In this document: positions 1-64,000 of the stretch, in pieces
Layout: every line of letters begins with the position of its first letter
How positions within the stretch are numbered: position 1 is the stretch's first letter
Assembly: GCA_003612405.1 (NCBI GenBank)
Contig: RAYR01000002.1
Span: 1 to 64,000 of the forward strand
Length of the DNA: 64,000 nucleotides
From: a bacterium 0.1xD8-71
Lineage (GTDB): Bacteria > Bacillota > Clostridia > Lachnospirales > Lachnospiraceae
Reading direction: 5' to 3'
Position numbers and translations under genes: made by a program
Notes under the pieces: model-generated
What the model saw: only the letters and a program-made list of their open reading frames with translations
Database searches by the model: none
Told to the model about the DNA's origin: nothing

Positions 1-627
1 AAATTCCCTCTCATTTACAATAGAGGAAGTGGCAGTATGTCCGGCTATGATGTCCATATAAAATGCACCTGTCGTCGGCGGATATTTACTGACAAAATAA
101 TAATCCGGCGTGCCCACATTCCACCAGTCACCTGCTTCCTCGTCAATCCCTGCATGCACAAAAATCTGTGTGTCTGTCGTATAATAATAGGGAAGCCGCC
201 TCATCCATGCCAGCAGTTCCTTATGATTATCCTTGATACACTGGCGAATAAATTCATACACTTTCCCTGCACGCTGCTTTACTGCCAATTCCTTCAGTTC
301 CGCCATTTGTTCCTTGTTTAAAAAGGTCCTGCTGGTATTAAGGTTCTCATCTTCTCCAATCCAGTGCCGGTTTTTCTTTTCCAGAAATTCCAGGAACCAT
401 TCTTCATGATTACCCCGTAAGACAGTGACTTTATCAGGGCCGCACTCCTGCTGTATGTCGTAGACTTTTTGCAATACTTTGTAACTTTCAGACCCTCTGT
501 CTATGTAATCACCTAGCAAAATCAGCTTGTCCTTGCCCGCTTTTACAGTTTCTAAATCATTTAAGTCATGGATTCTGTTTATAAACGCATCAAAACATCC
601 GTGAATGTCGCTCATTGCAAACAGCAT
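1..627 (-). CDS. Calcineurin-like metallophosphoesterase (partial, runs off the left edge)
   Basis: The reading frame is open from an ATG at 627 to the left edge (209 codons), so the C-terminus is missing. The N-terminus reads MLFAMSDIHGC, followed by LLGDYIDRG and LRGNHEEW. These are the metal-binding signatures (D-x-H, GD-x-x-DRG, GNHE) of PPP-type serine/threonine phosphatases and bis(5'-nucleosyl)-tetraphosphatases. A later FVHAGID segment supplies another metal-site histidine. The enzyme should be a soluble two-metal phosphoesterase; the substrate cannot be told from sequence. A GAGGA ribosome site precedes the ATG. The HAD gene lies 13 nt upstream on the same strand, so the two are probably co-transcribed. 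Family certain, exact activity not. Confidence 0.88.
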   Translation of the reverse strand, partial: MLFAMSDIHGCFDAFINRIHDLNDLETVKAGKDKLILLGDYIDRGSESYKVLQKVYDIQQECGPDKVTVLRGNHEEWFLEFLEKKNRHWIGEDENLNTSRTFLNKEQMAELKELAVKQRAGKVYEFIRQCIKDNHKELLAWMRRLPYYYTTDTQIFVHAGIDEEAGDWWNVGTPDYYFVSKYPPTTGAFYMDIIAGHTATSSIVNEREF

Positions 628-640
628 ATATGTCCTCTTT

Positions 641-1117
641 TCATGAAAAAGTTTTAATATAATCTAAAAAAATAATTGTTTCGACCTGCGGAGTCTGCGA
701 TGCATGCCTGGCTCTTTCTATCCCGTTTGTAATAAGCAATCTTTCCCAGAGTTCCCGATAATCCTGAAAATCAAACTTGTTATCATCCAATATTACAAAA
801 TCATCTATTTCCGGATGCAATTCCAGGTATCTTAAAATTCCTTCACCTCTATTGCTCCAATGGTCACTTGTCTTTCCTGCCAGATGCAGGCCTTGCTTCT
901 CTAATTTGGAAATCAGATAACAGAAGTCTTCGTTGTCAGACTTCAAATCCTTCCAGTCTGATGACAGAATAAGATCTGCATTTCCATATTTCTTAACCGC
1001 CTTTGCCAGGATGTCAACTCTTGCATCATCAATTCCTTTATAACCCTCTGGTGAACGTTCCACTGTCGTTCTCGTATTGAGAACTCCATCAACATCCAAA
1101 AAGACCGCAAATTTCAT
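641..1117 (-). CDS. HAD-family hydrolase-like protein
   Basis: 158 residues. The N-terminus FAVFLDVDGVLN is the HAD motif I (D-x-D-G-V) with nucleophile and acid/base aspartates, and LSSDWK fits motif II. FVILDDNKFD near residue 110 fits the acidic motif IV. The short length and DVDGVLN-to-LDD arrangement match the small HAD domain found in RNA-repair-like and other stand-alone phosphatases. Substrate unknown. It is in the same direction as the phosphoesterase downstream and follows the 1154-2146 gene by about 36 nt, so a small operon is likely. The family call is firm; the role is open. Confidence 0.82.
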   Translation of the reverse strand: MKFAVFLDVDGVLNTRTTVERSPEGYKGIDDARVDILAKAVKKYGNADLILSSDWKDLKSDNEDFCYLISKLEKQGLHLAGKTSDHWSNRGEGILRYLELHPEIDDFVILDDNKFDFQDYRELWERLLITNGIERARHASQTPQVETIIFLDYIKTFS

Positions 1118-1153
1118 TACCCGGCTCCTTTCAAATTTCCACCTGTTTATTGC

Positions 1154-2146
1154 TCACATTCTTTCAACATCCCTTTGGAATAACTCTCTCAGTCTGATCA
1201 ACATTCTGGTGCTCCGGGCCGTTATGAAGCAGGATGCATTGACACAGAATTGTTCTATCTGTTCGATGCTATTCGGTAAAACTGCCCCTGAGAAGTGCCC
1301 CCTCCATAATTCTTTGGGGATCCCATAACTGCCATCCACATTCTGATTGACAAAATCCTGCAAATAGTTTTTTTCAATGAAACACTGCCAGCTTGGCCCG
1401 TTATTATCCTGAAAAGAATCTAACCATTTTTTGTATAACTCATATAACTCACTATTTGCCCCCTTTACAATATCCCGAATTTTATCCTCTCCACAAACGT
1501 AATACTCATAAATAACCTTTAGTGTTAAATCCCAGTAATCTTCCAATATACCTGTTCCCCTTGGCGCATTGCACCCTGCCGGCACAGGAATAAAATTCCC
1601 AAGAGTATGATAAACTGATATTAAAAACCGCAACCCTTGAACGGTATCAAATAATTCACTTTGACCTCGAGTATCCTGCGCATATCGGCTTAATATGTAT
1701 CTGATGGAAACCCTCTGACCTCCCAATTTTAGCCGTTCTTCCTTATGAACCTCACTTTCAACAAGCTCATACCATGCTCCCAACGTGGTATTTACCGAAT
1801 TCATCGTTTCTCCCTGAATATAACTTTTCTGTACCTTCTTACCCATCACCCAACAAGATTCCAAATTAGAATCAGCCCATAGTTTCCTATATATTTCCCG
1901 AAGTAAAATACTTTTACTATCCGGATCCTTAATTTTCAGATCTTTATATTTTTGAGAAAAATCCGCACCATATTTCATGATATCTTCTTTTGTTCGTTTA
2001 TATCCTCTCACTTTGGACATATATATTATAAACTTTTCCAGATCATTTTTAAAATTATCTAACGCAAGATATTCCTCACTCGCCCCATCATTAGAAAAAT
2101 CATATCTATCTGGTGCCGCTAACGCAAGAAACTCTTCTATCTTCAT
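1154..2146 (-). CDS. Hypothetical protein, co-transcribed with a WYL regulator
   Basis: I do not recognise a named family. The protein is soluble and rich in aromatic and charged residues, with no signal peptide or membrane segment. The middle holds a block rich in Tyr/Trp/Gly around GNFIPVPAG and DYWDLTLKVI that looks conserved-domain-like. The longer frame opens at 2185, inside the upstream gene. I prefer the ATG at 2146 (MKIEEFLAL) because a near-perfect GAGGAGG site sits 8 nt before it and after the stop of the WYL gene. The 19-nt gap to that gene argues for co-expression. Confidence 0.7.
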   Translation of the reverse strand: MKIEEFLALAAPDRYDFSNDGASEEYLALDNFKNDLEKFIIYMSKVRGYKRTKEDIMKYGADFSQKYKDLKIKDPDSKSILLREIYRKLWADSNLESCWVMGKKVQKSYIQGETMNSVNTTLGAWYELVESEVHKEERLKLGGQRVSIRYILSRYAQDTRGQSELFDTVQGLRFLISVYHTLGNFIPVPAGCNAPRGTGILEDYWDLTLKVIYEYYVCGEDKIRDIVKGANSELYELYKKWLDSFQDNNGPSWQCFIEKNYLQDFVNQNVDGSYGIPKELWRGHFSGAVLPNSIEQIEQFCVNASCFITARSTRMLIRLRELFQRDVERM

Positions 2147-2165
2147 TTTCACTTCCTCCTCACTG

Positions 2166-3389
2166 CTAAAGTCCATACTTAACATTCAGGTTTCGTATCT
2201 TCTCTATCACACCATTTCTCACTTCTTCCGGCGCGACCACCTCCACCCGGTCGCTGTACTGGAGCGCCCAATGTACCATGGCAAACGGCGAACATTCCAC
2301 TTTCACAATATCGTCATAAGGGGTCGTTTCTTCAGTTCCCACATATTTAAACTGATCCCCAAACCAGTCATGCAGGAAAGTGTAATCCGCCCTGATCCGT
2401 CTTGTGGGGTCGTCCTCCTGCTTCGGACTTTTTATTTTCAGTGTAATCCAAACCGGCCTGTCATAAGCCATGTTCAAATGTTTTAGCTGAAAATCCTCTG
2501 TCCATGTCAAAGGCAGATTCTCCACATCTTTGGGGGCAATCCTTGGCAATCCCTTGCCTTCTAATTCCTCATTTGCACCCGGAATCTCTATATCCGTCAT
2601 CAGATCAATCCGCCAGATAGACATGTTTTTTACAGTTTTGTCTTTTAAAACAAGTTCTTTACAGGCCAGCAGATAATATCTTCCGCTGCTTGCCACAATA
2701 TAATAAGGGCTTACCGTATCCTTTCTGTCCCGGATTGGCTCCAGTCTCTTTTGATAGGTGTAACCGTTAAACCGGAAGGAAACCTGCACATGATTATCTA
2801 TGGCCTTTTGGATGGTCAACAGATTGATTCGTAGTTGTTCCCTGTCAACAAGTTCTGGCTCCATCACCTTACAAATCTGCTTCGGCCCCTTCTGATAGAA
2901 TTTCGTGGTCAGATTCTGCTCGACTTTCTCAATCAAATGCTGTGCAGATCTCGTGTCCAGAGTCTTGGCGGACAGGATGCCTTCTATGATGCTGTTAATC
3001 TCATCGTAGGAAAATGTTCTGTTATAATATAAGCCGTCAATATGCATCGTCTGATCAGCAAAAGCGTCATACGCTTCGTCACTGTCAATCTCCGCTTCCT
3101 CGTCAGATGCTTCTGCGTCATCCCCATAATATTTTTGAAAGTCATGAAAATAAATCTTCCAGTCCTTCTCCTGTTTGTAGCCAAACTCATCACTGTTCAT
3201 CGCGCGGGCCATATCTTTAATCAGCCTGTTAAAGGTTTCCTTGTCTCCGATAAACTCCGCCACTTCGGGCGCTTTTCTCATTTCTGCCTGGGTTGTGGGA
3301 TGTTTGCGGTCTGTATTGTTTTTCAGATACTCCCAAATTTTAAACATTCTTTCAAATCTTGCCGCTTTATTTAATTTTCTTTTTGCCAT
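2166..3389 (-). CDS. WYL-domain transcriptional regulator
   Basis: 407 residues. The first 60 or so are basic and helical (MAKRKLNKAARFERM), consistent with an HTH. A stretch rich in Asp/Glu follows near residues 93-110. The C-terminal half carries the WYL-domain signature, with RLEPIRD followed by SPYYIVASSGRYYLLAC. WYL proteins bind ligand or nucleic acid and often regulate stress, DNA-damage or defence genes. The following gene starts 19 nt after its stop. About 110 nt of AT-rich DNA upstream should hold the promoter. Regulatory targets cannot be read from the sequence. Confidence 0.85.
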   Translation of the reverse strand: MAKRKLNKAARFERMFKIWEYLKNNTDRKHPTTQAEMRKAPEVAEFIGDKETFNRLIKDMARAMNSDEFGYKQEKDWKIYFHDFQKYYGDDAEASDEEAEIDSDEAYDAFADQTMHIDGLYYNRTFSYDEINSIIEGILSAKTLDTRSAQHLIEKVEQNLTTKFYQKGPKQICKVMEPELVDREQLRINLLTIQKAIDNHVQVSFRFNGYTYQKRLEPIRDRKDTVSPYYIVASSGRYYLLACKELVLKDKTVKNMSIWRIDLMTDIEIPGANEELEGKGLPRIAPKDVENLPLTWTEDFQLKHLNMAYDRPVWITLKIKSPKQEDDPTRRIRADYTFLHDWFGDQFKYVGTEETTPYDDIVKVECSPFAMVHWALQYSDRVEVVAPEEVRNGVIEKIRNLNVKYGL

Positions 3390-3502
3390 TGGTTTCTCCG
3401 CTTTCTTTTGGTTCCAGATTATTCTGTAAATGATAATAAGGCATCATATAATGATATCTAAGTATAGCAGGTTAGCGGCCGGATTTTTCCACCTGCCCCT
3501 GT

Positions 3503-3760
3503 CTAATCCTCTATTATCTGTATTGTCAATTGGATATACGGCTTACTGTAACAAAAGTACTCTTGTTTCCTTACCAGTTCTAATCTTTCTTCAAACGTAG
3601 AGGAGTTCTTTATTCCGTAGAAGCAGTCCTCATACCATGTTTTGAAAAGACTATTTGGAACACCCTTCCATTTACATGCAGGCTCCACAATGTTCTTAAA
3701 TACACCTTCCTCTACCCTGGCAATCTCCTCATCCGCCAGTATCATACTTATAACTCTCAT
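3503..3760 (-). CDS. Small hypothetical protein (85 aa)
   Basis: Unrecognised. A longer frame starts at 3790, but the ATG at 3760 (MRVISMIL) has a GGGGAGG site 6 nt upstream and is the better start. The product is small and soluble with several aromatic residues (KTWYEDCFYG, YFCYSKPYIQL). It is separated from the WYL gene by about 110 nt and is divergent from the TetR gene. It could be a stand-alone accessory gene. Confidence 0.55.
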   Translation of the reverse strand: MRVISMILADEEIARVEEGVFKNIVEPACKWKGVPNSLFKTWYEDCFYGIKNSSTFEERLELVRKQEYFCYSKPYIQLTIQIIED

Positions 3761-3840
3761 CCTGTACCTCCCCTGTTTTTCTTTTATCATACGTTAACCC
3801 TTCATGCTTATCAATAAATTATTTTAATCTCATTTTATCC

Positions 3841-3889
3841 TTGACAAAGCGACACTAGTGACGCATAATAAAGGAAACACAAGTGTCGC
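3841..3889 (+). promoter_or_regulatory. Promoter with palindromic operators for the tetR-family gene
   Basis: A -35 box TTGACA (3841-3846) and a -10 box CATAAT (3864-3869) are spaced by exactly 17 bp. Filling the spacer is a near-perfect 16-bp palindrome, GCGACACTAGTGACGC (3849-3864). A second related half-palindrome ending AGTGTCGC lies at 3875-3889, just after the -10. Two similar sites over the promoter fit an autorepressed TetR-type gene, whose start is 20 nt further on. The operator role is inferred. Confidence 0.75.
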
Positions 3890-3908
3890 AAAAGGAGAGG
3901 ACTATTCT

Positions 3909-4496
3909 ATGAGCCTGAAAGGAGATAAAACCAGACAGATCATTCGGGAAAAGGCATATCAGCTGTTTGCCCAAAAAGGATTTAAAGAAGTGACCATGAA
4001 AGATATCTGCGAACTGACAGGCCTTAGCCGCGGGGGATTGTACCGCCATTATGAAAGTACTGAACAGATCTTCCTGGAAATCGTTAACGCTTTTTCCGAC
4101 AGACAAAAAAGTGAAGTAGATACTAAAATAAAACAGCACGTTCCGGCTGCTGAGATATTAGAAGAACTTCTTTCAAAGTATGCTGATGAAATGATGAATC
4201 CTGAAAATTCTTTCAGCCTTGCCATCTGCGAGTATTACAGTAATCCGGCGGTTTCCAAAGAGGATAATTCTATCACAAGACAGTATCAAACTTCAAAATC
4301 CACATGGGAAGAACTGATCAGCTATGGAATAAGCACAGGAGAATTTAACCCGGTAAACCCGGAATCTGTCTTTCATGTGATTCTGTTTGCCTACCAGGGC
4401 GTCCGAATGTACAGCAGGTTAATGAAGATGGATTCTGAGATTCCCACCCAAATCATAGAGGAAATCAAAAAACTTTTACTGAAGGAGATATCGTGA
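3909..4496 (+). CDS. TetR/AcrR family transcriptional regulator
   Basis: 195 residues from the ATG at 3909, chosen because AGGAGAGG lies 9 nt upstream; an in-frame GTG at 3858 would sit inside the promoter. Residues 5-55 form the TetR_N HTH (IIREKAYQLFAQKGF, then MKDICELTGLSRGGLYRH). The rest is the helical ligand-binding domain typical of the family. It probably represses itself through the palindromes at 3849-3889, and perhaps the acetyltransferase whose possible GTG start overlaps its stop. Ligand unknown. Confidence 0.9.
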   Translation: MSLKGDKTRQIIREKAYQLFAQKGFKEVTMKDICELTGLSRGGLYRHYESTEQIFLEIVNAFSDRQKSEVDTKIKQHVPAAEILEELLSKYADEMMNPENSFSLAICEYYSNPAVSKEDNSITRQYQTSKSTWEELISYGISTGEFNPVNPESVFHVILFAYQGVRMYSRLMKMDSEIPTQIIEEIKKLLLKEIS

Positions 4497-4549
4497 TAAC
4501 AGATACAAATATCAATCTATCGCGTAAATGCTCCGGAATGGAGATTAAC

Positions 4550-5074
4550 ATGGAAAATAATATCGTTTTAGTAAGACCCGCTTTGGAACTGAAAGAAGAA
4601 GCGCTTGCCTATCGCAGCGAGCATTTTCAATCCGGAGAAAGCATCATCTACGGAAGTGAACTTTTTGACAAGACAGAAAGCTATGAGGAATGGCTTAACA
4701 GCGTAACACGAAATACCGACCCCAAAACGGTAAATGAAAACTGGGTGGTCACGGACACTTTCTTCGCAATCAGGCAAAGCGACAATAAAATCATCGGCAT
4801 CATTGATTTAAGACACACGCTGAATGAATTTCTAAGAGACCTTGGCAACTGCGGCTATAGTGTACGCCCTTCCGAACGAAAGAAGGGATATGCCACGGAA
4901 ATGTTACATCAGCTTCTCCAGGCGGCACGAAAGGCCAAGATGAAAGAGCTTCATATATCTGTGGAAAAAACAAATACCGCCTCTATCAAAGTAATACAGA
5001 AAAACGGCGGTATATACGAGCGAAGTTTCGTTTTTGAAAATGAGACCGCAGATATTTATAGAATTGCTTTATAG
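4550..5074 (+). CDS. GNAT-family N-acetyltransferase
   Basis: About 174 residues. The start at 4550 gives MENNIVLVRPALELKEEALAYR-like family N-terminus, with GGAG 6 nt upstream. A GTG at 4493, overlapping the TetR stop and preceded by AAGGAG, would add 19 residues and cannot be excluded. The acetyl-CoA loop is visible as GYSVRPSERKKGYATEML (R/Q-x-x-G-x-A-type pyrophosphate loop), followed by N-x-A-S-I-K-V-I-x-K-N-G-G, a GNAT C-terminal motif. Probably modifies a small-molecule amine or an antibiotic-like substrate. Likely translated with the TetR gene. Confidence 0.86.
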   Translation: MENNIVLVRPALELKEEALAYRSEHFQSGESIIYGSELFDKTESYEEWLNSVTRNTDPKTVNENWVVTDTFFAIRQSDNKIIGIIDLRHTLNEFLRDLGNCGYSVRPSERKKGYATEMLHQLLQAARKAKMKELHISVEKTNTASIKVIQKNGGIYERSFVFENETADIYRIAL

Positions 5075-5091
5075 GAGTGCAGAGAAAGCAT

Positions 5092-5688
5092 ATGAAAAAA
5101 GTGATAATAAGAATACTTGTAATGGTGGCAGGAATCGTAGTTATAGCGGCAATGTCCCTGGGATTTCGGTTTCGCGGCAGTGTGCCGATCCGGGCAGGCC
5201 AGACCCAGCTGCCTCCCACAGATGTGACTGCCTACAGACAGGATGACCCCCAGTGGGCCGATGATACACTGGGGGACTCTTCCTTTACCATGAAGTCCTC
5301 CGGATGCCTGGTGTCCTGTATCGCCTCCGCAGTCAGTATGGAAAGCGGGGATGAAATGACTCCCGGCGAATTAAACAGACTCTTTACGGAATACAACGTG
5401 TATGACCGTGAAGGAAATATTCAGTGGTCGACCATTGACAATATCAACGGCTATTCCTCGCAGGTTTATTCCGGCGTTTCACAGGCAGAAATTGAGCACT
5501 GTCTTACAGCGGGCCACTATCCAATCGTGCGTGTGAGAGTAAACGCCGTCGGTAATTTTCATTATGTGCTGATCGTAGGCACAAAAGACGGAGATTATGT
5601 CTGTATGGATCCGCTGAAGGATGAACTGAACAGGTTATCGCAGTATGGAGGAAGGGTTTATGCTGTGCGGGTGGTGCAAGCAGACTGA
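5092..5688 (+). CDS. Secreted or membrane-anchored C39-like cysteine peptidase
   Basis: About 198 residues. The N-terminus (KKVIIRILVMVAGIVVIAA) is a signal anchor. The domain begins with YRQDDPQWADDTLG. The active-site region is SSGCLVSCIASAVSM, with the catalytic Cys, and the histidine is in GNFHYVLIVG, followed by the acidic MDPLKDE. This is the papain-like peptidase C39_2 fold. Members are extracytoplasmic; substrates are generally not known. It follows the acetyltransferase by 17 nt, so it may be in the same transcript. The start is the ATG at 5092; a GTG at 5077 is an alternative. Confidence 0.8.
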   Translation: MKKVIIRILVMVAGIVVIAAMSLGFRFRGSVPIRAGQTQLPPTDVTAYRQDDPQWADDTLGDSSFTMKSSGCLVSCIASAVSMESGDEMTPGELNRLFTEYNVYDREGNIQWSTIDNINGYSSQVYSGVSQAEIEHCLTAGHYPIVRVRVNAVGNFHYVLIVGTKDGDYVCMDPLKDELNRLSQYGGRVYAVRVVQAD

Positions 5689-5728
5689 TGAAACCCCTGT
5701 ATTCTTTTAGCCCTATTGGCATTACCTT

Positions 5729-6373
5729 TTACAACTTCAACTCCACCTGAACGTCACTGCCAAGCGTTTCCAACTCTTTCTTAAAAGCCGGCCCATCAGC
5801 AGCCTTCCCCACAATGCTTCCATAATGTGTGGGAATCACAGCCTTCGGCTTAATCTGCGCGGCATACTCCGCCGCCTGCTTCCAATCCATTGTATAAAAT
5901 CCACCGACAGGAAGCAGTGCCACATCACACTGTACTTTCAGGATATCCTTATTCACATCCGTATCACCGGACACATAATAGCGGGTGCCGTCCAGCGTTA
6001 CGATATATCCCTGCCACTTTTTCCCCTTGGTGTGAAAAGGTTTTAACTTATTGTAAGCAGGAACCGTCTCTATCAGAAGTCCCTGCTCCTCATGCCTCTC
6101 ACCCGGCTGATAAAACATGCAGTTTCCCGATGCAATGCCGGCTTGTGAGAGGGCTTTCTTTTTCATGGATGCCGGTGTCACAAGGCGGGTATCATCCTTC
6201 TTTAGTTTCGCAATGGATTCCGGTTCAAAATGGTCGTAATGTTCGTGAGTGATAAAGATAAAGTCTGCATCGTGAGTGTCATCCTGAATCAGATACGGGT
6301 CAAAGTACAGTATCTTCGAGCCTTCAATACGGATACTGCTCTGGGTGTTGACGATAATGTTGTTTACGTTCAT
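5729..6373 (-). CDS. MBL-fold metal-dependent hydrolase (UlaG/UPF0173-like)
   Basis: 214 residues from the ATG at 6373, preceded by GGAGGGG; the frame is open further upstream but into the end of the lipoprotein gene. The H-x-H-x-D-H metal motif is seen in THEHYDHF, a further ligand lies in YVSGDTDVN, and PTHYGS supplies a C-terminal histidine. N-terminal strand IEGSKILYFDPYLI is typical of the YcjE/UlaG-like subgroup. Cytoplasmic hydrolase of unknown substrate. It starts about 19 nt after the stop of the LysM lipoprotein gene, suggesting co-transcription. Confidence 0.86.
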   Translation of the reverse strand: MNVNNIIVNTQSSIRIEGSKILYFDPYLIQDDTHDADFIFITHEHYDHFEPESIAKLKKDDTRLVTPASMKKKALSQAGIASGNCMFYQPGERHEEQGLLIETVPAYNKLKPFHTKGKKWQGYIVTLDGTRYYVSGDTDVNKDILKVQCDVALLPVGGFYTMDWKQAAEYAAQIKPKAVIPTHYGSIVGKAADGPAFKKELETLGSDVQVELKL

Positions 6374-6392
6374 TTGGATGCCCCTCCATTCT

Positions 6393-8714
6393 TTAATTTT
6401 CAAATTGCTCTCTGGCCGCCTCAAACAGATTGTGAAGGTAAGGGTAATCCCACTTATCCGCACCTACATTGGGAATCGTGCCATCGCCCCAGCCCATGCC
6501 CGGCTTGCCGCCGTAATCGGTGAAACTGGCCGCCACATAGCGGACGGTATTTACCAATACAGTATTCGGCTCCTGCTTTCGCACGCCGATTACTTCCACC
6601 ATATTGTCTTTGCCAAATTTGAAGAAATCCACATACTCTATGATTTCTTCCCCGGTATCATACTCGAAAGAGTACCCATACAGGTCGCATCCATCCTCCA
6701 TATGACTCTTTTCAAAAGTAAGGTTTGACACTTTCCCAGGACACAGCTCCTCACTGCACCGTAGCGCCTCCGCCTGAAATGCTTCCCATGCCTCCGGTTC
6801 ATGGAACGGATTCTGCTCCACGGGATTGGTCACCGGCAGACTGTGAATCTGGTTCTCTTCCTCCCAGGACACATAGGTCAGGTCGCCATTCAGGAAATAA
6901 TAAGCAAATCCATCCGGCTGTTCAATCTGGAAACTCCCTTCAGAACGCAGACCGCCCCGGGAATACGGGTCTTTGCGGATATAGAAAGCCTCTGGTATAA
7001 ATACTGTCTCACCTACCAGCAGATAATTCGGATCCTTTGGCGCATCTTCAGAGCGCAGGATAATCGTCCACTTGTATCCGCTTCCGTAAAAACGTTCGCT
7101 GATACGCCAGAGACTGTCTCCTTCCTGCACCTCATATTCTATCATCTTATCTCCTGTAAGTTTGATATAATCCTCCGATTCGGCTCCCTCCGGCAGCTCC
7201 TGCGTAAGTGCAAACGGGTCTCTCCTTTCCCGCTTGGTCTTTTCCTCCTGTTCTTTTTCCGTTAAACCGTTTGCCACCGCCTGCCTGCTGTTTTCCACCT
7301 CTTTTTTCGTCTTACGCACAAATTGCTCCGTCTGCGGATCCCAGAGCAGATAAGCAGGTGGCGTATAACCTTCCTCCTCCGCCTTTGCGCCGCTTAAATG
7401 AACCGGCGCACCTACCCGCATATCGGCATATCCGTCACCGTTTAAATCCGGATAGGTAATCGTATCCGGCAGTTCGATACTCAAAGACAAGCTGCGTTCC
7501 TGCAGCACTTCGCCGGTCTCCATATCCGTCACTGTCATATCATAGGGTTCGTCCATACAATAGCCGTTCAAAAGATAGTAGCAAAGTTCCGTATCCTCTT
7601 CCCCCTCTTCCTCCGCAAGCGAAAAATGCAGGGCAAGCATCCTGCCGTCCTCCGTAAGCGGCAGCTCATAATCTGCCTCCACAAGCAGGCCAAAATACCG
7701 CATAATCCCCTCGTCTCCGGCGGATTCCCAATTCTCATCAATTCCGCGGGCTTCCAGAAATCTGCGTTTCGGATCCTCCAACTCGGTCAGCCGCTCGTCA
7801 TGATCGATCCAATACAGGTTTTCCTCATCCAATCCCCAGCCGCCCCTTGATTCACCGTAGCACTGGAAAATATCATCAAACAAATATTCCAGAGTTTCGT
7901 CATCTTCTTCCGACGGCGCATTTAACAAGGTAAGTCCGTATGCTGTCCGATTCTTCACATAAAGATTAACCCTGGAGTTGCGGTTATACAAACAGGAAAA
8001 CTCATAGCCGTCCGTCTCATCCATCGTTTCCTGTATATAATAAAACAGTTTCCCATTGTCTGCGCTCCATGCTGACAAAGGGTGTTCTTCCGAATCAAAT
8101 CTTCTCTTCAGAATGTAATACAGATCCAGGGCATGGTCATCCTCCGTCATGGAAAAGGTATAGTACAAAAAATGAAGCAAGTCTCCATCCACTTCCTGCA
8201 TAGCCACCTCATTTAACGCGGTTTCCATCTCCGCCAGAGAATTGTAATACCGCCATGTCACATCCGCCTCTCCCGCAAACTGAAAAGCCGACGGCTCGTC
8301 CCAATCAGTTTCCAACATTTCCCCTTCATAATCCTTTATCGTAATTTCCGCACCGGCATAAGCACTCGGGGAAGTATGTTCATACAGATACCCGCTAAGC
8401 TCCTGCACCTCGCAACTGCCATGCTCCTCGGGCCATTCCCGCGGTCCTTCCTCTGCTTCAGCGCTATTCGTTTCTTCCCCGATATAGCCCGCTCCGGGAA
8501 GTTTTTCCATATCGGAATTATCCCCGATAGCAGAAGCTTCCAATCCGGCGGAAGTCCCATCTGCCTCTGCTGACGGTGCTCCGCAGGCCGCAAATAACAG
8601 GCTGAGTGCAGCTATGACGATGATACCGGCTGCTCTTTTGACGTTCTGGGGGCTTCTTACGTTTCTCTGTTTTACTTTATTTTTTTCAATGTTATGGCGC
8701 AAATCTTTTGGCAT
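6393..8714 (-). CDS. Large lipoprotein with a LysM domain
   Basis: 773 residues. A basic N-terminus is followed by a hydrophobic segment ending in LLFAAC at about residues 40-45, a lipobox-like cleavage site, then a Ser/Ala/Glu-rich linker. The middle 450 residues are acidic and unrecognised. Near residue 530 there is a clear LysM repeat (YEVQEGDSLWRISERFYG, then LLVGETVFIPE), which binds peptidoglycan or other N-acetylglucosamine polymers. The C-terminal 170 residues end in a predicted extracytoplasmic domain. AAGGA lies 8 nt before the start. The protein is probably held between membrane and wall. Confidence 0.78.
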   Translation of the reverse strand: MPKDLRHNIEKNKVKQRNVRSPQNVKRAAGIIVIAALSLLFAACGAPSAEADGTSAGLEASAIGDNSDMEKLPGAGYIGEETNSAEAEEGPREWPEEHGSCEVQELSGYLYEHTSPSAYAGAEITIKDYEGEMLETDWDEPSAFQFAGEADVTWRYYNSLAEMETALNEVAMQEVDGDLLHFLYYTFSMTEDDHALDLYYILKRRFDSEEHPLSAWSADNGKLFYYIQETMDETDGYEFSCLYNRNSRVNLYVKNRTAYGLTLLNAPSEEDDETLEYLFDDIFQCYGESRGGWGLDEENLYWIDHDERLTELEDPKRRFLEARGIDENWESAGDEGIMRYFGLLVEADYELPLTEDGRMLALHFSLAEEEGEEDTELCYYLLNGYCMDEPYDMTVTDMETGEVLQERSLSLSIELPDTITYPDLNGDGYADMRVGAPVHLSGAKAEEEGYTPPAYLLWDPQTEQFVRKTKKEVENSRQAVANGLTEKEQEEKTKRERRDPFALTQELPEGAESEDYIKLTGDKMIEYEVQEGDSLWRISERFYGSGYKWTIILRSEDAPKDPNYLLVGETVFIPEAFYIRKDPYSRGGLRSEGSFQIEQPDGFAYYFLNGDLTYVSWEEENQIHSLPVTNPVEQNPFHEPEAWEAFQAEALRCSEELCPGKVSNLTFEKSHMEDGCDLYGYSFEYDTGEEIIEYVDFFKFGKDNMVEVIGVRKQEPNTVLVNTVRYVAASFTDYGGKPGMGWGDGTIPNVGADKWDYPYLHNLFEAAREQFEN

Positions 8715-8758
8715 GTATATTGTCCTTCTGAATATGAATTTTTATAAGCTTTATCACA

Positions 8759-8920
8759 TTATTCACCGACATACTCACGCCTCCCATCCGGATATTCAAG
8801 ATACGCTTTTTGAGTCTTATCATCATATCCCGCAACAGGCAAGCCCTTAATTTTTCTTATTTCATTATCAATTCTTATTGATTCCTTAAATCTAAACGTT
8901 AATTCCTCATCTGAGATTCC
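8759..8920 (-). pseudogene. Remnant of a small unidentified gene
   Basis: About 53 codons in frame without a start codon, bounded upstream by an in-frame TGA at 8921. The translation (GISDEELTFRFKESIRIDNE and, near the end, VAGYDDKTQKAYLEYPDGRR) has the amino-acid texture of a real protein. It sits in the 250-nt interval upstream of the lipoprotein gene. I read it as the 3' end of a decayed gene. No family recognised. Confidence 0.4.
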
Positions 8921-8968
8921 TCAGGTAGAATCTAATTCATTTGTAATTATCATTTGTTTTCTCCATCA

Positions 8969-9526
8969 CTAAAGGATAAGTTTATCTTCAAATAAATTTG
9001 ATATAAGAACCTCTTCACCAGATTTTCCCACATCCTCTAATCTGTCATACAACTTTCGATTCAATATATATAAGGCTGCCATTGCATACAAAACGTTTTT
9101 AAGATTTGCCTTTGTATAATTATATCTTCCCGCCTCATTGGATTGCATCCTTCTATGCTTTATATCATTATATGCCTGCCACCAGTCCGAGACAGAATCA
9201 GCGAACTTATCCATTGGCGTAATGTTCGTAATGTCATATGGATACTTCGTATTGACCCTATATTTCTTCAAATTCGGATATTCCTCAATAAGTACATCCA
9301 GTTTATTCCTTATTCCATACGGAATTTTATCCTCATGAATACCGCATAGCAACTCGGCAATAGAATCAATTTCACTGCATGTCGTCAACAGCAATTTTAT
9401 GTATTGACTTGAAAATGTATTATAATTATCTTTATCAATTGAAACATACTCATCCGTTTGTATTAAGTCTCTTTCAAGCAGCCGGTATTGTTTCCAGTAT
9501 ACCTTTAAAAATTCATCTTTGGTCAT
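8969..9526 (-). CDS. Hypothetical helical protein, possibly HEPN-like
   Basis: 185 residues, soluble, mostly helical by composition. The segment DWWQAYNDIKHRR near residue 120 resembles the W-x-x-Y-N-x-I-K-H-x-R stretch in HEPN-like helical proteins, where a polar-x-x-x-x-His motif can mark an RNase site; this is only a resemblance by eye. AGGAG lies 9 nt before the ATG. It stands alone with AT-rich flanks, typical of an accessory gene. No function is claimed. Confidence 0.5.
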   Translation of the reverse strand: MTKDEFLKVYWKQYRLLERDLIQTDEYVSIDKDNYNTFSSQYIKLLLTTCSEIDSIAELLCGIHEDKIPYGIRNKLDVLIEEYPNLKKYRVNTKYPYDITNITPMDKFADSVSDWWQAYNDIKHRRMQSNEAGRYNYTKANLKNVLYAMAALYILNRKLYDRLEDVGKSGEEVLISNLFEDKLIL

Positions 9527-9585
9527 TGCAATCTTCTCCTTTACTCATCAATGTACTCACACATAATTTTCTCCCGGTCATATAT

Positions 9586-9963
9586 CTATTTCTTAAGATT
9601 GTTTTCCTTATCAAAAAAAGCTTTCTCCAGCGCAGCATATTCCTCTTTTGAACATACTGATTTACACTTTTTCTGATATTCCCTGGAACGCTCCAACATG
9701 TTTTCAATCATTTGACAGGGAAACTCTTTACATTGATTACACTTTTCAACACCATGCTCTTTCGTACAGTCAACCAACCCATATGTACAGGATTTATGCG
9801 AAGAACAGCCTGTACAAATAATTTCCTCATTGGATACCACGCTATCCCGCCAACCGACCCGATACCACAGCTCGGCCACGGCTCTTAATTCCGTTTCACT
9901 ATGGGCGTTGTACCTCGGACACTCTATACAATTGTCTCCACATAATGTAATTTTCTCTTCCAT
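9586..9963 (-). CDS. DUF3795 domain protein, cysteine-rich
   Basis: 125 residues with a regular set of cysteines: LCGDNCIECPRY at the start, CTGCSSHKSC, then CNQCKEFPC. This pattern of C-G-x-x-C-x-x-C plus CxxC pairs is that of DUF3795, a small metal-binding family common in Clostridia with no established function. It may bind zinc or an iron-sulfur centre. Single gene; the ATG is at 9963 with weak GAGAA upstream. Confidence 0.75.
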   Translation of the reverse strand: MEEKITLCGDNCIECPRYNAHSETELRAVAELWYRVGWRDSVVSNEEIICTGCSSHKSCTYGLVDCTKEHGVEKCNQCKEFPCQMIENMLERSREYQKKCKSVCSKEEYAALEKAFFDKENNLKK

Positions 9964-10112
9964 AACAGTTCCCCGCCATAATCCATGATAGAAGTCTACA
10001 CATATTATACTATAATAAACTTTGTTTTACAGCAGGATTCTTCTTCTATACCAAAAAGAGCATACCACCTGGATGATATACTCTCTCAGCAACTATTTGT
10101 ATCTATTCTCCG

Positions 10113-10593
10113 TTATCGAATGGTTCCTCCATGAAAATAGCACTCGTATATTTTTTCATCCATATAAAATATTTCTTCGTATTCCTGAAACCACACAAAC
10201 TCACCATCCACTTTACAATGATAATGGTAGTCTCCTTTTGTGTATATTTTCGGCCCGCGAAATGATCCTGCACGAAACTGTTTTATTGTCAGAGGAAGCA
10301 TAAGTATTCTTTTTCGCTGTCAGAAGAAACTCTGTGATTTTATGGATATCCCTGTCTGTGTTTCTACACAGAGCAATATTACACGCATCATCCTCTTTCA
10401 CAATGCGGTCTATCGTCACTCCGTATAGATCACTTAATAGGATCAGACCGCCCACCTCCGGGACAGCCTGTCCATTTTCCCATTTGCTGATCGTCTGACG
10501 GGCAATTCCTAATTCATCTGCAAGCTGTTCCTGTGAATAACCGTTCTGTTTTCTCAAAAGCTGTAACTTATCTTTTAATTCCATGCAAGGCAC
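10113..10593 (-). pseudogene. Broken Xre-family regulator with a DUF5680-like C-terminus
   Basis: The frame from 10593 encodes a clear Xre HTH (LRKQNGYSQEQLADELGIAR, then QTISKWENGQAVP) and continues to the family's linker TAKKNTYAS. It then leaves frame and stops at 10213. The rest of the family C-terminus (FRGPKIYTKGDYHYHCKVDG to YECYFHGGTIR) is read in another frame down to 10113. Compared with intact members, roughly 60 residues before FRGP are also missing. So an internal deletion with a frameshift split this gene. The HTH part could still be made. Confidence 0.75.
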
Positions 10594-10675
10594 CTCCTGT
10601 ATTTTATGAAAAAACTATATCAGGCATGTCAGGCTTCGGCTACCACTTGAAAGATGCAAAAATGTCATTATGTAA

Positions 10676-11227
10676 TTACACAGACGCTATAGATTTCCCA
10701 ATATCTTCTAAACAATGCATACTTCGGGATATGTTACGCAATTTTAATCGACAATACCACCCAGTCGTCCTCCCCCCCCCCCCCAGATGATAGGGATTGC
10801 CGCAGTGTGGACAAACACGCTGCCTTGTGGCGTCAAAACTCCCACCGTAACCGGCGCATTGCACCTTTTTAATAGAAAAACCGAGATTCGCTCCCTTTTT
10901 GACGGACTTGCACACCACCATGCGGAACATGTCATCTTTCCGGTTCAACCTGCCTGTGTCATAAATATTGGACATATACACATCCAGATAACAGTATCCG
11001 TTCTTCACCCATCCCCTGTTCAGTCCCATGCTTCCCTCATAAACAGATTCCACAATAGCGGAAAAATCAGGGATTTTTCCCTGACCTTCATAGACCGGCG
11101 AGTTCTCCAGATCATCCGTAAAAAGATAATACCTGATATCCTGGTTTCCCATGGACGGTGCTTTGTCCGTGCGGCTCCATTCCTCCAACTCTCTCGTAAA
11201 AGTTCTGTAGATTCTTTCTTCTTTCAT
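10676..11227 (-). CDS. Zinc-ribbon protein put out of frame by a 13-G tract
   Basis: The first part encodes an unrecognised domain followed by a zinc-ribbon-like tail: VQCAGYGGSFDATRQ, then CPHCGNPYHL. Right after this comes a run of 13 G on the coding strand, after which the frame reads on to 10676 through unlikely sequence. In the +1 frame the run is followed by EDDWVVLSIKIA and a stop at 10734, which is the kind of ending such proteins have. A tract of 11 or 14 G would restore it (163 or 164 aa). The first knuckle has Tyr where a second Cys would be expected. Either phase-variable, decayed, or a sequencing artefact. Confidence 0.6.
   Translation of the reverse strand: MKEERIYRTFTRELEEWSRTDKAPSMGNQDIRYYLFTDDLENSPVYEGQGKIPDFSAIVESVYEGSMGLNRGWVKNGYCYLDVYMSNIYDTGRLNRKDDMFRMVVCKSVKKGANLGFSIKKVQCAGYGGSFDATRQRVCPHCGNPYHLGGGGRTTGWYCRLKLRNISRSMHCLEDIGKSIASV
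10772..10784. repeat. Homopolymer of 13 C (poly-G in the gene)
   Basis: Thirteen consecutive C on the plus strand, the longest mononucleotide run noticed in the window. It lies inside the coding region of the zinc-ribbon gene, on its template-complement as poly-G. Such runs slip during replication and sequencing. Confidence 0.95.
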
Positions 11228-11248
11228 TAAGATGTTATCTCCCTGGTG

Positions 11249-11449
11249 TCATTGTCCCGTCTGCTTCTCCACCATTTTTTCATATTTCAACTGATACTCT
11301 ATCAGCCGTGGAATATAATCTGGCGGGGTACGCCTTGCCGCCTCCCAATCCTCTAGTGTACGGACAGGTATCCCTGTATGAATCGAAAATTCTTTTCTGT
11401 TCTCGCCCACTTCTTTCCGAAGTTCCGTTATTCTTTTTGCTATATCCAT
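11249..11449 (-). CDS. Small HTH (Xre-like) protein
   Basis: 66 residues. DIAKRITELRKEVGENRKEF then HTGIPVRTLEDWEAARRTPP is a short HTH related to the Xre/Cro fold, as in many small antitoxin-like or transposon-linked proteins of Firmicutes. No toxin partner is visible beside it. The next gene downstream (zinc ribbon) starts 21 nt after its stop, so the two may be one transcript. Confidence 0.65.
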   Translation of the reverse strand: MDIAKRITELRKEVGENRKEFSIHTGIPVRTLEDWEAARRTPPDYIPRLIEYQLKYEKMVEKQTGQ

Positions 11450-11572
11450 TTTATCACTCCACGCATTGCGATATATGTATCATAACACATACTGGGAGCC
11501 TTCACAACACATATCTGTCCGGTTTTATTCATTTTCTTTCTGTTCCATGACAACGCCGGACTGAAGCTGTAT

Positions 11573-12103
11573 CTATATCCTGTTCACATTCCCCCTGCCA
11601 ATAACCTTTAGGCCTGCACAAACATAATTCCCAATCAATATAAACAGCCCCATAACTGCAATATAATCCAAATAGAAAAATATCAGCAGTTCCTCATAAT
11701 CGAAAAAAACAAAATGGCTCCTTAGCAACATATAAGTTCCGATATCTCTCTTTATAAAAGCATATATGCCATAGCCCGTAATCAACAGTGCCATAATACG
11801 CACCGCCCATTTCCGAACCACAGACGGTTTCGTAAAAAGTTTCTTTGCCATTCCCATTATCATGTTCCAGTGAAACCCAAGATGAACGGACATCAGTACA
11901 AATCCCCAATAGGCAGAAATCATATGCAGGTTTCTTGCAAAAGAATGGCTGCCTTTTATGGGCAGAAAAGACAGCGCATGACGGGACAGGATGGTTCCGC
12001 TTACCATTAAGCCGACCATTGCACAAAATATCAATAATACAAGTCCTGTCTGCATGATGCGCACAGGATTGTATCTCCCTCTCAGAAGGTTTCTGATCCA
12101 ACT
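11573..12103 (-). pseudogene. 5'-truncated DUF4405 membrane protein (cytochrome b561-like)
   Basis: The frame encodes several membrane helices with conserved histidines (SRHALSFLPI, SFARNLHMISAYWG, SVHLGFHWNM), typical of the DUF4405 heme-binding-like membrane family. A GTG at 12064 could start it, but the homologous frame continues upstream (SWIRNLLRGRYNPVR) to about 12103 and is open to a TGA at 12143 without any good start. The family's first helix (roughly 50 residues) is missing. The break lies next to the chimeric relaxase-reductase gene, so it belongs to the same rearrangement. Confidence 0.7.
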
Positions 12104-12150
12104 GCCAGTTTTAAAATCATCTTCGGTTTCGTTCCGGTTCCCTCACATTT

Positions 12151-13389
12151 TTAACGGATAAAATTTGTAAATACAGGCGTTTCCTGTTCCGGCAGTTCTA
12201 CACCAACCTTGCGCGCCACCTCTTTACAGCGCAGCATATACGCCATATTCCTGCCCAGAACCCGCATGGTATACAGTCCCTCCGCATCCTGTCTTGCCTG
12301 CTCTGCATTTGCACCGTGGATCATGTTCCAGTAGCGGGAGGATACCACAGGCATTTCCTGAATGGTAAAATATTTATTTAGTTGGTCAAATGTCACCGTT
12401 GTACCGGCCCTGCGTGCGGAAACGACTGCCGCTGCAGGTTTCATGTAAAACGCCTTATTTCCGTTTCCACGCAATTCAGAGTAGAACAGCCGGTCCATAA
12501 AAGCTGTCATATTTCCGGTTGCGCCTGCATAGTGGACAGGGCTTCCAAACACAAATCCGTCCGCCTCATATGCCTTTTCCCGGAAACGGTTTACTGTGTC
12601 GTCAAAAACACAGCAGCCCTTTTCCCCGCATTTCAGACAGGCAATACATCCCCCTATGGGCTCATAAATGCTCATAAACTCCTGCCGAAAAATATCATGT
12701 GCGTAGGCGGAGCGCATGGTCTCGATGCCCTTCTTTGTCAGATATCCTTCTGAGGGTTTTGTGGAATATACCACCAGATGCACATGGGGATGGTGGGATT
12801 CGTTATGGAATGCCGCATACCATTTCAGGTTCCTGCTGTCGATCTTATAATTCTCGCACAGAAGCTCCACCCTGCTTTGCAGTAATGCCTGCCACTGTGC
12901 GGCGCTGTCATAGCCGAGACGCTCTGCGTCCTCCCGCTGCAGGCTGATGACGTTGGTCCACACAACACCCGTATGGTTTGCCACCTCGTCCGCCACGCGG
13001 GACAGTACGATGGATTCCCCCTCATTGGAAAACAGACCGTGCGTGCCTGTTCTTTCCACACCCGGTCTGTTCGCAAGGTAGTCCATGTAATTTTTCTTTT
13101 TGGCTATGATGTCAAGGTTATTTTCCAGCGCCTGCGTGATAAATTCGGAAGCGTTTTCCCTTGTCGGTCTTTGGAGATAGTCGTAATATTCATGTATCCG
13201 GCCCGCATCGTGGATTTTGCGAAGGATGTCCTGAATCAGATCCTCCTGCCTTGCGGTCGGCGGCAGGTTGGCAGTGGTGCTTTCCACTTTCTCCACGCCG
13301 TCACGGGTTCCGATGTAGGTCATGAAATTTTCAAGATGTGAGGGAGGGGCGTTTTTCAGGTAATTGCAGCGCAGGATTAGTTTGGGCAT
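12151..13389 (-). CDS. Chimeric protein: MobP3-type relaxase N-terminus fused to flavin reductase C-terminus
   Basis: About 412 residues from the ATG at 13389, preceded by GGAGG. Residues 1 to about 243 are a MobP3-like relaxase: PKLILRCNYLKNAPPSHLEN at the start, and the metal-binding histidines in HNESHHPHVHLVVYS. At about nucleotide 12660 the sequence turns without a break into an NAD(P)H-dependent FMN reductase: GGCIACLKCGEKGCCVF, DGFVFGSPVHYAGATGNM and AVVSARRAGTTVTFDQ, ending in TNFIR. That part lacks about the first 60 residues of a normal reductase. Neither half is complete, so the enzyme activities are probably lost. The fusion is in frame and has a normal ribosome site, so it may be translated. 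Confidence 0.82.
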   Translation of the reverse strand: MPKLILRCNYLKNAPPSHLENFMTYIGTRDGVEKVESTTANLPPTARQEDLIQDILRKIHDAGRIHEYYDYLQRPTRENASEFITQALENNLDIIAKKKNYMDYLANRPGVERTGTHGLFSNEGESIVLSRVADEVANHTGVVWTNVISLQREDAERLGYDSAAQWQALLQSRVELLCENYKIDSRNLKWYAAFHNESHHPHVHLVVYSTKPSEGYLTKKGIETMRSAYAHDIFRQEFMSIYEPIGGCIACLKCGEKGCCVFDDTVNRFREKAYEADGFVFGSPVHYAGATGNMTAFMDRLFYSELRGNGNKAFYMKPAAAVVSARRAGTTVTFDQLNKYFTIQEMPVVSSRYWNMIHGANAEQARQDAEGLYTMRVLGRNMAYMLRCKEVARKVGVELPEQETPVFTNFIR

Positions 13390-13442
13390 GCTGTTTTCCT
13401 CCATAATAAAAGGTCACTGCCGTGGCAATGACCGTAAAAATA

Positions 13443-13784
13443 TTATTTATTTTGTTCCAGCCAGCATTTTATAATATACTGCCAATTCATTCCATCCTGT
13501 AAAACACGCAGAACCGTGACAACCATCTCTTCCTCGTCCACTATGTAAAAGAAAAGATAGCTACGATATGGTTTCAAATGAATATCATACCCCCTGTATT
13601 GAAATCCAATCGTATTATAACCACCCGGCATTGTTTTTAAACCGTTAGCCGCTTCTTTCATTTTCCGCGTGAAATTTTCTCCTAATTCTCTATACTTAAA
13701 CTGATCCAAAATATACTTCTTCATTTGCCGGATATCGCTCCGGCTGCTGTAAGTATAAATAATTTTATATCTTCTCTTCTGCAT
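13443..13784 (-). CDS. ParE/RelE-family toxin
   Basis: 113 residues. The fold signature is visible: YKIIYTYSSRSDIRQMKKYI at the N-terminus, a central helix pair, and IHLKPYRSYLFFYIVDEEE followed by VTVLRVLQDGMNW at the C-terminus. This is the ParE/RelE (plasmid stabilization) toxin pattern; targets are gyrase in ParE or ribosome-bound mRNA in RelE, and sequence alone does not decide. The antitoxin gene ends 15 nt upstream, the usual antitoxin-first order. Confidence 0.85.
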   Translation of the reverse strand: MQKRRYKIIYTYSSRSDIRQMKKYILDQFKYRELGENFTRKMKEAANGLKTMPGGYNTIGFQYRGYDIHLKPYRSYLFFYIVDEEEMVVTVLRVLQDGMNWQYIIKCWLEQNK

Positions 13785-13799
13785 ATATCCCCTGTCAAA

Positions 13800-13958
13800 T
13801 CATATGGCGTCAATTTCTGCCCACAATTCCTCTTCCGAAATCACCCTGCCGTTTTCCACATCATCAATTGCATCATCCAATTTTGAAAATATAACTGCCA
13901 TTGCGTCATTCAGTGTGCCATTATTATTCCGGTTTTTAATATTCTGCATTACTTCCAT
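13800..13958 (-). CDS. Antitoxin of the ParE/RelE pair
   Basis: 52 residues, translated by hand: starts MEVMQNIKNRNNNGTLNDAM and ends EEELWAEIDAI. It is short, acidic and starts 8 nt after AGGAAAGGA. Its stop is 15 nt before the toxin start, so the two are translated as a unit. The C-terminal ISEEELWAEIDAI pattern is that of toxin-wrapping tails in short antitoxins. Lacks an obvious DNA-binding domain. Confidence 0.78.
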   Translation of the reverse strand: MEVMQNIKNRNNNGTLNDAMAVIFSKLDDAIDDVENGRVISEEELWAEIDAI

Positions 13959-14184
13959 AAAAATCGTCCTTTCCTGTATCTATAACTGCAAAATTTTTTG
14001 CTTGCTAATATTATATGTTTTTTTCTTCATTTATTCAATAGACGCTCCATAAAAAATAAATAACAAATGGCACGTCAAAATATGAAAAATCCGCCATCAT
14101 CCCGCGTGTGTTACATTAACCTCTTTGAAATTGATACGCCTCCTCAAACGCAACCGTACCAGTCAGTCGCACTAAGTTCGCTAC

Positions 14185-14236
14185 GATTTTTTGTCTGTCA
14201 GTTTTGATATGCGATAGGTTGGACAGACAAAAAATC
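14185..14236. repeat. Perfect 15-bp inverted repeat with 22-nt loop
   Basis: GATTTTTTGTCTGTC (14185-14199) and its exact complement GACAGACAAAAAATC (14222-14236). It sits in the 440-nt gene-free stretch 13959-14402, together with a small hairpin GCCTAG-acg-CTAGGC (14261-14275). No coding sequence was seen in this stretch. The stem could be a terminator, an element end or a replication/transfer site of the older element. Confidence 0.7.
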
Positions 14237-14355
14237 TACCTCTCTAAGTGCTTTGTGACAGCCTAGACGCTAGGCATTTATCAAACAAGGAAATACGGGG
14301 GAGTGTAACCTAAACTTTTACGGCTATCTGGTAATACGCTATAAATCATTTAAGC

Positions 14356-14389
14356 AAAAAGGGGGCAGACAACTTTCTGTCATACCCCC
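14356..14389 (-). terminator. Rho-independent terminator after the rlmD tail
   Basis: Read on the minus strand, GGGGG ... GACA-loop-TGTC ... CCCCC is followed by TTTTT. It lies 14 nt downstream of the stop at 14403. It marks the original end of the rlmD transcript. Confidence 0.85.
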
Positions 14390-14402
14390 TAAATAATTTA
14401 TT

Positions 14403-14720
14403 TTATATCATCTGAAAATACTTTAAGGCATCCTCTATTGCCTTTTCTTTCTCTAAAGGTACTTTTGGCACTCTCGCCTTTCCCTCTCCCGTATTATAGT
14501 TAATTCTTTCTATTATACCATGTTTTCTTTTGACCTTTGTGATATAAAGTTGTGATACTTTCAAACTATATTTCTCTAACACATATTGTTTTATCTCCGC
14601 ATAAGTAGCCTTACTCTCTGCTTTTGTCAAATCCATTTCGTCAAGGTCTATTTCTACTTTGATATGCTGTGTTGATTTTAGTTTGGACAATAATACGCAT
14701 GTCTCCACATGTGTCGTCAC
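14403..14720 (-). pseudogene. Detached 3' end of rlmD with an extra C-terminal domain
   Basis: The frame reads HVETCVLLSKLK, the conserved end of the RlmD/TrmA catalytic domain, then about 90 residues including KATYAEIKQYVLEKYSLKV and EKAIEDALKYFQMI, a domain that follows this methyltransferase end in many Clostridia with mobile elements at this site. The part up to 14711 is the left host flank; codons 14712-14720 come from the inserted element. Joining 38,460-39,868 to 14,403-14,703 gives 1,710 nt, a 570-codon uninterrupted frame including stop. So this is the displaced tail of the rlmD gene 23.8 kb away. No ribosome site of note. Confidence 0.85.
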
Positions 14721-14835
14721 CGCCTAATGAACACGTTTCGTCCACCACATCACTCTCACATGAACACAAACTTAATTCTGTGTCCACTTCCACAATTACA
14801 GTCTTATCAACAACTTCTGCCAGCCTGCTCTCCAT
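14641..14835 (-). CDS. Small ORF crossing attL (N-terminal half of the attP-spanning ORF)
   Basis: 64 residues: MESRLAEVVDKTVIVEVDTE, then two short Cys-rich stretches, then 20 residues read from host DNA. The start overlaps the recombinase end region, 1 nt after its TAA, with GAGGGTG upstream. Only codons up to about 14704 belong to the element. In the circular form the frame continues across attP into the right end and ends after 94 codons. Function unknown; proximity to the recombinase suggests a role in its regulation, which is a guess. Confidence 0.5.
   Translation of the reverse strand: MESRLAEVVDKTVIVEVDTELSLCSCESDVVDETCSLGGDDTCGDMRIIVQTKINTAYQSRNRP
14704..14711. other. attL core of the element
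   Basis: TCCACATG, identical to 38460-38467. On the coding strand of rlmD it reads CATGTGGA, encoding the HVE of the conserved HVET motif. Left flank is the rlmD tail; right flank is element DNA next to the recombinase gene. Confidence 0.85.
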
Positions 14836-14836
14836 C

Positions 14837-16539
14837 TTATGACACCCTCTTTTCTTCATTTGACTTCTTTGCCTTTTCCTTAAACTGCTCCTTAGCATGT
14901 GGCACTGTTCCTGTTTGATTACCTTTTAACACAAAGGTCAGTTTGTAAGGATCGGGTGTCCCGTCTTCCTCATATCCTCCGACAATTACCCTGTCAATGA
15001 TACTCTCAAAAACCACCCTGTCAAATTCATCAAGGACTTGTTCTTTTTCAAGTGTGTCACGGAGTTCTGACATCCGCCTGTTTATATCTTTCTGTGTGCA
15101 GATACTGTCCTCAAGAAGTGCTTTCCTCTCGGACAGTTTATGAAGCTTTCTGGTGAAATCCACCATTTTTTCCTCGTACACCTCTTTGGATATTGTACCA
15201 TCAATCAACATATCTGTCATCCGCGATTTTTTTGATTCCAATGAAGAAATATCCTTATCAATCTGCTGTTTTTTACGCATATTTTCATCACTGTCAGCCG
15301 ATTCCGCCACATATGACAATACCACATCCAGCACATCATCAAAATTACCTGCCAGCAGTCCAAAGGCATCCAGAAAAGCTCCCTCTAAAATTGCTTCATC
15401 GACTGCTTTACAGTTCGGACAGTTGGCAATGCCATTCTTAGTGGCATTCATACACTGCCACACCGGTTTTTCATAATCAGACCTGCTGTGTCTTGTCCTG
15501 CGTGTGAGCTTATGTCCGCAATAGGCACATTCGCACATACTGCTGAAGGAATACTGACGTGTATAACGTTCCCTGTTTCCGGTTGTTTCAACTACTTTAT
15601 TTCTGGAACGCTTCATGCGTATTTCCTCTGCTTTATCCCATATTTCTCTTGAGACAATCGGCTCATGATGATCTCTGAGATAATACTGGTTTTCTTCTCC
15701 CATATTTGCAAGCCTGCGTTTGGAAATTGGATCGGTAGTAAATGTCTTTCCCAGAAGAATATCCCCTTTGTACTTTTCATTCTTAATCATCCCCATAACA
15801 CCATGCGTATGCCAGCTTACTTCTCCTTTTTTATTCTTAATTCCAAGTTCCATTAACCGTTTTGCAATCGTGGTCGTTCCATAACCCTCCAGATACATAT
15901 CATAAATCATACGGACAATCTCCGCTTCTTCCTCATTGACAGTTATGCTCTTGCCCTCGGTATGATAATCATATCCATAACAGCCATTGAAACCGATCAA
16001 TTCGCCGCGCTTCATTTTCATCTGTAATCCCATCTTGACATTCTGTGAAAGCGACTCTACTTCCTGCTGTGCCAATGAACTCATAATAGTCAATAACAGC
16101 TCGCCGTTCATATCAAGTGTATTGATATTTTCCTTCTCGAAAATATGGCAATATTCCGGTCGCGGAGCATTCTCACATAATTCAGCGTATCTACCGTATT
16201 GCGGGCAAACCGTGAAATAGACTTTGTAAGTATCATATCTATTTCTCCATTGTAGCAATGGGCAATCATATCCTGAAACCCACTCCGCTTATCCGTCTTT
16301 GTTCCTGTGACCGCTTCATCCGCAAATATTCCTGCATTTACCCAATCTTTATTTGATGCTATCTTTTGTTCATAATACAGTTTCTGTGATTCAAAGCTCC
16401 CCAACTGCTCATCATCATCGGTAGATACACGGCAGTATGCCGCCACCCTGATACGGTCAACCCTCAAAGCTCCCGTACTGCCCCTGTTCCTGCCATTCGG
16501 AACAATTTTTGTCTTTTGCAATACCTGCACTTCGCTCAT
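14837..16539 (-). pseudogene. Large serine recombinase (site-specific integrase), one frameshift
   Basis: Corrected length is 567 residues. The N-terminal frame (from 16539) has the resolvase catalytic start RIRVAAYCRVSTDDDEQLGS and KSISRFARNTVD, then leaves frame after DRNIAIF. The second frame resumes at FEKENINTLDMNGELLLTIM and runs through the recombinase domain, a zinc ribbon (CAYCGHKLTRR ... CPNC) and a coiled coil to 14837. The break is at 16140-16143, where four T (coding strand) stand in place of an expected five. One base restores the whole frame. It is the integrase of this element. If real, the shift would lock the element in place. Confidence 0.88.
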
Positions 16540-16693
16540 ACAATTCCTCCAATCTTTTCAATAATCTGCATATTGATTTCTGTCAGTCCTATATGGAAAA
16601 TGACAGTTGCAAAGGATTTTTCTTTTTGAAACATCCTCTGTATGCTGCCATCATATACTCAAACTTAAATATTAACGAATGTACCGAAAAATT

Positions 16694-16843
16694 TTATGCT
16701 GCATCATCAGTATTTTCCACAATCAAAAATCTGTCCTTTAATTTCCCCTTTGTATATCGAAACTCTGCTTCTGTAATACTCCCTTTGCGGTAAATTTTAC
16801 AAAGAATTGCTATACACTTTGCATACTCCATTTCCCTTGTCAT
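16694..16843 (-). CDS. Small protein upstream of the recombinase (49 aa)
   Basis: Translated by hand: MTREMEYAKCIAILCKIYRK, then GSITEAEFRYTKGKLKDRF, ending ENTDDAA. AGGAGG lies 6 nt before the ATG. The pattern of a short helix pair, with G-x-I-x-x-x-E-F/Y in the middle, is the SHOCT-like protein commonly found just before such recombinases. It is in the same direction, about 150 nt upstream of the recombinase start. The intervening 150 nt may hold a further 32-codon frame that I do not call. Confidence 0.65.
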   Translation of the reverse strand: MTREMEYAKCIAILCKIYRKGSITEAEFRYTKGKLKDRFLIVENTDDAA

Positions 16844-16883
16844 CCGACTCCTCCTCATTCTAATATTTTCACTATCGACTTCT

Positions 16884-17198
16884 TTATTGATACATTGAAT
16901 TTAACAAAATGAACATCTCTGGCAAAAGCGTTGACCCATTTGGCCTCCATTCGTATCCCATGCTGTCATTGCTGACCTTTAGCAACGATTTCTGTTTCAA
17001 AATCTGCCTGTGGGCTTCCCCTGCTCGGAATATTCCCACCCTTTCGGAAGTGTCTGCCTGCTCCTCTCTTCTGTAAAAGGTTCTTTGCAGGTCTGTTGGC
17101 ATGAAGTACAGCTCATGAATCCGTTCTGGCGGATTATTTATCAATGTTCTTTTGCTGCTTCCAAAACCTTCTTCCAATTTTTTCATAATTCGACACAA
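16884..17198 (-). pseudogene. Probable remnant, unidentified
   Basis: A 104-codon frame whose middle (ELYFMPTDLQRTFYRREEQA) has protein-like composition, but the start region overlaps pieces of other frames that also look coding. No ribosome site is seen. I read the 16,850-17,350 stretch as a decayed gene or repeated intergenic segment. The promoter of the STAND gene probably lies in its right end. Confidence 0.3.
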
Positions 17199-17363
17199 GA
17201 TTTATCCACAACATGATATAATTCTTTTGTAACCGCCTTGTCTGCCTGATGGCTTTAAGCGGCTTCGTTTTCATGGATTTATGATACCAATACAGAGAGT
17301 AGAAAAACATTGACGGAGACTTGACCATACATTGACATAAAAATTTTTAAGGGAGAAAATGAT

Positions 17364-19664
17364 TTGAGAAACCGACTTACCTTTGCCAATATAATAAGCA
17401 TACTTCTTGAGAATAAAAAGAAAACCTATCAGCAACATCAGCTTGTCCGCAGCTTATTTTCCGCATACCTGAACGATGAACTTTCAAGCGATGAAATATA
17501 TGCAGAAGATAACACCATGTACAGCCGCTGGTGTACCGGAGCAAGACCGATACCTATGGAAATCCTGCGCATTTATGAGGATAATAATTTTGAGGTCATG
17601 GAAGAAGATTTCCGGTGCAAAATCATTCCGAACCTGATAAATGAATCACAGGCACATTCCCAAATGGAAGAACTGATCAATGACAGCCGCAATATCATCG
17701 GCAACAAAACCGCAGATGAAATGCTTGCACTTACTGATAATGCAGCATTTTTTACTGCCGTAGTCCGTTATGCTATTCTGTCAGACCACAAACACAGCGG
17801 CTTATTTTCACCTGATTTATCCGATACCATACAAAACAGCCGCCTGCCCTCCATTACGGAAGAATTTGTAGGACGTAAAAATGAACTGAAAGAATGCGGG
17901 AAACTTTTGCAGGAACACCCCACACTTTTTATCAGCGGCGTGGCAGGGATCGGGAAAAGTGAATTTGCAAAATATTTTGCGGAAAAAAACCGTAAGAAAT
18001 ATACAAATATCATTTACCTCTATTATGCAGGAGATTTAAAGAAAAGCATTGCAGGCATGGAATTTGACGATGATACCAGTGAAATGACTGAAGAGACGCT
18101 TTTTGACAGACACTATAAGACATTGAAAAAGCTGCACCATGACAGCCTTATTATTCTTGATAATTTTAATGTACTCCCAAAGGATGACAGCTTTTTCAGG
18201 GAATTTGCACAGAATGATTTTCAGCTATTGATAACCACCAGATGCCGTCCTACGCAGTACCCCATTATGGAATTAAAAGAGCTGGATGCAGATACCGAAC
18301 TGCCGGAACTGTTTTACCGTCTGTGCCCTTCCGCAACAGAAAATACACTGGCAACAAAGCAGATCATAAAAACCGTACACAGCCATACGCTGACTGTTGT
18401 GTTATCTGCGTTATCCTTATCCGCAAGCGGTATGGAAGCGGAAGAACTGCTATATGAATTACAGACCTGCGGACTGAGTATTGCTTCCGGTGAAGCTGTT
18501 GAATTATATAAGGATGGAGATTACACTGACGGACTGATGGCAGAGCATTTAAGGAAACTGTTACAGCTTGGGAAACTGTCTGATCCCTGTCTTGATGTCC
18601 TGCGTAACCTTTCCCTGCTTTCTGCCTCCGGCGTATTAAAAAATGCTTTTAAGAACTGGATGAAACTGCCATCATTAAATGATGTGAATTATCTTGCCAA
18701 ATACGGCTTTATCCATGATGACAAAGAAAACCGGAAAATCAGTCTGCACCCACTGATAAGAGAGATTGTTGCACTGGAAACTTTACCGTCCGTATCAAAC
18801 TGCCATACACTGCTTGACAGTCTGCATTGCATCTGCCTTGTGCATGGACTGGAAGTTAAAAGACCACAGAATATGATCGATTCGCTTATCAGCATTACAG
18901 AAAATATTTTAGCAGACATACCAGAGGATTATCTGCTGTTCCTTCAGGATATGTTCCCATACCTTGAAAAATATCTTGTGACGGACTATCTGCCAAAACT
19001 TGTAGAACGGATAGAGTATGTAATGAAACAGAATACGCATTCCTACTGCGATAGAGCGTTGCTTCTTGACTATAAGGCAGAACTGTTTCTTACCAAAAAC
19101 GATTATAAAAACGCCTTGAAGAAACGGTTAAAAGCTGTCAGTGTCTTAGAACCGTACCATACGGAGGATGCAGACCAGCGGACAGCAAATCTGCTCTCAA
19201 ACCTGTACAACAATCTTTCTAATACATACCTGCTGATGAAAAAGACGAAAGAGGCTGCTGAAATGCTCCATACTGCTTTAACCATCCGGCAGGAATATAC
19301 ACACCTCGGACTGGCAGAATCACATGATATGCTGCAACAGTTGCTGAACCTTACCAATATGCTGATCCTCTCCAAAAATACAGATACGGCAAAACAGGTT
19401 CTTTCCACCTATGAGAATCTTGTTTTGGAACATGAAGGAACGCAAACTTTAGATAATGGTGTCTGCCAGATGATGTATGGTGCGATTGCGCTTTCCGAGG
19501 GCAATGCTAAAGAAGCTGAACTTCATCTTTTATCTGCGGAGAATATTATTTCGGAAGTCATGGGAACCGATAACGATTATGCTAAAACTGTTTATTTGTA
19601 CCTGAACAACCTGTATTCCCGATGGCAGAAACCGGAACAGGCTTTGGCGTATAAAAATAAATAG
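17364..19664 (+). CDS. STAND-type NTPase with TPR-like C-terminus (candidate defence gene)
   Basis: 766 residues. Starts at a TTG with GGGAG 8 nt upstream; the nearby ATG at 17359 stops at once. The N-terminal 165 residues are an unrecognised domain. The NTPase has Walker A GVAGIGKS at 192-199, Walker B LIILDNF at 262-268, and the NB-ARC-type sensor LLITTRCRP near 288. A winged-helix-like segment (NYLAKYGFIHDD ... ISLHPLIREIV) and about 250 residues of TPR-like helices follow (LSNLYNNLSNTYLLMKKTKE). STAND proteins sense a partner and oligomerise; several protect against phages. No effector domain is recognised. It stands alone, next to the defence island. Confidence 0.8.
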   Translation: MRNRLTFANIISILLENKKKTYQQHQLVRSLFSAYLNDELSSDEIYAEDNTMYSRWCTGARPIPMEILRIYEDNNFEVMEEDFRCKIIPNLINESQAHSQMEELINDSRNIIGNKTADEMLALTDNAAFFTAVVRYAILSDHKHSGLFSPDLSDTIQNSRLPSITEEFVGRKNELKECGKLLQEHPTLFISGVAGIGKSEFAKYFAEKNRKKYTNIIYLYYAGDLKKSIAGMEFDDDTSEMTEETLFDRHYKTLKKLHHDSLIILDNFNVLPKDDSFFREFAQNDFQLLITTRCRPTQYPIMELKELDADTELPELFYRLCPSATENTLATKQIIKTVHSHTLTVVLSALSLSASGMEAEELLYELQTCGLSIASGEAVELYKDGDYTDGLMAEHLRKLLQLGKLSDPCLDVLRNLSLLSASGVLKNAFKNWMKLPSLNDVNYLAKYGFIHDDKENRKISLHPLIREIVALETLPSVSNCHTLLDSLHCICLVHGLEVKRPQNMIDSLISITENILADIPEDYLLFLQDMFPYLEKYLVTDYLPKLVERIEYVMKQNTHSYCDRALLLDYKAELFLTKNDYKNALKKRLKAVSVLEPYHTEDADQRTANLLSNLYNNLSNTYLLMKKTKEAAEMLHTALTIRQEYTHLGLAESHDMLQQLLNLTNMLILSKNTDTAKQVLSTYENLVLEHEGTQTLDNGVCQMMYGAIALSEGNAKEAELHLLSAENIISEVMGTDNDYAKTVYLYLNNLYSRWQKPEQALAYKNK

Positions 19665-19812
19665 AAAGTTAGCAAAAGTTAAAAAGGAGGCTACTAAATC
19701 TCCAAAATTACAGAAAGCAATGTCAAGAACCACAAAATATCAGGTTTTTGACATTGCTTCTACTGTTACAGACTGCAAATTTGTTATTTCGTGAAAGTTA
19801 GCGAAAGTTAAA
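19664..19812. repeat. 20-bp direct repeats flanking a hairpin
   Basis: GAAAGTTAGCAAAAGTTAAA at 19664-19683 and a copy with one mismatch (G for A at position 11) at 19793-19812. Between them a 17-bp stem (19715-19731 with 19743-19759, one G-T pair, 11-nt loop) is built on AAGCAATGTCAA/TTGACATTGCTT. The left copy begins at the last base of the STAND stop codon and the right copy overlaps the end of the AlbA_2 gene. The hairpin could terminate both convergent genes although no T run follows. Confidence 0.7.
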
Positions 19813-21205
19813 CAGAATAAAATTTTTGATTTTTGCTACGCGGCTTATCAGGTATTGTCATTGCAATTTTCCCTTCATCCAATAATGGATTCAGGTAATC
19901 GCTTCTGAATGTGGTTCTGTGTTTTATACCAAGAAACTTCATCATTTCATCTCTGTCTCTTGGTTCTTTGCAATATTCAAGCAGCGCATTGATCCTTTCT
20001 TCCTTTTGAGCGGTTTTTTGAGCGGTCGTTTCTTCTTTTTGAGCGGTTTTTTGAGCGGTACCGCTCAATTTTTGAGTACCATACCGATAAAACACAACAA
20101 CAAAACCATCATCCGGTGTTTCAAATTCCACCCTGCATCCTGCTTTATCACAAGCATCCTTAATACGTTTTAATCCTGTTGCAAAGCTTTCCATATCTTT
20201 AGAATAATATAATGTACGGGCAATTAGAGGATTTCTTCGAATTGGTCGTTGATTTCCCACCACATAACTCTCCGGTGTTTTATTTGCTGGAAAAGCGCCG
20301 GGATTATAGATTTCAATTCTATTTTTAAAAATAGTAATTTCATTGCTCTGTCCACTATCGAACATTCTATGTCCAAAAGAATTTGTAATTGCCTCCCTGA
20401 TCGCATCCAAGGGAATTTCTGGTATTTCCTTCCTCGTCAAATTTCCAAACTCGACGCGCCAATCCATAGCATCAATAATATACTGTTCCGCTTTTTTCTT
20501 TAATTCCATAACAGAACCGCTGTACCTTCGTATGTCGGTAAATGTCAAACGTTCATCAGATGCAAATTTCGCAATCTGCAATTCATTGACAATACCACAA
20601 TCACAAAAAAGAGCAGCACCTGCATTTAAAAGATAGTTTCCCTCTATCAACTCCAATTTATCCAAAACAGTTTTTACATCCGTCTCCTCAAAATCAATTC
20701 GCCCAGCATCTTTTGCTTTTCTCAGATACTCCGCAAAAGCATCTTCATTTACATCGTCAATTGTATACTTAGATACTCTCTTCTCCCATGAATAGTCAAC
20801 ATTATCACGCTTACGTATCATAGAATCATAAGCATCCTGATCCATAACAAGATCTTCGTCCGCTACTCTTATCCTTGGAACATTGTAGGCAAGATACGGG
20901 CATCTACTGCCTTCAAAGCGTACCAGAATAGTCTCTCTGTCACCAAATTGTTGTATCTTTATTTCCGGATAAATAGCAGGCTTAATATGATTTCCGATTG
21001 CCTGACTTACTTTCCGCAGAGATTCATCATTAATTTCCTGCCCGATTACTGTCCCATCATTTTTCACACCAAAATACAATTCACCCTTCTGGTGCTTGTT
21101 CAAAATAGCAGCAATAGAAAACATCGCTTCCTTTAGCTCGCCAATACTCTTTTTATATTCAATTTGCTCGGTTTCAGAACCAATATTTACTAATGCCACT
21201 ATCAT
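19808..21205 (-). CDS. AlbA_2 (Schlafen-like) DNA/RNA-binding protein with ATPase-like C-terminal part
   Basis: About 465 residues. The N-terminus SETEQIEYKKSIGELKEAMF, then HQKGELYFGVKNDGTVIG, is the AlbA_2 domain (glycine-rich E-x-K ... G-G-x-L-x-x-G-V). The middle has a HATPase_c_4-like segment (ITNSFGHRMFDSGQSNEITI, IEIYNPGAFP, IARTLYY). Near residue 395 a repeated TAQKTAQKEE linker is followed by a winged-helix-like C-terminus (DEMMKFLGIKHRTTFRS). Proteins of this type act as regulators and occur in phage-defence islands. Convergent to the STAND gene. The start is an ATG at 21205; a GTG just before or 6 nt after it is possible. Confidence 0.8.
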   Translation of the reverse strand: MIVALVNIGSETEQIEYKKSIGELKEAMFSIAAILNKHQKGELYFGVKNDGTVIGQEINDESLRKVSQAIGNHIKPAIYPEIKIQQFGDRETILVRFEGSRCPYLAYNVPRIRVADEDLVMDQDAYDSMIRKRDNVDYSWEKRVSKYTIDDVNEDAFAEYLRKAKDAGRIDFEETDVKTVLDKLELIEGNYLLNAGAALFCDCGIVNELQIAKFASDERLTFTDIRRYSGSVMELKKKAEQYIIDAMDWRVEFGNLTRKEIPEIPLDAIREAITNSFGHRMFDSGQSNEITIFKNRIEIYNPGAFPANKTPESYVVGNQRPIRRNPLIARTLYYSKDMESFATGLKRIKDACDKAGCRVEFETPDDGFVVVFYRYGTQKLSGTAQKTAQKEETTAQKTAQKEERINALLEYCKEPRDRDEMMKFLGIKHRTTFRSDYLNPLLDEGKIAMTIPDKPRSKNQKFYSV

Positions 21206-21307
21206 CACCCTTTATCCATTGATATTTGATATTGTACCTAATTTATCTGCGAATATCAATGGAATTCTGCTCCTTGACATCGATATTCTTCTTGCAAAAC
21301 AGTCATT

Positions 21308-21817
21308 TTAAACCATTCTGCATTTTTTACATTCTGATACACCACCCAAGTGCCCAAAAAATCCATTGATTTTAGTTGGTACTAAATCACAAATCACCAT
21401 ATCATTTCTTTCATGCCATGTATATCCGTTTTCTTTTCGCCACTGTTTTACATCCTTTGAAGTCCAGCTACTTTTTCCTTCATACTTTTCCCTACTCCAT
21501 TTCTCTGCACATTTTACATCACACTTCCAGAAGTTTTCTCTCCTAATTTCGTTCATATTTTCTATACTAACTGTTACTTTTGCACATACACTAAAATCCG
21601 GTATTCCTTCTTTATATAATATGCCGTCTAATTCAAATACATGTAAAATAGCATTTACGCTTTTGTCTGCAGGTATATACCAAGACTCTCCTCTGTCACC
21701 TGTCCACATTCCTCTAATAGCATTTTCTTTAGGAGTCCTTTTAATTCTTTCCTCAAGTGTACTGTTGTACTTTCCGTTAAATCCTCTATTACGTTCCTTT
21801 GTTTCTTTGCTCTTCAT
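21308..21817 (-). CDS. HNH/ENDO VII-superfamily nuclease (WHH-type)
   Basis: 169 residues from the ATG at 21817, with GGAAAGGA 8 nt before it; the frame is open further upstream but without a good site. The C-terminal motif GYTWHERNDMVICDLVP with INGFFGHLGGV matches the WHH pattern (W-H-[HE] ... LVP ... H-x-GG) of HNH/ENDO VII-type toxin nucleases. Upstream, NGKYNSTLEERIKRTP and WTGDRGESWYIP look like the linker common before such domains. No secretion domain is attached and no immunity gene is recognised beside it, so it may act inside the cell, for example as a defence or recombination nuclease. Confidence 0.6.
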   Translation of the reverse strand: MKSKETKERNRGFNGKYNSTLEERIKRTPKENAIRGMWTGDRGESWYIPADKSVNAILHVFELDGILYKEGIPDFSVCAKVTVSIENMNEIRRENFWKCDVKCAEKWSREKYEGKSSWTSKDVKQWRKENGYTWHERNDMVICDLVPTKINGFFGHLGGVSECKKCRMV

Positions 21818-21859
21818 TGCAGTGTCCTTTCCGTCCGAGCGGTACGGAGAGACACAAAA

Positions 21860-21889
21860 GAGCCTGCGGTTGAAGATGACCACAGGCTC
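21860..21889 (-). terminator. Stem-loop upstream of the nuclease gene
   Basis: GAGCCTGYGGT / ACCRCAGGCTC pair in an 11-bp stem with one mismatch and an 8-nt loop. On the minus strand it is followed by TTTTGTG, so it may end transcription coming from the small gene at 22091-22231. It may also control the nuclease gene that starts 43 nt further on. Confidence 0.55.
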
Positions 21890-22090
21890 CGATAGCCGAA
21901 AAATGGCGCACGAAACTACGGTGGGAGCATCTTCGTTCCAAACACAGCCGTCATCGCTGCATTCCGAACTCTTATGCATCCCTCCGTCCTTATAGCGCTA
22001 TTCGGACTAAGAGATTTGATTTAGAAAATTCCCCCGAAGGAGATGGGTAGGCTGATTGGTTAATCTGTCACCGCCCATCGAATGGTGACC

Positions 22091-22231
22091 TTACTTTTTC
22101 TTGCTTGGTCTGGTATGTGCTAGGGTGCCGCCTGCAACAGACTTAGAATTGTAGCTGTAGCGATTGTCTTTAAGAATCTGACTCGCTTTGGTAGCAACAG
22201 CCTTTGAGGTCTGCTTTTTGTTAGTTACCAT
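22091..22231 (-). CDS. Small basic protein (46 aa), divergent from the defence operon
   Basis: Translated by hand: starts MVTNKKQTSKAVATKASQIL, ends GGTLAHTRPSKKK. GAGGAGGTGA lies 5 nt before the ATG, one of the strongest ribosome sites in the window. Rich in Lys, Ser and Thr with the central motif NSKSVAGGTLA. Small proteins of this form (x-K-S-V-A-x-x-x-L) are found near restriction and phage genes; their function is not known to me. The promoter must lie in 22232-22480, shared with the start of the divergent defence operon. Confidence 0.65.
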   Translation of the reverse strand: MVTNKKQTSKAVATKASQILKDNRYSYNSKSVAGGTLAHTRPSKKK

Positions 22232-22486
22232 TCCGCTCACCTCCTCAATCGTTGGTACTTTTGATTATAATCAGAACGATAGAGGCAAAAAACGAATGGA
22301 AAAAGAACATCACCAGAAAATTTTCGGAATGAAAAATCCTGGATTTCTGCGTAACGCAGAAGTCCCAGAAACGCTGATGATATGCGATACTACCCTCCAG
22401 ATAATTCAATTACGATAAGAGATACGACGAACGTCTGATTCGGCTTTGAAAAATCAAATGTGAACACGAAAAATTTCAATTTTATA

Positions 22487-22515
22487 TTGAAATACACAAA
22501 GTTTTATGCCATAAT
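22487..22515 (+). promoter_or_regulatory. Promoter of the defence operon
   Basis: TTGAAA (22487-22492) and CATAAT (22510-22515), spaced by 17 bp, 42 nt before the first gene's start. The surrounding DNA is very AT-rich. The first gene encodes an Xre regulator, so autoregulation is likely, but no obvious palindrome is seen. Confidence 0.65.
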
Positions 22516-22557
22516 AATATATTGACGATGTCAGAAGCTCAAACTAGGAGGGCGCAG

Positions 22558-22764
22558 ATGGAATATAATTACAATAAGCTCTGGAAACTGTTGATAGATA
22601 AAAATATGATGAAAAAAGATCTAATGAAAAAAACAGGTATTACTTCATCCACTATTGCAAAGATGGGAAAGAACAAAGCAGTGAGTATGGATGTCCTTGG
22701 GAAAATATGCATAGTCCTGGATTGCAATATAGGTGATATCGTTGATGTGGTTAAAAAAGAGTGA
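22558..22764 (+). CDS. Small Xre-family regulator at the head of the defence operon
   Basis: 68 residues from the ATG at 22558 (MEYNYNKLWKLL), with GGAGGG just upstream. The body is a Cro/CI HTH: DLMKKTGITSSTIAKMGKNK, then VLGKICIVLDCNIGDIVDVV. This matches the YozG-type stand-alone Xre regulators. It precedes hamA by about 40 nt, so it probably sets expression of the operon from the promoter at 22487. Regulators at the head of restriction or Hachiman systems are common (C-protein-like role). Confidence 0.88.
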   Translation: MEYNYNKLWKLLIDKNMMKKDLMKKTGITSSTIAKMGKNKAVSMDVLGKICIVLDCNIGDIVDVVKKE

Positions 22765-22803
22765 TTTTAGGTAACTACAAATGCGGAGGAAGGTGGTAAT
22801 CAA

Positions 22804-24321
22804 ATGGAGCATCTTTGTATTGGTTCATATGTAAGAATTATGACATCGTGTGCTATTCCTGCGGAGCGCAAGTTCGATTCCTTCTGCGAGAAAATAATGC
22901 TGTCTCTATGTCCAACCGATGTTACAGCTTTTTCTTATATTTCAGCAGATGGAAGTAATGTTACATATACATATACGAACTTCAATAAAATTCACTCTGC
23001 AAGTCAGAATTTGCCCACCGAAGTCATGCAAATGGCTCTTACAAAGGATGCTCGTGCCATTGAACGGTATTTTATAAGCGCAATCATTCCTGCTATGGAG
23101 GAGTCACGGAAGAAAAATGCCGTGCTTGCCCTTAAAAACATCATTCTGAAAGATAATCTCATCGCTGATACCACACAGCTTGGCACCATTAGCAGCCTTA
23201 CAAAGAATGATCTCAAAAACAAGAATGAGTTTGTCTTGTCCGAATTTTTAACGGATACATTTATCTACGCCGTTGCCAAAACTGACAATACGACTGAGGC
23301 TGCTTTTACAAAATCAATCAAGAAGGATTTTTATGCCATCTACAATCAGATGGTCGACACGATTAAACTATACGAGGTTACAAAGCCGAAATCCGTAGCT
23401 ACGATTCCGCTGACCAGCAAAGGCAAATTTGATAAGGTTTTCACGCCCATCTCGAGCGAGAGACTATCCATCTCTGCAAGCCATGATCTTCAAATATTCT
23501 GTCTCAAGTTTGATGATTTCGATTTCGACTATCATGGTCTCTGGAAACACCTCCGAAATAACATCGGATATTATGTTTATTCGAGAGCGCAGATAAAGCA
23601 GTACATGGATGATGACGAGATTTCCGCCCTTGCCTATGATGCCATCGCACATATCAAAGAAATGATTGCCAATGGTAAAATACTGTCCGGGAATGAACTC
23701 GGAGAGCTTCTGCTTTACATCTTTTTGGAGCAGGTTCTCAATGCTCCAAAATTGATGAGCAAGGTTGAATTCGGTAATCATGGTGGTATTTTTACAAGCG
23801 AGAGTGCTGGCATACATCTCCTGACTGCTGATGCCACTGTTCCATTCAATCAGGTGGTATTAGGCACATCCATGATAAATGGTGACCTGCAAACGGTTAT
23901 TGACTTAGCCTTTGCAGATGCACAAAAGTTAAAATACAGGAAAAAAGACGAGAGACGATTTGTTGAGTCAAACATTTTTGCAGCATCTTTCCCTGAAAAA
24001 ATATACGAGCAGCTTGAGTCTATTATTTTGCCCGATGAGACTTCCGGAAAAAAACCTGCTACGGCATTCGGTATGTTCCTTGGATACACATTAAACGGTG
24101 TATCCGCAGATGGAAAATCTATTGATGTTTATCAGACTGATGTGCTTGATAAGCTGAAAGCAGATATCTTAAATCAGGTTTCGTTTATCGAATCCAAAAT
24201 CACACAATATGGACTTGACGGATACTCGCTGTACATATATCTGCTCCCGTTTGCCAATGCAGATGAGGATAAGAAAAATATTATAGACAAGCTACTGCAA
24301 TCTGGAGGAGGTATGCCATGA
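22804..24321 (+). CDS. hamA: HamA: Hachiman defence protein (DUF1837)
   Basis: 505 residues. The C-terminal half matches the HamA/DUF1837 domain: GELLLYIFLEQVLNAPKLMS, SAGIHLL, and VVLGTSMINGDLQTVIDLAF, which mark this nuclease-like fold. The N-terminal 200 residues are family-specific. In known Hachiman systems HamA is the nuclease effector and HamB the helicase that holds and releases it on damaged or phage DNA. The stop overlaps the start of hamB by 4 nt (ATGA). The gene follows the Xre regulator. I identify it from these motifs and from the neighbouring helicase; a database search was not available. Confidence 0.85.
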   Translation: MEHLCIGSYVRIMTSCAIPAERKFDSFCEKIMLSLCPTDVTAFSYISADGSNVTYTYTNFNKIHSASQNLPTEVMQMALTKDARAIERYFISAIIPAMEESRKKNAVLALKNIILKDNLIADTTQLGTISSLTKNDLKNKNEFVLSEFLTDTFIYAVAKTDNTTEAAFTKSIKKDFYAIYNQMVDTIKLYEVTKPKSVATIPLTSKGKFDKVFTPISSERLSISASHDLQIFCLKFDDFDFDYHGLWKHLRNNIGYYVYSRAQIKQYMDDDEISALAYDAIAHIKEMIANGKILSGNELGELLLYIFLEQVLNAPKLMSKVEFGNHGGIFTSESAGIHLLTADATVPFNQVVLGTSMINGDLQTVIDLAFADAQKLKYRKKDERRFVESNIFAASFPEKIYEQLESIILPDETSGKKPATAFGMFLGYTLNGVSADGKSIDVYQTDVLDKLKADILNQVSFIESKITQYGLDGYSLYIYLLPFANADEDKKNIIDKLLQSGGGMP

Positions 24322-26969
24322 GCAATTTCAGAGATGTCACCTTCGGAGAACACCTGTTTTCCAAAATAGATGACAATGCATATTTACAGAAACTTTACCA
24401 CAACATTCTCATCAACTATTCGAAGAAATTGTTTAATTTGGATGAGATGGAGAAAGTGCCTGTGGATATCGGACACGCCCTTACTTTTGCAGATGTCCTG
24501 TCAAAGTCCTGCGGCACAAATCTGTCCGATATACATAAAACACGTGCGCAGGAAATGGTCGCACTGCTGTATGATATGTATCCGCAAAACGAGCAGATTA
24601 AATACTATCTTGGCTCCGTTCTTGCAAACACTGGCAATTTTCTTGGTATGAAGCGTCTGACACCGGAATTCGAGAATGCCTCTTTGCTTGAGAAGATGTT
24701 CATGCACTTTAATATGGACTATCTTTCGGTGCCTTCTGAAGAGGGGTCCTGTTTCTTTCCGGCACAGAAGGAAATATACGACAGCCTGTCCAGATCTTAT
24801 TTCAGCTACTCTGCGCCAACATCAATGGGTAAATCTTTCATGATGCGCACTTTTATTAAGCAACAGATCATGAATGGAACAAAGATGAATTTTGCCTTGC
24901 TTATTCCAACAAAGGCACTCATTAACGAAGTTACAAGTGAGTTGATTGAAAGCCTTACCACGCTTTTGAAAGAGACAGACTACCGCATTGTAACTTCATC
25001 CGGCTCAATGGCACTTGAGACAAAGCATAACTATATTTTCGTTTTGACACCAGAGCGGATGCTGTATATATTGATTGATGATCCAGACCTTAAAATCGAC
25101 TACCTCTTTGTAGATGAGGCACATAAAATATCCTCCGGCGATAAGCGGAGTGCATTTTATTACAAAGTTATCAACAAGTTAGAAGAACGGCACAGCGATA
25201 CTCATATCATATTTGCTTCGCCGAACATTCCGAATCCAAGAGTCTATCTTGATACGCTGTCAAAGGGAGAATGGATCATAGATGAGGAGCCCATTGTGGC
25301 GTGTAGATATGCTCCTGTCAGTCAACTAAAATATATCATTGATCTATGGGAACGCAATATCCGTATCTTCGACTCATACTCGAAGAAATTTATACTGTTG
25401 CATGAAATGAACCGCCAACACTCTTTGAGCGAGGTAATCGCTCGAATCGGCGACAGACGGCATAACATTGTGTATTGCAAGTCCAAGAATGACGCTATTC
25501 AGTATGCAAGGGATTATGCGAACACACAAGATGTTATCGGAGACAAAAAACTCGAGGCATTTGCAGAAGCAATTCGTAGCGATGTCCACAAGGAATATTA
25601 TCTAGCCGAACTGGTAGAAAGAGGTGTGGCGTACCACATTGGCTATCTTCCGGCGAATATCAGGATGCAGCTTGAGGACTATTACCGAGAAGGTCTTATC
25701 AAGACGATGTTCTGCACAAGCACCCTTCTTGAAGGCGTAAATCTGCCAGCGGAAAACCTATTCATTACAAGCTACAAGAAAGGTCTGAGCAATTTTTCGG
25801 AGGTAGATTTCAAAAACCTTGTAGGGCGTGTCGGTCGGGCAAAGTACAATCTGTATGGCAATGTCTTTATTGTTCGACTTCAGAAACAAGAACGCGAGGA
25901 AGATCTGCAGAAATTTGAGAATCTCCTGAAGGATGATGTGCCGCTGCAGAAGCTCTCCATAGAGGCGGAGCTAAACTCAAATCAGAAAAAACTCATTGTA
26001 GACACGCTTCTTTCCGGTAGTGTTGAAATACACAAGTCCAAGAAGAACCAAAGCGAGGATAACTACGAGTTGATGAGAAAAACGATGTTGATTCTTGTTG
26101 GTGACATAGTGGACGGTAGAAGCAGCTGCATCAGGCGGGAGTTTGCCCCATATCTGACGACTAAGACTGAAATGAAAATTCGTGAGCAATTTTCTGTGGC
26201 AGGCAAAAAGCCAGATGACGACATCAATGTTTCATATGACCAGATACAGGGCATCGAAAAGCTCATCCGTGACGGTCTTTCATACCCAAAAATCGAAGAC
26301 CCCAAGCGAGGGGCAGATTATAACGAGACGCTTTTCTTCCTCAACAAACTGGCAGTCGCTTTCAAATGGCGTATTTACGAGAACCGTACCCTCGGAGCCG
26401 GGGAAGGTCAAAAATATACAAAACTGACATGGTACACTGTTCTGCTGATCCAATGGATGCAGGGACACGGTCTTAGCTATATCATCGGTCGAAGCATTGA
26501 TGACTATGATAAGAAAAAGCGAGAGGTTAAAGTTGACTACAATAAATGGGAGACTTTTGACGGCTCACAAAAGCATAAGAATATCATCATTGCCGACACC
26601 TTGGAGGCAATTGAGGACGTACTGTTGTTCCAGCTGTCAAACTACTTTCTGAAATTCTCAGAGGCATATAAACGACAGCATCCCGATGAGCCGTTCACGA
26701 ATGACTGGTATGAATTTGTAGAGTATGGGACAACAAACCGGCTACGAATCATTCTGCAGCGTAGCGGTTTCAAGAGAGATTCGACCGAGTACATACGGCG
26801 AAATGCCGATAAATATGTAAGAGGAACGCCAGACAATCCTAAACTGTTGAAATGGGCATTGCTTGAATGTCCAAATGAGCTTGTCAGAAGAGATACACAA
26901 GAGATTCAATACAATGTCCCGGAACTGTTTATAGATGAAGGAGAAAAAAGAGATGACAAACTTTTATGA
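24318..26969 (+). CDS. hamB: HamB: superfamily 2 helicase of the Hachiman system
   Basis: 883 residues. SF2 motifs are in order: Walker A APTSMGKS at 166-173, motif Ia PTKALINEV, motif II DEAH at 266-269 (FVDEAHKISSGD), FCTSTLLEGVNLPAENLF as motif V, and GRVGRAKYN as motif VI. The length, the helical N-terminal domain and the C-terminal 300-residue region fit HamB rather than a type I or III restriction motor. It overlaps hamA by 4 nt and runs 17 nt into the mod gene, so the three are tightly coupled. Likely scans DNA and controls HamA. Confidence 0.88.
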   Translation: MSNFRDVTFGEHLFSKIDDNAYLQKLYHNILINYSKKLFNLDEMEKVPVDIGHALTFADVLSKSCGTNLSDIHKTRAQEMVALLYDMYPQNEQIKYYLGSVLANTGNFLGMKRLTPEFENASLLEKMFMHFNMDYLSVPSEEGSCFFPAQKEIYDSLSRSYFSYSAPTSMGKSFMMRTFIKQQIMNGTKMNFALLIPTKALINEVTSELIESLTTLLKETDYRIVTSSGSMALETKHNYIFVLTPERMLYILIDDPDLKIDYLFVDEAHKISSGDKRSAFYYKVINKLEERHSDTHIIFASPNIPNPRVYLDTLSKGEWIIDEEPIVACRYAPVSQLKYIIDLWERNIRIFDSYSKKFILLHEMNRQHSLSEVIARIGDRRHNIVYCKSKNDAIQYARDYANTQDVIGDKKLEAFAEAIRSDVHKEYYLAELVERGVAYHIGYLPANIRMQLEDYYREGLIKTMFCTSTLLEGVNLPAENLFITSYKKGLSNFSEVDFKNLVGRVGRAKYNLYGNVFIVRLQKQEREEDLQKFENLLKDDVPLQKLSIEAELNSNQKKLIVDTLLSGSVEIHKSKKNQSEDNYELMRKTMLILVGDIVDGRSSCIRREFAPYLTTKTEMKIREQFSVAGKKPDDDINVSYDQIQGIEKLIRDGLSYPKIEDPKRGADYNETLFFLNKLAVAFKWRIYENRTLGAGEGQKYTKLTWYTVLLIQWMQGHGLSYIIGRSIDDYDKKKREVKVDYNKWETFDGSQKHKNIIIADTLEAIEDVLLFQLSNYFLKFSEAYKRQHPDEPFTNDWYEFVEYGTTNRLRIILQRSGFKRDSTEYIRRNADKYVRGTPDNPKLLKWALLECPNELVRRDTQEIQYNVPELFIDEGEKRDDKLL

Positions 26970-28947
26970 AACCGTGCTGACGGTATTAAAAACAGATGAG
27001 CGATTTGTAGCCGAAGACGGCACCTTTCTGCGTAATGCGGTTTATGAGGCTGCAATGAAGATGGACGATAGACTTATCCGTCTACTTCTTGCGAACGAAG
27101 AAACAAGTTCACGTTTCTTTGTGGATGTAGACGGCGTGAAGGTCTTTGACAAGGTAGGCTTTGCCTGGGTAATCAATAACCGTCAATTTCTGCCGGACAG
27201 CTATACCCGTTTCAAGAATAAGATTGGACTTGCAGACGAGAACGGTGATTTGATTTCCACCTCCGGCAAGGTTGAGCTTGTCTTTCCGTACAAAGATTGT
27301 GTTCTTGAAGGTGGGCAAACTTTGGAGGAGCAAAAGAGACAAGAAGTTTTTTATAATCAATCGCTTGCTCCTGATGAGGTGGATAGGCTTCTTTTTCCAA
27401 AGATTTTTTGTAATGCGACAAGGTATTCTACAGATGGAGAAACGGCAGCAGAAGAATTTTTACCAACAGATAATATGGTTATAAAAGGGAATAATTTGCT
27501 CTCTCTCGCTACTTTGATACGCAATTACGAGGGACAGGTGAAGTGTATCTATATTGATCCGCCTTACAATACTGGCAAGAAGAACAGCTTTGGATATAAT
27601 GATTGTTTCAATCATTCTACATGGCTTTCTTTTATGAAAACAAGATTGGAATATGCAAGAAGACTGCTCTCCCTCGATGGATGTATTCTTATTCAAACAG
27701 ATGACAAGGAACAAGCCTATCTAAAAGTTCTGTGCGATGAGATATTTGGTGCTGAACAATATGAAACAACATTTTTTGTTCAAGTTCGATTTACAAATAA
27801 AACATTAGCAGAAGATAGCACATTGCACAAAGTAATGGAAACGGTTCATGTATACTCAAAAAAACATGAGGCATTTCGTATCAATAAAATCAAGGAACAA
27901 TATTCCCTTGATAAGTTCTGTTGGGAAATACGAGAGCTTGGAGAACCGAAGACGATTGAAGTCGGAGGAAAAACGGTTGATATTTTCACAAATGGAAAAT
28001 ACGAAATTATAAAGGTCGAGCCTCACATTGATGGATTAAAAGAAACTTGGGCAACAGGCAGTCTGATTCGTCAAGGAGGTACTGCTGCTGAGTTTCTTGC
28101 AAAATACCTTATTGACAGAAAAAAAGAGGACGGGCTGAAAGTCTTATATAAGGTTTATAATATGGGCGAAGATGGACTCGGTTTCAGATATATCTTAGGA
28201 CCTCAAAAAGAGAGTGCATTCCGAGGCAAATTTTATAGTGGTGTACCCCTCGGAATCAAAAATGAGGTTCGAACAGGTGTCTACGATAAAGAAAAACCCG
28301 TTCCCAATCTGATATACAACTATTTGTCGTCTGAAGGCGATTTTGGAAATTGCCGTAATGAAGGCGGCGTAGACATCGAAGGAGGTAAAAAGCCAGAACA
28401 ACTTATAAAATTTTTCTTGGACTATTTTAGTGACGAGGAGGATCTTGTTTTAGATTTTTTTGGCGGCTCTGGGACAACGGCGGCTGTTGCACATAAAATG
28501 AATCGGAGATATATTACTTGTGAACAGATGGACAACCAAATTGATATGATATTGTCGCGCCTAAGTTCTGTCATCACAGGTGAAAAGGCAGGTATTTCGT
28601 CTGATGTTGATTGGCAAGGAGGCGGGTCTTTCGTCTACTGCGAACTTGCAAAGCTGAACCAGTCAATTGTTGAAGAAGTTGAGGCTGCGGCAGACGATGC
28701 TGCTCTCTCCAATATCTACAGCAGGATAATCAAGTCCGGCTTTATTAGCTACAGAGTAAATCCTGCGGACATTGACGCAGCCGCAGATGACTATGCTGCA
28801 CTTTCGCTGGATGATAAAAAACGGTTCCTTATGGAGATTTTGGACAAGAATCTTCTGTATGTGAATTACTGCGACATTGACGATGAGGAATTCGGCATCT
28901 CCGATGAGGACAAGGCGTTCACAAGGAGCTTTTACAGGGAGGGATAA
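26953..28947 (+). CDS. mod: Type III restriction-modification methyltransferase (Mod)
   Basis: 664 residues from the ATG at 26953 (MTNFYETVLTVLKTDERFV), with GAAGGAG about 9 nt upstream; an ATG at 26935 is the alternative. The N-terminus matches other type III Mod proteins. Catalytic motif IV is DPPYNTGKKNSFGY at about 202, and the AdoMet motif I is DFFGGSGTTAAVA near 510, giving the beta-class order DPPY before FxGxG. It should methylate adenine N6 in a short asymmetric site chosen by the central variable region. It starts inside the end of hamB and ends 3 nt before res, so the enzyme is expressed with Hachiman. Confidence 0.93.
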   Translation: MTNFYETVLTVLKTDERFVAEDGTFLRNAVYEAAMKMDDRLIRLLLANEETSSRFFVDVDGVKVFDKVGFAWVINNRQFLPDSYTRFKNKIGLADENGDLISTSGKVELVFPYKDCVLEGGQTLEEQKRQEVFYNQSLAPDEVDRLLFPKIFCNATRYSTDGETAAEEFLPTDNMVIKGNNLLSLATLIRNYEGQVKCIYIDPPYNTGKKNSFGYNDCFNHSTWLSFMKTRLEYARRLLSLDGCILIQTDDKEQAYLKVLCDEIFGAEQYETTFFVQVRFTNKTLAEDSTLHKVMETVHVYSKKHEAFRINKIKEQYSLDKFCWEIRELGEPKTIEVGGKTVDIFTNGKYEIIKVEPHIDGLKETWATGSLIRQGGTAAEFLAKYLIDRKKEDGLKVLYKVYNMGEDGLGFRYILGPQKESAFRGKFYSGVPLGIKNEVRTGVYDKEKPVPNLIYNYLSSEGDFGNCRNEGGVDIEGGKKPEQLIKFFLDYFSDEEDLVLDFFGGSGTTAAVAHKMNRRYITCEQMDNQIDMILSRLSSVITGEKAGISSDVDWQGGGSFVYCELAKLNQSIVEEVEAAADDAALSNIYSRIIKSGFISYRVNPADIDAAADDYAALSLDDKKRFLMEILDKNLLYVNYCDIDDEEFGISDEDKAFTRSFYREG

Positions 28948-28950
28948 TCA

Positions 28951-31551
28951 ATGGCATTCTTATACGAAAAAATAGATGCTCTGCGTGAATACGGCAGCAG
29001 TGCTGTTCTCCCGTCCTATATCCCGGAGAATCTCAATCCGAGTTTTGAGCTGCGTCCGTATCAGAAGCAGGCATTTGAAAATTTTATAACACATTTTGAG
29101 AGCAGCAGTCGCCCGAAACCTACGCAGGTGCTTTTCCACATGGCGACAGGAAGTGGCAAGACGCTTATTATGGCAGGACTGATACTTTATCTCTACAAGC
29201 AGGGATATCGAAATTTTCTGTTCTTTGTCAATCTTTCAAACATCGTTGAAAAGACGAGGGAGAATTTCCGCAATCCGGCATCCACAAAGTATCTCTTTGC
29301 GGATGAGATTGTTTTGGACGGAGAACGCATCCGCATCAACCAGGTTGATAATTTTCAGTACGCAGATGAAGACACTATCAATATCTGCTTCGCTACCACA
29401 CAGGGACTCCACATGGATATGTGGATGACAAAAGAAAACGGGATATCCTTTGACGATTTTGACGAGCAGAAGGTTGTGCTTATCTCCGATGAGGCACACC
29501 ATCTGAATGTTGATACAAAGAAGAAAATGTCTGCTGACGAGGAATCAAGCTATCATTCCTGGGAACAAACGGTAAAAAACATCTTTAGCCGAAATGCAGA
29601 TAACATTCTGCTGGAGTTTACAGCCACCTGCGACCTCGCCAATCCGGCAATCCGCGCCACATACGAGAATAAAATTATTTTCGACTATGCTCTGGCAAAG
29701 TTTTATGGTGACAGATATTCCAAGGATATCATCACGCTCCGTTCTGACCTTACAATAATGGAGCGCGCCTTACAGGCACTTGTGCTTAGTCAGTACCGAC
29801 TTAAGGTTTTTCAAGATCACCGTCTTAGTATAAAGCCTGTTGTACTTTTCAAAGCTGCAAAAATTGCTGACAGCAAAGACTTCATGTTCGACTTTATAGA
29901 GACTGTAAAGAACCTCACAGGAACACAGCTACGCAACCTCTCAAATGCCGTTAATAACGAAGTCATACATACAGCTTTTGCTTACTTTGCCAATAACGGG
30001 ATTTCATTTGATACTCTCGCGGCAGAACTCCGTGACGATTTTTCAGAAGAACATTGCGTCTCTGTAAATGATGATAAAGATGCGACACAGAAGCAGCTTC
30101 TCCTCAATTCGCTGGAGGATGCAGATAATCCATACCGTGCGATTTTTGAGGTAAAGAAACTTGATGAAGGCTGGGACGTCTTGAATCTGTTTGATATTGT
30201 CCGTTTGTATGAGACAAGACAGTCTGGCAGTAAAAAACTGTCACCCACAACGATTGCGGAGGCACAGCTGATTGGGCGTGGTGCAAGATATTGCCCGTTC
30301 AAAATTGACGATGAACAGTCGAAATTCCAGAGAAAGTACGATGAAGATGTAAAAAACGAACTGCGTGTCTGCGAGACGCTTTATTATCACTGCCAGAATG
30401 ACCATCGCTATGTGACGGAGCTACGTAACGCCCTTCGTGAAATTGGTCTGGATACCGATAAAATTGTGCAACGTGAATATATTCTTAAAGATGATTTCAA
30501 AACTACAGACATATACACACACGGTTTAATTTTCCTAAATACCAGAGTCGTGAAAGACAGGAGGGACGTCCATGGACTTTCTCCGACAGTCCGTGATGAT
30601 ATATACCGTTTTCAAGCCGCCACGGGAGCATCGGGCGTTGACTCGGTCATGGTGGAAAACGGACAAGGTGCAGACACCTCTTTTGATTTGAATACGGCGC
30701 ACATGACAATTAAGGAAATCGCAGCAATCAACTATGCTATTGTGAACAAAGCATTGATGAAATATCCGATTTTCAAATTCAATACCCTGCATTCCTATTT
30801 CCCAAATGTCACATCCACACGGCAATTTATAACCGATAATGAGTATCTCGGTGCTGTCCGTATCGACATTCAGAGCAGGGATGAACATCCGACTATGGAT
30901 ACGCTCTATGCTGCAGTATTCTATGTGCTTGGCAAGATTGCAGGTTCTATTTCCAGCATCGAAGAAACCTATAGAGGCACAAAGGAGTTTAGAGCAAGGA
31001 ATATCAGAGATGTGTTCCGCAATAAGACAGTCAATTACACCAATCCACATGACGGTGGAATTGGCATCTCACAAAACGATCCATCCGTAAAGAGCGATTG
31101 GAAAATTGACCTCTCTACGGAAGATTGGTTTGTATATACAGATAACTACGGGACTTCGGAAGAGAAAGCCTTTGTTGCTTATTTCCGTGGGTATATTACG
31201 GATCTGCGGAAAATCTATAATTGCATCTACCTTGTCCGAAACGAGCGTGAATTCCACATTTACTCGTTTGAGGATGGCGAACGTTTCGAGCCGGACTATG
31301 TTCTTTTCTTGCAAAGGAATAAAACGGACGGCTTTGAACAACTCCAGATTTTCATTGAGCCGAAAGGTACACAGCTTCTCGAAAAGGACGCATGGAAAGA
31401 AAAATTCCTGCTTCAGCTTAAGACCGAAGCTGTACCGGCTACCATCTTTGTGGATGACAACGATTATAAGATTTGGGGACTTCACTTCTTCAATCAGGAT
31501 AACCGCATGAAAGAATTCGATGCGGAAATTGCAGCTTTGATTGGTACATAA
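28951..31551 (+). CDS. res: Type III restriction enzyme subunit (Res), SF2 helicase-nuclease
   Basis: 866 residues. Walker A MATGSGKT at 64-71, DEAHH box in LISDEAHHLNVD near 183, and the helicase C-terminal motif QLIGRGARYCPF near 445. The C-terminus holds the PD-(D/E)xK-type nuclease site: EPDYVLF, then IFIEPKG near residue 810. With the preceding Mod this forms a type III restriction-modification system that cuts unmodified DNA after ATP-driven diffusion between two sites. Starts 3 nt after mod, with GGAGGG upstream. Complete. Confidence 0.93.
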   Translation: MAFLYEKIDALREYGSSAVLPSYIPENLNPSFELRPYQKQAFENFITHFESSSRPKPTQVLFHMATGSGKTLIMAGLILYLYKQGYRNFLFFVNLSNIVEKTRENFRNPASTKYLFADEIVLDGERIRINQVDNFQYADEDTINICFATTQGLHMDMWMTKENGISFDDFDEQKVVLISDEAHHLNVDTKKKMSADEESSYHSWEQTVKNIFSRNADNILLEFTATCDLANPAIRATYENKIIFDYALAKFYGDRYSKDIITLRSDLTIMERALQALVLSQYRLKVFQDHRLSIKPVVLFKAAKIADSKDFMFDFIETVKNLTGTQLRNLSNAVNNEVIHTAFAYFANNGISFDTLAAELRDDFSEEHCVSVNDDKDATQKQLLLNSLEDADNPYRAIFEVKKLDEGWDVLNLFDIVRLYETRQSGSKKLSPTTIAEAQLIGRGARYCPFKIDDEQSKFQRKYDEDVKNELRVCETLYYHCQNDHRYVTELRNALREIGLDTDKIVQREYILKDDFKTTDIYTHGLIFLNTRVVKDRRDVHGLSPTVRDDIYRFQAATGASGVDSVMVENGQGADTSFDLNTAHMTIKEIAAINYAIVNKALMKYPIFKFNTLHSYFPNVTSTRQFITDNEYLGAVRIDIQSRDEHPTMDTLYAAVFYVLGKIAGSISSIEETYRGTKEFRARNIRDVFRNKTVNYTNPHDGGIGISQNDPSVKSDWKIDLSTEDWFVYTDNYGTSEEKAFVAYFRGYITDLRKIYNCIYLVRNEREFHIYSFEDGERFEPDYVLFLQRNKTDGFEQLQIFIEPKGTQLLEKDAWKEKFLLQLKTEAVPATIFVDDNDYKIWGLHFFNQDNRMKEFDAEIAALIGT

Positions 31552-31590
31552 AGCACGGAAGAAGTTTTAGGAGATAAAGGAGATTAATTA

Positions 31591-32480
31591 ATGCCACACG
31601 GAAAGAATATTAACCTTTTTTTAATGGATGGCGACGCAAATGCACTCTTGCCAATTGGACTGGAGTAGCGTATAAAATCCCACGAACGGAGTTGGACAAA
31701 TGCAAAGAACGAGATGACTTGAAACAAAGTGGAGTATATTTCCTTTTCGGAACCTCAGATCAGACTGGAGATCCTGTTGTATATATTGGGCAGGCTGGCG
31801 CACGAAAAAATGGTGAAGGTATTCTCAACCGCCTCCAAAAGCATAAGCGAAATCCTGACAAAGACTACTGGACAGAGGCTGTCGTATTTACGACTTCAAA
31901 CAACTCCTTTGGTCCTACAGAAATCAGTTATCTTGAAAATCGCTTCTGTAATCTTGCTCTTGCCGCCAAGCGATACGAGGTAAAAAACGGAAATGATTCA
32001 ACATCCGGTAATATTACAGAAGAAAAAGAAAGTGAACTGGAAGAATTTATCGATTACGCAAAACTGATTATGGGGACACTTGGACATAAGATTTTCATAC
32101 CTTTTACAAAATCCGAACCTGCCGGCGCAGATAATCCAAAAGACTTTGCTTCAGTTATACCAGATATCGAGTTTTTCCTTTCTCGTACCATAAAACAGTA
32201 TAATATCTCTGTTAATACGCAAGCGAAGCAAACAGCGGAAGGATTCGTTGTCCTCGCCGGAAGCATTATATCACCAGAAGATGACAATACAATTCAACCT
32301 GGCGTAAAGGAAAAGAGAAAAAACGCCAGTATAAATGATTGTCATATTTTGCAGGAAGATGTACTTTTCAGTAGCCCCTCCAGCGCAGCAATGTTTGTCA
32401 TTGGCAAAAGTGCAAATGGTTGGACATCCTGGAAAACAAAATACGGAAAAACTCTGCATGACTTGGAGGACAAGGAATAG
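31591..32480 (+). pseudogene. GIY-YIG nuclease with DUF4357, frameshifted near the N-terminus
   Basis: The ATG at 31591 (AAAGGAG 8 nt upstream) opens MPHGKNINLFLMDGDANA, then hits a stop after 25 codons. Another frame picks up at RKCTLANWTGVAYKIPRT and runs on through the GIY-YIG core (SGVYFLFG, VVYIGQAG) to a C-terminal DUF4357-like segment (LFSSPSSAAMFVIGKSANGW) ending at 32480. The sequence GACGCAAATG occurs once at the break; two tandem copies would give an exact in-frame 300-codon gene reading MDGDANGRKCTLANW. So a 10-bp copy was probably lost. Last gene of the defence operon, 39 nt after res. An internal TTG at 31692 could still start the nuclease domain. Confidence 0.8.
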
Positions 32481-32519
32481 CTCTTTCTAACCAATTAAAG
32501 ACCTATAGGACTATATCAG

Positions 32520-32549
32520 TGAGTGCCAGCAAAATGGCACTCATTTTTT
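32520..32549 (+). terminator. Terminator of the defence operon
   Basis: TGAGTGCCA (32520-32528) pairs with TGGCACTCA (32535-32543) around a 6-nt loop, followed by six T. A strong rho-independent terminator 39 nt after the GIY-YIG gene. It also overlaps the end of the decayed gene on the other strand. Confidence 0.92.
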
Positions 32550-32924
32550 CTCCCCAAATCTATGTTTAATATAGCACTCATGACTGCAATATTTTCTGCA
32601 GCTGTCCCCATACACCGTGATGCCCTTCCCGCAAAGCTGACAAGTAATCTCGTAGTATGCCTTGCGTTTGACCTAGTCGAGATGCTGATTCCACCATTGA
32701 TTTCAACACTTGTTGCAGCAGAATCTTCACAGTTTCTGTCCGGTATATTGTTGAACAGAGCCACTGCGGTTTTCGCATTTTGTTACAATGGTTGGGTATT
32801 TTGGTTTCATCTTTTTCTCGGATTTTTTCTTTCTTGTCTGCTCTTTCTGCTTCTCTGCTATGTGCTGCACCGTACGGAAGTTCGGAAATTTGTATTTCTG
32901 AATGCTGTCATCAATCATATGCAC
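32541..32924 (-). pseudogene. Zinc-ribbon protein with three in-frame stop codons
   Basis: One frame of 127 codons (ATG at 32924, stop at 32541) reads as a continuous protein: PKYPTIVTKCENRSGSVQQY, GQKL-stop-RFCCNKC-stop-NQWWNQHLD-stop-VKRKAYYEITCQLCGKG, then YGDSCRKYCSHECYIKHRFG. The stops are TGA (32729-32727), TGA (32699-32697) and TAG (32675-32673). Each is one C-to-T change from Arg CGA, Arg CGA and Gln CAG, the residues expected there. The first Zn knuckle has Arg (CENRSG) where the family has Cys. Intact relatives carry two Cys clusters and sit near transposon genes. So a decayed gene. Confidence 0.7.
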
Positions 32925-32961
32925 CTCTGCCGTTTCTATCTTGCACTCTCTTTACTAAAAA

Positions 32962-34329
32962 TCACCGTTCCTTATCTCTCTTCTTTTTCTTAATATTCTC
33001 CTTCACTCCAAAATGCTTTTTCCGATACTCATACTCTTTCAGAAACTCATCATAGACCTTCATCTTGTATTTCATACTTTTCATTTTACTTTCATCATAC
33101 CCCATTCGCTTTTGATACTCTTTTAATTCTGCCATTTGATCACTTGTCGGCGGCGGAAGCAACTTTGCACGTTCTTCTAATGAAAGCTTTGAAAAATCTG
33201 CTTTTTCCTCTTTGGTTGCTTCTGATTTATGCTCTAAAACAGCTTCGTTTTTCCCCTGCCATTGTTCATTGAACTCCTGAAAAACACTTCCATAAAAGAT
33301 TTCTTCATCATTTTCAGATACATCATAATCTGCCTGAAAGTGGTCAAATGCTTCGTAAAATGAATCCCCATCTTTTTCCGCCTCCTCCCGCCAGTCCTCA
33401 TAATCATCAAGATACTGCTTTGCTTCCTCAATATCCTGTATAGTACGCCTGTATTCCACCTGCTTCTGCTCTTTTTCCTGCATATACTGTCTGATCCCTG
33501 CCACTGTAAATCGGCTTCCAAGTTTACTTCCTCTGACCGCCTGCGCTTTTCCTGTTTCACCCGCATGGTATGGAAGCGCATAACTAATGGTATTCCCTTT
33601 TAATCGTATATCCATGAGATATATTTTCTTTAACATCTCCACCACATCCGCAAGAGTTCTTGTTTCAGTGCTGTTCATTGCCAGTCTTACATAAGTCTTA
33701 ATCTCTTCCCTGAAAGACAACTTATCATATTTCTGCATCTGACATTCCGCAAAACTTTTCCGTTCCTGTGTCCGTTCCTCATTATAGAATGTATCCCTAA
33801 CCGAATGTGTCAATCCCCGTTTCTTGCACTGTTCCCCGAAAAACTGCGACAGCTCTTTCAATTCCGCCATTCCCCTGCGGAAAGATTTACCATCCTTCAG
33901 ATTACAGTTGCTCACAATGAAATGCACATGGATATGCTCTGTGTCCGTATGCACCGCCCACATTGCTTCATATCCCTTGCTCCAAAAGAATTTATGCACA
34001 AATTCCCTTGCTATCTTATCTGCTTCCTCATAGGTCAGCTTATCGTTATCATCCGGATGAAAAGAAATCGACATCTTATGTGCCAGAATATCTTTCTGCT
34101 TGTAACGAGAATATTTTTTATCGTGCATTTTCCTTGTTATCAGCAGGCTGTTAGCAAAATTATCCCTGTTACATCCAAACGCTCCGTACAAATCCGGTCT
34201 TGTCTTCCGGATTCCTTCTTTTATCTGTTCTTTTTTCGTTCCAAGAATATAATCTGCCGCACTTTTTAACTGTGCGACAGATTTGCAGTAACTGTAATTC
34301 ACATTAACATTTCCATAAACCTCTGCCAT
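32962..34329 (-). CDS. MobP-family relaxase (mobilization endonuclease)
   Basis: 455 residues from the ATG at 34329, with GGGGGAT upstream; the frame is open further up inside mobC. The relaxase domain has the three-histidine metal site in HTDTEHIHVHFIVSN, preceded by ISFHPDDNDKLTYEEAD and a start tyrosine region NVNYSYCKS. The C-terminal 200 residues are charged and helical and unlike known primase or helicase domains. It should nick at oriT with MobC and lead transfer of the element using a helper's conjugation pore. Ends at the edge of the terminator region. Intact. Confidence 0.9.
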   Translation of the reverse strand: MAEVYGNVNVNYSYCKSVAQLKSAADYILGTKKEQIKEGIRKTRPDLYGAFGCNRDNFANSLLITRKMHDKKYSRYKQKDILAHKMSISFHPDDNDKLTYEEADKIAREFVHKFFWSKGYEAMWAVHTDTEHIHVHFIVSNCNLKDGKSFRRGMAELKELSQFFGEQCKKRGLTHSVRDTFYNEERTQERKSFAECQMQKYDKLSFREEIKTYVRLAMNSTETRTLADVVEMLKKIYLMDIRLKGNTISYALPYHAGETGKAQAVRGSKLGSRFTVAGIRQYMQEKEQKQVEYRRTIQDIEEAKQYLDDYEDWREEAEKDGDSFYEAFDHFQADYDVSENDEEIFYGSVFQEFNEQWQGKNEAVLEHKSEATKEEKADFSKLSLEERAKLLPPPTSDQMAELKEYQKRMGYDESKMKSMKYKMKVYDEFLKEYEYRKKHFGVKENIKKKKRDKER

Positions 34330-34355
34330 AGACCATATCCCCCCTTTATTCCCGA

Positions 34356-34709
34356 TCAGGCTATTTTCTCCCATATGCGAAGCAGTCTGTTTTCAATTTG
34401 TTTATATCTGTATTCCGTATATTCAAGCGGCTGCTTCATATCCATACCGCCATAGGTATTGATTATCTTTGCTATCTGGTTGATATTGACTCCCTGTTTT
34501 TTTAGTTCCGCCGAAAGCTCTGACAATAAATTGCGCACGTCCTTTAACGTAACGCCATCCATCTGCTTTCCCTCATTTATCCGTAACAGATAATCTACAA
34601 AGTCTGCATTGCTGCCATATCCGCTGGCTTCTTTTTGTTTTTCAAACTCTGCCTGCAACTTATCATCTGTTCGGATATAGATTACTCTGTCCCTTGCCCT
34701 GTTTCCCAT
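34356..34709 (-). CDS. mobC: MobC-like relaxosome accessory protein
   Basis: 117 residues. N-terminal ribbon-helix-helix-like part (RDRVIYIRTDDKLQAEFEKQ), then the MobC signature region with LSAELKKQGVNINQIAKIIN. These proteins bind near nic and open the strands for the relaxase. Its end overlaps the longest relaxase frame; the relaxase proper starts 26 nt after the stop. Upstream is a 570-nt non-coding stretch that should contain oriT. Confidence 0.88.
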   Translation of the reverse strand: MGNRARDRVIYIRTDDKLQAEFEKQKEASGYGSNADFVDYLLRINEGKQMDGVTLKDVRNLLSELSAELKKQGVNINQIAKIINTYGGMDMKQPLEYTEYRYKQIENRLLRIWEKIA

Positions 34710-35170
34710 AAAATCCCTCCAATCTGATAGCGATCTGCCTATCTTCTAAAAACAACCTTGCATCAAAAAAGAACCAGACACATTTTCCTCAGTGTGTGTG
34801 GCTCCCAAATTCGCACTTCCTGTATCCACCTTTATTGAATTGGCTACTGGCAATTGCAGTAATGGCTACATTTTCAATATCACGATTTCAGTTCAAATAT
34901 CGGCTGCAATCCTTCTTTCCTTTGTGTCCATTTGATGCCATTTACCGTATTTTCTGTAGCCTTATCGTAGAAATGCTCCGTAAGCAGGGCACATCATTCC
35001 CATAAGTCTGTCCGCTGCAAAGAACGCAGCTCCCAGACAAAAGCCTCCCCTCGCTCTACGCTCCGTCCGGCTTTTCCACATCGCTTTCCCACTCTGGCAC
35101 TTTTCCACTTGCCGCTGATGTGGTGGGAATGATATAGGCAGGTAGTACCGTTGGCTTGCCAGCTCATCAA

Positions 35171-35213
35171 AAATAAAAATCGGAGTGCCTGCCGGACACT
35201 CCGATTTTTATTT
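35171..35213. terminator. Perfect 17-bp hairpin, likely bidirectional terminator
   Basis: AAATAAAAATCGGAGTG (35171-35187) and its exact complement (35197-35213), 9-nt loop. The T-rich arms flank a GC core (CGGAGTG/CACTCCG) on both strands, the layout of a bidirectional terminator. It separates the partition genes from the mobilization genes. Confidence 0.8.
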
Positions 35214-35250
35214 CTTCCTCACTGTCTGCGCCACCGGTGCTACCTGCTCA

Positions 35251-35265
35251 GGGGGCTTCGCCCCC
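35251..35265. repeat. GC-rich mini-hairpin near the ParR-like stop
   Basis: GGGGGC TTC GCCCCC, followed by TAAGAACCCC on the plus strand. It lies 18 nt after the stop of the ParR-like gene. No T run, so probably not a terminator. Such hairpins beside Mob genes can be part of oriT. Confidence 0.5.
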
Positions 35266-35282
35266 TAAGAACCCCATTCCGG

Positions 35283-35741
35283 CTATCCTCCAAAACTGAA
35301 ATCAAGGAACTCATTCTCCTCCGGTTCCTCTGTTTCAGCTTCTCCGCCATCTTGCAAAATACCATCGCCGGAACTTAATACCTGCACATCCCTATTGTCT
35401 TTCAAATAATCCTCCGCCTGTGCATTATTACCCGTTGCCAAGATATTCTGCTGCTGCAAAAGGTAAATCCCGATAAGCTGTGACAGGTTGCCAAGCACTT
35501 TCTGTTCCACCTTTTCCACGATCCTACCTGCAAAGGCATCCTCTTTTTCCCTTGTTTCCAGATAAGGATCATCAAATATTGCCAGATGCCGGTCATAAAA
35601 ATCATTGATTGCCTGAATGATAAAGTCATTCTGCGAGGGAAATGCCCTGACAGCTTCTGAGTGAAGTATTTCCCATGCCCGTCTGTCAGCTTCCTTTTCC
35701 TCATAAAACCGCACATTGCGGTTACGGATATTTCCTGTCAT
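35283..35741 (-). CDS. ParR-like plasmid partition protein (partner of ParM)
   Basis: 152 residues. Basic N-terminal ribbon-helix-helix-like part (RNRNVRFYEEKEADRRAWEI, then FPSQNDFIIQAINDFYDR) and a long acidic tail (EEPEENEFLDFSFGG). This is the layout of ParR adaptors: DNA-binding front, ParM-binding end. It directly follows the ParM gene (gap 15 nt), as expected for parMR. I infer the role from this context. Confidence 0.7.
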   Translation of the reverse strand: MTGNIRNRNVRFYEEKEADRRAWEILHSEAVRAFPSQNDFIIQAINDFYDRHLAIFDDPYLETREKEDAFAGRIVEKVEQKVLGNLSQLIGIYLLQQQNILATGNNAQAEDYLKDNRDVQVLSSGDGILQDGGEAETEEPEENEFLDFSFGG

Positions 35742-35756
35742 TCCTGCACCTTCTTT

Positions 35757-36698
35757 CTAGCTGCACTTTTTGTTGTGGCGCAAAATCATGTAACAGTAAT
35801 ATTCATATCCCTTTGCAGTCGCACAGATATCGTGATTAAAATGCGTCCTCTCCCGGTTATATTCCCCGACAGCTTCCACGATTCTTGCGCCGCCGCCCAT
35901 AAAGTGAAGCTGCATAAGGCTTTCATTATATTCATAATCCTTCAGCTTCTGAAAAATCTCCTGTACATAGGAAACTGCTGCTTCTTTCATGAGTGAGACA
36001 TAGGGCTCTACAATATCCGTTTCCCCTGTTCTCAGATAATTTTCAATGACCTCGTTCATCAGGTTTGTTCCCGTTTCGTCCAGCACCTTATTATGAATAC
36101 GCTTCATACACTGGAAAACACCGAGTTTCTCTGTCCATGATTTACTCTCCATCGCCTTGCCATTGTTTAAATACATGATATTCATTGTTCCGTTGCCAAT
36201 ATCGGCAAGTAAATTCATTCCTTTAAAATCTTTCAGGTTTTCCGCCACCGCAGAATAGCATTGCGGCATGACTGTGCATCCGGCAATCTCGACCTCATAC
36301 TGTCTGCCTTTATAGCGAAACTGCACAATCTTATTCTGCATCAAATATTGGCGGAAAGATTCTCTCTGCGCCTGCACCCACTTCAACGGAAGTCCTGATG
36401 CAAGATGTACTCTGGCAGAGGTTAAGTTCCTTGCATTCAGTTCTTTTGCTATTGCTGCAAGCGTTAGGATATAATTATCATCATCTGACTGCTTTTCAGC
36501 GATAAAGCTCTTATGACCTTCCCCGATAATGTAGAAATATCCGTCATACTCCAGATAATCCTTACTGAAAGTTGGCGCTTTCTCACTCTTAATCAGCGCT
36601 GTTGGAAATACCCTGTGTGTTGTTTTGATATTCCCATATCCATGATCAATTCCTAAAATCAATGTTCCATTCATGTTATATTCTCTTATATTCGCCAT
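35757..36698 (-). CDS. parM: ParM/StbA-like actin-type partition ATPase
   Basis: 313 residues. Actin/Hsp70 fold: phosphate-1 loop ILGIDHGYGNIKTT, the second loop LLADIGNGTMNIMYL, and the adenosine motif LHFMGGGARIVE. The family (ALP_N type) polymerises to push plasmid copies apart. With the ParR-like gene downstream and ParB upstream, it suggests that the element has or had a circular, replicating phase. GAGGG lies before the ATG; M8 is a possible later start. Confidence 0.87.
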   Translation of the reverse strand: MANIREYNMNGTLILGIDHGYGNIKTTHRVFPTALIKSEKAPTFSKDYLEYDGYFYIIGEGHKSFIAEKQSDDDNYILTLAAIAKELNARNLTSARVHLASGLPLKWVQAQRESFRQYLMQNKIVQFRYKGRQYEVEIAGCTVMPQCYSAVAENLKDFKGMNLLADIGNGTMNIMYLNNGKAMESKSWTEKLGVFQCMKRIHNKVLDETGTNLMNEVIENYLRTGETDIVEPYVSLMKEAAVSYVQEIFQKLKDYEYNESLMQLHFMGGGARIVEAVGEYNRERTHFNHDICATAKGYEYYCYMILRHNKKCS

Positions 36699-36725
36699 AG
36701 TTCTTCCCTCTCTTTTCGTTTTGAT

Positions 36726-37127
36726 TTAATGATAGCAGTAGACAATATCATGAAGAACCACTTCCTCTGCCGTTGCTTTAGCCTGTTCCCGAAGCTGCCA
36801 CATTTCCATTGTAGAGTCCGGATTCCCCGGTTTATGTTTCTGTAAATACTGCTGCATAATCCTGTCCAACAGTTCGTTAGCTTCCTCATTTACTTCCGCT
36901 GCCTTTTGCTTCAACTGCCCTGTACAAACTAAATCATAATATCTCTCCGGCTGGTTTTCTTTCAGATACTTTTTCCATAAATCTCCGTATTTTCCTAAAA
37001 AAACATTTTGCATTGTTTCTGTTTCTTCTTCGCCAATAAAGATATTAGGATATAAAATACCGTCTTTCTCTGTGTAAGTGCCGCCCATCTGTTCAAATAT
37101 TGATAATTCTTCTTTCTTCCTACCCAT
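36726..37127 (-). CDS. tnpV: TnpV-family transposon-encoded protein
   Basis: 133 residues from the ATG at 37127 with GGAGG 8 nt upstream. LSIFEQMGGTYTEKDGILYP is the TnpV N-terminal signature. The rest is helical (KKYLKENQPERYYDLVCTGQ ... LLDRIMQQYL). TnpV proteins occur in Tn4451-type and other clostridial elements with serine recombinases; the function is not firmly known. It lies between parB and parM in the same direction. Confidence 0.82.
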   Translation of the reverse strand: MGRKKEELSIFEQMGGTYTEKDGILYPNIFIGEEETETMQNVFLGKYGDLWKKYLKENQPERYYDLVCTGQLKQKAAEVNEEANELLDRIMQQYLQKHKPGNPDSTMEMWQLREQAKATAEEVVLHDIVYCYH

Positions 37128-37152
37128 AACTTTATCCTCCACTCTTCTATTT

Positions 37153-38109
37153 CTATCGTGATTTTTCCGATCTTTTAGCTGAAAGGTTATGAATACCTGT
37201 TTGTTTTTCATGCCAATCCCTGACCAATTTTTCTATCAGTTCCACTTTCTGCTTTGGTGTAAAATCTGTGGGGAAATACTGCGACAACGAATCCGCCCTA
37301 ATCTTAATCTGTTCCCTCTGATTTGCTTTTTCCTCTCCCAAAATATCATACATTTTATCCATATCAATCCCCTCTGACTGACTCAGGCGTTTCATCCTGT
37401 TTGCCTGTGAAAGAGACGGCGTACACTGCTCCAAATCCATTACCGCATGAAGCTCATACTGCTCCTCTTCCTTCAGATAAGAAAGTTCCACCGCTATAGT
37501 AAACGCTATTTTCCCTTCATCCACCATATCAAGAATCTTGGGAATAAGATTTGTCAGACGGATATACCTTGCAATCTGGTTCCGGCTCTCCCCAACCTGT
37601 TTTGCTAAAAGCTCATCCGAACGAAGTACGGGCTTTCCGGTTTCTCCCACATTCTTTAACAGCTTCGTCCCAACTTGAGACATAGGTTCAGTAATTTTCT
37701 TTCCCTGCTGCTTCATGGCTTCCAGCTTCATTTTATAGGCATAAGCTTTCTCACTAGGCTTGATATGCTCGCGCTGTAAATTACTATCCACCATCGTTAT
37801 CGTTGCTTCTGCATCATCCATCTGCACAATCATCACAGGAACCGTGTCTATACCTGCCCATTCGCTGGCTGCTTTTCTTCTGTGCCCTGCAACGATTTCA
37901 TACCCTGATCCAATTGGGTTTGGTCTTACAATCAAGGGAACAAGTACGCCCTTCTCCTCAATACTCTTCGATAATTCAAAGAGCTGCATATCATGCTCTA
38001 CCTTGAACGGATGCCCCTGAAAATCATGCAGTTCGCTGATCTTTACATTTTCTGTCTGTACATTGTGGCCGAAAATCCCACATATACTCTTTTTGCCAGT
38101 CTGCTCCAT
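37153..38109 (-). CDS. parB: ParB/Spo0J-family partition protein
   Basis: 318 residues. The ParB/Srx domain shows DFQGHPFKVEHD, EKGVLVPLIVRPNP and EIVAGHRRKAASEWAG (the GxRR CTP-binding motif). The central HTH is near RSDELLAKQVGESRNQIARY. Lacks a ParA partner in this window, so it may use ParM or act as a regulator. First gene of the right arm, reading inward; promoter in 38110-38300. Confidence 0.92.
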   Translation of the reverse strand: MEQTGKKSICGIFGHNVQTENVKISELHDFQGHPFKVEHDMQLFELSKSIEEKGVLVPLIVRPNPIGSGYEIVAGHRRKAASEWAGIDTVPVMIVQMDDAEATITMVDSNLQREHIKPSEKAYAYKMKLEAMKQQGKKITEPMSQVGTKLLKNVGETGKPVLRSDELLAKQVGESRNQIARYIRLTNLIPKILDMVDEGKIAFTIAVELSYLKEEEQYELHAVMDLEQCTPSLSQANRMKRLSQSEGIDMDKMYDILGEEKANQREQIKIRADSLSQYFPTDFTPKQKVELIEKLVRDWHEKQTGIHNLSAKRSEKSR

Positions 38110-38179
38110 CTGTTTGTCCTCCTACTTTTTAATTTGATTATCAAGGTGTCTGATGAATGCTGGCAGTTCTAAAATCAAA

Positions 38180-38228
38180 AAAGACCGCCTGCTCCATACC
38201 ACAAAAATATAGAAAACAAGCGGTCTTT
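38180..38228 (-). repeat. Inverted repeat upstream of parB
   Basis: AAAGACCGC (38180-38188) and GCGGTCTTT (38220-38228), 31 nt apart. It lies between parB and the small right-end ORF. It could be a terminator for that ORF on the minus strand or a ParB/regulator site. Confidence 0.55.
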
Positions 38229-38306
38229 CGACTTACCTATTATTCAGTTGTTGATAAGATTTTTCTGTAATGATTGAGTTTGTGAACGATACATTTTTGT
38301 GTCCAC

Positions 38307-38453
38307 TCATACGAGTTCCATAACTACGGACACTTTAATCTCGTGAGAAATCTCTTTTTTCTTTCCGATTTCAGGTGTTCGGTTAAACTTAAAAATCCTC
38401 GCAAAGTGCGTAAACTCAAGGACTTCTACGAATCCTTCCTTTGTAGACAACAT
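38307..38453 (-). CDS. Small ORF at the right end (C-terminal part of the attP-spanning ORF)
   Basis: 48 residues: MLSTKEGFVEVLEFTHFARI, then FKFNRTPEIGKKKEISHEIK, ending VVMELV. GGAA lies 4 nt before the ATG. The start is inside the last codons of the current rlmD. In the circular form it is fused in frame, through two codons, to the 44 element residues that lie before attL (MESRLAEVV...). It reads as real protein. No family recognised. Confidence 0.5.
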   Translation of the reverse strand: MLSTKEGFVEVLEFTHFARIFKFNRTPEIGKKKEISHEIKVSVVMELV

Positions 38454-39868
38454 GCGACTTCCACATGCACCGTTCCCCCAAACTGATCCACTCCGCGCAC
38501 CTTCTTAAGCTCATACCCGCCTTCACACAAAACCTTCAAATCTCTTGCCAGCGTGGCGGAATCACAACTCACATAGACAATCCGCTCCGGCCGCATCCTA
38601 AGCATGGTCTCCAGACACTTCTCATCACAGCCTTTACGGGGCGGATCCACCACAATCACATCCGGATGAAGCTTATCAGCGTTTTCATCCTCCCCTGCCT
38701 GACCTAATCTCTCATAGAAAGCAGGCAATACCTCCTCTGCCTTCCCCTCATAAAATTCCACATTTGCTATCTGATTAACCCGCGCATTTTCCCTGGCGTC
38801 TTCTATGGCCTGGGGTACGACCTCCACCCCGTAGACCTGCCTGGCCTTCTTTGCCATGCAAAGAGAGATGGTACCAATACCACAGTATAGATCCCACACG
38901 GTCTCTTTGCCTGTCAGATTGGCATATTCCAGTGCCAGTCCATACAACTTCTCAGTCTGTACGGGATTCACCTGATAGAAGGAAAGAGGAGATATGGAAA
39001 AGGTAAGGCCGCAGAGGGTATCCTGAATACATCCCTTCCCCCAGAGAACGCAGATATCTTTTCCCATGATTACATTTGTTTTTTCCGTATTGACACTGAG
39101 TGAAATGCTGGTTATTTTTTTATTCGCTCCACTTTCTGCTGTGTCTGTAAGAGGAATTGCCAGAAGATTCTTTGTCAGCTTTTCTGCCGCCGGCAGTTTC
39201 GTCCCGTTCACCACAAGGCACACCATAATTTCACCGGACCAGAAGCCCGTGCGAATCAGCACATGCCGCACCAGCCCCTCTCCTGTATCCTCCCGATAAG
39301 CTGTCACATGATTATCCCGCATATAAGAGAGCACAGCTTCTAAAATCAGCTGATTCTCCGGGGCCCCCAGTGCACAGTCGGTATTGGCTATGATATCATG
39401 GGTTCTGCCTGCATAGAAACCGGTAATCAGATTGCCTTCTTTGTCATACCCTACTGGAAACTGTGCCTTGTTGCGATAATGCCATGGTTCTTCCATTCCC
39501 ACAACGGGCTCTATAACCGTATCAATAAGCGCTGCCGGGAAGCCGCCGATACGCAGAAGGTTGTTTCTTATCTTATCCTGTTTGAAGACAAGCTGTCTGT
39601 CATAGCGCATGGCCTGAATCTGGCAGCCGCCGCATCTTTTGTGAAAGGAACATTTAGGCTCCACACGAAAAGAAGAAGGTGTCACCACCTTCTCTACTCT
39701 TGCATATCCGTAATTTTTCTTACATTTGGTGATTCTTGCTTCCACCACATCCCCGATGACGGCATCTTTCACAAAGAGGGTATATCCGTCCGTCTTACCG
39801 ATTCCCTCTCCGTCATTTCCAATATCTTCTATCGTCACCGTGACAATGTCATTCTTTTTATATTTCAT
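38426..39868 (-). CDS. rlmD: 23S rRNA (uracil-5)-methyltransferase RlmD, 3' end replaced by element
   Basis: 480 residues as it stands, from the ATG at 39868 (GAGGAAATGT upstream). TRAM domain first (KKNDIVTVTIEDIGNDGEGI), then an Fe-S cysteine set (PKCSFHKRCGGCQIQ), the AdoMet motif VWDLYCGIGTISLCMA and the catalytic region VVDPPRKGCDEKCLET. It methylates U1939-type uracil in 23S rRNA. The normal ending VHVETCVLLSK is interrupted: after VHVE the last ten residues (VACCLQRKDS) come from the element. The catalytic core is intact, but the natural C-terminal extension (99 residues, at 14403-14703) is lost. Confidence 0.92.
   Translation of the reverse strand: MKYKKNDIVTVTIEDIGNDGEGIGKTDGYTLFVKDAVIGDVVEARITKCKKNYGYARVEKVVTPSSFRVEPKCSFHKRCGGCQIQAMRYDRQLVFKQDKIRNNLLRIGGFPAALIDTVIEPVVGMEEPWHYRNKAQFPVGYDKEGNLITGFYAGRTHDIIANTDCALGAPENQLILEAVLSYMRDNHVTAYREDTGEGLVRHVLIRTGFWSGEIMVCLVVNGTKLPAAEKLTKNLLAIPLTDTAESGANKKITSISLSVNTEKTNVIMGKDICVLWGKGCIQDTLCGLTFSISPLSFYQVNPVQTEKLYGLALEYANLTGKETVWDLYCGIGTISLCMAKKARQVYGVEVVPQAIEDARENARVNQIANVEFYEGKAEEVLPAFYERLGQAGEDENADKLHPDVIVVDPPRKGCDEKCLETMLRMRPERIVYVSCDSATLARDLKVLCEGGYELKKVRGVDQFGGTVHVEVACCLQRKDS
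38460..38467. other. attR core of the element
   Basis: TCCACATG, identical to the attL core. Right flank is rlmD body; left flank is element DNA with the small right-end ORF. Confidence 0.85.
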
Positions 39869-39898
39869 ACATTTCCTCATAACCAAATAATCCATCCG

Positions 39899-40843
39899 CT
39901 ATTCCATACTGGTTCCGCGCAGATTGGATTCAAACAGTCTATTAAAGCCAAGCCACCCCTTGTCGTTACTGTTCTCCATAATCTCTGTAAAGGTCTCCAT
40001 CTTGGCATCTGTATTATCGGCAAAGGAAAGGGCTACCGCTTCCACAATCGCCGGTTTCTTGGGAGAACCGAATTCCAGTTCACCGTGATGGGATAAAATA
40101 CAATGCTTTAATTCACTGGCCAAAACCGGTGGAAATCCTTCTATCTGTCTGATTTTTTCTCCCAGCATCTCACTGCCAATCACAATGTGTCCCAGAAATT
40201 GTCCATCCTCCGTATAATCATTGACCGGGAACAAGGACAGTTCTCTCGTCTTGCCAATATCGTGGCAGATTGCCGATGCCAGTAGCAAGTCTCTCTTTAG
40301 AATCGGATACTGGGTACAGTAATAATCACACAATCTTGTCACCGCCAGGGTATGCTGCAACAGGCCGCCCACAAACCCATGGTGCACGGTCTTGGCCGCT
40401 GAGGACTGTTTGAAGGCTTTGACAAATGCCTCATCTTCCACAAAGAAAGCCCGCAGCAGTTTATGTAAGTGGGGATTCTCAATACTCTCAATGAATCCCA
40501 GCAGTTCTTTCATCATATCCTCAATCCCGAATTTACTGACCGGAAGATATTCTGCGGGATCATATTCTCCTTCCCGGCATTTCCGGACACGCTTCACGTT
40601 CACCTGTAATGCACCCTGGAAGCAGGTGACATCTCCATAGACTTCTATATAATCCAGGCTGTCAAAGTCCTCAATACCCGCACTGTTTGGATCCCAGATC
40701 TTAGCATCCACAGTTCCTGTCTTATCCTGTAAGATCACATTGTCATAGGGTTTTCCGTTTTTGGTGACCGCTGACTGTTTATGTTTACATAGATAAATAT
40801 CAAATACTCTGTCGCTTTCCTTGTAGTCCTTAATATATTTCAT
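39899..40843 (-). CDS. YhaM-like 3'-5' exoribonuclease (OB-fold + HD domain)
   Basis: 314 residues from the ATG at 40843 with GGAG 7 nt upstream; the open frame reaches further up to near the HtrA-like gene. An N-terminal OB-fold (DYKESDRVFDIYLCKHKQ, VILQDKTGTVDAKIWD) is followed by an HD domain with HHGFVGGLLQHTLAVTRL and SAICHDIGKTREL. This is the order in YhaM (CBF1-type) nucleases that trim RNA or ssDNA 3' ends using Mn or Co. Lies just upstream of rlmD in the same direction. Complete. Confidence 0.88.
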   Translation of the reverse strand: MKYIKDYKESDRVFDIYLCKHKQSAVTKNGKPYDNVILQDKTGTVDAKIWDPNSAGIEDFDSLDYIEVYGDVTCFQGALQVNVKRVRKCREGEYDPAEYLPVSKFGIEDMMKELLGFIESIENPHLHKLLRAFFVEDEAFVKAFKQSSAAKTVHHGFVGGLLQHTLAVTRLCDYYCTQYPILKRDLLLASAICHDIGKTRELSLFPVNDYTEDGQFLGHIVIGSEMLGEKIRQIEGFPPVLASELKHCILSHHGELEFGSPKKPAIVEAVALSFADNTDAKMETFTEIMENSNDKGWLGFNRLFESNLRGTSME

Positions 40844-40917
40844 AGATTCTCCATTCCGAAGCATCCATGTGACGGGCAGTGAAACCTGCACCTGCCAACT
40901 ATGCTCCATTGTATATG

Positions 40918-42297
40918 CTAGTTTCCGCCTGGCAGATGTCCAAATGTCACATCTACCTTCATTTCATATCCCTGCCGGACTAACGTAAAGGTCATCGTCT
41001 CCTCAGGTTCGGCACCGCGAATGATATTCAGCAGTTCATTGTAACTGCTGACCGGTGTTTCACCCACTCTTGTCACCACATCGCCGCTCTGGATTCCGGC
41101 TTCCATCGCGGGAGAGTCTATCTCAATCTCTCTGATATAGGTGCCCAGCGGAATATCCATATCAGGATCCTCAAGTGCCTCTTTGGGAACATCCGCTCCA
41201 TGAATCCCCAGATAGGCTCTCTCATTATCATTGGACATCTGTTCAATGGTGCGCTTCAATTCGGTGATTCCATAGGCTGTCAAAAGGTTGCTCATGTCGT
41301 TGCTGGTATTCACATTGTCTATGATACCAATAACCATACCTTTCAGATTAATGAGTACACCGGTCGCATTTCGGCTGCCATAAATATCTGTGGTAATTTT
41401 TTTGTAAGCAGCATCCGGCATATCAATGGTTGTCCCTGTGGAGGTCACCACTCCATAACACACAGACCCGCTTGTCCCGAGCGGACTGCCAAGAGCAATC
41501 ACCGGCGTCCCCAGCAGACTGGTAGTACTGGAACTCCCCAGTTGTGCTATCTCTATCACATCCATCGTTTCCTCACGGATAGATGCAAGGGGTACAGACA
41601 AGATGGCCAGTCCGGTAATCGGATCCTTCTGAATAATCTGTGCCGGCGCCTGTGTCTGGTTACAAAAAGTCACCTCTATGGTTTCTGCCCCATTGAGTGT
41701 ACCGGCACTGACTAATACCAGCATTGCCTTCCCGTTATTGGCCACGATCACGCCGGAAGCCGATGCCACGTTTTCATAGATATTATTAAACCAGTCCACA
41801 TCGGAGGTCACACCCGCCACGGTAACCACCGCGCGGTTCGTTTTCTCAGCCAGTTTCCTCAGTTCATTATAGACGGACTGATAATCTTCCAGCCCGAACT
41901 CCACCTGGGAGAGCAGTTCTTCAATCTGCTCATCTTCCAGCTCCACCTCCACAGGCTGAGGTTCCTCTTCCACCTCATCATTGACCAACATATCTTCCGG
42001 ATTCATCTCTTCCATCAGGGTTTCCTCCGGAAATACCACTTCCTGGGGCTCCTCTTCAGGATAAAGGCGGTTACTGATCACCGGTTCCAGTATCAGAAAG
42101 GTCACGCAGGCAACCAGACCAAATACTACCGCCATCACGACAGTAATCACGGTTCTCCTGAGAAGTTTTCTCTTATTGACCGGTTTCTGTTTTATCTTTT
42201 CCCGCATGAAATCCGGCTGTACAGACGGTGTATATTCCGCCTGCTCCTTGACGGGCTCTTTCCCTGCCAGATCCTGTTCTCTCTCCTGCTCAGACAT
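40918..42297 (-). CDS. HtrA-like membrane protein with PDZ domain but no catalytic triad
   Basis: 459 residues. Cytoplasmic N-tail, one membrane helix (VITVVMAVVFGLVACVTFLI, about 50-72), an acidic linker rich in Glu/Pro, then a trypsin-like domain and a PDZ domain (GTYIREIEIDSPAMEAGIQS, DVVTRVGETPVSSYNELL). The fold is clear (GTPVIALGSPLGTSG, GVLINLKGMVIGIID), but the catalytic pieces are not: the TNxHV histidine is replaced in LVLVSAGTLNG, and the GNSGGP serine region reads SRNATG. So it is probably a non-proteolytic sensor or scaffold outside the membrane. Near mutS2 and YhaM-like gene; ATG at 42297. Confidence 0.85.
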   Translation of the reverse strand: MSEQEREQDLAGKEPVKEQAEYTPSVQPDFMREKIKQKPVNKRKLLRRTVITVVMAVVFGLVACVTFLILEPVISNRLYPEEEPQEVVFPEETLMEEMNPEDMLVNDEVEEEPQPVEVELEDEQIEELLSQVEFGLEDYQSVYNELRKLAEKTNRAVVTVAGVTSDVDWFNNIYENVASASGVIVANNGKAMLVLVSAGTLNGAETIEVTFCNQTQAPAQIIQKDPITGLAILSVPLASIREETMDVIEIAQLGSSSTTSLLGTPVIALGSPLGTSGSVCYGVVTSTGTTIDMPDAAYKKITTDIYGSRNATGVLINLKGMVIGIIDNVNTSNDMSNLLTAYGITELKRTIEQMSNDNERAYLGIHGADVPKEALEDPDMDIPLGTYIREIEIDSPAMEAGIQSGDVVTRVGETPVSSYNELLNIIRGAEPEETMTFTLVRQGYEMKVDVTFGHLPGGN

Positions 42298-42483
42298 AGA
42301 TTTCTACCTTTCCGTAACTGTCCAAAATAACTGCTAATATATCTTATCATATGGATATCCTTGTGACAAGCCGCGTAGGAGAAACGACCCTTTTCTTCCC
42401 ATGATAAAACCATAGTAATTCCCGCTTATTTATGGTAAGATATTTCTGTGTCGTATCCCATATGATTCAGAAACGAGGCTATT

Positions 42484-44859
42484 ATGAACAGCAAAGTACT
42501 GCGTGTTTTAGAATATCATAAAATTATTGACCAGCTGACCGAGAAGGCCACTTCAGCGCCTGGCAGGAAGCTGGCTGCCGCCCTTCTCCCTATGACAGAT
42601 CCTGAGGAGATTGAGACAGCCCAGACTCAGACAGCAGATGCCTTAAGCCGTCTGTTTGGTAAGGGTTCCACCTCTTTTGGCGGCAACAGGGATCTGGGTT
42701 TAAGCATCCGTTCCCTGGAGGTGGGTAGTGTGCTTTCCGCTTCCGAACTGCTTGCCATTGCATCCTTTCTGGAAAACGTAAACCGGATCAAGACTTATGG
42801 ACGCAGGGACAGGGATGATATCTCCGGTGATTCTCTGGATATTTTCTTTGACAGTTTAGAACCACTCACACCGCTCTCCAATGAGATCCGGCGGTGTATT
42901 CTATCCGAGGAAGAGATTGCCGATGACGCCAGCCCTGCCTTGAAACATATTCGCCGCAGCATGACAATCACCAACGACCGGATTCATTCACAGTTAAGTT
43001 CCATGATCAACGGTTCTTACCGCACCTATCTGCAAGATGCCGTAGTCACCATGCGCAACAACCGTTACTGTATCCCTGTCAAGGCAGAATACAAGAGCCA
43101 GGTACAAGGTATGGTTCATGACCAGTCGTCCACGGGTTCCACCTTTTTCATTGAACCGGCAGCGGTGGTCAGTCTGAACAATGAACTGAAGGAACTTGTT
43201 CTCAAAGAACAGGAGGAAATTGAAGCCATACTGGCAGCCCTAAGTGCACAGACGGCCGCCCACACAGAAACACTTATCCAGAATCAGCAAGCCATGACCA
43301 CACTGGACTTTATCTTTGCAAAGGCTTCTCTTGCCATGGAGCAGAACGCTTCCAGGCCGGTCTTTAACACTGAACACCGGATACACATCCGCAGGGGCCG
43401 GCATCCGCTCTTAAATAAGCAGAAAGTGGTTCCTGTGGATATCCTTCTTGGAATTGACTTTGATCTGCTTGTCATCACGGGGCCCAACACCGGCGGTAAG
43501 ACCGTGGCCTTAAAAACCGTAGGACTGCTTACCCTGATGGGGCAGGCAGGACTGCATATTCCGGCCCTGGACCGCTCGGAACTTTCCATCTTCAAAGAAG
43601 TATATGCGGATATCGGTGACGAACAGAGCATTGAGCAGAGCCTTAGTACGTTCTCTTCCCACATGACAAGCATCGTTTCCATTTTACAAAATGCCGATGC
43701 AGACTCTCTTTGTCTCTTTGACGAGCTGGGAGCAGGTACAGACCCTACGGAAGGCGCCGCTTTAGCAATCTCTGTGCTGGATTATCTGCACAACAGGGGC
43801 ATCCGCACCATGGCTACCACGCACTACAGTGAGTTGAAGGTCTACGCGCTCTCCACCAGTTTTGTGGAAAATGCCTGCTGTGAATTTAATGTAGAAACCC
43901 TACAGCCCACTTACCGGCTTTTGATCGGTATCCCGGGCAAGAGCAACGCTTTTGCCATTTCTTCCAAGCTGGGACTGCCGGATCATATTATAGAAGACGC
44001 CAGACGGCACATCACAGAAGATAAGGAAAGCTTTGAAGATCTGCTGGCCAATCTGGAAAACAGCCGTCTGACCATCGAGAAGGAACGACAGGAAATAGAG
44101 GCCTACAAGCGGGAGATTCAGAGTCTGAAAGAACGTCTGGAGTCCAAGCAGGAAAAGATCGACCAGTCCCGTGACCGTATTATCAGAGAGGCCAACGAGG
44201 AGGCCCGTGAAATCCTGCAAAATGCCAAGGAAATTGCAGATGAGACCATCCGCACCTTCCAGAAAGCCGGCGCCGCTTCTTCCATCAGGGATCTGGAAAA
44301 ATCCCGTCAGAAAGTGCGGGATAAAATCGCAGAGAAAAATGACAGGCTGGCGCTCAAAAACGATAAGGCTTCCCACAAAACATTGAAACCCGGCCAGATT
44401 AAACTGGGAGACAGTGTGAAGATTGTCTCCATGGGGCTGAAGGGCACCGTCAGCTCCTTACCGGACAAAAGCGGCAGACTTTTTATGCAATGCGGCATCA
44501 TCCGTTCCCAGGTATCCCTGGATGATCTGGTATTGATAGAAGAAGAAACCATTAACACCGGCAAGATGCAGCGCACTTCCTCCGGCAGACTTAAGATGTC
44601 CAAAAGCTACACTGTTTCCACAGAGATTAATCTGCTTGGAAAGACCGTGGATGAAGCGCTCTCGGAACTGGATAAATATTTAGACGACGCCTATCTGGCA
44701 CATCTGCCCAGTGTGCGGATTGTACACGGGAAAGGAACCGGCGCCCTGCGAAATGCGGTGCACAACTATCTGCGCAGGAACAAAACAGTAAAAAGTTACA
44801 GACTGGGCGAGTTTGGCGAAGGGGACGCCGGCGTCACGATTGCAGAGTTTAAAGAGTAG
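42484..44859 (+). CDS. mutS2: MutS2 endonuclease (DNA recombination and ribosome-rescue protein)
   Basis: 791 residues. The MutS ATPase has Walker A TGPNTGGKT at about 333, Walker B SLCLFDELGAGTDPTEGAAL and the TTHYSELK motif. Then a long coiled coil (LTIEKERQEIEAYKREIQSL) and a C-terminal Smr domain with VRIVHGKGTGALR. The usual LDLHG at the start of Smr reads INLLGK here. MutS2 suppresses recombination and, in Firmicutes, splits collided ribosomes. The start lies after GAGGCTATT. Followed at 12 nt by a two-component regulator, so possibly co-transcribed. Confidence 0.95.
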   Translation: MNSKVLRVLEYHKIIDQLTEKATSAPGRKLAAALLPMTDPEEIETAQTQTADALSRLFGKGSTSFGGNRDLGLSIRSLEVGSVLSASELLAIASFLENVNRIKTYGRRDRDDISGDSLDIFFDSLEPLTPLSNEIRRCILSEEEIADDASPALKHIRRSMTITNDRIHSQLSSMINGSYRTYLQDAVVTMRNNRYCIPVKAEYKSQVQGMVHDQSSTGSTFFIEPAAVVSLNNELKELVLKEQEEIEAILAALSAQTAAHTETLIQNQQAMTTLDFIFAKASLAMEQNASRPVFNTEHRIHIRRGRHPLLNKQKVVPVDILLGIDFDLLVITGPNTGGKTVALKTVGLLTLMGQAGLHIPALDRSELSIFKEVYADIGDEQSIEQSLSTFSSHMTSIVSILQNADADSLCLFDELGAGTDPTEGAALAISVLDYLHNRGIRTMATTHYSELKVYALSTSFVENACCEFNVETLQPTYRLLIGIPGKSNAFAISSKLGLPDHIIEDARRHITEDKESFEDLLANLENSRLTIEKERQEIEAYKREIQSLKERLESKQEKIDQSRDRIIREANEEAREILQNAKEIADETIRTFQKAGAASSIRDLEKSRQKVRDKIAEKNDRLALKNDKASHKTLKPGQIKLGDSVKIVSMGLKGTVSSLPDKSGRLFMQCGIIRSQVSLDDLVLIEEETINTGKMQRTSSGRLKMSKSYTVSTEINLLGKTVDEALSELDKYLDDAYLAHLPSVRIVHGKGTGALRNAVHNYLRRNKTVKSYRLGEFGEGDAGVTIAEFKE

Positions 44860-44870
44860 GAGGAATATAC

Positions 44871-45572
44871 GTGGTCAACAGACAGAAAATATTAATTGTA
44901 GATGATGACAATAACATTGCGGAACTGATTTCCCTTTACCTTACCAAGGAGTGTTTTGAGACCATGATCGTCAATGACGGGGAATCTGCACTGACAGCAG
45001 TGGACAACTTTGCCCCGAACCTGATGCTATTGGACCTGATGCTTCCCGGTATTGATGGCTATCAGGTCTGCCGTGAAATCCGCTCTAAATCTTCTCTGCC
45101 CATTATCATGCTCTCCGCCAAGGGCGAGGTATTTGATAAGGTGCTTGGATTAGAACTCGGTGCCGACGATTACATGGAAAAGCCTTTTGATTCCAAGGAA
45201 CTGGTCGCCCGTGTCAAAGCTGTCCTGCGCCGTTATAAGCCGGTGGCAGAACAGCCCAAGGCTTCTGATGTCAAGAGCGTGGAGTATCCGGATCTTATTA
45301 TCAACCAGACCAATTATTCCGTCATTTATATGGGAAAGACCATTGAAATGCCGCCCAAGGAACTGGAGCTTCTCTATTTCCTGGCTTCTTCCCCCAACCA
45401 TGTCTTTACAAGAGAGCAGCTCCTGGACCAGATCTGGGGCTACGAATACATTGGGGACACCCGCACGGTGGATGTGCATATCAAGCGGCTGCGTGAAAAG
45501 ATCAATGACCATGAAAGCTGGCGGATTGCCACCATATGGGGGATCGGTTATAAATTTGAATCCAAGGGGTAA
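44871..45572 (+). CDS. OmpR/PhoB-family response regulator
   Basis: 233 residues, GTG start with AGGAGG upstream. Receiver: acidic pair in ILIVDDDNNIAEL, phospho-Asp in LLDLMLPGIDG, Thr/Ser at IIMLSAKGE, Lys in MEKPFDSKELVARV. C-terminal winged-helix: PPKELELLYFLASSPNHVFT, then RTVDVHIKRLREKI. Paired with the kinase that starts 2 nt downstream. The signal is unknown. Cell-envelope systems often have this layout. Confidence 0.95.
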   Translation: MVNRQKILIVDDDNNIAELISLYLTKECFETMIVNDGESALTAVDNFAPNLMLLDLMLPGIDGYQVCREIRSKSSLPIIMLSAKGEVFDKVLGLELGADDYMEKPFDSKELVARVKAVLRRYKPVAEQPKASDVKSVEYPDLIINQTNYSVIYMGKTIEMPPKELELLYFLASSPNHVFTREQLLDQIWGYEYIGDTRTVDVHIKRLREKINDHESWRIATIWGIGYKFESKG

Positions 45573-45574
45573 TC

Positions 45575-46999
45575 ATGAGAAAAACACTGTATCTCAAATT
45601 AATACTCGCCTACATCATTTTCGGACTGTTCGGATTTGTGGTGGTGGCAACCTTTGTCTCCGATATGACCATCAACCATCTGACGAAAGAAAAGGCTGAC
45701 TCTCTCTACAGAGAGGCGACACTGATCGCCAATACCTACGCCACAGACCTGTACAACTCGGAAGCTTCCCTGGAAGCAGTCAAAGCACAGCTGGATGCTC
45801 TGGATACTTATCTTGATGCAACCATCTGGATCATTAATCCTTCGGGCCGTATGGTTCTGGATTCCTCTGTGCCTGTGGATGTGGAAAACGAGGTGGTCAT
45901 AGAGGACTTTGACCCCACCATTACCGCCGGTTCCTACTACACGGAGGGTAATTTTTTTCAGGCATTTGATGAGGATATGCTGAGTGTGCTTGCACCCATC
46001 ACCTCCAACTATAAAGTGAAGGGCTATGTAGTCATCCACGCTTCCATGACGGATATCCTGGAAGATACCAATCAGCTTCTCAATATCTCCTACATCATGC
46101 TGGTCATCCTTTTCCTGTTATCGCTGATCATTCTGATTTTCTTTACGGAGATTGTCTATATTCCTCTGCGCAAGATTACGGAAGCAACAGAGCAGTATGC
46201 CAGCGGAAACATGCACTATGAATTCACTGTGGAGAGCGAAGATGAAATGGGATATCTGGCCGCCACACTGTCCTACATGGCCAGTGAGATTGCGCGTTCC
46301 GAGGATGATCAGAAAAAATTTGTGGCCAATGTCTCCCATGATTTCCGTTCCCCCTTAACTTCCATCAAGGGCTACTTAAAAGCGATGATTGACGGCACGA
46401 TTCCGCCGGAGCAGTATGAAAAGTATCTCACCATCGTCTTAAACGAAACGGAGCGTCTCACCAAACTGACCAACAGCTTATTGACACTCAACAACCTCAA
46501 CACCAAGGGAATCATGCTGAACAAGACAGACTTCGACATCAATACCATTATCCGCAGCGTGGCAGCATCCTTTGAGGGAACCTGCCGGCAGAAGATGATC
46601 GGCATCGAGCTTGTACTCACAGGAGATGAAATGTATGTGGTCGCTGACATGGATAAAATCCAACAGGTTCTCTATAACCTGTTGGACAATGCCATTAAAT
46701 TCAGCCACCACAATTCTGTAATTAAACTGGAAACAACCGAAAAACATAACAAAATTTTTATCAGTGTCAAAGACAGCGGCATCGGCATCCCGAAGGACGA
46801 TCTGAAACTGATCTGGGATCGTTTCTACAAGTCTGATCTGTCCCGCGGAAAAGACAAAAAAGGGACAGGACTTGGCCTGTCCATCACAAAGGAAATCATT
46901 CAGTCCCACGGGGAACATATCAATGTCATCAGCACCGAAGGCGTGGGCACGGAGTTTATCTTCTCGCTGCCCAAGTCTGAAGTGGAAGATGATGACTGA
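45575..46999 (+). CDS. Sensor histidine kinase (HAMP, HisKA, HATPase)
   Basis: 474 residues. Two membrane helices (about 6-30, LILAYIIFGLFGFVVVATFV; about 165-190, LNISYIMLVILFLLSLIILI) flank an extracellular domain of about 130 residues. HAMP follows (IPLRKITEATEQYASGNM), then the phospho-His in ANVSHDFRSPLTSIKGYL, N box in LLDNAIKF, and G boxes DSGIGIP and GTGLGLSI. It phosphorylates the regulator just before it. Ligand unknown. Ends 17 nt before the convergent binding-protein gene. Confidence 0.95.
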   Translation: MRKTLYLKLILAYIIFGLFGFVVVATFVSDMTINHLTKEKADSLYREATLIANTYATDLYNSEASLEAVKAQLDALDTYLDATIWIINPSGRMVLDSSVPVDVENEVVIEDFDPTITAGSYYTEGNFFQAFDEDMLSVLAPITSNYKVKGYVVIHASMTDILEDTNQLLNISYIMLVILFLLSLIILIFFTEIVYIPLRKITEATEQYASGNMHYEFTVESEDEMGYLAATLSYMASEIARSEDDQKKFVANVSHDFRSPLTSIKGYLKAMIDGTIPPEQYEKYLTIVLNETERLTKLTNSLLTLNNLNTKGIMLNKTDFDINTIIRSVAASFEGTCRQKMIGIELVLTGDEMYVVADMDKIQQVLYNLLDNAIKFSHHNSVIKLETTEKHNKIFISVKDSGIGIPKDDLKLIWDRFYKSDLSRGKDKKGTGLGLSITKEIIQSHGEHINVISTEGVGTEFIFSLPKSEVEDDD

Positions 47000-47016
47000 T
47001 ACGGTACGGCCGCAGA

Positions 47017-48060
47017 TCAATATCCGGCCGCACCGGGCGGTGTAAACTCTTTTGCCTCTTTGGCGGAAACCTTGATATAAGGCAGTCTGATGGTATTGTT
47101 CTCCATCAGGGCTATAGAACTGACATCCCCATCCGTGGAAAGGGTGTAGGCAAGCTCCAGCATGGAAGCTGCCTGTCCTTCTTTATCATTGTATACGGTT
47201 CCTATCATTTCACCGTCCCTGACAGCCTCAAGTCCCACATCCGTCCCGTCTATTCCCACTACGGCCGGCCAGTCCTTCTGCGGAATATTCTGGGCTTTCA
47301 GTGCGTCTATGGCTCCCAGTGCCATGTCGTCATTATTGGCCAGCACCAGTTCAATCTTATCTCCATATTCTTCCCACAGCTGGCTCATCTTGGTCTGTGC
47401 CTGTGCCCGGTTCCAATTGGCAATGGCATATCCCAGTTTTTCCACCGGCACGCCTTTTTGAATAATGGTATTGACGGAGTATTCTGTACGCACAATGGAA
47501 TCCTGGTGTCCTACCTCTCCTTCCAGCACAATATACTGGAAAATTCCATCTTTATTTTTGTCCAGCTGTTCCCGTTCCTCAAAGGCTTCCGCTGCCAGTT
47601 CGCCCTCCATGATACCGGATTCAAAGGCTTCCGCCCCTACATAATACAGCTTATCCCAACGGCCCAGATCTTCCTCCACCAGTTCCCTGTTAAAGAAAAT
47701 CACCGGCACATTGTTCTTTTCCGCCATATCTATGATTGTGGTCGGATCCGTCCGGTCCACCAGGTTGATACAGATAACGTTATATCCTTCCTTAATCATG
47801 GATTCCACCTGTTCATTCTGCGTAGACTGACTGCCTGATGCATTGTAAATCTCCACGTTGATCGTAATCCCAGTGAGTTCCTGCTTCTTTGTGGCATAGG
47901 AATTAAAGGCCGACATCATCTGTGCCACAAAGGTATCATACTGATCATACACGGAGATTCCTATCTTGATACTCTTGACCGGCTGATCTGTCACACTGCC
48001 GCAGCCGGAAAGCATCAGCAGTCCGGCCATGATTATAACCAACCATTTCTTTTTCTTCAT
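47017..48060 (-). CDS. Galactose-type ABC transporter substrate-binding lipoprotein
   Basis: 347 residues from the ATG at 48060 (GGAAGG upstream). Signal with lipobox LLMLSGC. Periplasmic-binding type I fold: IKIGISVYDQYDTFVAQM at the start, INLVDRTDP, VIFFNREL, and LVLANNDDMALGAIDAL, a galactose/glucose-binding-protein loop. Acts as extracellular sugar catcher for the Mgl-like permease, or as sensor for the YesM kinase. It is the last gene of the cluster, 41 nt after a related membrane-anchored protein. The three related binding proteins in this locus are not duplicates by eye. Confidence 0.85.
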   Translation of the reverse strand: MKKKKWLVIIMAGLLMLSGCGSVTDQPVKSIKIGISVYDQYDTFVAQMMSAFNSYATKKQELTGITINVEIYNASGSQSTQNEQVESMIKEGYNVICINLVDRTDPTTIIDMAEKNNVPVIFFNRELVEEDLGRWDKLYYVGAEAFESGIMEGELAAEAFEEREQLDKNKDGIFQYIVLEGEVGHQDSIVRTEYSVNTIIQKGVPVEKLGYAIANWNRAQAQTKMSQLWEEYGDKIELVLANNDDMALGAIDALKAQNIPQKDWPAVVGIDGTDVGLEAVRDGEMIGTVYNDKEGQAASMLELAYTLSTDGDVSSIALMENNTIRLPYIKVSAKEAKEFTPPGAAGY

Positions 48061-48101
48061 AAATATACCTTCCATCCCATTCTTCTCATAAACATACGCT
48101 A

Positions 48102-49058
48102 TTACTGTACCAATGGAAATAAAAGCTTCTGATTGTCCTCCTCATAAAGCTCTTCCGGCCTTACCACCAGAAAACTGACCATCGTATCCTGCGATAAAAG
48201 CACATGATCCTGTGACTTCGCCGCAATGATGGCAACGCTCTGATACCCCATATGAAATTCATTGGGAACAATCAGTACTTTGATCAGTTTTTTATCCAGA
48301 TAATATACATTTTTCTCGGAGCATCCCACCCCATACAAGGAACAGGACTGGGTTCCCGATTCCACAAGATAATCAACCGCCCGCTCCGTCTCATCATTTT
48401 CCAATGCCACTATAATCTCAGCGGTTCCCAGCTGTTCATTCTGCACATTATCATTATCCGTAATCTGCCAGAGTATTTCAACTCCCGTATCTTCCATTTC
48501 ATCCAGAAAACCCTTAAGCCGTTGTTTCTGGGAGAGCCTTTCCCGATGTCCCATCAGGATTCCGATTTTCTTCCCTGTAAGATCCTGCATATCTTCTTTT
48601 ATGGAGACGGCAATCATCCTTCCCATCTCATAATTTTCCGGTATAACTGCCGGTAAAATACCTTCCGGCTCCACATCTGTCTCTACCAGTAACACATCGG
48701 CACCACCCGCAGATTCCTGTATCTGGGCAAAAATCTCCTCCTCGTTGCCATCACACATCTGGACAATGATGCCCCTTGCCCCGTTTTCGCTTTCCCGTTC
48801 AATCAGCAGTTTTTCTTCTTCCAGGTTTGACAGTTCTCCTGTGGATACAATATTTAACTGCACATGATAATCCCTGGATGCCTGTTTCAGTCCCTCCCGG
48901 AAGGCAAACCAGCGGTCACTGCTGCTATTATCCACAATGACTGATACAGGATATAGTTTCTCATTCTGTCTCCTGTTCAACATACCATAAGAAGCATAGG
49001 CAATGATAATGAGCACAACCGCTATCAGGCACCCAAAATATAGTTTGTTCTTTCCCAT
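48102..49058 (-). CDS. Membrane-anchored periplasmic-binding-like protein (candidate sensor)
   Basis: 318 residues. One N-terminal membrane helix (LYFGCLIAVVLIIIAYASYG) and no lipobox, then a type I periplasmic-binding domain (YPVSVIVDNSSSDRWFAFRE, GIIVQMCDGNEEEI, KKIGILMGHRERLSQKQRLK). It starts 12 nt after the YesM kinase in the same direction. Position and anchoring suggest it feeds sugar signal to the kinase rather than to transport. Confidence 0.78.
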   Translation of the reverse strand: MGKNKLYFGCLIAVVLIIIAYASYGMLNRRQNEKLYPVSVIVDNSSSDRWFAFREGLKQASRDYHVQLNIVSTGELSNLEEEKLLIERESENGARGIIVQMCDGNEEEIFAQIQESAGGADVLLVETDVEPEGILPAVIPENYEMGRMIAVSIKEDMQDLTGKKIGILMGHRERLSQKQRLKGFLDEMEDTGVEILWQITDNDNVQNEQLGTAEIIVALENDETERAVDYLVESGTQSCSLYGVGCSEKNVYYLDKKLIKVLIVPNEFHMGYQSVAIIAAKSQDHVLLSQDTMVSFLVVRPEELYEEDNQKLLFPLVQ

Positions 49059-49070
49059 TGGCTCCTCCGT

Positions 49071-50906
49071 CTATCTTTGCTGTTTCCCTGCCTCCAGCTT
49101 ATCTCTCATTTTTTCCGAATAACAGATATAGGGAAGATGGATACGCACAGTAGTTCCTTCATCCGGCGCGCTCTCGATTTCCAGTCCGTACAACTCGCCG
49201 AAACATAATTGTATGCGGTTATGCACATTCATTAATCCTACACCAGACCCACGTTTTCGCACCCGGTGGTTTTCTTTTAAGAGCTGGCTGACTTCCTCCT
49301 CAGGCATGCCCAGTCCGTTGTCCTTCACCTCGATATAGATATCATCATCCTGTCTGTACCCTTTTACAAGAATCTCTCCCTCGCCATCCATACACTCTAC
49401 CCCATAATAGATGGCATTTTCCAGAAGAGGCTGCACTACCAGTTTCATCGTGCAACAGCAAAGAATCTCCGGGTCAATCTCAAATCTTACGTCAAACACA
49501 TCCTTATAACGTACCATTTGAATATTCATATAGTTGCCCGCATGTTTTAACTCATCCTCCACACTGATAACCGTTCTTCCCCGGCTTAGGCTGATGCGGA
49601 ATAAACTGGCAAGCTGTGTGACCATAAACACGGCCTCCTGATACCGTTCTCCCTCAATCATCCATACGATGGAATCCAGTGTATTGTAGAGAAAATGTGG
49701 ATTGATCTGCGACTGCAATGCATCCAGTTCACTCTTTCTTTTTTCTTCCTGCTCCACCAGAATATCCTGCATCATCTGTCTGATCTGTTCTACCGTAGCG
49801 CGCAGTGCTCTTCCCAGATGTTCTACTTCCACCGGCCCGCCTACATAAATATCCGAATTCAGGTTCCCGGTTTCCCACTCTTTCACGGAGACATTCAGTT
49901 TTTGCAGGGGCTTGGCTATCTGCGCAGACACAAGCTGATTGATAACGACAACGGTAAGCAGTGACAATGCCATAAGCATAATCATAAAGAAACGCATATC
50001 CGTAATGCCCATCTGAAAGGATGTCATCGGGGTCACACTGACAATCTTCCATCCCGTGTAGCTGATGGTCTTCACGGTAATCAGCCTTCTCTCCCCGTCA
50101 AACACTTCCTCATGGCTGCCGTCATCATAACGCACAGCCTCCAGGTTATTCTCCTGATACAGATCGGCATAGATCAGTTTCTGCCTGGGATGATAGATAA
50201 TCTCCCCAGAGCTGTCCATCAGATATAGATACTCCGATGAATTATCTTTATTTGCTTTGGACAGAAGCTGTTCAATACTGCTGTAATTCATATCAACCAG
50301 CAAAACGCCCAGAGCAGATTTGCCATTGCTGGTCAGCTCCACAGCGCGGCTTAGGGAGATTACCCAATAATAGCGATAAGACGGATCATCAAAAAGATTC
50401 TGTACATGCGGGGTGGAGAAGTGGAAATTCTCCATCTGACCCACGGCCTCCCGAAACCATTCCCGCTGCGTCACATTCAGATTTTCTTTCTGATTCGCCA
50501 CCGGCGCTGCGGCAACCAGCATACCTTCATTGGTATAACAGGCGATACTGATCAGATTATCCTTATTGGCCTCATAGAGCAGATTCATCTCTTCGCCCAT
50601 ACTTTCATAGCCAAGATCCTTGTCTTTGATCACGGTATAGTACATGGCATCTGAAATCCGCCGCATGTTGCGCAGATAATCCTCCAGATTAATGGCTGTC
50701 TGATTCAGTACCTGCTCTGTCCGTTCTATGGTAATATCTTTGGTCTTATTTACAAACTGCTGATATAACATAATACTCAGAAAACAGACACTGCACACCG
50801 ACACAATTGTAAAAGAGATGGATATTGTCATCTGAATACTGTAGGATCTGTGACTGCCTGCATATTCACTTTTTTTTCTGATAAAATACTCTTTTATCCT
50901 GTTCAC
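49071..50906 (-). CDS. YesM-type sensor histidine kinase
   Basis: 611 residues. A membrane helix (residues 25-50), an extracellular dCache-like region of about 250 residues, a second helix (FFMIMLMALSLLTVVVINQL), a HAMP domain and the His_kinase domain with QSQINPHFLYNTLDSIVW. The ATP lid has DNGLGMPEEE and GSGVGLMNVHNRI. It overlaps the yesN-type regulator by 4 nt, so they are coupled. It should phosphorylate that regulator on sensing a sugar or a binding protein. Confidence 0.93.
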   Translation of the reverse strand: MNRIKEYFIRKKSEYAGSHRSYSIQMTISISFTIVSVCSVCFLSIMLYQQFVNKTKDITIERTEQVLNQTAINLEDYLRNMRRISDAMYYTVIKDKDLGYESMGEEMNLLYEANKDNLISIACYTNEGMLVAAAPVANQKENLNVTQREWFREAVGQMENFHFSTPHVQNLFDDPSYRYYWVISLSRAVELTSNGKSALGVLLVDMNYSSIEQLLSKANKDNSSEYLYLMDSSGEIIYHPRQKLIYADLYQENNLEAVRYDDGSHEEVFDGERRLITVKTISYTGWKIVSVTPMTSFQMGITDMRFFMIMLMALSLLTVVVINQLVSAQIAKPLQKLNVSVKEWETGNLNSDIYVGGPVEVEHLGRALRATVEQIRQMMQDILVEQEEKRKSELDALQSQINPHFLYNTLDSIVWMIEGERYQEAVFMVTQLASLFRISLSRGRTVISVEDELKHAGNYMNIQMVRYKDVFDVRFEIDPEILCCCTMKLVVQPLLENAIYYGVECMDGEGEILVKGYRQDDDIYIEVKDNGLGMPEEEVSQLLKENHRVRKRGSGVGLMNVHNRIQLCFGELYGLEIESAPDEGTTVRIHLPYICYSEKMRDKLEAGKQQR

Positions 50907-52513
50907 ATCTGTTCCCGCTTGCTCACTTTGTACTTCGAGGGCGACACCCCGAATTTTCTTTTGAACACATAACTGAAATAATTGGGATCTGCATATCCCA
51001 CCTTCTGGGCCACAATATAGGTCTTTTCATCCTGCTCCAGAAGCAGTTCCACCGCTTTCTCCATTCTACAGTCTGTCAGATAATTAATAAAGGTCTTTCC
51101 TGTCTCTTTCTTAAATAAAGTAGAGAAGTATGCCGTGCTGACCCCCAGATTCCGGCAGATTGTCTCCACCGAAAGGTTCTGTTCCCCATAATGTTCATGT
51201 ACATATTCAACGGCTTTATCCACAAAGGATTTTACCGTATCATCTCTCTCACTTAAAACCATATCCTGCATCCGGCCGGCAATCTCCAGAAGCCAGCTCT
51301 TTAATTCTTCCGGGGACTCCATCTGCATGGCATGTCCATAAATATCCTGTTGTTTTTCAAATATATCTTCTATATTAATCTTATTATTGCCAAAGCGGAA
51401 TACTTCCGTGATAAAGGTCATCACAAAAACCCGGTATTTCATGATGGAAGAAGAATTGTCCGCAAGATGCTTTACCCCCTCGGATACGGCCTGCTCCAGC
51501 TTTTCCCTGTCTCCCATTTTAATCTCTCTGATAATCTTCTGGATACTTCCGCCTTCTCCCCAGCTCTCTTCTTTCTCCTCATAGGGATCGGTTTCTGCAA
51601 TATTAATAGCCCTCTCACTGCCGTACAGCACACGGTAGGAGACGGCATGCCTCGCACTCTCATAAGAGACAGACAATTCCTTCATCGTATCACATATATA
51701 GCCTACGCCGGCGGTTACTGTAATCCCGCAGGCCCGTTTGGCAAGTTTGCAGAAACGGTCCATCGTATCCGTATATCCAGCCGCTGCATTTTTGTCATCT
51801 GCGATCGAAGTAATCAGGATGACATCTCCCAGGTAAACAAAAATCCTGCTGTCCCATTCCTTTTGCAGCTGTTCTTCTGCCAGACGCTTCACGGAAATGG
51901 CTGCCAGAAAAGAATCCATCTCCGCCGGAAGATTTGTTTTACTGATATGCAGAACCGTCACAATATAGGAAGATCTACCCCATTGAATCTGATAGTTTTG
52001 CAGATTTTCTTCTATCTGCTCCTGGGACAGGCGTCCCTCCAGCAGCGAAATATAGAAGTTCTCCTGAAGTACCGGCAGACTTTCCAGATAATATTGCCGC
52101 AGTTTATCAATATTGCGCCTCTCATCCACTTCTCTGTCCAGCTCTGCTTTGACGCGCTCAAATACTTCCCGCAGTTCTTTCTCATTGACAGGCTTTAAGA
52201 TATATTCCATAGCCTCAATCTTGATGGCCTCTTTGGCATATTCAAATTCATCGAAACCGGAAAATATGATAATCTTTATTTTCTGATATGCCTCTTTTAA
52301 CTTTTTACTCAGCGTCAGCCCATCCATATATGGCATTTTGATATCTGTCATCACCACATCCGGCTGTAATTCTTCCGCCATCTCCAAAGCTTCCACACCG
52401 TTAGCGGCATATCCCACAATATGGAAACCCATATTTTCCCAATCAAGCTTTTTGATAATAATCTGACAGACTTCTTTCTCATCATCTACCAACAGAACGT
52501 TATACCAGGCCAT
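50903..52513 (-). CDS. YesN-type response regulator with AraC DNA-binding domain
   Basis: 536 residues. Receiver domain: LLVDDEKEV, phospho-Asp in DVVMTDIKMPYMDGL, YILKPVNEKEL. A central 250-residue linker region is typical of YesN. The C-terminus is AraC: YFSTLFKKETGKTFINYLTD, then YADPNYFSYVFKRKFGVSPS. It most likely activates the ABC transporter operon next to it. Ends with a 4-nt overlap into yesM. Confidence 0.93.
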   Translation of the reverse strand: MAWYNVLLVDDEKEVCQIIIKKLDWENMGFHIVGYAANGVEALEMAEELQPDVVMTDIKMPYMDGLTLSKKLKEAYQKIKIIIFSGFDEFEYAKEAIKIEAMEYILKPVNEKELREVFERVKAELDREVDERRNIDKLRQYYLESLPVLQENFYISLLEGRLSQEQIEENLQNYQIQWGRSSYIVTVLHISKTNLPAEMDSFLAAISVKRLAEEQLQKEWDSRIFVYLGDVILITSIADDKNAAAGYTDTMDRFCKLAKRACGITVTAGVGYICDTMKELSVSYESARHAVSYRVLYGSERAINIAETDPYEEKEESWGEGGSIQKIIREIKMGDREKLEQAVSEGVKHLADNSSSIMKYRVFVMTFITEVFRFGNNKINIEDIFEKQQDIYGHAMQMESPEELKSWLLEIAGRMQDMVLSERDDTVKSFVDKAVEYVHEHYGEQNLSVETICRNLGVSTAYFSTLFKKETGKTFINYLTDCRMEKAVELLLEQDEKTYIVAQKVGYADPNYFSYVFKRKFGVSPSKYKVSKREQM

Positions 52514-52556
52514 TTCCCTTTTCTCCTCCCCATCCTGTTTTTCACAAACCCAAATC

Positions 52557-52868
52557 TCAGCCTCCGTATTTCTGTTCCATACGGTGCCACAAAATACCCA
52601 TGATAAGAGTCGCCGCTATAAATTCCCCCAATGCCGCATAAGTATTCATAAACAAAAGAAAAGCCATGACCAATGTAGCAAATGCCAGAAACAAGATCAA
52701 CAAAGAAGCGCTTTTGACATACATTGCCTCATCTTTTACCGGCGGTTTATGCTTTCCCCTTACGATAGTGACATCTTTCATGATCCACAGTCTTACTCCA
52801 TAATACACAAGAACGGCAAATAACAATAAGGGAATCCCTGCCACTTCTAAAAACCCATTACCCTGCAT
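52557..52868 (-). CDS. Small membrane protein in the sugar-transport cluster
   Basis: 103 residues from the ATG at 52868 with GGAGGAGG upstream. Three probable membrane helices: IPLLLFAVLVYYGVRLWI, ASLLILFLAFATLVMAFLLF and LGEFIAATLIMGILWH. A short basic loop lies between the first two. It stands between the ABC permease and the yesN-type gene, after a terminator-like hairpin. No family recognised. Confidence 0.65.
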   Translation of the reverse strand: MQGNGFLEVAGIPLLLFAVLVYYGVRLWIMKDVTIVRGKHKPPVKDEAMYVKSASLLILFLAFATLVMAFLLFMNTYAALGEFIAATLIMGILWHRMEQKYGG

Positions 52869-52907
52869 AGCCCTCCTCCATTCTACCGACTCAAACAACA
52901 CCTGTTA

Positions 52908-52938
52908 AAACAGCGGCCGAAGCATATCTCCGGCCGCT
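52908..52938 (-). terminator. Hairpin after the ABC permease gene
   Basis: On the minus strand AGCGGCCGG pairs with TCGGCCGCT across a 9-nt loop, followed by GTTTT. It ends the mglB-A-C transcript, 12 nt after the stop of the permease gene. Confidence 0.75.
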
Positions 52939-52950
52939 ATGTATAATCTC

Positions 52951-53940
52951 TTATTTCTTAGCAATATATTTCCTGATATCCAGCGAAATTGCCACAAAGA
53001 TTACAATACCGATAGCGATGTACTGCGCGTTCGCATCCACGCCCAGGTACTGAAGCGCTACCTTCAAAAGTTCAAAGACCGTTACACCGATCACAGCCGA
53101 GCTGACCCGGCCCCGGCCGCCTGTGACGGACACGCCGCCGATGGTACAGGCTGCAATAGCCTCCATCTCATAGCCGTATCCCAACTGCACCGAAGCGCCT
53201 CCTGACTTGGCGCCAAGCATAAATCCGGCAAGTCCATACATTGCAGCCGCCTTCATATAAATCAGAATCAATGTTAACTTTACCGGCACACCGGCCACTT
53301 CCGCCGCCTGCATATTGCCGCCGATCGCATACATATATTTGCCATGGCGCGTCATATTAAAAATAAACCACGTTATCGCCGCTACGATCACGGCAATCCA
53401 TATCAGATAATTAATCCCCAGAAACTTACCGCTTCCGATATCCGTATAAGCCTTCACATATCCTCCAAGGGGTGTAGCCTTCGTATAAATCATGGATATA
53501 CCATACACAATCTCCATCATTGCCAGCGTAGCAATAAAGGGCGGTACACTCAAATATGCGATAAAGAAACCCGTAACCGTTCCAAACAGTGCACAGATCA
53601 GCATTACAATGATCAGGGCAATAAAGGGATTGAGCGGTTCCATATCAGGAAAAAATTTATTGGAATAATCCATCTTTTGCAGCAGTGTGCCTGCAATACA
53701 GCCGCCAAAACCGATCATACGGCCGGCCGACAGGTCACATCCGGCAGTAATAACGCAGCCTGCGATACCCAGCGCTATTACAAGTCTCGCACTGATATTC
53801 ATCAGAATATTCATCAGGTTATTCGACGTAAAGAAATTATCCGATGTAAAACCGGTATAGATAACCAGGACAAACATAACGATGATAACGCCGTTATTGA
53901 TCAAAAAATCATTTAGTTTCTTTCGATTTATCTTTGCCAT
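52951..53940 (-). CDS. mglC: Galactoside-type ABC transporter permease
   Basis: 329 residues, about 10 membrane helices, typical of the BPD_transp_2 (RbsC/MglC) family. Visible: IVMFVLVIYTGFTSDNFFTS at the start, VITAGCDLSAGRMIGFGGCI, the coupling-loop region GVSVTGGRGRVSSAVIGVTV. It moves the sugar released by the binding protein across the membrane, driven by the ATPase just upstream (18 nt). The name follows the mgl order and homology by eye; other sugars are possible. Confidence 0.88.
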   Translation of the reverse strand: MAKINRKKLNDFLINNGVIIVMFVLVIYTGFTSDNFFTSNNLMNILMNISARLVIALGIAGCVITAGCDLSAGRMIGFGGCIAGTLLQKMDYSNKFFPDMEPLNPFIALIIVMLICALFGTVTGFFIAYLSVPPFIATLAMMEIVYGISMIYTKATPLGGYVKAYTDIGSGKFLGINYLIWIAVIVAAITWFIFNMTRHGKYMYAIGGNMQAAEVAGVPVKLTLILIYMKAAAMYGLAGFMLGAKSGGASVQLGYGYEMEAIAACTIGGVSVTGGRGRVSSAVIGVTVFELLKVALQYLGVDANAQYIAIGIVIFVAISLDIRKYIAKK

Positions 53941-53958
53941 TTTATTCTCCTCCCACCA

Positions 53959-55467
53959 TCAGAACTGCGTCGCAAACGCCATAACTTTTTCCTGTGTCAT
54001 CTCAGCCTGGTTCTCCAACTCACCCGTCAGTTTCCCGTTGCACATGACACAGATTCTGTCCGCCATGCCCAGAAGCTCCGGCATTTCCGACGAAATCATA
54101 ATAATCGCTTTGCCCTGCTTTGCCAGTGATCTCATGATTTCATAGATTTCATGTTTTGCACCTACGTCAATACCGCGGGTAGGTTCATCCATGATCAGGA
54201 TATCCGGATCGTTTGCCAGCCATCTGGATACGATAACCTTCTGCTGATTACCGCCGGAAAGATTAGAAATATGCTGTTTCATACTGGGGGTCTTAATGTT
54301 CAGCATCTTGATACTGTCATCCACTATTTTGTTGATTGTCTTATGATCAAGGATGAATTTTGCCAGCAGATTTTTTTTATAGACTGACACGCCCACATTA
54401 TCTTTTACAGAAAGACATCCGAAAATACCATTTCCCCTGCGGTCCTCCGTAATCAGTCCAACCCCTGCGTTCATGGCGTCAATGGGATGCTTGATCTTCA
54501 CTTTTTTACCGTGAATCAGAACTTCACCGGAAGCAACTTTCCGGATTCCGAAAATACCCTCCATCAATTCTGTCCGCTGAGCGCCTACCAGACCGCCAAA
54601 GCCGAGAATTTCTCCTTTGCGGAGTGTAAAACTCACATCCTGGAAAGAATTGCTGTGAATAGAACACAGATTCTTCACTTCCATCACTACCTCGCCTGTG
54701 TCCTGTGCTTTTTCCGGATAAATATTGGTCAGTTCACGGCCTACCATCTTTTCTATGATCTGATCTGTACTGAGCTCTTCAGCTCTCCAGGTTCCTACAT
54801 AGGTGCCGTCCCGCATAACCGTAATATCATCGGCAATGCGCTTGATCTCATCCATCTTATGAGAAATATATACCATGGTGACTCCCTTGTCCCGCAGGTC
54901 ATTCATAATGCGGAACAACGCTTCCACCTCATTGTCTGAAAGAGACGATGTGGGTTCATCAAAGATAACAACTTTGGCCTGCTGTGACACTGCCTTCGCA
55001 ATTTCCACAGACTGCATCTGCCCGATGGAAAGTGTGCCAAGCTGTGCTTTGGCCGGAAAGTCCATCTTCACTTCTTTTAACCACATCTCTGTATCTGCAT
55101 ACATCTTCTTATGGTCAACAACCTGTAACGGCCCGATTTTTTTCACAGGAAATCTGCCGAGATAAAGATTTTCTCCCACACTTCTTGCCAGTACAGGCTG
55201 TAGCTCCTGATGCACCATGGCAATACCATGCTTCATCGCTTCGTCCGGATTTCCAATCTCAATCTTCTGTCCATCCAGAATAATCTCACCCTGATCCATC
55301 TTATAGATACCAAACAGACATTTCATCAGTGTGGATTTTCCTGCTCCGTTCTCACCCATCAGAGCGTGAACGGTGCCTGGACGAAGAGACAGCTGTACAT
55401 TGTCCAGTGCTTTTACACCAGGGAATGACTTGCAGATTCCCTTAAGCTCCAGTTTATAGTCAGCCAT
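53959..55467 (-). CDS. mglA: Galactoside-type ABC transporter ATPase (two-domain)
   Basis: 502 residues with two ABC modules. First: Walker A GENGAGKST, signature LSIGQMQSVEIAKAV, Walker B VVIFDEPTSSL. Second: degenerate Walker A (GGLVGAQRTELM), signature LSGGNQQKVIVSRWL, Walker B ILIMDEPTRGID. This is the MglA/RbsA architecture. Same operon as the permease and the binding protein, separated from mglB by a terminator-like hairpin that should lower ATPase transcription relative to the binding protein. Confidence 0.93.
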   Translation of the reverse strand: MADYKLELKGICKSFPGVKALDNVQLSLRPGTVHALMGENGAGKSTLMKCLFGIYKMDQGEIILDGQKIEIGNPDEAMKHGIAMVHQELQPVLARSVGENLYLGRFPVKKIGPLQVVDHKKMYADTEMWLKEVKMDFPAKAQLGTLSIGQMQSVEIAKAVSQQAKVVIFDEPTSSLSDNEVEALFRIMNDLRDKGVTMVYISHKMDEIKRIADDITVMRDGTYVGTWRAEELSTDQIIEKMVGRELTNIYPEKAQDTGEVVMEVKNLCSIHSNSFQDVSFTLRKGEILGFGGLVGAQRTELMEGIFGIRKVASGEVLIHGKKVKIKHPIDAMNAGVGLITEDRRGNGIFGCLSVKDNVGVSVYKKNLLAKFILDHKTINKIVDDSIKMLNIKTPSMKQHISNLSGGNQQKVIVSRWLANDPDILIMDEPTRGIDVGAKHEIYEIMRSLAKQGKAIIMISSEMPELLGMADRICVMCNGKLTGELENQAEMTQEKVMAFATQF

Positions 55468-55495
55468 TTTACCCCTCCTTCTATACCTTCTTTAC

Positions 55496-55531
55496 AAAAA
55501 GGTGCGGATGCGCCACCGCATCACCCGCACC
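55496..55531 (-). terminator. Hairpin between mglB and mglA (attenuator-like)
   Basis: On the minus strand GGTGCGG...TGCG pairs with CGCA...CCGCACC around a short loop and is followed by TTTTT. It lies 37 nt after mglB. Such partial terminators explain higher expression of the binding protein. Confidence 0.8.
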
Positions 55532-55568
55532 ATATTACTTCCTGTCCGATGTGAATCAACTATCGGAA

Positions 55569-56693
55569 TTATTTCACCATATCAAGAACTTCCTGTGCCT
55601 TATCCTGTGTAACCTTCACATAGTCACAACCGATATAATGCTCGTTGCCTTTACCTGTCAGGTAATTGATTGCTGCATCTGCCGCACTGTGGGACTGTGA
55701 GAAATGATCGTTAAATACTGTACCTGTCATGGTTCCTGCCAGTACATTCTCAAGTGCCTCGGACAGAGCATCCACACCTACCAGATAGATATCCTCGCCG
55801 ACTGTACGGTCTGCTGCCTGGATTGCCTGTAATGCACCAAGAGCCATAGCGTCGTTGTTACAAAATACAACTTCTACATCATTGCCATACTGTGCAAGTG
55901 CGTTTGCCACAATCGCCTGTGCCTGATCCTGCTGCCAGTTACCTACCTGGTCACTGAGACATTCCACTTCCCATCCTGCATCTGTAAGAGCCTTAACGGA
56001 GAACTCGGTACGATACTGTGCATCTACGTTCTCGGGGTCACCCTCTACCATGATGTAATCTACTTTGCCGTTGCCATTCATGTCAACCTTGTCAATACCA
56101 AGATCTACGATCATCTCGCCCTGGAAAGTACCGGACTGACGAGCATCACAGCCTACATAAGTAACATCCCAGTTATTATCAACCCATCTCTGCTCTTCGT
56201 CAGCTACCGGCTCACGATTGATGTATACCAGCGGGATACCTGCTCCCACAACCTTATCTGTGATGGTCTCTGCGGAAGAGGAGTTAACCGGGTTAATGAT
56301 CAGCACATCAACGCCCTCTGCGATGAAGTTATCAATCTGTCCGGACTGGGTTGCCTGGTCGTTTGCACCGTCAACGATATTGATGTTGTCTTTGCTGAAT
56401 CCCTGTGCGATCAGGTAATTCTCCAGTTCCGTACGGAACAGGGTCATGAAGTTATCAGAGAACTGATAAATACACACGCCAACCTTCTTGTCTGCAAGAC
56501 TGTCAGATGCTTCTGCTGCCGGCGCCTCTGCCGCGGGTGCCTCTGCCGCAGGCTCCTCTGCTGCCGGTGCCTCTGCCGCGGGCTCCTCTGCTGCCGGTGC
56601 TGCCGCGGGCTGCTCATTGCTGCCGCCGCATCCTGTCAAAACGGTTGCCATCATCGCTGTTGCAAGAATAGCGCTCAAAAGTTTCTTTTTCAT
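55569..56693 (-). CDS. mglB: Galactose/methyl-galactoside-binding lipoprotein
   Basis: 374 residues. Signal peptide with lipobox VLTGC, then a low-complexity linker of repeated EAPAAEEPAA units (about residues 28-62), which may reach through the wall. The mature domain is MglB-like: KKVGVCIYQFSDNFMTLFRT, LIINPVNSSSAET, LVYINREPVADEEQRW, VEVVFCNNDAMALGALQAI and YLVGVDAL. First gene of the transport operon. A GGGAGG site precedes the ATG. A 17-bp palindrome carrying a TATAAT lies 38 nt upstream. Confidence 0.92.
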   Translation of the reverse strand: MKKKLLSAILATAMMATVLTGCGGSNEQPAAAPAAEEPAAEAPAAEEPAAEAPAAEAPAAEASDSLADKKVGVCIYQFSDNFMTLFRTELENYLIAQGFSKDNINIVDGANDQATQSGQIDNFIAEGVDVLIINPVNSSSAETITDKVVGAGIPLVYINREPVADEEQRWVDNNWDVTYVGCDARQSGTFQGEMIVDLGIDKVDMNGNGKVDYIMVEGDPENVDAQYRTEFSVKALTDAGWEVECLSDQVGNWQQDQAQAIVANALAQYGNDVEVVFCNNDAMALGALQAIQAADRTVGEDIYLVGVDALSEALENVLAGTMTGTVFNDHFSQSHSAADAAINYLTGKGNEHYIGCDYVKVTQDKAQEVLDMVK

Positions 56694-56730
56694 TTTCTAC
56701 CTCCCTGAAAATTGTTTTGTACTACGTTGC

Positions 56731-56747
56731 ATTGTTATTATAACAAT
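56731..56747 (-). promoter_or_regulatory. Palindrome over the putative mglB -10 region
   Basis: ATTGTTATTATAACAAT is a perfect 8-1-8 palindrome; on the minus strand it contains TATAAT. It lies 38 nt before the mglB ATG. No good -35 is seen 17 bp upstream, which fits an activated promoter (YesN-type), or it is an operator. Role inferred. Confidence 0.5.
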
Positions 56748-56934
56748 CCCTTTTTTCTAAAAACATAGAATATCCTTCTGTCTACCTATAAAATCCTTTC
56801 ATTTTTTTGTATAGATTGTGCATTTATAATAAATGCAACGGTAAATATATGTACATTATGCACATATTGAAAGAGGGAAGAAATCTCCTTCCGATAGATT
56901 TCTTACCTCTTCTTACTGTTTCATTGTTATGTTA

Positions 56935-57429
56935 TTACTTTTCCCATGAAAGCCGGTGCAGATCTCCCTCCAGCTGCATATCCATAAAGCGATTCTGCCT
57001 GAGCGCTTCATACAAGACCACTGCCACAGAATTGGCCAGATTTAACGACCGTATCTCATCCAGCATCGGAATCCGGATACAGCACTCCGGGTTTGCCGCC
57101 AGTATTTCTTCCGGAATCCCGGCGCTCTCTTTCCCGAACATAATATAATCATCGGGACCGAAAGACACCTCGGAATAGACCTGCCTTGCCTTTGTGGTAG
57201 CAAACCAGACCTTAACCCCCGGATGCCTCTCCTGAAACTCCTGATAGTTGATATAGCGCGTCACATCCAGATGTTCCCAGTAATCCATGCCCGCCCGTTT
57301 GATCGATTTCTCATCAAGCCGAAATCCCAGCGGTTCGATCAGATGAAGCGCCGTACCCGTTGCTACACAGGTACGGCCGATATTTCCTGTATTGGCCGGA
57401 ATCTCCGGCTGATGTAAGATGATATTCAT
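56935..57429 (-). CDS. trmL: tRNA (cytidine/uridine-2'-O)-methyltransferase TrmL
   Basis: 164 residues, the normal length. SPOUT signatures: IILHQPEIPANTGNIGRTC at the N-terminus, MFGKESAGIPEEIL, and the C-terminal knot IPMLDEIRSLNLANSVAVVL. TrmL methylates the wobble nucleotide 34 of tRNA-Leu isoacceptors. Starts 8 nt after the aminotransferase stop, in the same direction. Confidence 0.95.
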   Translation of the reverse strand: MNIILHQPEIPANTGNIGRTCVATGTALHLIEPLGFRLDEKSIKRAGMDYWEHLDVTRYINYQEFQERHPGVKVWFATTKARQVYSEVSFGPDDYIMFGKESAGIPEEILAANPECCIRIPMLDEIRSLNLANSVAVVLYEALRQNRFMDMQLEGDLHRLSWEK

Positions 57430-57437
57430 AGTATGTT

Positions 57438-58610
57438 CTACTTCTTTTCAGCCCGCAGCCTTTCCACAAAATCTGCCAGTTTCCCGATTGCCAGTTTCAG
57501 ATTATCCAGAGAATAAGCGTAGGAAATCCGCAGATATCCTTCGCCGCAGTCACCGAAAGCCGTACCCGGCACCACAGCCACCTTCTCTTCCTCCAGGAAG
57601 CGGTTGGCAAACTCTTCACTGGTCATCCCAAATTCTTTAATACAAGGAAACACATAGAATGCTCCGAAAGGTTCAAAACATTCCAGCCCCATCTCCTGAA
57701 AGGCATGCATCAGATAGCGCCTTCTCTGGTTGTAGGCTGTCCGCATCTCCAACACATCCGGATCACCATTGCGCAGAGCCTCTACTGCCGCATACTGGCT
57801 TGTGGTGGGCGCGCACATAATCGCAAACTGATGGAGTTTCACCATCTGCTCCAAAATCACTCTGGGGCCGCAGGCATAGCCCAATCTCCAGCCTGTCATG
57901 GCATAGGCTTTGGAAAACCCATTGATCAGAATGGTTCTCTCCTGCATACCCTCAATCTCCACAATGGATACATGCTTCTCTTTGTAGGTCAGCTCCGCAT
58001 AAATCTCATCAGACATCACAAGGATGTCATGCCTCCTGATCACTTCCGCAATCTCTTCCAGATCTTTCCGCTCCATAATGGCACCCGTCGGATTGTTCGG
58101 GAAAGGAAGAATCAGAATCTTAGTCCTGTCTGTAATGGCATCTTCCAGTTCCTTGGCTGTCAGCCGGAACTCATTCTCCGCTTTCAACTCAATGATAACC
58201 GGTACGCCGCCGGCCATAATGGCACAGGGCTCATAGGAGACAAAACTGGGTTGCGGAATCAGCACCTCGTCTCCCGGATTGATCACGGCCCGCAGTCCGA
58301 TATCAATGGCCTCGGAACCTCCCACCGTAATTAACACTTCATGTAACGGGTCATAGGTAACGCCCTGTTTTCTTTTCATGTAATGGCATATTTCTTCCCG
58401 CAGTTCTTTCAGTCCGCTGTTGGATGTATAGAAGGTACGCCCTTTTTCCAGCGAATAGATACCCTCGTCCCTGATATGCCAGGGCGTATCAAAATCCGGT
58501 TCACCCACGCCGAGAGAAAGCGCGTCTTCCATCTCACTGACAATATCAAAGAATTTCCGGATACCTGAAGGCTTCAGGTTTACTGCCTGTCTTGATAACA
58601 AATCCCTCAC
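57438..58610 (-). CDS. PLP-dependent aminotransferase (class I/II)
   Basis: 390 residues. PLP-binding lysine in LINGFSKAYAMTGWRLGY, upstream FPNNPTGAIM and VMSDEIYAELTY, and a C-terminal arginine region GEGYLRISYAYS. Matches aromatic or alanine-type aminotransferases of Clostridia. The start overlaps the Lrp gene end by 4 nt, so the regulator probably controls it. Substrate not certain. Confidence 0.92.
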   Translation of the reverse strand: MRDLLSRQAVNLKPSGIRKFFDIVSEMEDALSLGVGEPDFDTPWHIRDEGIYSLEKGRTFYTSNSGLKELREEICHYMKRKQGVTYDPLHEVLITVGGSEAIDIGLRAVINPGDEVLIPQPSFVSYEPCAIMAGGVPVIIELKAENEFRLTAKELEDAITDRTKILILPFPNNPTGAIMERKDLEEIAEVIRRHDILVMSDEIYAELTYKEKHVSIVEIEGMQERTILINGFSKAYAMTGWRLGYACGPRVILEQMVKLHQFAIMCAPTTSQYAAVEALRNGDPDVLEMRTAYNQRRRYLMHAFQEMGLECFEPFGAFYVFPCIKEFGMTSEEFANRFLEEEKVAVVPGTAFGDCGEGYLRISYAYSLDNLKLAIGKLADFVERLRAEKK

Positions 58611-59089
58611 GGTGTCACCTTCTCTCTTGTATCTTCATATTTTTTAGCCAGAATCGTCCCGTGATCCTTATATTTCTTGAGAATAAAATGCGTGGCCGTA
58701 CTTAAGACGGAATCCAGTGTTGACAGTTTATCAGACACAAATCCGGAAATCTCTTTCAAAGATTTGCCCTCCAGGGTAACGAGCAGGTCATAGCCTCCGG
58801 AAATCAAATATACGGAAGTCACTTCCGGATATTTATAGATGCGCTCCGCAATATTGTCAAATCCCTGTCCTCTCTGTGGTGTCACCCGCACCTCGATCAA
58901 GGCGGAAACCTTCTCGATGGAAGTCTTTTCCCAGTCAATCATGGTATGATATCCACAGATAATCCCCTCCTTCTCCATGGCCTCCAGTTCGTTGACCACA
59001 TCAATCTCCTCGGCGCCAAGGATCACTGCCAGTTCCTTTAAATCAATACGGCTGTTTCTCTCCACAATCGCCAACAATTCTTCTCTCAT
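58607..59089 (-). CDS. Lrp/AsnC-family transcriptional regulator
   Basis: 160 residues. HTH at the N-terminus (IDLKELAVILGAEEIDVVNE, then KEGIICGYHTMIDW) and a RAM ligand-binding domain (VSALIEVRVTPQRGQGFDNI, VTSVYLISGGYDLLVTLEGK). It should respond to an amino acid. Overlaps the aminotransferase start by 4 nt. Preceded by the AIR-synthase-like gene at 19 nt. Confidence 0.92.
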   Translation of the reverse strand: MREELLAIVERNSRIDLKELAVILGAEEIDVVNELEAMEKEGIICGYHTMIDWEKTSIEKVSALIEVRVTPQRGQGFDNIAERIYKYPEVTSVYLISGGYDLLVTLEGKSLKEISGFVSDKLSTLDSVLSTATHFILKKYKDHGTILAKKYEDTREKVTP

Positions 59090-59108
59090 GATTCTTATTC
59101 CTCCTTAT

Positions 59109-60095
59109 TTACTGAAAGATATGATACATCTGATCTGTCTTCGGCATGTCTAAGAAGCGCTTTTCTTCCCCATGATATAAGACTCTGTCATGGCTGTCAG
59201 TGATCTTGCCGACTACTACTGCGGGTATCTTTGCCCCGGCAAGATCCATGACCAGCTTCTCCCCATCCCATGCTGTCATCAACAGACAACCACCCGACAG
59301 AAGCTCATAGGGATTCAACTCAAAATACTCACAGATCTCTATAGTCTCCTGCCGCACAGGTAATTTCTTAAGATGAACATTCAGTCCAACGCCTGCCCCG
59401 GATGCCATCTCCCACAGGGCTGCAAAGATTCCTCCCCGCGAGACATCGTGCATACCGCAAACGCCGGACTTCACGGCGGTGGCGGCCTCCGGTATGATGG
59501 ACAGATATCTGTCATAATCAGCTGCATCTTCTATCATGCGCATGGGAAATCTCTTGCTGAGTTTCTCCCGATGGCATTTTGCAAGCCGGGCGGTTCCTTC
59601 CAGCCCGATCCATTTGCTCACCACAATATCCTGTCCTGCTGCAACTCCCGACAGCCGCTTTGCCTGCGCGGCGTCCCTGTGCCCTACACCGGTTACCGTC
59701 ATCACAGGTTCTCTGACCACCGGTGTCACCTCCGTATGCCCTCCCAGGATATCCACATGCAGCGCATTGCATATCTCCTGCACCTGCTCCATCAGGCCTG
59801 CAAGTTCTGCCTCCTCAGTCTCCTCCGGTAAAAGAAGCGCCAGAAGTACGCCTAAAGGTTCTGCGCCCGCCACAGCCACATTATTGAGAGCCATGGGAAC
59901 CGCATACCGCCCAAGTTCTGCAAGCGGCGCCGTCACCGGCGTTGTAGACAACACAGTTTCCATGCCTTCCTTATGCGCTAAAATGGCGCAGTCTTTCCCT
60001 ATCCCTGCGCCACTGATCACTTCTTCCCTGTATGTCTTTATCTTTCTGAGGACGGAACGTTTTAATACGTTCTCCGATATTTTCCCTTGTCTCAT
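59109..60095 (-). CDS. AIR-synthase-related (HypE/PurM/ThiL-like) protein
   Basis: 328 residues from the ATG at 60095; the frame is open further upstream only through the VanW-family gene's Ala/Pro-rich 3' end and reads as an Arg-rich shadow there. Core motifs: GAGIGKDCAIL, PMALNNVAVAGAEPLGVLLA, VDILGGHTEVTP, GMHDVSRGGIFAALWEMASG. This fold binds ATP and a phosphorylated intermediate; HypE itself makes the cyanide ligand of hydrogenase. No hyp gene is near, so the reaction here is unknown. Directly after the VanW gene. Confidence 0.85.
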   Translation of the reverse strand: MRQGKISENVLKRSVLRKIKTYREEVISGAGIGKDCAILAHKEGMETVLSTTPVTAPLAELGRYAVPMALNNVAVAGAEPLGVLLALLLPEETEEAELAGLMEQVQEICNALHVDILGGHTEVTPVVREPVMTVTGVGHRDAAQAKRLSGVAAGQDIVVSKWIGLEGTARLAKCHREKLSKRFPMRMIEDAADYDRYLSIIPEAATAVKSGVCGMHDVSRGGIFAALWEMASGAGVGLNVHLKKLPVRQETIEICEYFELNPYELLSGGCLLMTAWDGEKLVMDLAGAKIPAVVVGKITDSHDRVLYHGEEKRFLDMPKTDQMYHIFQ

Positions 60096-60123
60096 GTTCT
60101 CTAATCCAACGATTCCTGAATAC

Positions 60124-61668
60124 TTACTGTACCGGCACTTCCGCCGGAGGCAGTTCCTGCGCCGGTGTTTCCATCGGCGGTACTCCCTGCGCCATGGCCG
60201 CCGCTGCCGCGTCTGCCTGTGCCTGCGCTGCTGCCGCCGCATCCTTGTAAGCTTTCGACACAGCCTTGACCTCATCTACACTGTTGGTCGCCACGGCCGC
60301 CATAACGGCATTATAAATGTTCGGATCTGCTGTGGCCACTCCCACGGTTGCGCTTCTGGGCGCCTTCATATAAGAACTGCTGTTGACCTGTTCACGGCTT
60401 ACTTCCACGCCGTTCTCTTTCACAACCTTCCACAGCTGCGCCTTATAACCCACATGGGCAGACTGCACCACACAATACCCGACCGGCAGGGAAGCATCTG
60501 TATAAATCACTTCCGTGTCAGGCACTGTCCGCTCCAGCACAACACTCTCATAGATAACCTCCCGGCTGCTGTCCCTGTCTTCCACCCCATAGATGGTAAA
60601 CGTAATCTTCTTCTCCGGCGTTGTAACGCCTTCAATATAAATGGGATATTCCCGGTTATTCTTAAACTTGAAGTCCTTGCCGGAAGACTCCGCAATCGCA
60701 GCGTCCGCCGAAGGATCCACATAGGTAACGATCATGGAATGATTATAGCGCTCCGTCACTTCAAGTTCCGCCCGAAGCACTGCATTATACAATGTGGTGG
60801 ATACCTGACAGATACCGCCGCCCAGGCTGTCTACCACCTGGCCATTCAGATAGGAACCTGCCATATAGTAACCGTTTGCCTCCGTAAAAGGCGCAACGGC
60901 CTCATAAGCAGAAAATTCTTCACCCGGGTACAATAATGTGCCATTGATCAGACTGCATCCATTGGCCACATTGGCGCTTCTCGAGCCGCCGGAAGTGGAA
61001 TAACTGGTGGTAAAAGTCCCCAACACATCCTTGACCTGCGCAAGATTCTCCGCCGTCCCCTGCGGTTCATCCACCTTGACTACCAAATCCACATCACAGG
61101 CATTTCCATCCCACTCCTGTGTCAGATAATCATATACCGAATCCACGGAAGCTGCTGTGTCAATCACCTTGCCCACCTCGCCTTCCGTAATCTGAAACCC
61201 TTCTTCTGTCTTGGTGAGTGTGGCATTGACAGCCTCTTTATTATACTGTTCGGCATTTTCTTCAATCAAAGACCGAATCTTATTTTTATCAAACCCAAAA
61301 CTGACCTGATAGACTTTATTCTGATGTTCCAAGTCTTTCAACTCTTTATAACAACGCAGAATATCCCCGTCTCTTCCAAAGCTTGCCACTTCGTCAAGAA
61401 TCTCTTCATTTCCCCACTTAAGACCAAGATCCGCGGCGGATGCCTCAATCGTCCCTTCCTCCTCAATGTGAAGCGCAATCTTCACATCAGCAAAAGAACT
61501 GACATATTCTTCAATCTCTTTCCTTGCCTCTTCCGCCGACTTATCCGACAGATCAATGTCATTGACATAGATACCCCTCTGAATGACATTTTCCCTGGCC
61601 TGAACCGGCATACCCATCAGTAACACCGTCAGACAAGTCGCACATGACAGCCCGAATAATTTCTTCAT
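60124..61668 (-). CDS. VanW-family secreted protein
   Basis: 514 residues from the ATG at 61668 with GAGAGGGG upstream. Signal peptide (KKLFGLSCATCLTVLLMGMP, then QARENV). Two peptidoglycan-binding-4-like parts follow, then a VanW domain near 240-370 (NVANGCSLINGTLLYPGEEF, LGGGICQVSTTLYNAVLRAE). The last 70 residues are rich in Ala/Gln/Pro, perhaps wall-spanning. VanW proteins are common in Gram-positive bacteria and their biochemical role is not settled. Operon-like with the AIR-synthase-like gene 28 nt downstream. Confidence 0.9.
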   Translation of the reverse strand: MKKLFGLSCATCLTVLLMGMPVQARENVIQRGIYVNDIDLSDKSAEEARKEIEEYVSSFADVKIALHIEEEGTIEASAADLGLKWGNEEILDEVASFGRDGDILRCYKELKDLEHQNKVYQVSFGFDKNKIRSLIEENAEQYNKEAVNATLTKTEEGFQITEGEVGKVIDTAASVDSVYDYLTQEWDGNACDVDLVVKVDEPQGTAENLAQVKDVLGTFTTSYSTSGGSRSANVANGCSLINGTLLYPGEEFSAYEAVAPFTEANGYYMAGSYLNGQVVDSLGGGICQVSTTLYNAVLRAELEVTERYNHSMIVTYVDPSADAAIAESSGKDFKFKNNREYPIYIEGVTTPEKKITFTIYGVEDRDSSREVIYESVVLERTVPDTEVIYTDASLPVGYCVVQSAHVGYKAQLWKVVKENGVEVSREQVNSSSYMKAPRSATVGVATADPNIYNAVMAAVATNSVDEVKAVSKAYKDAAAAAQAQADAAAAAMAQGVPPMETPAQELPPAEVPVQ

Positions 61669-61738
61669 ACGACCCCTCTCTCCCCACAGGAATTGCCTGC
61701 CCGGAGAATCTGTGATAAAATAAATCTGGCCTTCCACT

Positions 61739-61834
61739 CTACAGTACACCCACAATCAGCGGAATAACCATGGCCAGAACAACAATAATAATGATAATGG
61801 AAGAAATAATCTTCCTTGTTTTTCTGTTAAACAT
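61739..61834 (-). CDS. Single-helix membrane peptide (31 aa)
   Basis: Translated by hand: MFNRKTRKIISSIIIIIVVL and AMVIPLIVGVL. A GGAGGG site lies 8 nt before the ATG. A basic N-terminus and one 22-residue hydrophobic stretch make a typical small membrane protein. It lies 70 nt upstream of the VanW gene start, same strand, so probably part of that transcript. Function unknown. Confidence 0.75.
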   Translation of the reverse strand: MFNRKTRKIISSIIIIIVVLAMVIPLIVGVL

Positions 61835-61871
61835 TCCATAAACCCTCCACACTTACTGAAAGGAATTATAT

Positions 61872-62504
61872 ATGAATTTCATACTTTTTGCAAGCACTGT
61901 CCTCTTTGGTTTCGTAATCGCTTTCGCAATCTCCAAAGATAAAAAAACACAGGCTGCCATGGAAAAAAATTACTGGGAAAAAGAGGCTGCCGCCAACAAC
62001 ACCAGACGTAAACCCCTGGACGACCTGGATTACATTAAGCTGCCCATGGAAATATTTCCCATGGATCTTTTGTCCGACATGCCCAAGGTCGAGGATTATC
62101 GGCAGATTATCCTCTCCCTCTCAGAATGTCCCATTGTCAATTTCACAGGTATTTCCAACACTGATCTGAAACTGCGTTACGGTGCACCCAACATTGACCT
62201 TCTGACCTCTTATGATCAGAACTATACACTCTTAGTCCGCACCTTGCAGCAATGGGCACAGGCACTCTATGACGCCGGTCATATGGCAGAGGCTTGTCAG
62301 CTTTTGGAATTTGCCGTATCCACAGGAACGGATGTCAGCGCAACCTACCGCCTGCTTTGTGAAATCTATCACAAACAAGGTACCCCCGGCAAAATTGCCG
62401 GCCTCTATCCCATCGCCGAAACCTTAAACTCAGCCATGCGCAATACTATCGTCCGTATTCTGCAAGAATCTGATCAAGCTTCCTCCCGGCCTCACTGCGG
62501 GTGA
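61872..62504 (+). CDS. Hypothetical membrane-anchored protein with TPR-like C-terminus
   Basis: 210 residues. N-terminal helix (FILFASTVLFGFVIAFAISK), then a charged stretch. The C-terminal 80 residues are TPR-like (TLQQWAQALYDAGHMAEACQ, YRLLCEIYHKQGTPGKIAGL). Its last 59 nt overlap the end of the exonuclease gene tail to tail. Divergent from the small membrane peptide. AAGGA lies upstream. No family named. Confidence 0.7.
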   Translation: MNFILFASTVLFGFVIAFAISKDKKTQAAMEKNYWEKEAAANNTRRKPLDDLDYIKLPMEIFPMDLLSDMPKVEDYRQIILSLSECPIVNFTGISNTDLKLRYGAPNIDLLTSYDQNYTLLVRTLQQWAQALYDAGHMAEACQLLEFAVSTGTDVSATYRLLCEIYHKQGTPGKIAGLYPIAETLNSAMRNTIVRILQESDQASSRPHCG

Positions 62505-63168
62505 GACTCTCAATCTCATAATCTATTATCAGTTTATGCTTGTCCACCAGTTTATATAACTGCTCTTTCTGCGGAATGGTCAGTGGTGTATCGCGCTTGG
62601 CCTGGTAAATAAGTTGTCTGGGACAGAACAGATTCTTATCTCCTTCCTGGGATTCCTGGTCATAGAATTCTTTCACAAATTTCCCATATAAGGCCACCGT
62701 TGCTTTTGCATCCTCCAATGCCCTGTGTGCATTGTGAGGAATCGCATAATACGCGCACAGACTTCCAAGGCTCCTGCTCTCCAGCTTCTGCAAATACTTG
62801 CGGGCAATTTTTAACGTATCAATCCCCTGTCTCTCAAATGTCATTCTTTCGTTTACAGCAGCCTTTTTTACAAAAGAATAATCAAACAAAACTCCATGGC
62901 CGAGCAGTATCTGCTCTCCTGCAAATGCAAGAAACTCCGGCAGCACCTCCTCTATTCCGGGGGCGTCCGCAAGCTGTTCATCGTGGATTCCCGTCAGTTC
63001 CACAATCCGCTCTTCCAGTTTTCTTCCCGGATTCACAAAAGTCTCCCACTGCCCCGCGATCCGGCCGCCCTCCACTCTGACCGCACCGATTTCAATAATC
63101 TTATCCTGTTTCGGGTTAAGCCCTGTGGTCTCTAAATCAATACATACATAAGAATCTGTCATTCCCAT
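62446..63168 (-). CDS. DnaQ-like 3'-5' exonuclease
   Basis: 240 residues. Exo I DLETTGLNPKQDKIIEIGAV, Exo II LLGHGVLFDYSFVKKA, Exo III HRALEDAKATVALY (DEDDh type). This matches the PolC-type or DNA polymerase III epsilon-like exonucleases; the last 65 residues form an extra region (LIYQAKRDTPLTIPQKEQLY) that resembles a C-terminal DNA- or partner-binding segment. Substrate either DNA or small RNA. Ends inside the end of the convergent gene. ATG 63168. Confidence 0.92.
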   Translation of the reverse strand: MGMTDSYVCIDLETTGLNPKQDKIIEIGAVRVEGGRIAGQWETFVNPGRKLEERIVELTGIHDEQLADAPGIEEVLPEFLAFAGEQILLGHGVLFDYSFVKKAAVNERMTFERQGIDTLKIARKYLQKLESRSLGSLCAYYAIPHNAHRALEDAKATVALYGKFVKEFYDQESQEGDKNLFCPRQLIYQAKRDTPLTIPQKEQLYKLVDKHKLIIDYEIESLTRSEAGRKLDQILAEYGR

Positions 63169-63214
63169 TCTCCATTCCAGTCTTCCTTGCGAAGCGTTTA
63201 CGCGGCAGAACGCA

Positions 63215-64000
63215 TCAATACATCTGCACCAGCACTGTCCTGGCGTTATAAGTCAACGCATCTCTCGTCATATAGTCAAACACCACCAGAACCGGCTGTT
63301 CACAGGGTTTGATATCCGGTGCCAGTTCCTTGCTCCATACCGGATATCGCAGCAGTTCCGCATGGGTCATCTTACTCATCTGCCTGCTGTCATAAGCCCC
63401 ATAAGACGGAAGCTCCCTTCGCTCCGTCTCCTCCATGGCATAAAACGCTCTAAGCCTCTTTTTACAGACCGCCTTCGTCTCTTCATCTTCCTCGGGTGCA
63501 AACCGGGGTCTGCTCTTTGCGTTCTCCCGCAGATAATAATCATAGGTCAGCACCTCTTTGCATAACCTTTCCTTCTCAGACAACACTGTAGTCATCATAA
63601 ATTCCATAAGCGACTGATAACGGCTGATGCGTGCCTGCGCCTGCTGTAGATAACCCTGTTTACGATGAAACTGTGCCAGCGCCGTATAGAGAGAGAAGGC
63701 ATCCGGAAACAGTTTCTCAAGCAGGCACATGGCCGTGCGAAACTGACCGCTGTTATAATATATCTCCACCATCTCTTCCACTTCCTTTAAAAGAAGCACC
63801 TTCTCATAAGGAAGCCATCTGGTGGAAAGCACTTCATAAGGCGGCACCGACAAATACTGTATCCCGTAGCTCTCCGCCATCTCATGCATAGGAGAGCCTT
63901 TCAATACTTTGAGAAAACCCAGTTGCAGCTGCTGCGGCTGCATTTCATACACTTCATTAAACGAACGGGCAAAGCTCTCGTAATCCTCATAGGGCAGCCC
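63215..64000 (-). CDS. B12-binding/radical SAM protein with DUF4080 (partial)
   Basis: The frame runs to the right edge (262 codons), so the cobalamin-binding and radical SAM domains are outside. Visible part begins GLPYEDYESFARSFNEVYEM, then QLQLGFLKVLKGSPMHEMAE, the end of the radical SAM barrel, followed by the DUF4080 region (VLSTRWLPYEKVLLLKEVEE, FDYMTRDALTYNARTVLV). Such proteins are cobalamin-dependent methylases or related; the substrate is unknown. Stop at 63215, 46 nt before the exonuclease gene, same strand. Confidence 0.85.
   Translation of the reverse strand, partial: GLPYEDYESFARSFNEVYEMQPQQLQLGFLKVLKGSPMHEMAESYGIQYLSVPPYEVLSTRWLPYEKVLLLKEVEEMVEIYYNSGQFRTAMCLLEKLFPDAFSLYTALAQFHRKQGYLQQAQARISRYQSLMEFMMTTVLSEKERLCKEVLTYDYYLRENAKSRPRFAPEEDEETKAVCKKRLRAFYAMEETERRELPSYGAYDSRQMSKMTHAELLRYPVWSKELAPDIKPCEQPVLVVFDYMTRDALTYNARTVLVQMY

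Follow-up and report, generated by a model that had tools for sequence, protein, structure and literature searches.

The nearest described counterparts of the locus analysed here are set out in a few papers, among them PMC4701971 (Ambroset et al. 2016). Streptococcal ICEs and IMEs in rumA use a single large serine integrase whose gene contains the att site, and their integration reciprocally exchanges the 3' parts of rumA and of the integrase gene; in the passages drawn on here, both proteins are said to change reading frame in the exchange, and the insertion is described as gene disruption (PMC4701971, PMC5357655). Our initial annotation took it as established that the 3' ends of rumA/rlmD-type genes are used as element sites. 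Another serine-integrase element, the conjugative CTn5 of Clostridioides difficile, lies in rumA of one strain (PMC4701971). In the Myxococcus xanthus prophage Mx8, attP lies in the integrase gene, and integration swaps a 112-residue C-terminus for 13 residues and leaves a less active integrase (PMC4701971). In the integration-dependent immunity of mycobacteriophage BPs, attP lies in the repressor gene, and integration changes the C-terminus and the activity of the repressor, with loss of a degradation tag (PMC4557955).

The window, by which we mean the whole 64-kb stretch of DNA that was analysed, carries the octamer TCCACATG at 14704-14711 and again at 38460-38467, as first noted, and on the minus strand this core corresponds to the HVE codons of RlmD (CATGTGGA). 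When 39868..38460 was joined to 14703..14403 (minus strand), the claimed frame of 1,710 nt (569 aa) was reproduced; it has no internal stop and reads ...DQFGGTVHVETCVLLSKLKS...FQMI before its terminal stop. The octamer occurs seven times in the window, always on the plus strand, against 2.64 copies expected from shuffles, so the repeat alone is weak evidence for the element ends; we rejected it as proof of them, and the ends rest on independent copies instead. In genome G048 the same element, readable over 13.9 kb (window 14703-28566), aligned at 98.3-99.9% identity, in a host whose RlmD protein is only 70% identical to that of the window; the alignment ends at 14703, and what stands beyond this left end in G048 is another displaced end, HVEVIIMMQYCGKEKN. 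On the rlmD side, homology to L174 (E. plexicaudatum ASF492) ends at 38467. These two stops settle the proposed ends 14704 and 38467 and, with the join, mark the attachment cores on the displaced-tail side (14704..14711) and the rlmD side (38460..38467), and the alignments show the same element, with the same ends, in another species, where it has displaced a different end. In 41 of the 55 loci examined, elements of this ParB type join an rlmD-type 3' end at these very codons. Within CATGTGGA, a two-base crossover might lie at CA, a core that attL/attR of G000 and G048 fit, or at GA, which other end families fit. Close copies of the element were searched for among plasmid and phage records, and the joined-ends (attP) pattern in viral contigs, both with no match. 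Similar rlmD end exchanges are seen in many related bacteria.

The gene adjoining attL had been called a large serine recombinase, and its Resolvase, Recombinase and Zn-ribbon domains uphold that identity, but in the window sequence it is split over two frames, an N-terminal part at 16108..16539 (PF00239) and the remainder at 14837..16258 (PF07508, PF13408), both on the minus strand; the G048 copy is 98% identical and forms a single 567-aa frame. The minus strand also encodes a ParB-like protein adjoining the rlmD end (37153..38109; PF02195, PF17762), relatives of which stand beside rlmD ends elsewhere, TnpV (36726..37211; PF14198), an actin-like protein of ParM/Alp type (35757..36698; PF17989), a MobC-like accessory protein (34356..34709; PF05713) and a MobA/VirD2-type relaxase (32962..34374; PF03432). 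As expected of an IME, the element has its own integrase at one end, the frame-split serine recombinase at attL, as well as mobilization genes, the PF03432 relaxase and the PF05713 MobC; none of the 18 larger element ORFs scanned has a Pfam match to a VirB4-type conjugation apparatus. On the plus strand, the adjacent genes for HamA (22804..24321; PF08878; PDLC00164, E 2.9e-199) and the HamB helicase (24318..26969; PDLC00190, 1134 bits) form a predicted Hachiman system (22804-26969), known here from model matches, and are followed by an adjacent type III restriction-modification pair (26935-31551) of Mod (26935..28947; PF12564, PF01555; PDLC03635) and Res (28951..31551; PF04851; PDLC03651), so named from cargo that strongly matches the PADLOC models of both systems. 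The other cargo comprises a DUF4357/RAMA protein of candidate defence family PDC-S14 (31692..32480, plus strand), an NTPase and TPR protein with a weakly HamA-like N-terminus (17364..19664, plus strand), an AlbA_2/Schlafen-type protein (19808..21208, minus strand; PF04326, PF13749) and a protein with a Colicin-DNase/WHH nuclease domain (21308..21979, minus strand; PF12639, PF14414). The 23.8-kb island is predicted from its genes to be a mobilizable element with defence cargo, and the Pfam and PADLOC matches, together with the homology stops, sustain the original proposal that a serine-recombinase element of this kind occupies the rlmD site. It resembles CTn5 in its serine integrase and rumA site, and differs in that CTn5 is conjugative and that a tail exchange is not described for it in the part of the source used (PMC4701971).

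The rlmD body, a 23S rRNA m5U methyltransferase gene (38460..39868, minus strand; TIGR00479 rumA, E 1.2e-132, with Pfam support and the join), runs to the HVE codons and continues into a replacement 3' end borne by the element, VACCLQRKDS (38426..38459, minus strand). This type of end was found behind different rlmD bodies in L172, L175 and L193 and, with one change, in G048. Sequence comparison thereby shows that the right end of the element brings a replacement strand and stop, so that rlmD keeps its full length under a new end. The gene is neither broken nor cut short by the element: a new in-frame end is supplied, and it keeps a last-strand pattern. The join likewise shows where the previous end of the predicted gene has gone: it now lies 23.8 kb away, orphaned, as a tail of 102 aa (HVETCVLLSK...KYFQMI; 14403..14711, minus strand).

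Tails of this type are found at the ends of many RlmDs that are otherwise unlike one another, and of large serine recombinases as well, and near-identical copies occur on RlmD bodies less than 60% identical to each other and on recombinases; a mobile origin of the displaced tail of about 100 aa is strongly supported. What puts the tail on both kinds of protein is a different class of element, in which att lies within the recombinase gene and 3' ends are traded with rlmD. Since this att lies in the 3' part of the recombinase gene, in the same phase as in rlmD, integration exchanges the two 3' ends. C35, another element of this genome, and its relatives are built in this way, with att inside the integrase gene and a reciprocal 3'-end exchange of the streptococcal type, whereas the window element is not: its recombinase ORF ends at 14837, 125 nt short of the att core and without fusion to the tail, and a little upstream of the att core the frame of the tail is closed. 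With rumA-targeting serine-integrase elements the window element does share insertion within rumA/rlmD and a flanking short repeat.

The streptococcal elements and those studied here have in common the rumA/rlmD target and a single large serine integrase. In contrast to the streptococcal case, as far as the cited accounts go, most recombinase ends here are in phase, a conserved domain of about 100 aa is exchanged and the enzyme receives another last strand, and the recombinase of the window element is not fused at all. Mx8 is like the tail-trading class in having attP inside the integrase gene and in an integrase C-terminus altered by integration, but its integrase is a tyrosine integrase, and the exchanged end is not described, in that part of the source, as joining a housekeeping enzyme (PMC4701971). 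In BPs, too, integration changes the C-terminus of an element protein, which there is a repressor (PMC4557955). Beside the streptococcal exchange, the open literature yielded no published account of the conserved tail, a weak negative with subscription papers and preprints outside its scope. Two things are apparently new: that integrase and methyltransferase have in common a conserved, mostly in-phase tail domain under purifying selection, and that a single site is used again and again.

We give a probability of roughly 80% to a combined explanation, in which an element arrived at the HVE codons with a replacement strand and displaced a tail of mobile origin that an earlier, tail-bringing element had left. 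The large serine recombinase would have inserted the 23.8-kb element at these codons, just before the last beta-strand of RlmD; the right end would have replaced the strand and stop of rlmD and pushed the older end 23.8 kb off. On integration of the second class, rlmD would gain the recombinase tail and the recombinase would gain the former end of rlmD. The rlmD of the window's ancestor may have received its tail from such an element, which would have been lost before the present one came. Least certain are two further steps, that integration into a short-ended rlmD may take the tail off the recombinase and park it on the methyltransferase, and that the tail may be a DNA-binding domain with a helix-turn-helix, for which the LacI/PurR type is a candidate fold, and may serve the recombinase of the circular form. 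To the left of the element, a chimeric ORF (12151..13404, minus strand) fuses a truncated MobP3 relaxase (NF041499, matched over 1-190 of 315) to an FMN reductase without its N-terminus, which the reductase counterpart in G038 retains; this chimera is a further mobile remnant. The idea that the truncated relaxase is left over from the tail-bringing element itself gained no support: 3 of 150 family genomes have a match, one of them being the window's own, and neither of the remaining two belongs to the genomes with the tail.

A more far-reaching version, to which we give tentative credence short of even odds, is that a portable DNA-binding C-terminal domain alternates between the partners. The free integrase would carry it, integration would give it to RlmD in return for RlmD's former end, and one recombination could switch the integrase from long to short and mark the occupied enzyme; the window would hold a copy orphaned by a later, unrelated element at the same site. 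The integrated C35 recombinase still bears a long tail, which is evidence against such a switch.

It is also conceivable, if unlikely, that we see ordinary restoration of a 3' end, in which a substitute last strand keeps a useful gene alive and the rest, including the tail, is hitchhiking read-through without a role. The solved RlmCD structure stops right after the last strand, native-type and many element ends are short, and 40 of 45 distinct rlmD ends, picked by hand, carry at positions 2-5 behind HVE residues that are either hydrophobic or small (V, I, L, M, F, C, A, T, Y, W), all of which favours this account. Read-through fits less well with the tail itself, which without the strand has a dN/dS of 0.04-0.19 and is, on this measure, a domain under purifying selection; an alignment of 26 tail sequences has 13 invariant columns past the strand, and structure modelling gives, with confidence, a separate domain made of helices only. 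The tail had no family in Pfam or NCBIfam at E 0.001, and Foldseek against the PDB gave a best E of 3.9. Weak Pfam matches of 12 of the 26 members to ribosomal protein L23 (best E 0.012) and a match of the tail profile to eS24 (E 0.079) are probably chance, since the domain models as helices only.

The modelled domain is tethered by a probably flexible linker, which would also suit a tail that works for the host as an extra nucleic-acid-binding domain, altering 23S rRNA methylation by RlmD, a benefit offered by the elements. RlmD is indeed the most frequent carrier (89 of the 102 proteins found, a search count biased to the form commoner in sequence collections). We nevertheless think such a benefit rather improbable, for the tail is passed among dissimilar RlmDs, a new insertion removes it again, which has happened in the window, and most of the 40 RlmD loci read in the genus are without it.

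That the tail is the ancestral C-terminus of the window rlmD, with element insertion having produced the short ends, as the attB of the initial annotation would imply if taken literally, is very unlikely. The tail has a wide distribution, in 67 of 150 genomes of the family and 42 of 293 of the class (with that of the window among the 42), and contiguous RlmD-tail genes of the kind predicted at the outset do occur in the genus relatives L049, L058 and L065 and elsewhere in the family. The three closest rlmD relatives of the window gene, however, bear other ends, and 12 of the 40 genus loci share a different one, the native-type ..NYREEE..CGCIYG, which is the most frequent; the near-identical tails on divergent bodies and on recombinases, and the short, canonical-RlmD-like end moved onto the recombinase in G188 and G083, also speak against it. 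The joined frame is thus probably not pristine. A native-type end was not found further left in the window, and a genome-wide pattern for it gave four matches, none of them leading into that end. Misassembly of this 72-contig draft can be set aside almost entirely, as the same junction recurs in G048 and in genomes assembled separately, L172 and L193 among them.

The gene rlmD/rumA is a known landing site, and in these bacteria its 3' end proves to be a point of turnover: of the 40 genus loci read, 12, fewer than a third, keep the native-type end, and several element families appear to have supplied the others. By bringing a replacement strand, elements may spare the host. One class would exchange an entire conserved domain, carried in turn by the integrase and by the host enzyme, which offers a concrete, testable case of integration altering the integrase itself. 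For a defence island nearly unchanged between two species, the locus yields exact ends, and it advises caution with C-terminal extensions of RlmD in databases, which may often be products of mobile elements.

rlmD, the 23S rRNA m5U methyltransferase gene in which the 23.8-kb defence element (14704..38467) lies, is not broken by the insertion, and receives a new end from it. As the initial annotation claimed, the 8-mer TCCACATG, which represents the H-V-E codons of RlmD, is found at both junctions (14704-14711 and 38460-38467), and joining the rlmD body (39868..38460) to the left flank (14703..14403) on the minus strand yields an uninterrupted open frame of 1,710 nt reading GGTVHVETCVLLSK across the join. 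The 8-mer has 7 copies in the window against a mean of 2.64 in shuffles, and the repeat alone is not strong evidence for the element ends.

The proposed ends hold up against independent copies. Of 60 genomes of the genus searched for rlmD (threshold E 1e-60), 55 gave a match. The same element is present in G048, a genome whose RlmD is only 70% identical to that of the window. The comparison covers two fetched stretches, 98.3% identical over window positions 14703-18746 and 99.9% over 18747-28566, and the rlmD-side contig (protein identities of 94% for ParB, 88% for TnpV and 96% for the actin-like protein). The alignment begins at 14703, beyond which the species diverge (window HVETCVLLSKLKS..., G048 HVEVIIMMQYCGKEKN), and on the rlmD side common sequence starts at the CATGTGGA codons, the rlmD bodies being dissimilar. 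In locus L174, from E. plexicaudatum ASF492, homology with the element stops at 38467. The recombination core lies somewhere within CATGTGGA. The L174 copy of this end, at about 5625, adjoins no obvious rlmD, possibly reflecting a secondary site or a rearrangement.

The gene content agrees with the annotated defence cargo and with a large serine recombinase beside attL, which in the window is split over two frames (14837-16539). Its G048 counterpart is a single 567-aa frame, 98% identical; the split may stem from error, decay or a regulated shift. Next from attL come an NTPase-TPR protein (17364-19664), an AlbA_2/Schlafen protein, a colicin-DNase-like protein, HamAB, type III Mod-Res, a DUF4357/RAMA protein, a relaxase, MobC, the actin-like protein, TnpV and, last, ParB. 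The first ~100 residues of the NTPase-TPR protein weakly match the N-termini of the LmuA and HamA models, and may be a sensor or effector head common to these proteins. No VirB4-type match appeared among the 18 element ORFs scanned. The gene set is that of a mobilizable element with defence cargo; plasmid and phage collections gave no close DNA match to it.

Among the 55 rlmD loci, 40 were fetched with their downstream region, and all 40 have the attachment site. The most frequent end, ..NYREEE..CGCIYG (12 loci), is taken as native; the remaining 28 loci end otherwise, including exactly VIIMMQYCGKEKN on differing rlmD bodies in five, the ~100-aa tail without a stop in three (L049, L058, L065) and a tail interrupted by a stop in one (L056). 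In L054, an orphan second copy of the native-type end (NYREEEIPDCGCIYG, at 8081 as oriented) lies ~6 kb downstream of an rlmD with the same end. The window's left-flank genes (185-aa ORF, LysM protein, MBL-fold protein) are found downstream of rlmD in relatives, for instance in L045 with its native-type end, so much of this flank is probably chromosome.

Sequence comparison strongly supports the view that the displaced tail is itself mobile, and the tail is common to dissimilar bodies. At C35, the window's own genome carries two additional copies, separated by 11.6 kb that include a relaxase gene: a second RlmD-type enzyme (566 aa) ends in one of them, and the other is an in-frame extension of a serine recombinase (656 aa). 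This region (L078:4121-17437) is a second complete rlmD-type insertion, whose cargo comprises a RepA_N protein, the relaxase and a fused AraC-phosphotransferase protein. Querying a database with the tail as it stands on the recombinase gave 102 proteins: the RlmD domain is present in 89 and recombinase domains in 12, and the remaining one has a KilA-N match and a C-terminus like that of the recombinases. With the two C35 fusions added (104 proteins), the tail reaches at least 90 aa in 99, of which 13 were counted as recombinases. Tail pairs at least 95% identical number 589: 81 join a recombinase and an RlmD, 7 join two recombinases, and the others join RlmDs with bodies below 60% (243), 60-90% (236) or at least 90% (22) identical. 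The tail occurs in 67/150 family and 42/293 class genomes, both counts including the window's own.

Relatives of the C35 recombinase are present in 62 of 397 family genomes. By eye, the recombinase 3' end continues without a frame change into an RlmD-type strand (VETVVLMSRVEK, VETVVGLQRKDT and others) in 28 of 30 loci, which are related to each other and so are not a tally of independent events; the exceptions are L139, with another end, and L135, without the motif. In three genomes (G188, G083, G391) the ~100-aa tail is on RlmD; the recombinase, 14-18 kb off, continues from the site for only 10, 13 or 27 residues. The simplest reading of this arrangement is a reciprocal exchange of 3' ends: the circular element would carry a recombinase with the long tail, the empty rlmD a short end, and integration would swap the two. 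The C35 recombinase keeps its long tail though integrated, as expected if that rlmD was already tailed. Four of the 28 in-frame ends are full length, so the recombinase is not always shortened by integration.

Ends are also supplied by ParB-type elements. Scanning with ParB gave 507 related loci, 80 of which were kept; 55 of these were inspected and 25 left out (17 labelled Paenibacillus). An rlmD-type 3' end lies upstream of parB in 41 of the 55, 37 by motif (at 222 to 1,204 nt) and four on inspection (L179, L180, L183, L216). In two more, L208 and L211, the element end abuts the rlmD-like 3' end of a serine recombinase gene that belongs to another element; the displaced end there apparently acts as an insertion target. 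Of the other 12, five have <1 kb upstream, L174 is at a different place, L249 and L251 are apparently another kind of ParB locus, judged by neighbour, and L182, L195, L198 and L210 show no rlmD-type end upstream of parB (L210 by motif only). These elements supply short ends after HVE, for example VACCLQRKDS, TVACLQRVDM or TIVALHRKDT. In 40 of 45 distinct ends, picked by hand with native-type and long-tail starts counted in, positions 2-5 are occupied by hydrophobic or small residues.

The insertion in rlmD is real and its ends are correctly placed. The rebuilt frame, which the initial annotation took as attB, represents one step in a succession of exchanges and probably not the ancestral gene. 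In an order of events that is partly inferred, the 102-aa tail would first have replaced a native-type rlmD end, presumably through a tail-exchanging element whose other end lies outside the window; the defence element would then have inserted at the same site, given rlmD its current end and orphaned the tail. Left of the element, the ORF at 12151-13404 joins the first ~246 residues of a MobP3 relaxase, truncated there, in frame to an FMN reductase without its N-terminus, which a 97% identical reductase in G038 retains; this suggests that mobile DNA was lost there. A link between this MobP3 relaxase and the tail was not supported.

The same exchange has been described for streptococcal rumA elements by Ambroset et al. 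2016 (PMC4701971), who, with reference to Mx8, suggest a possible difference in function between the two forms of the integrase. In the streptococcal elements the exchange is stated to alter the reading frame, whereas in the loci studied here the phases mostly match. The principle is already published; a conserved tail domain, mostly in phase, that integrase and methyltransferase have in common seems to be a novel form of it.
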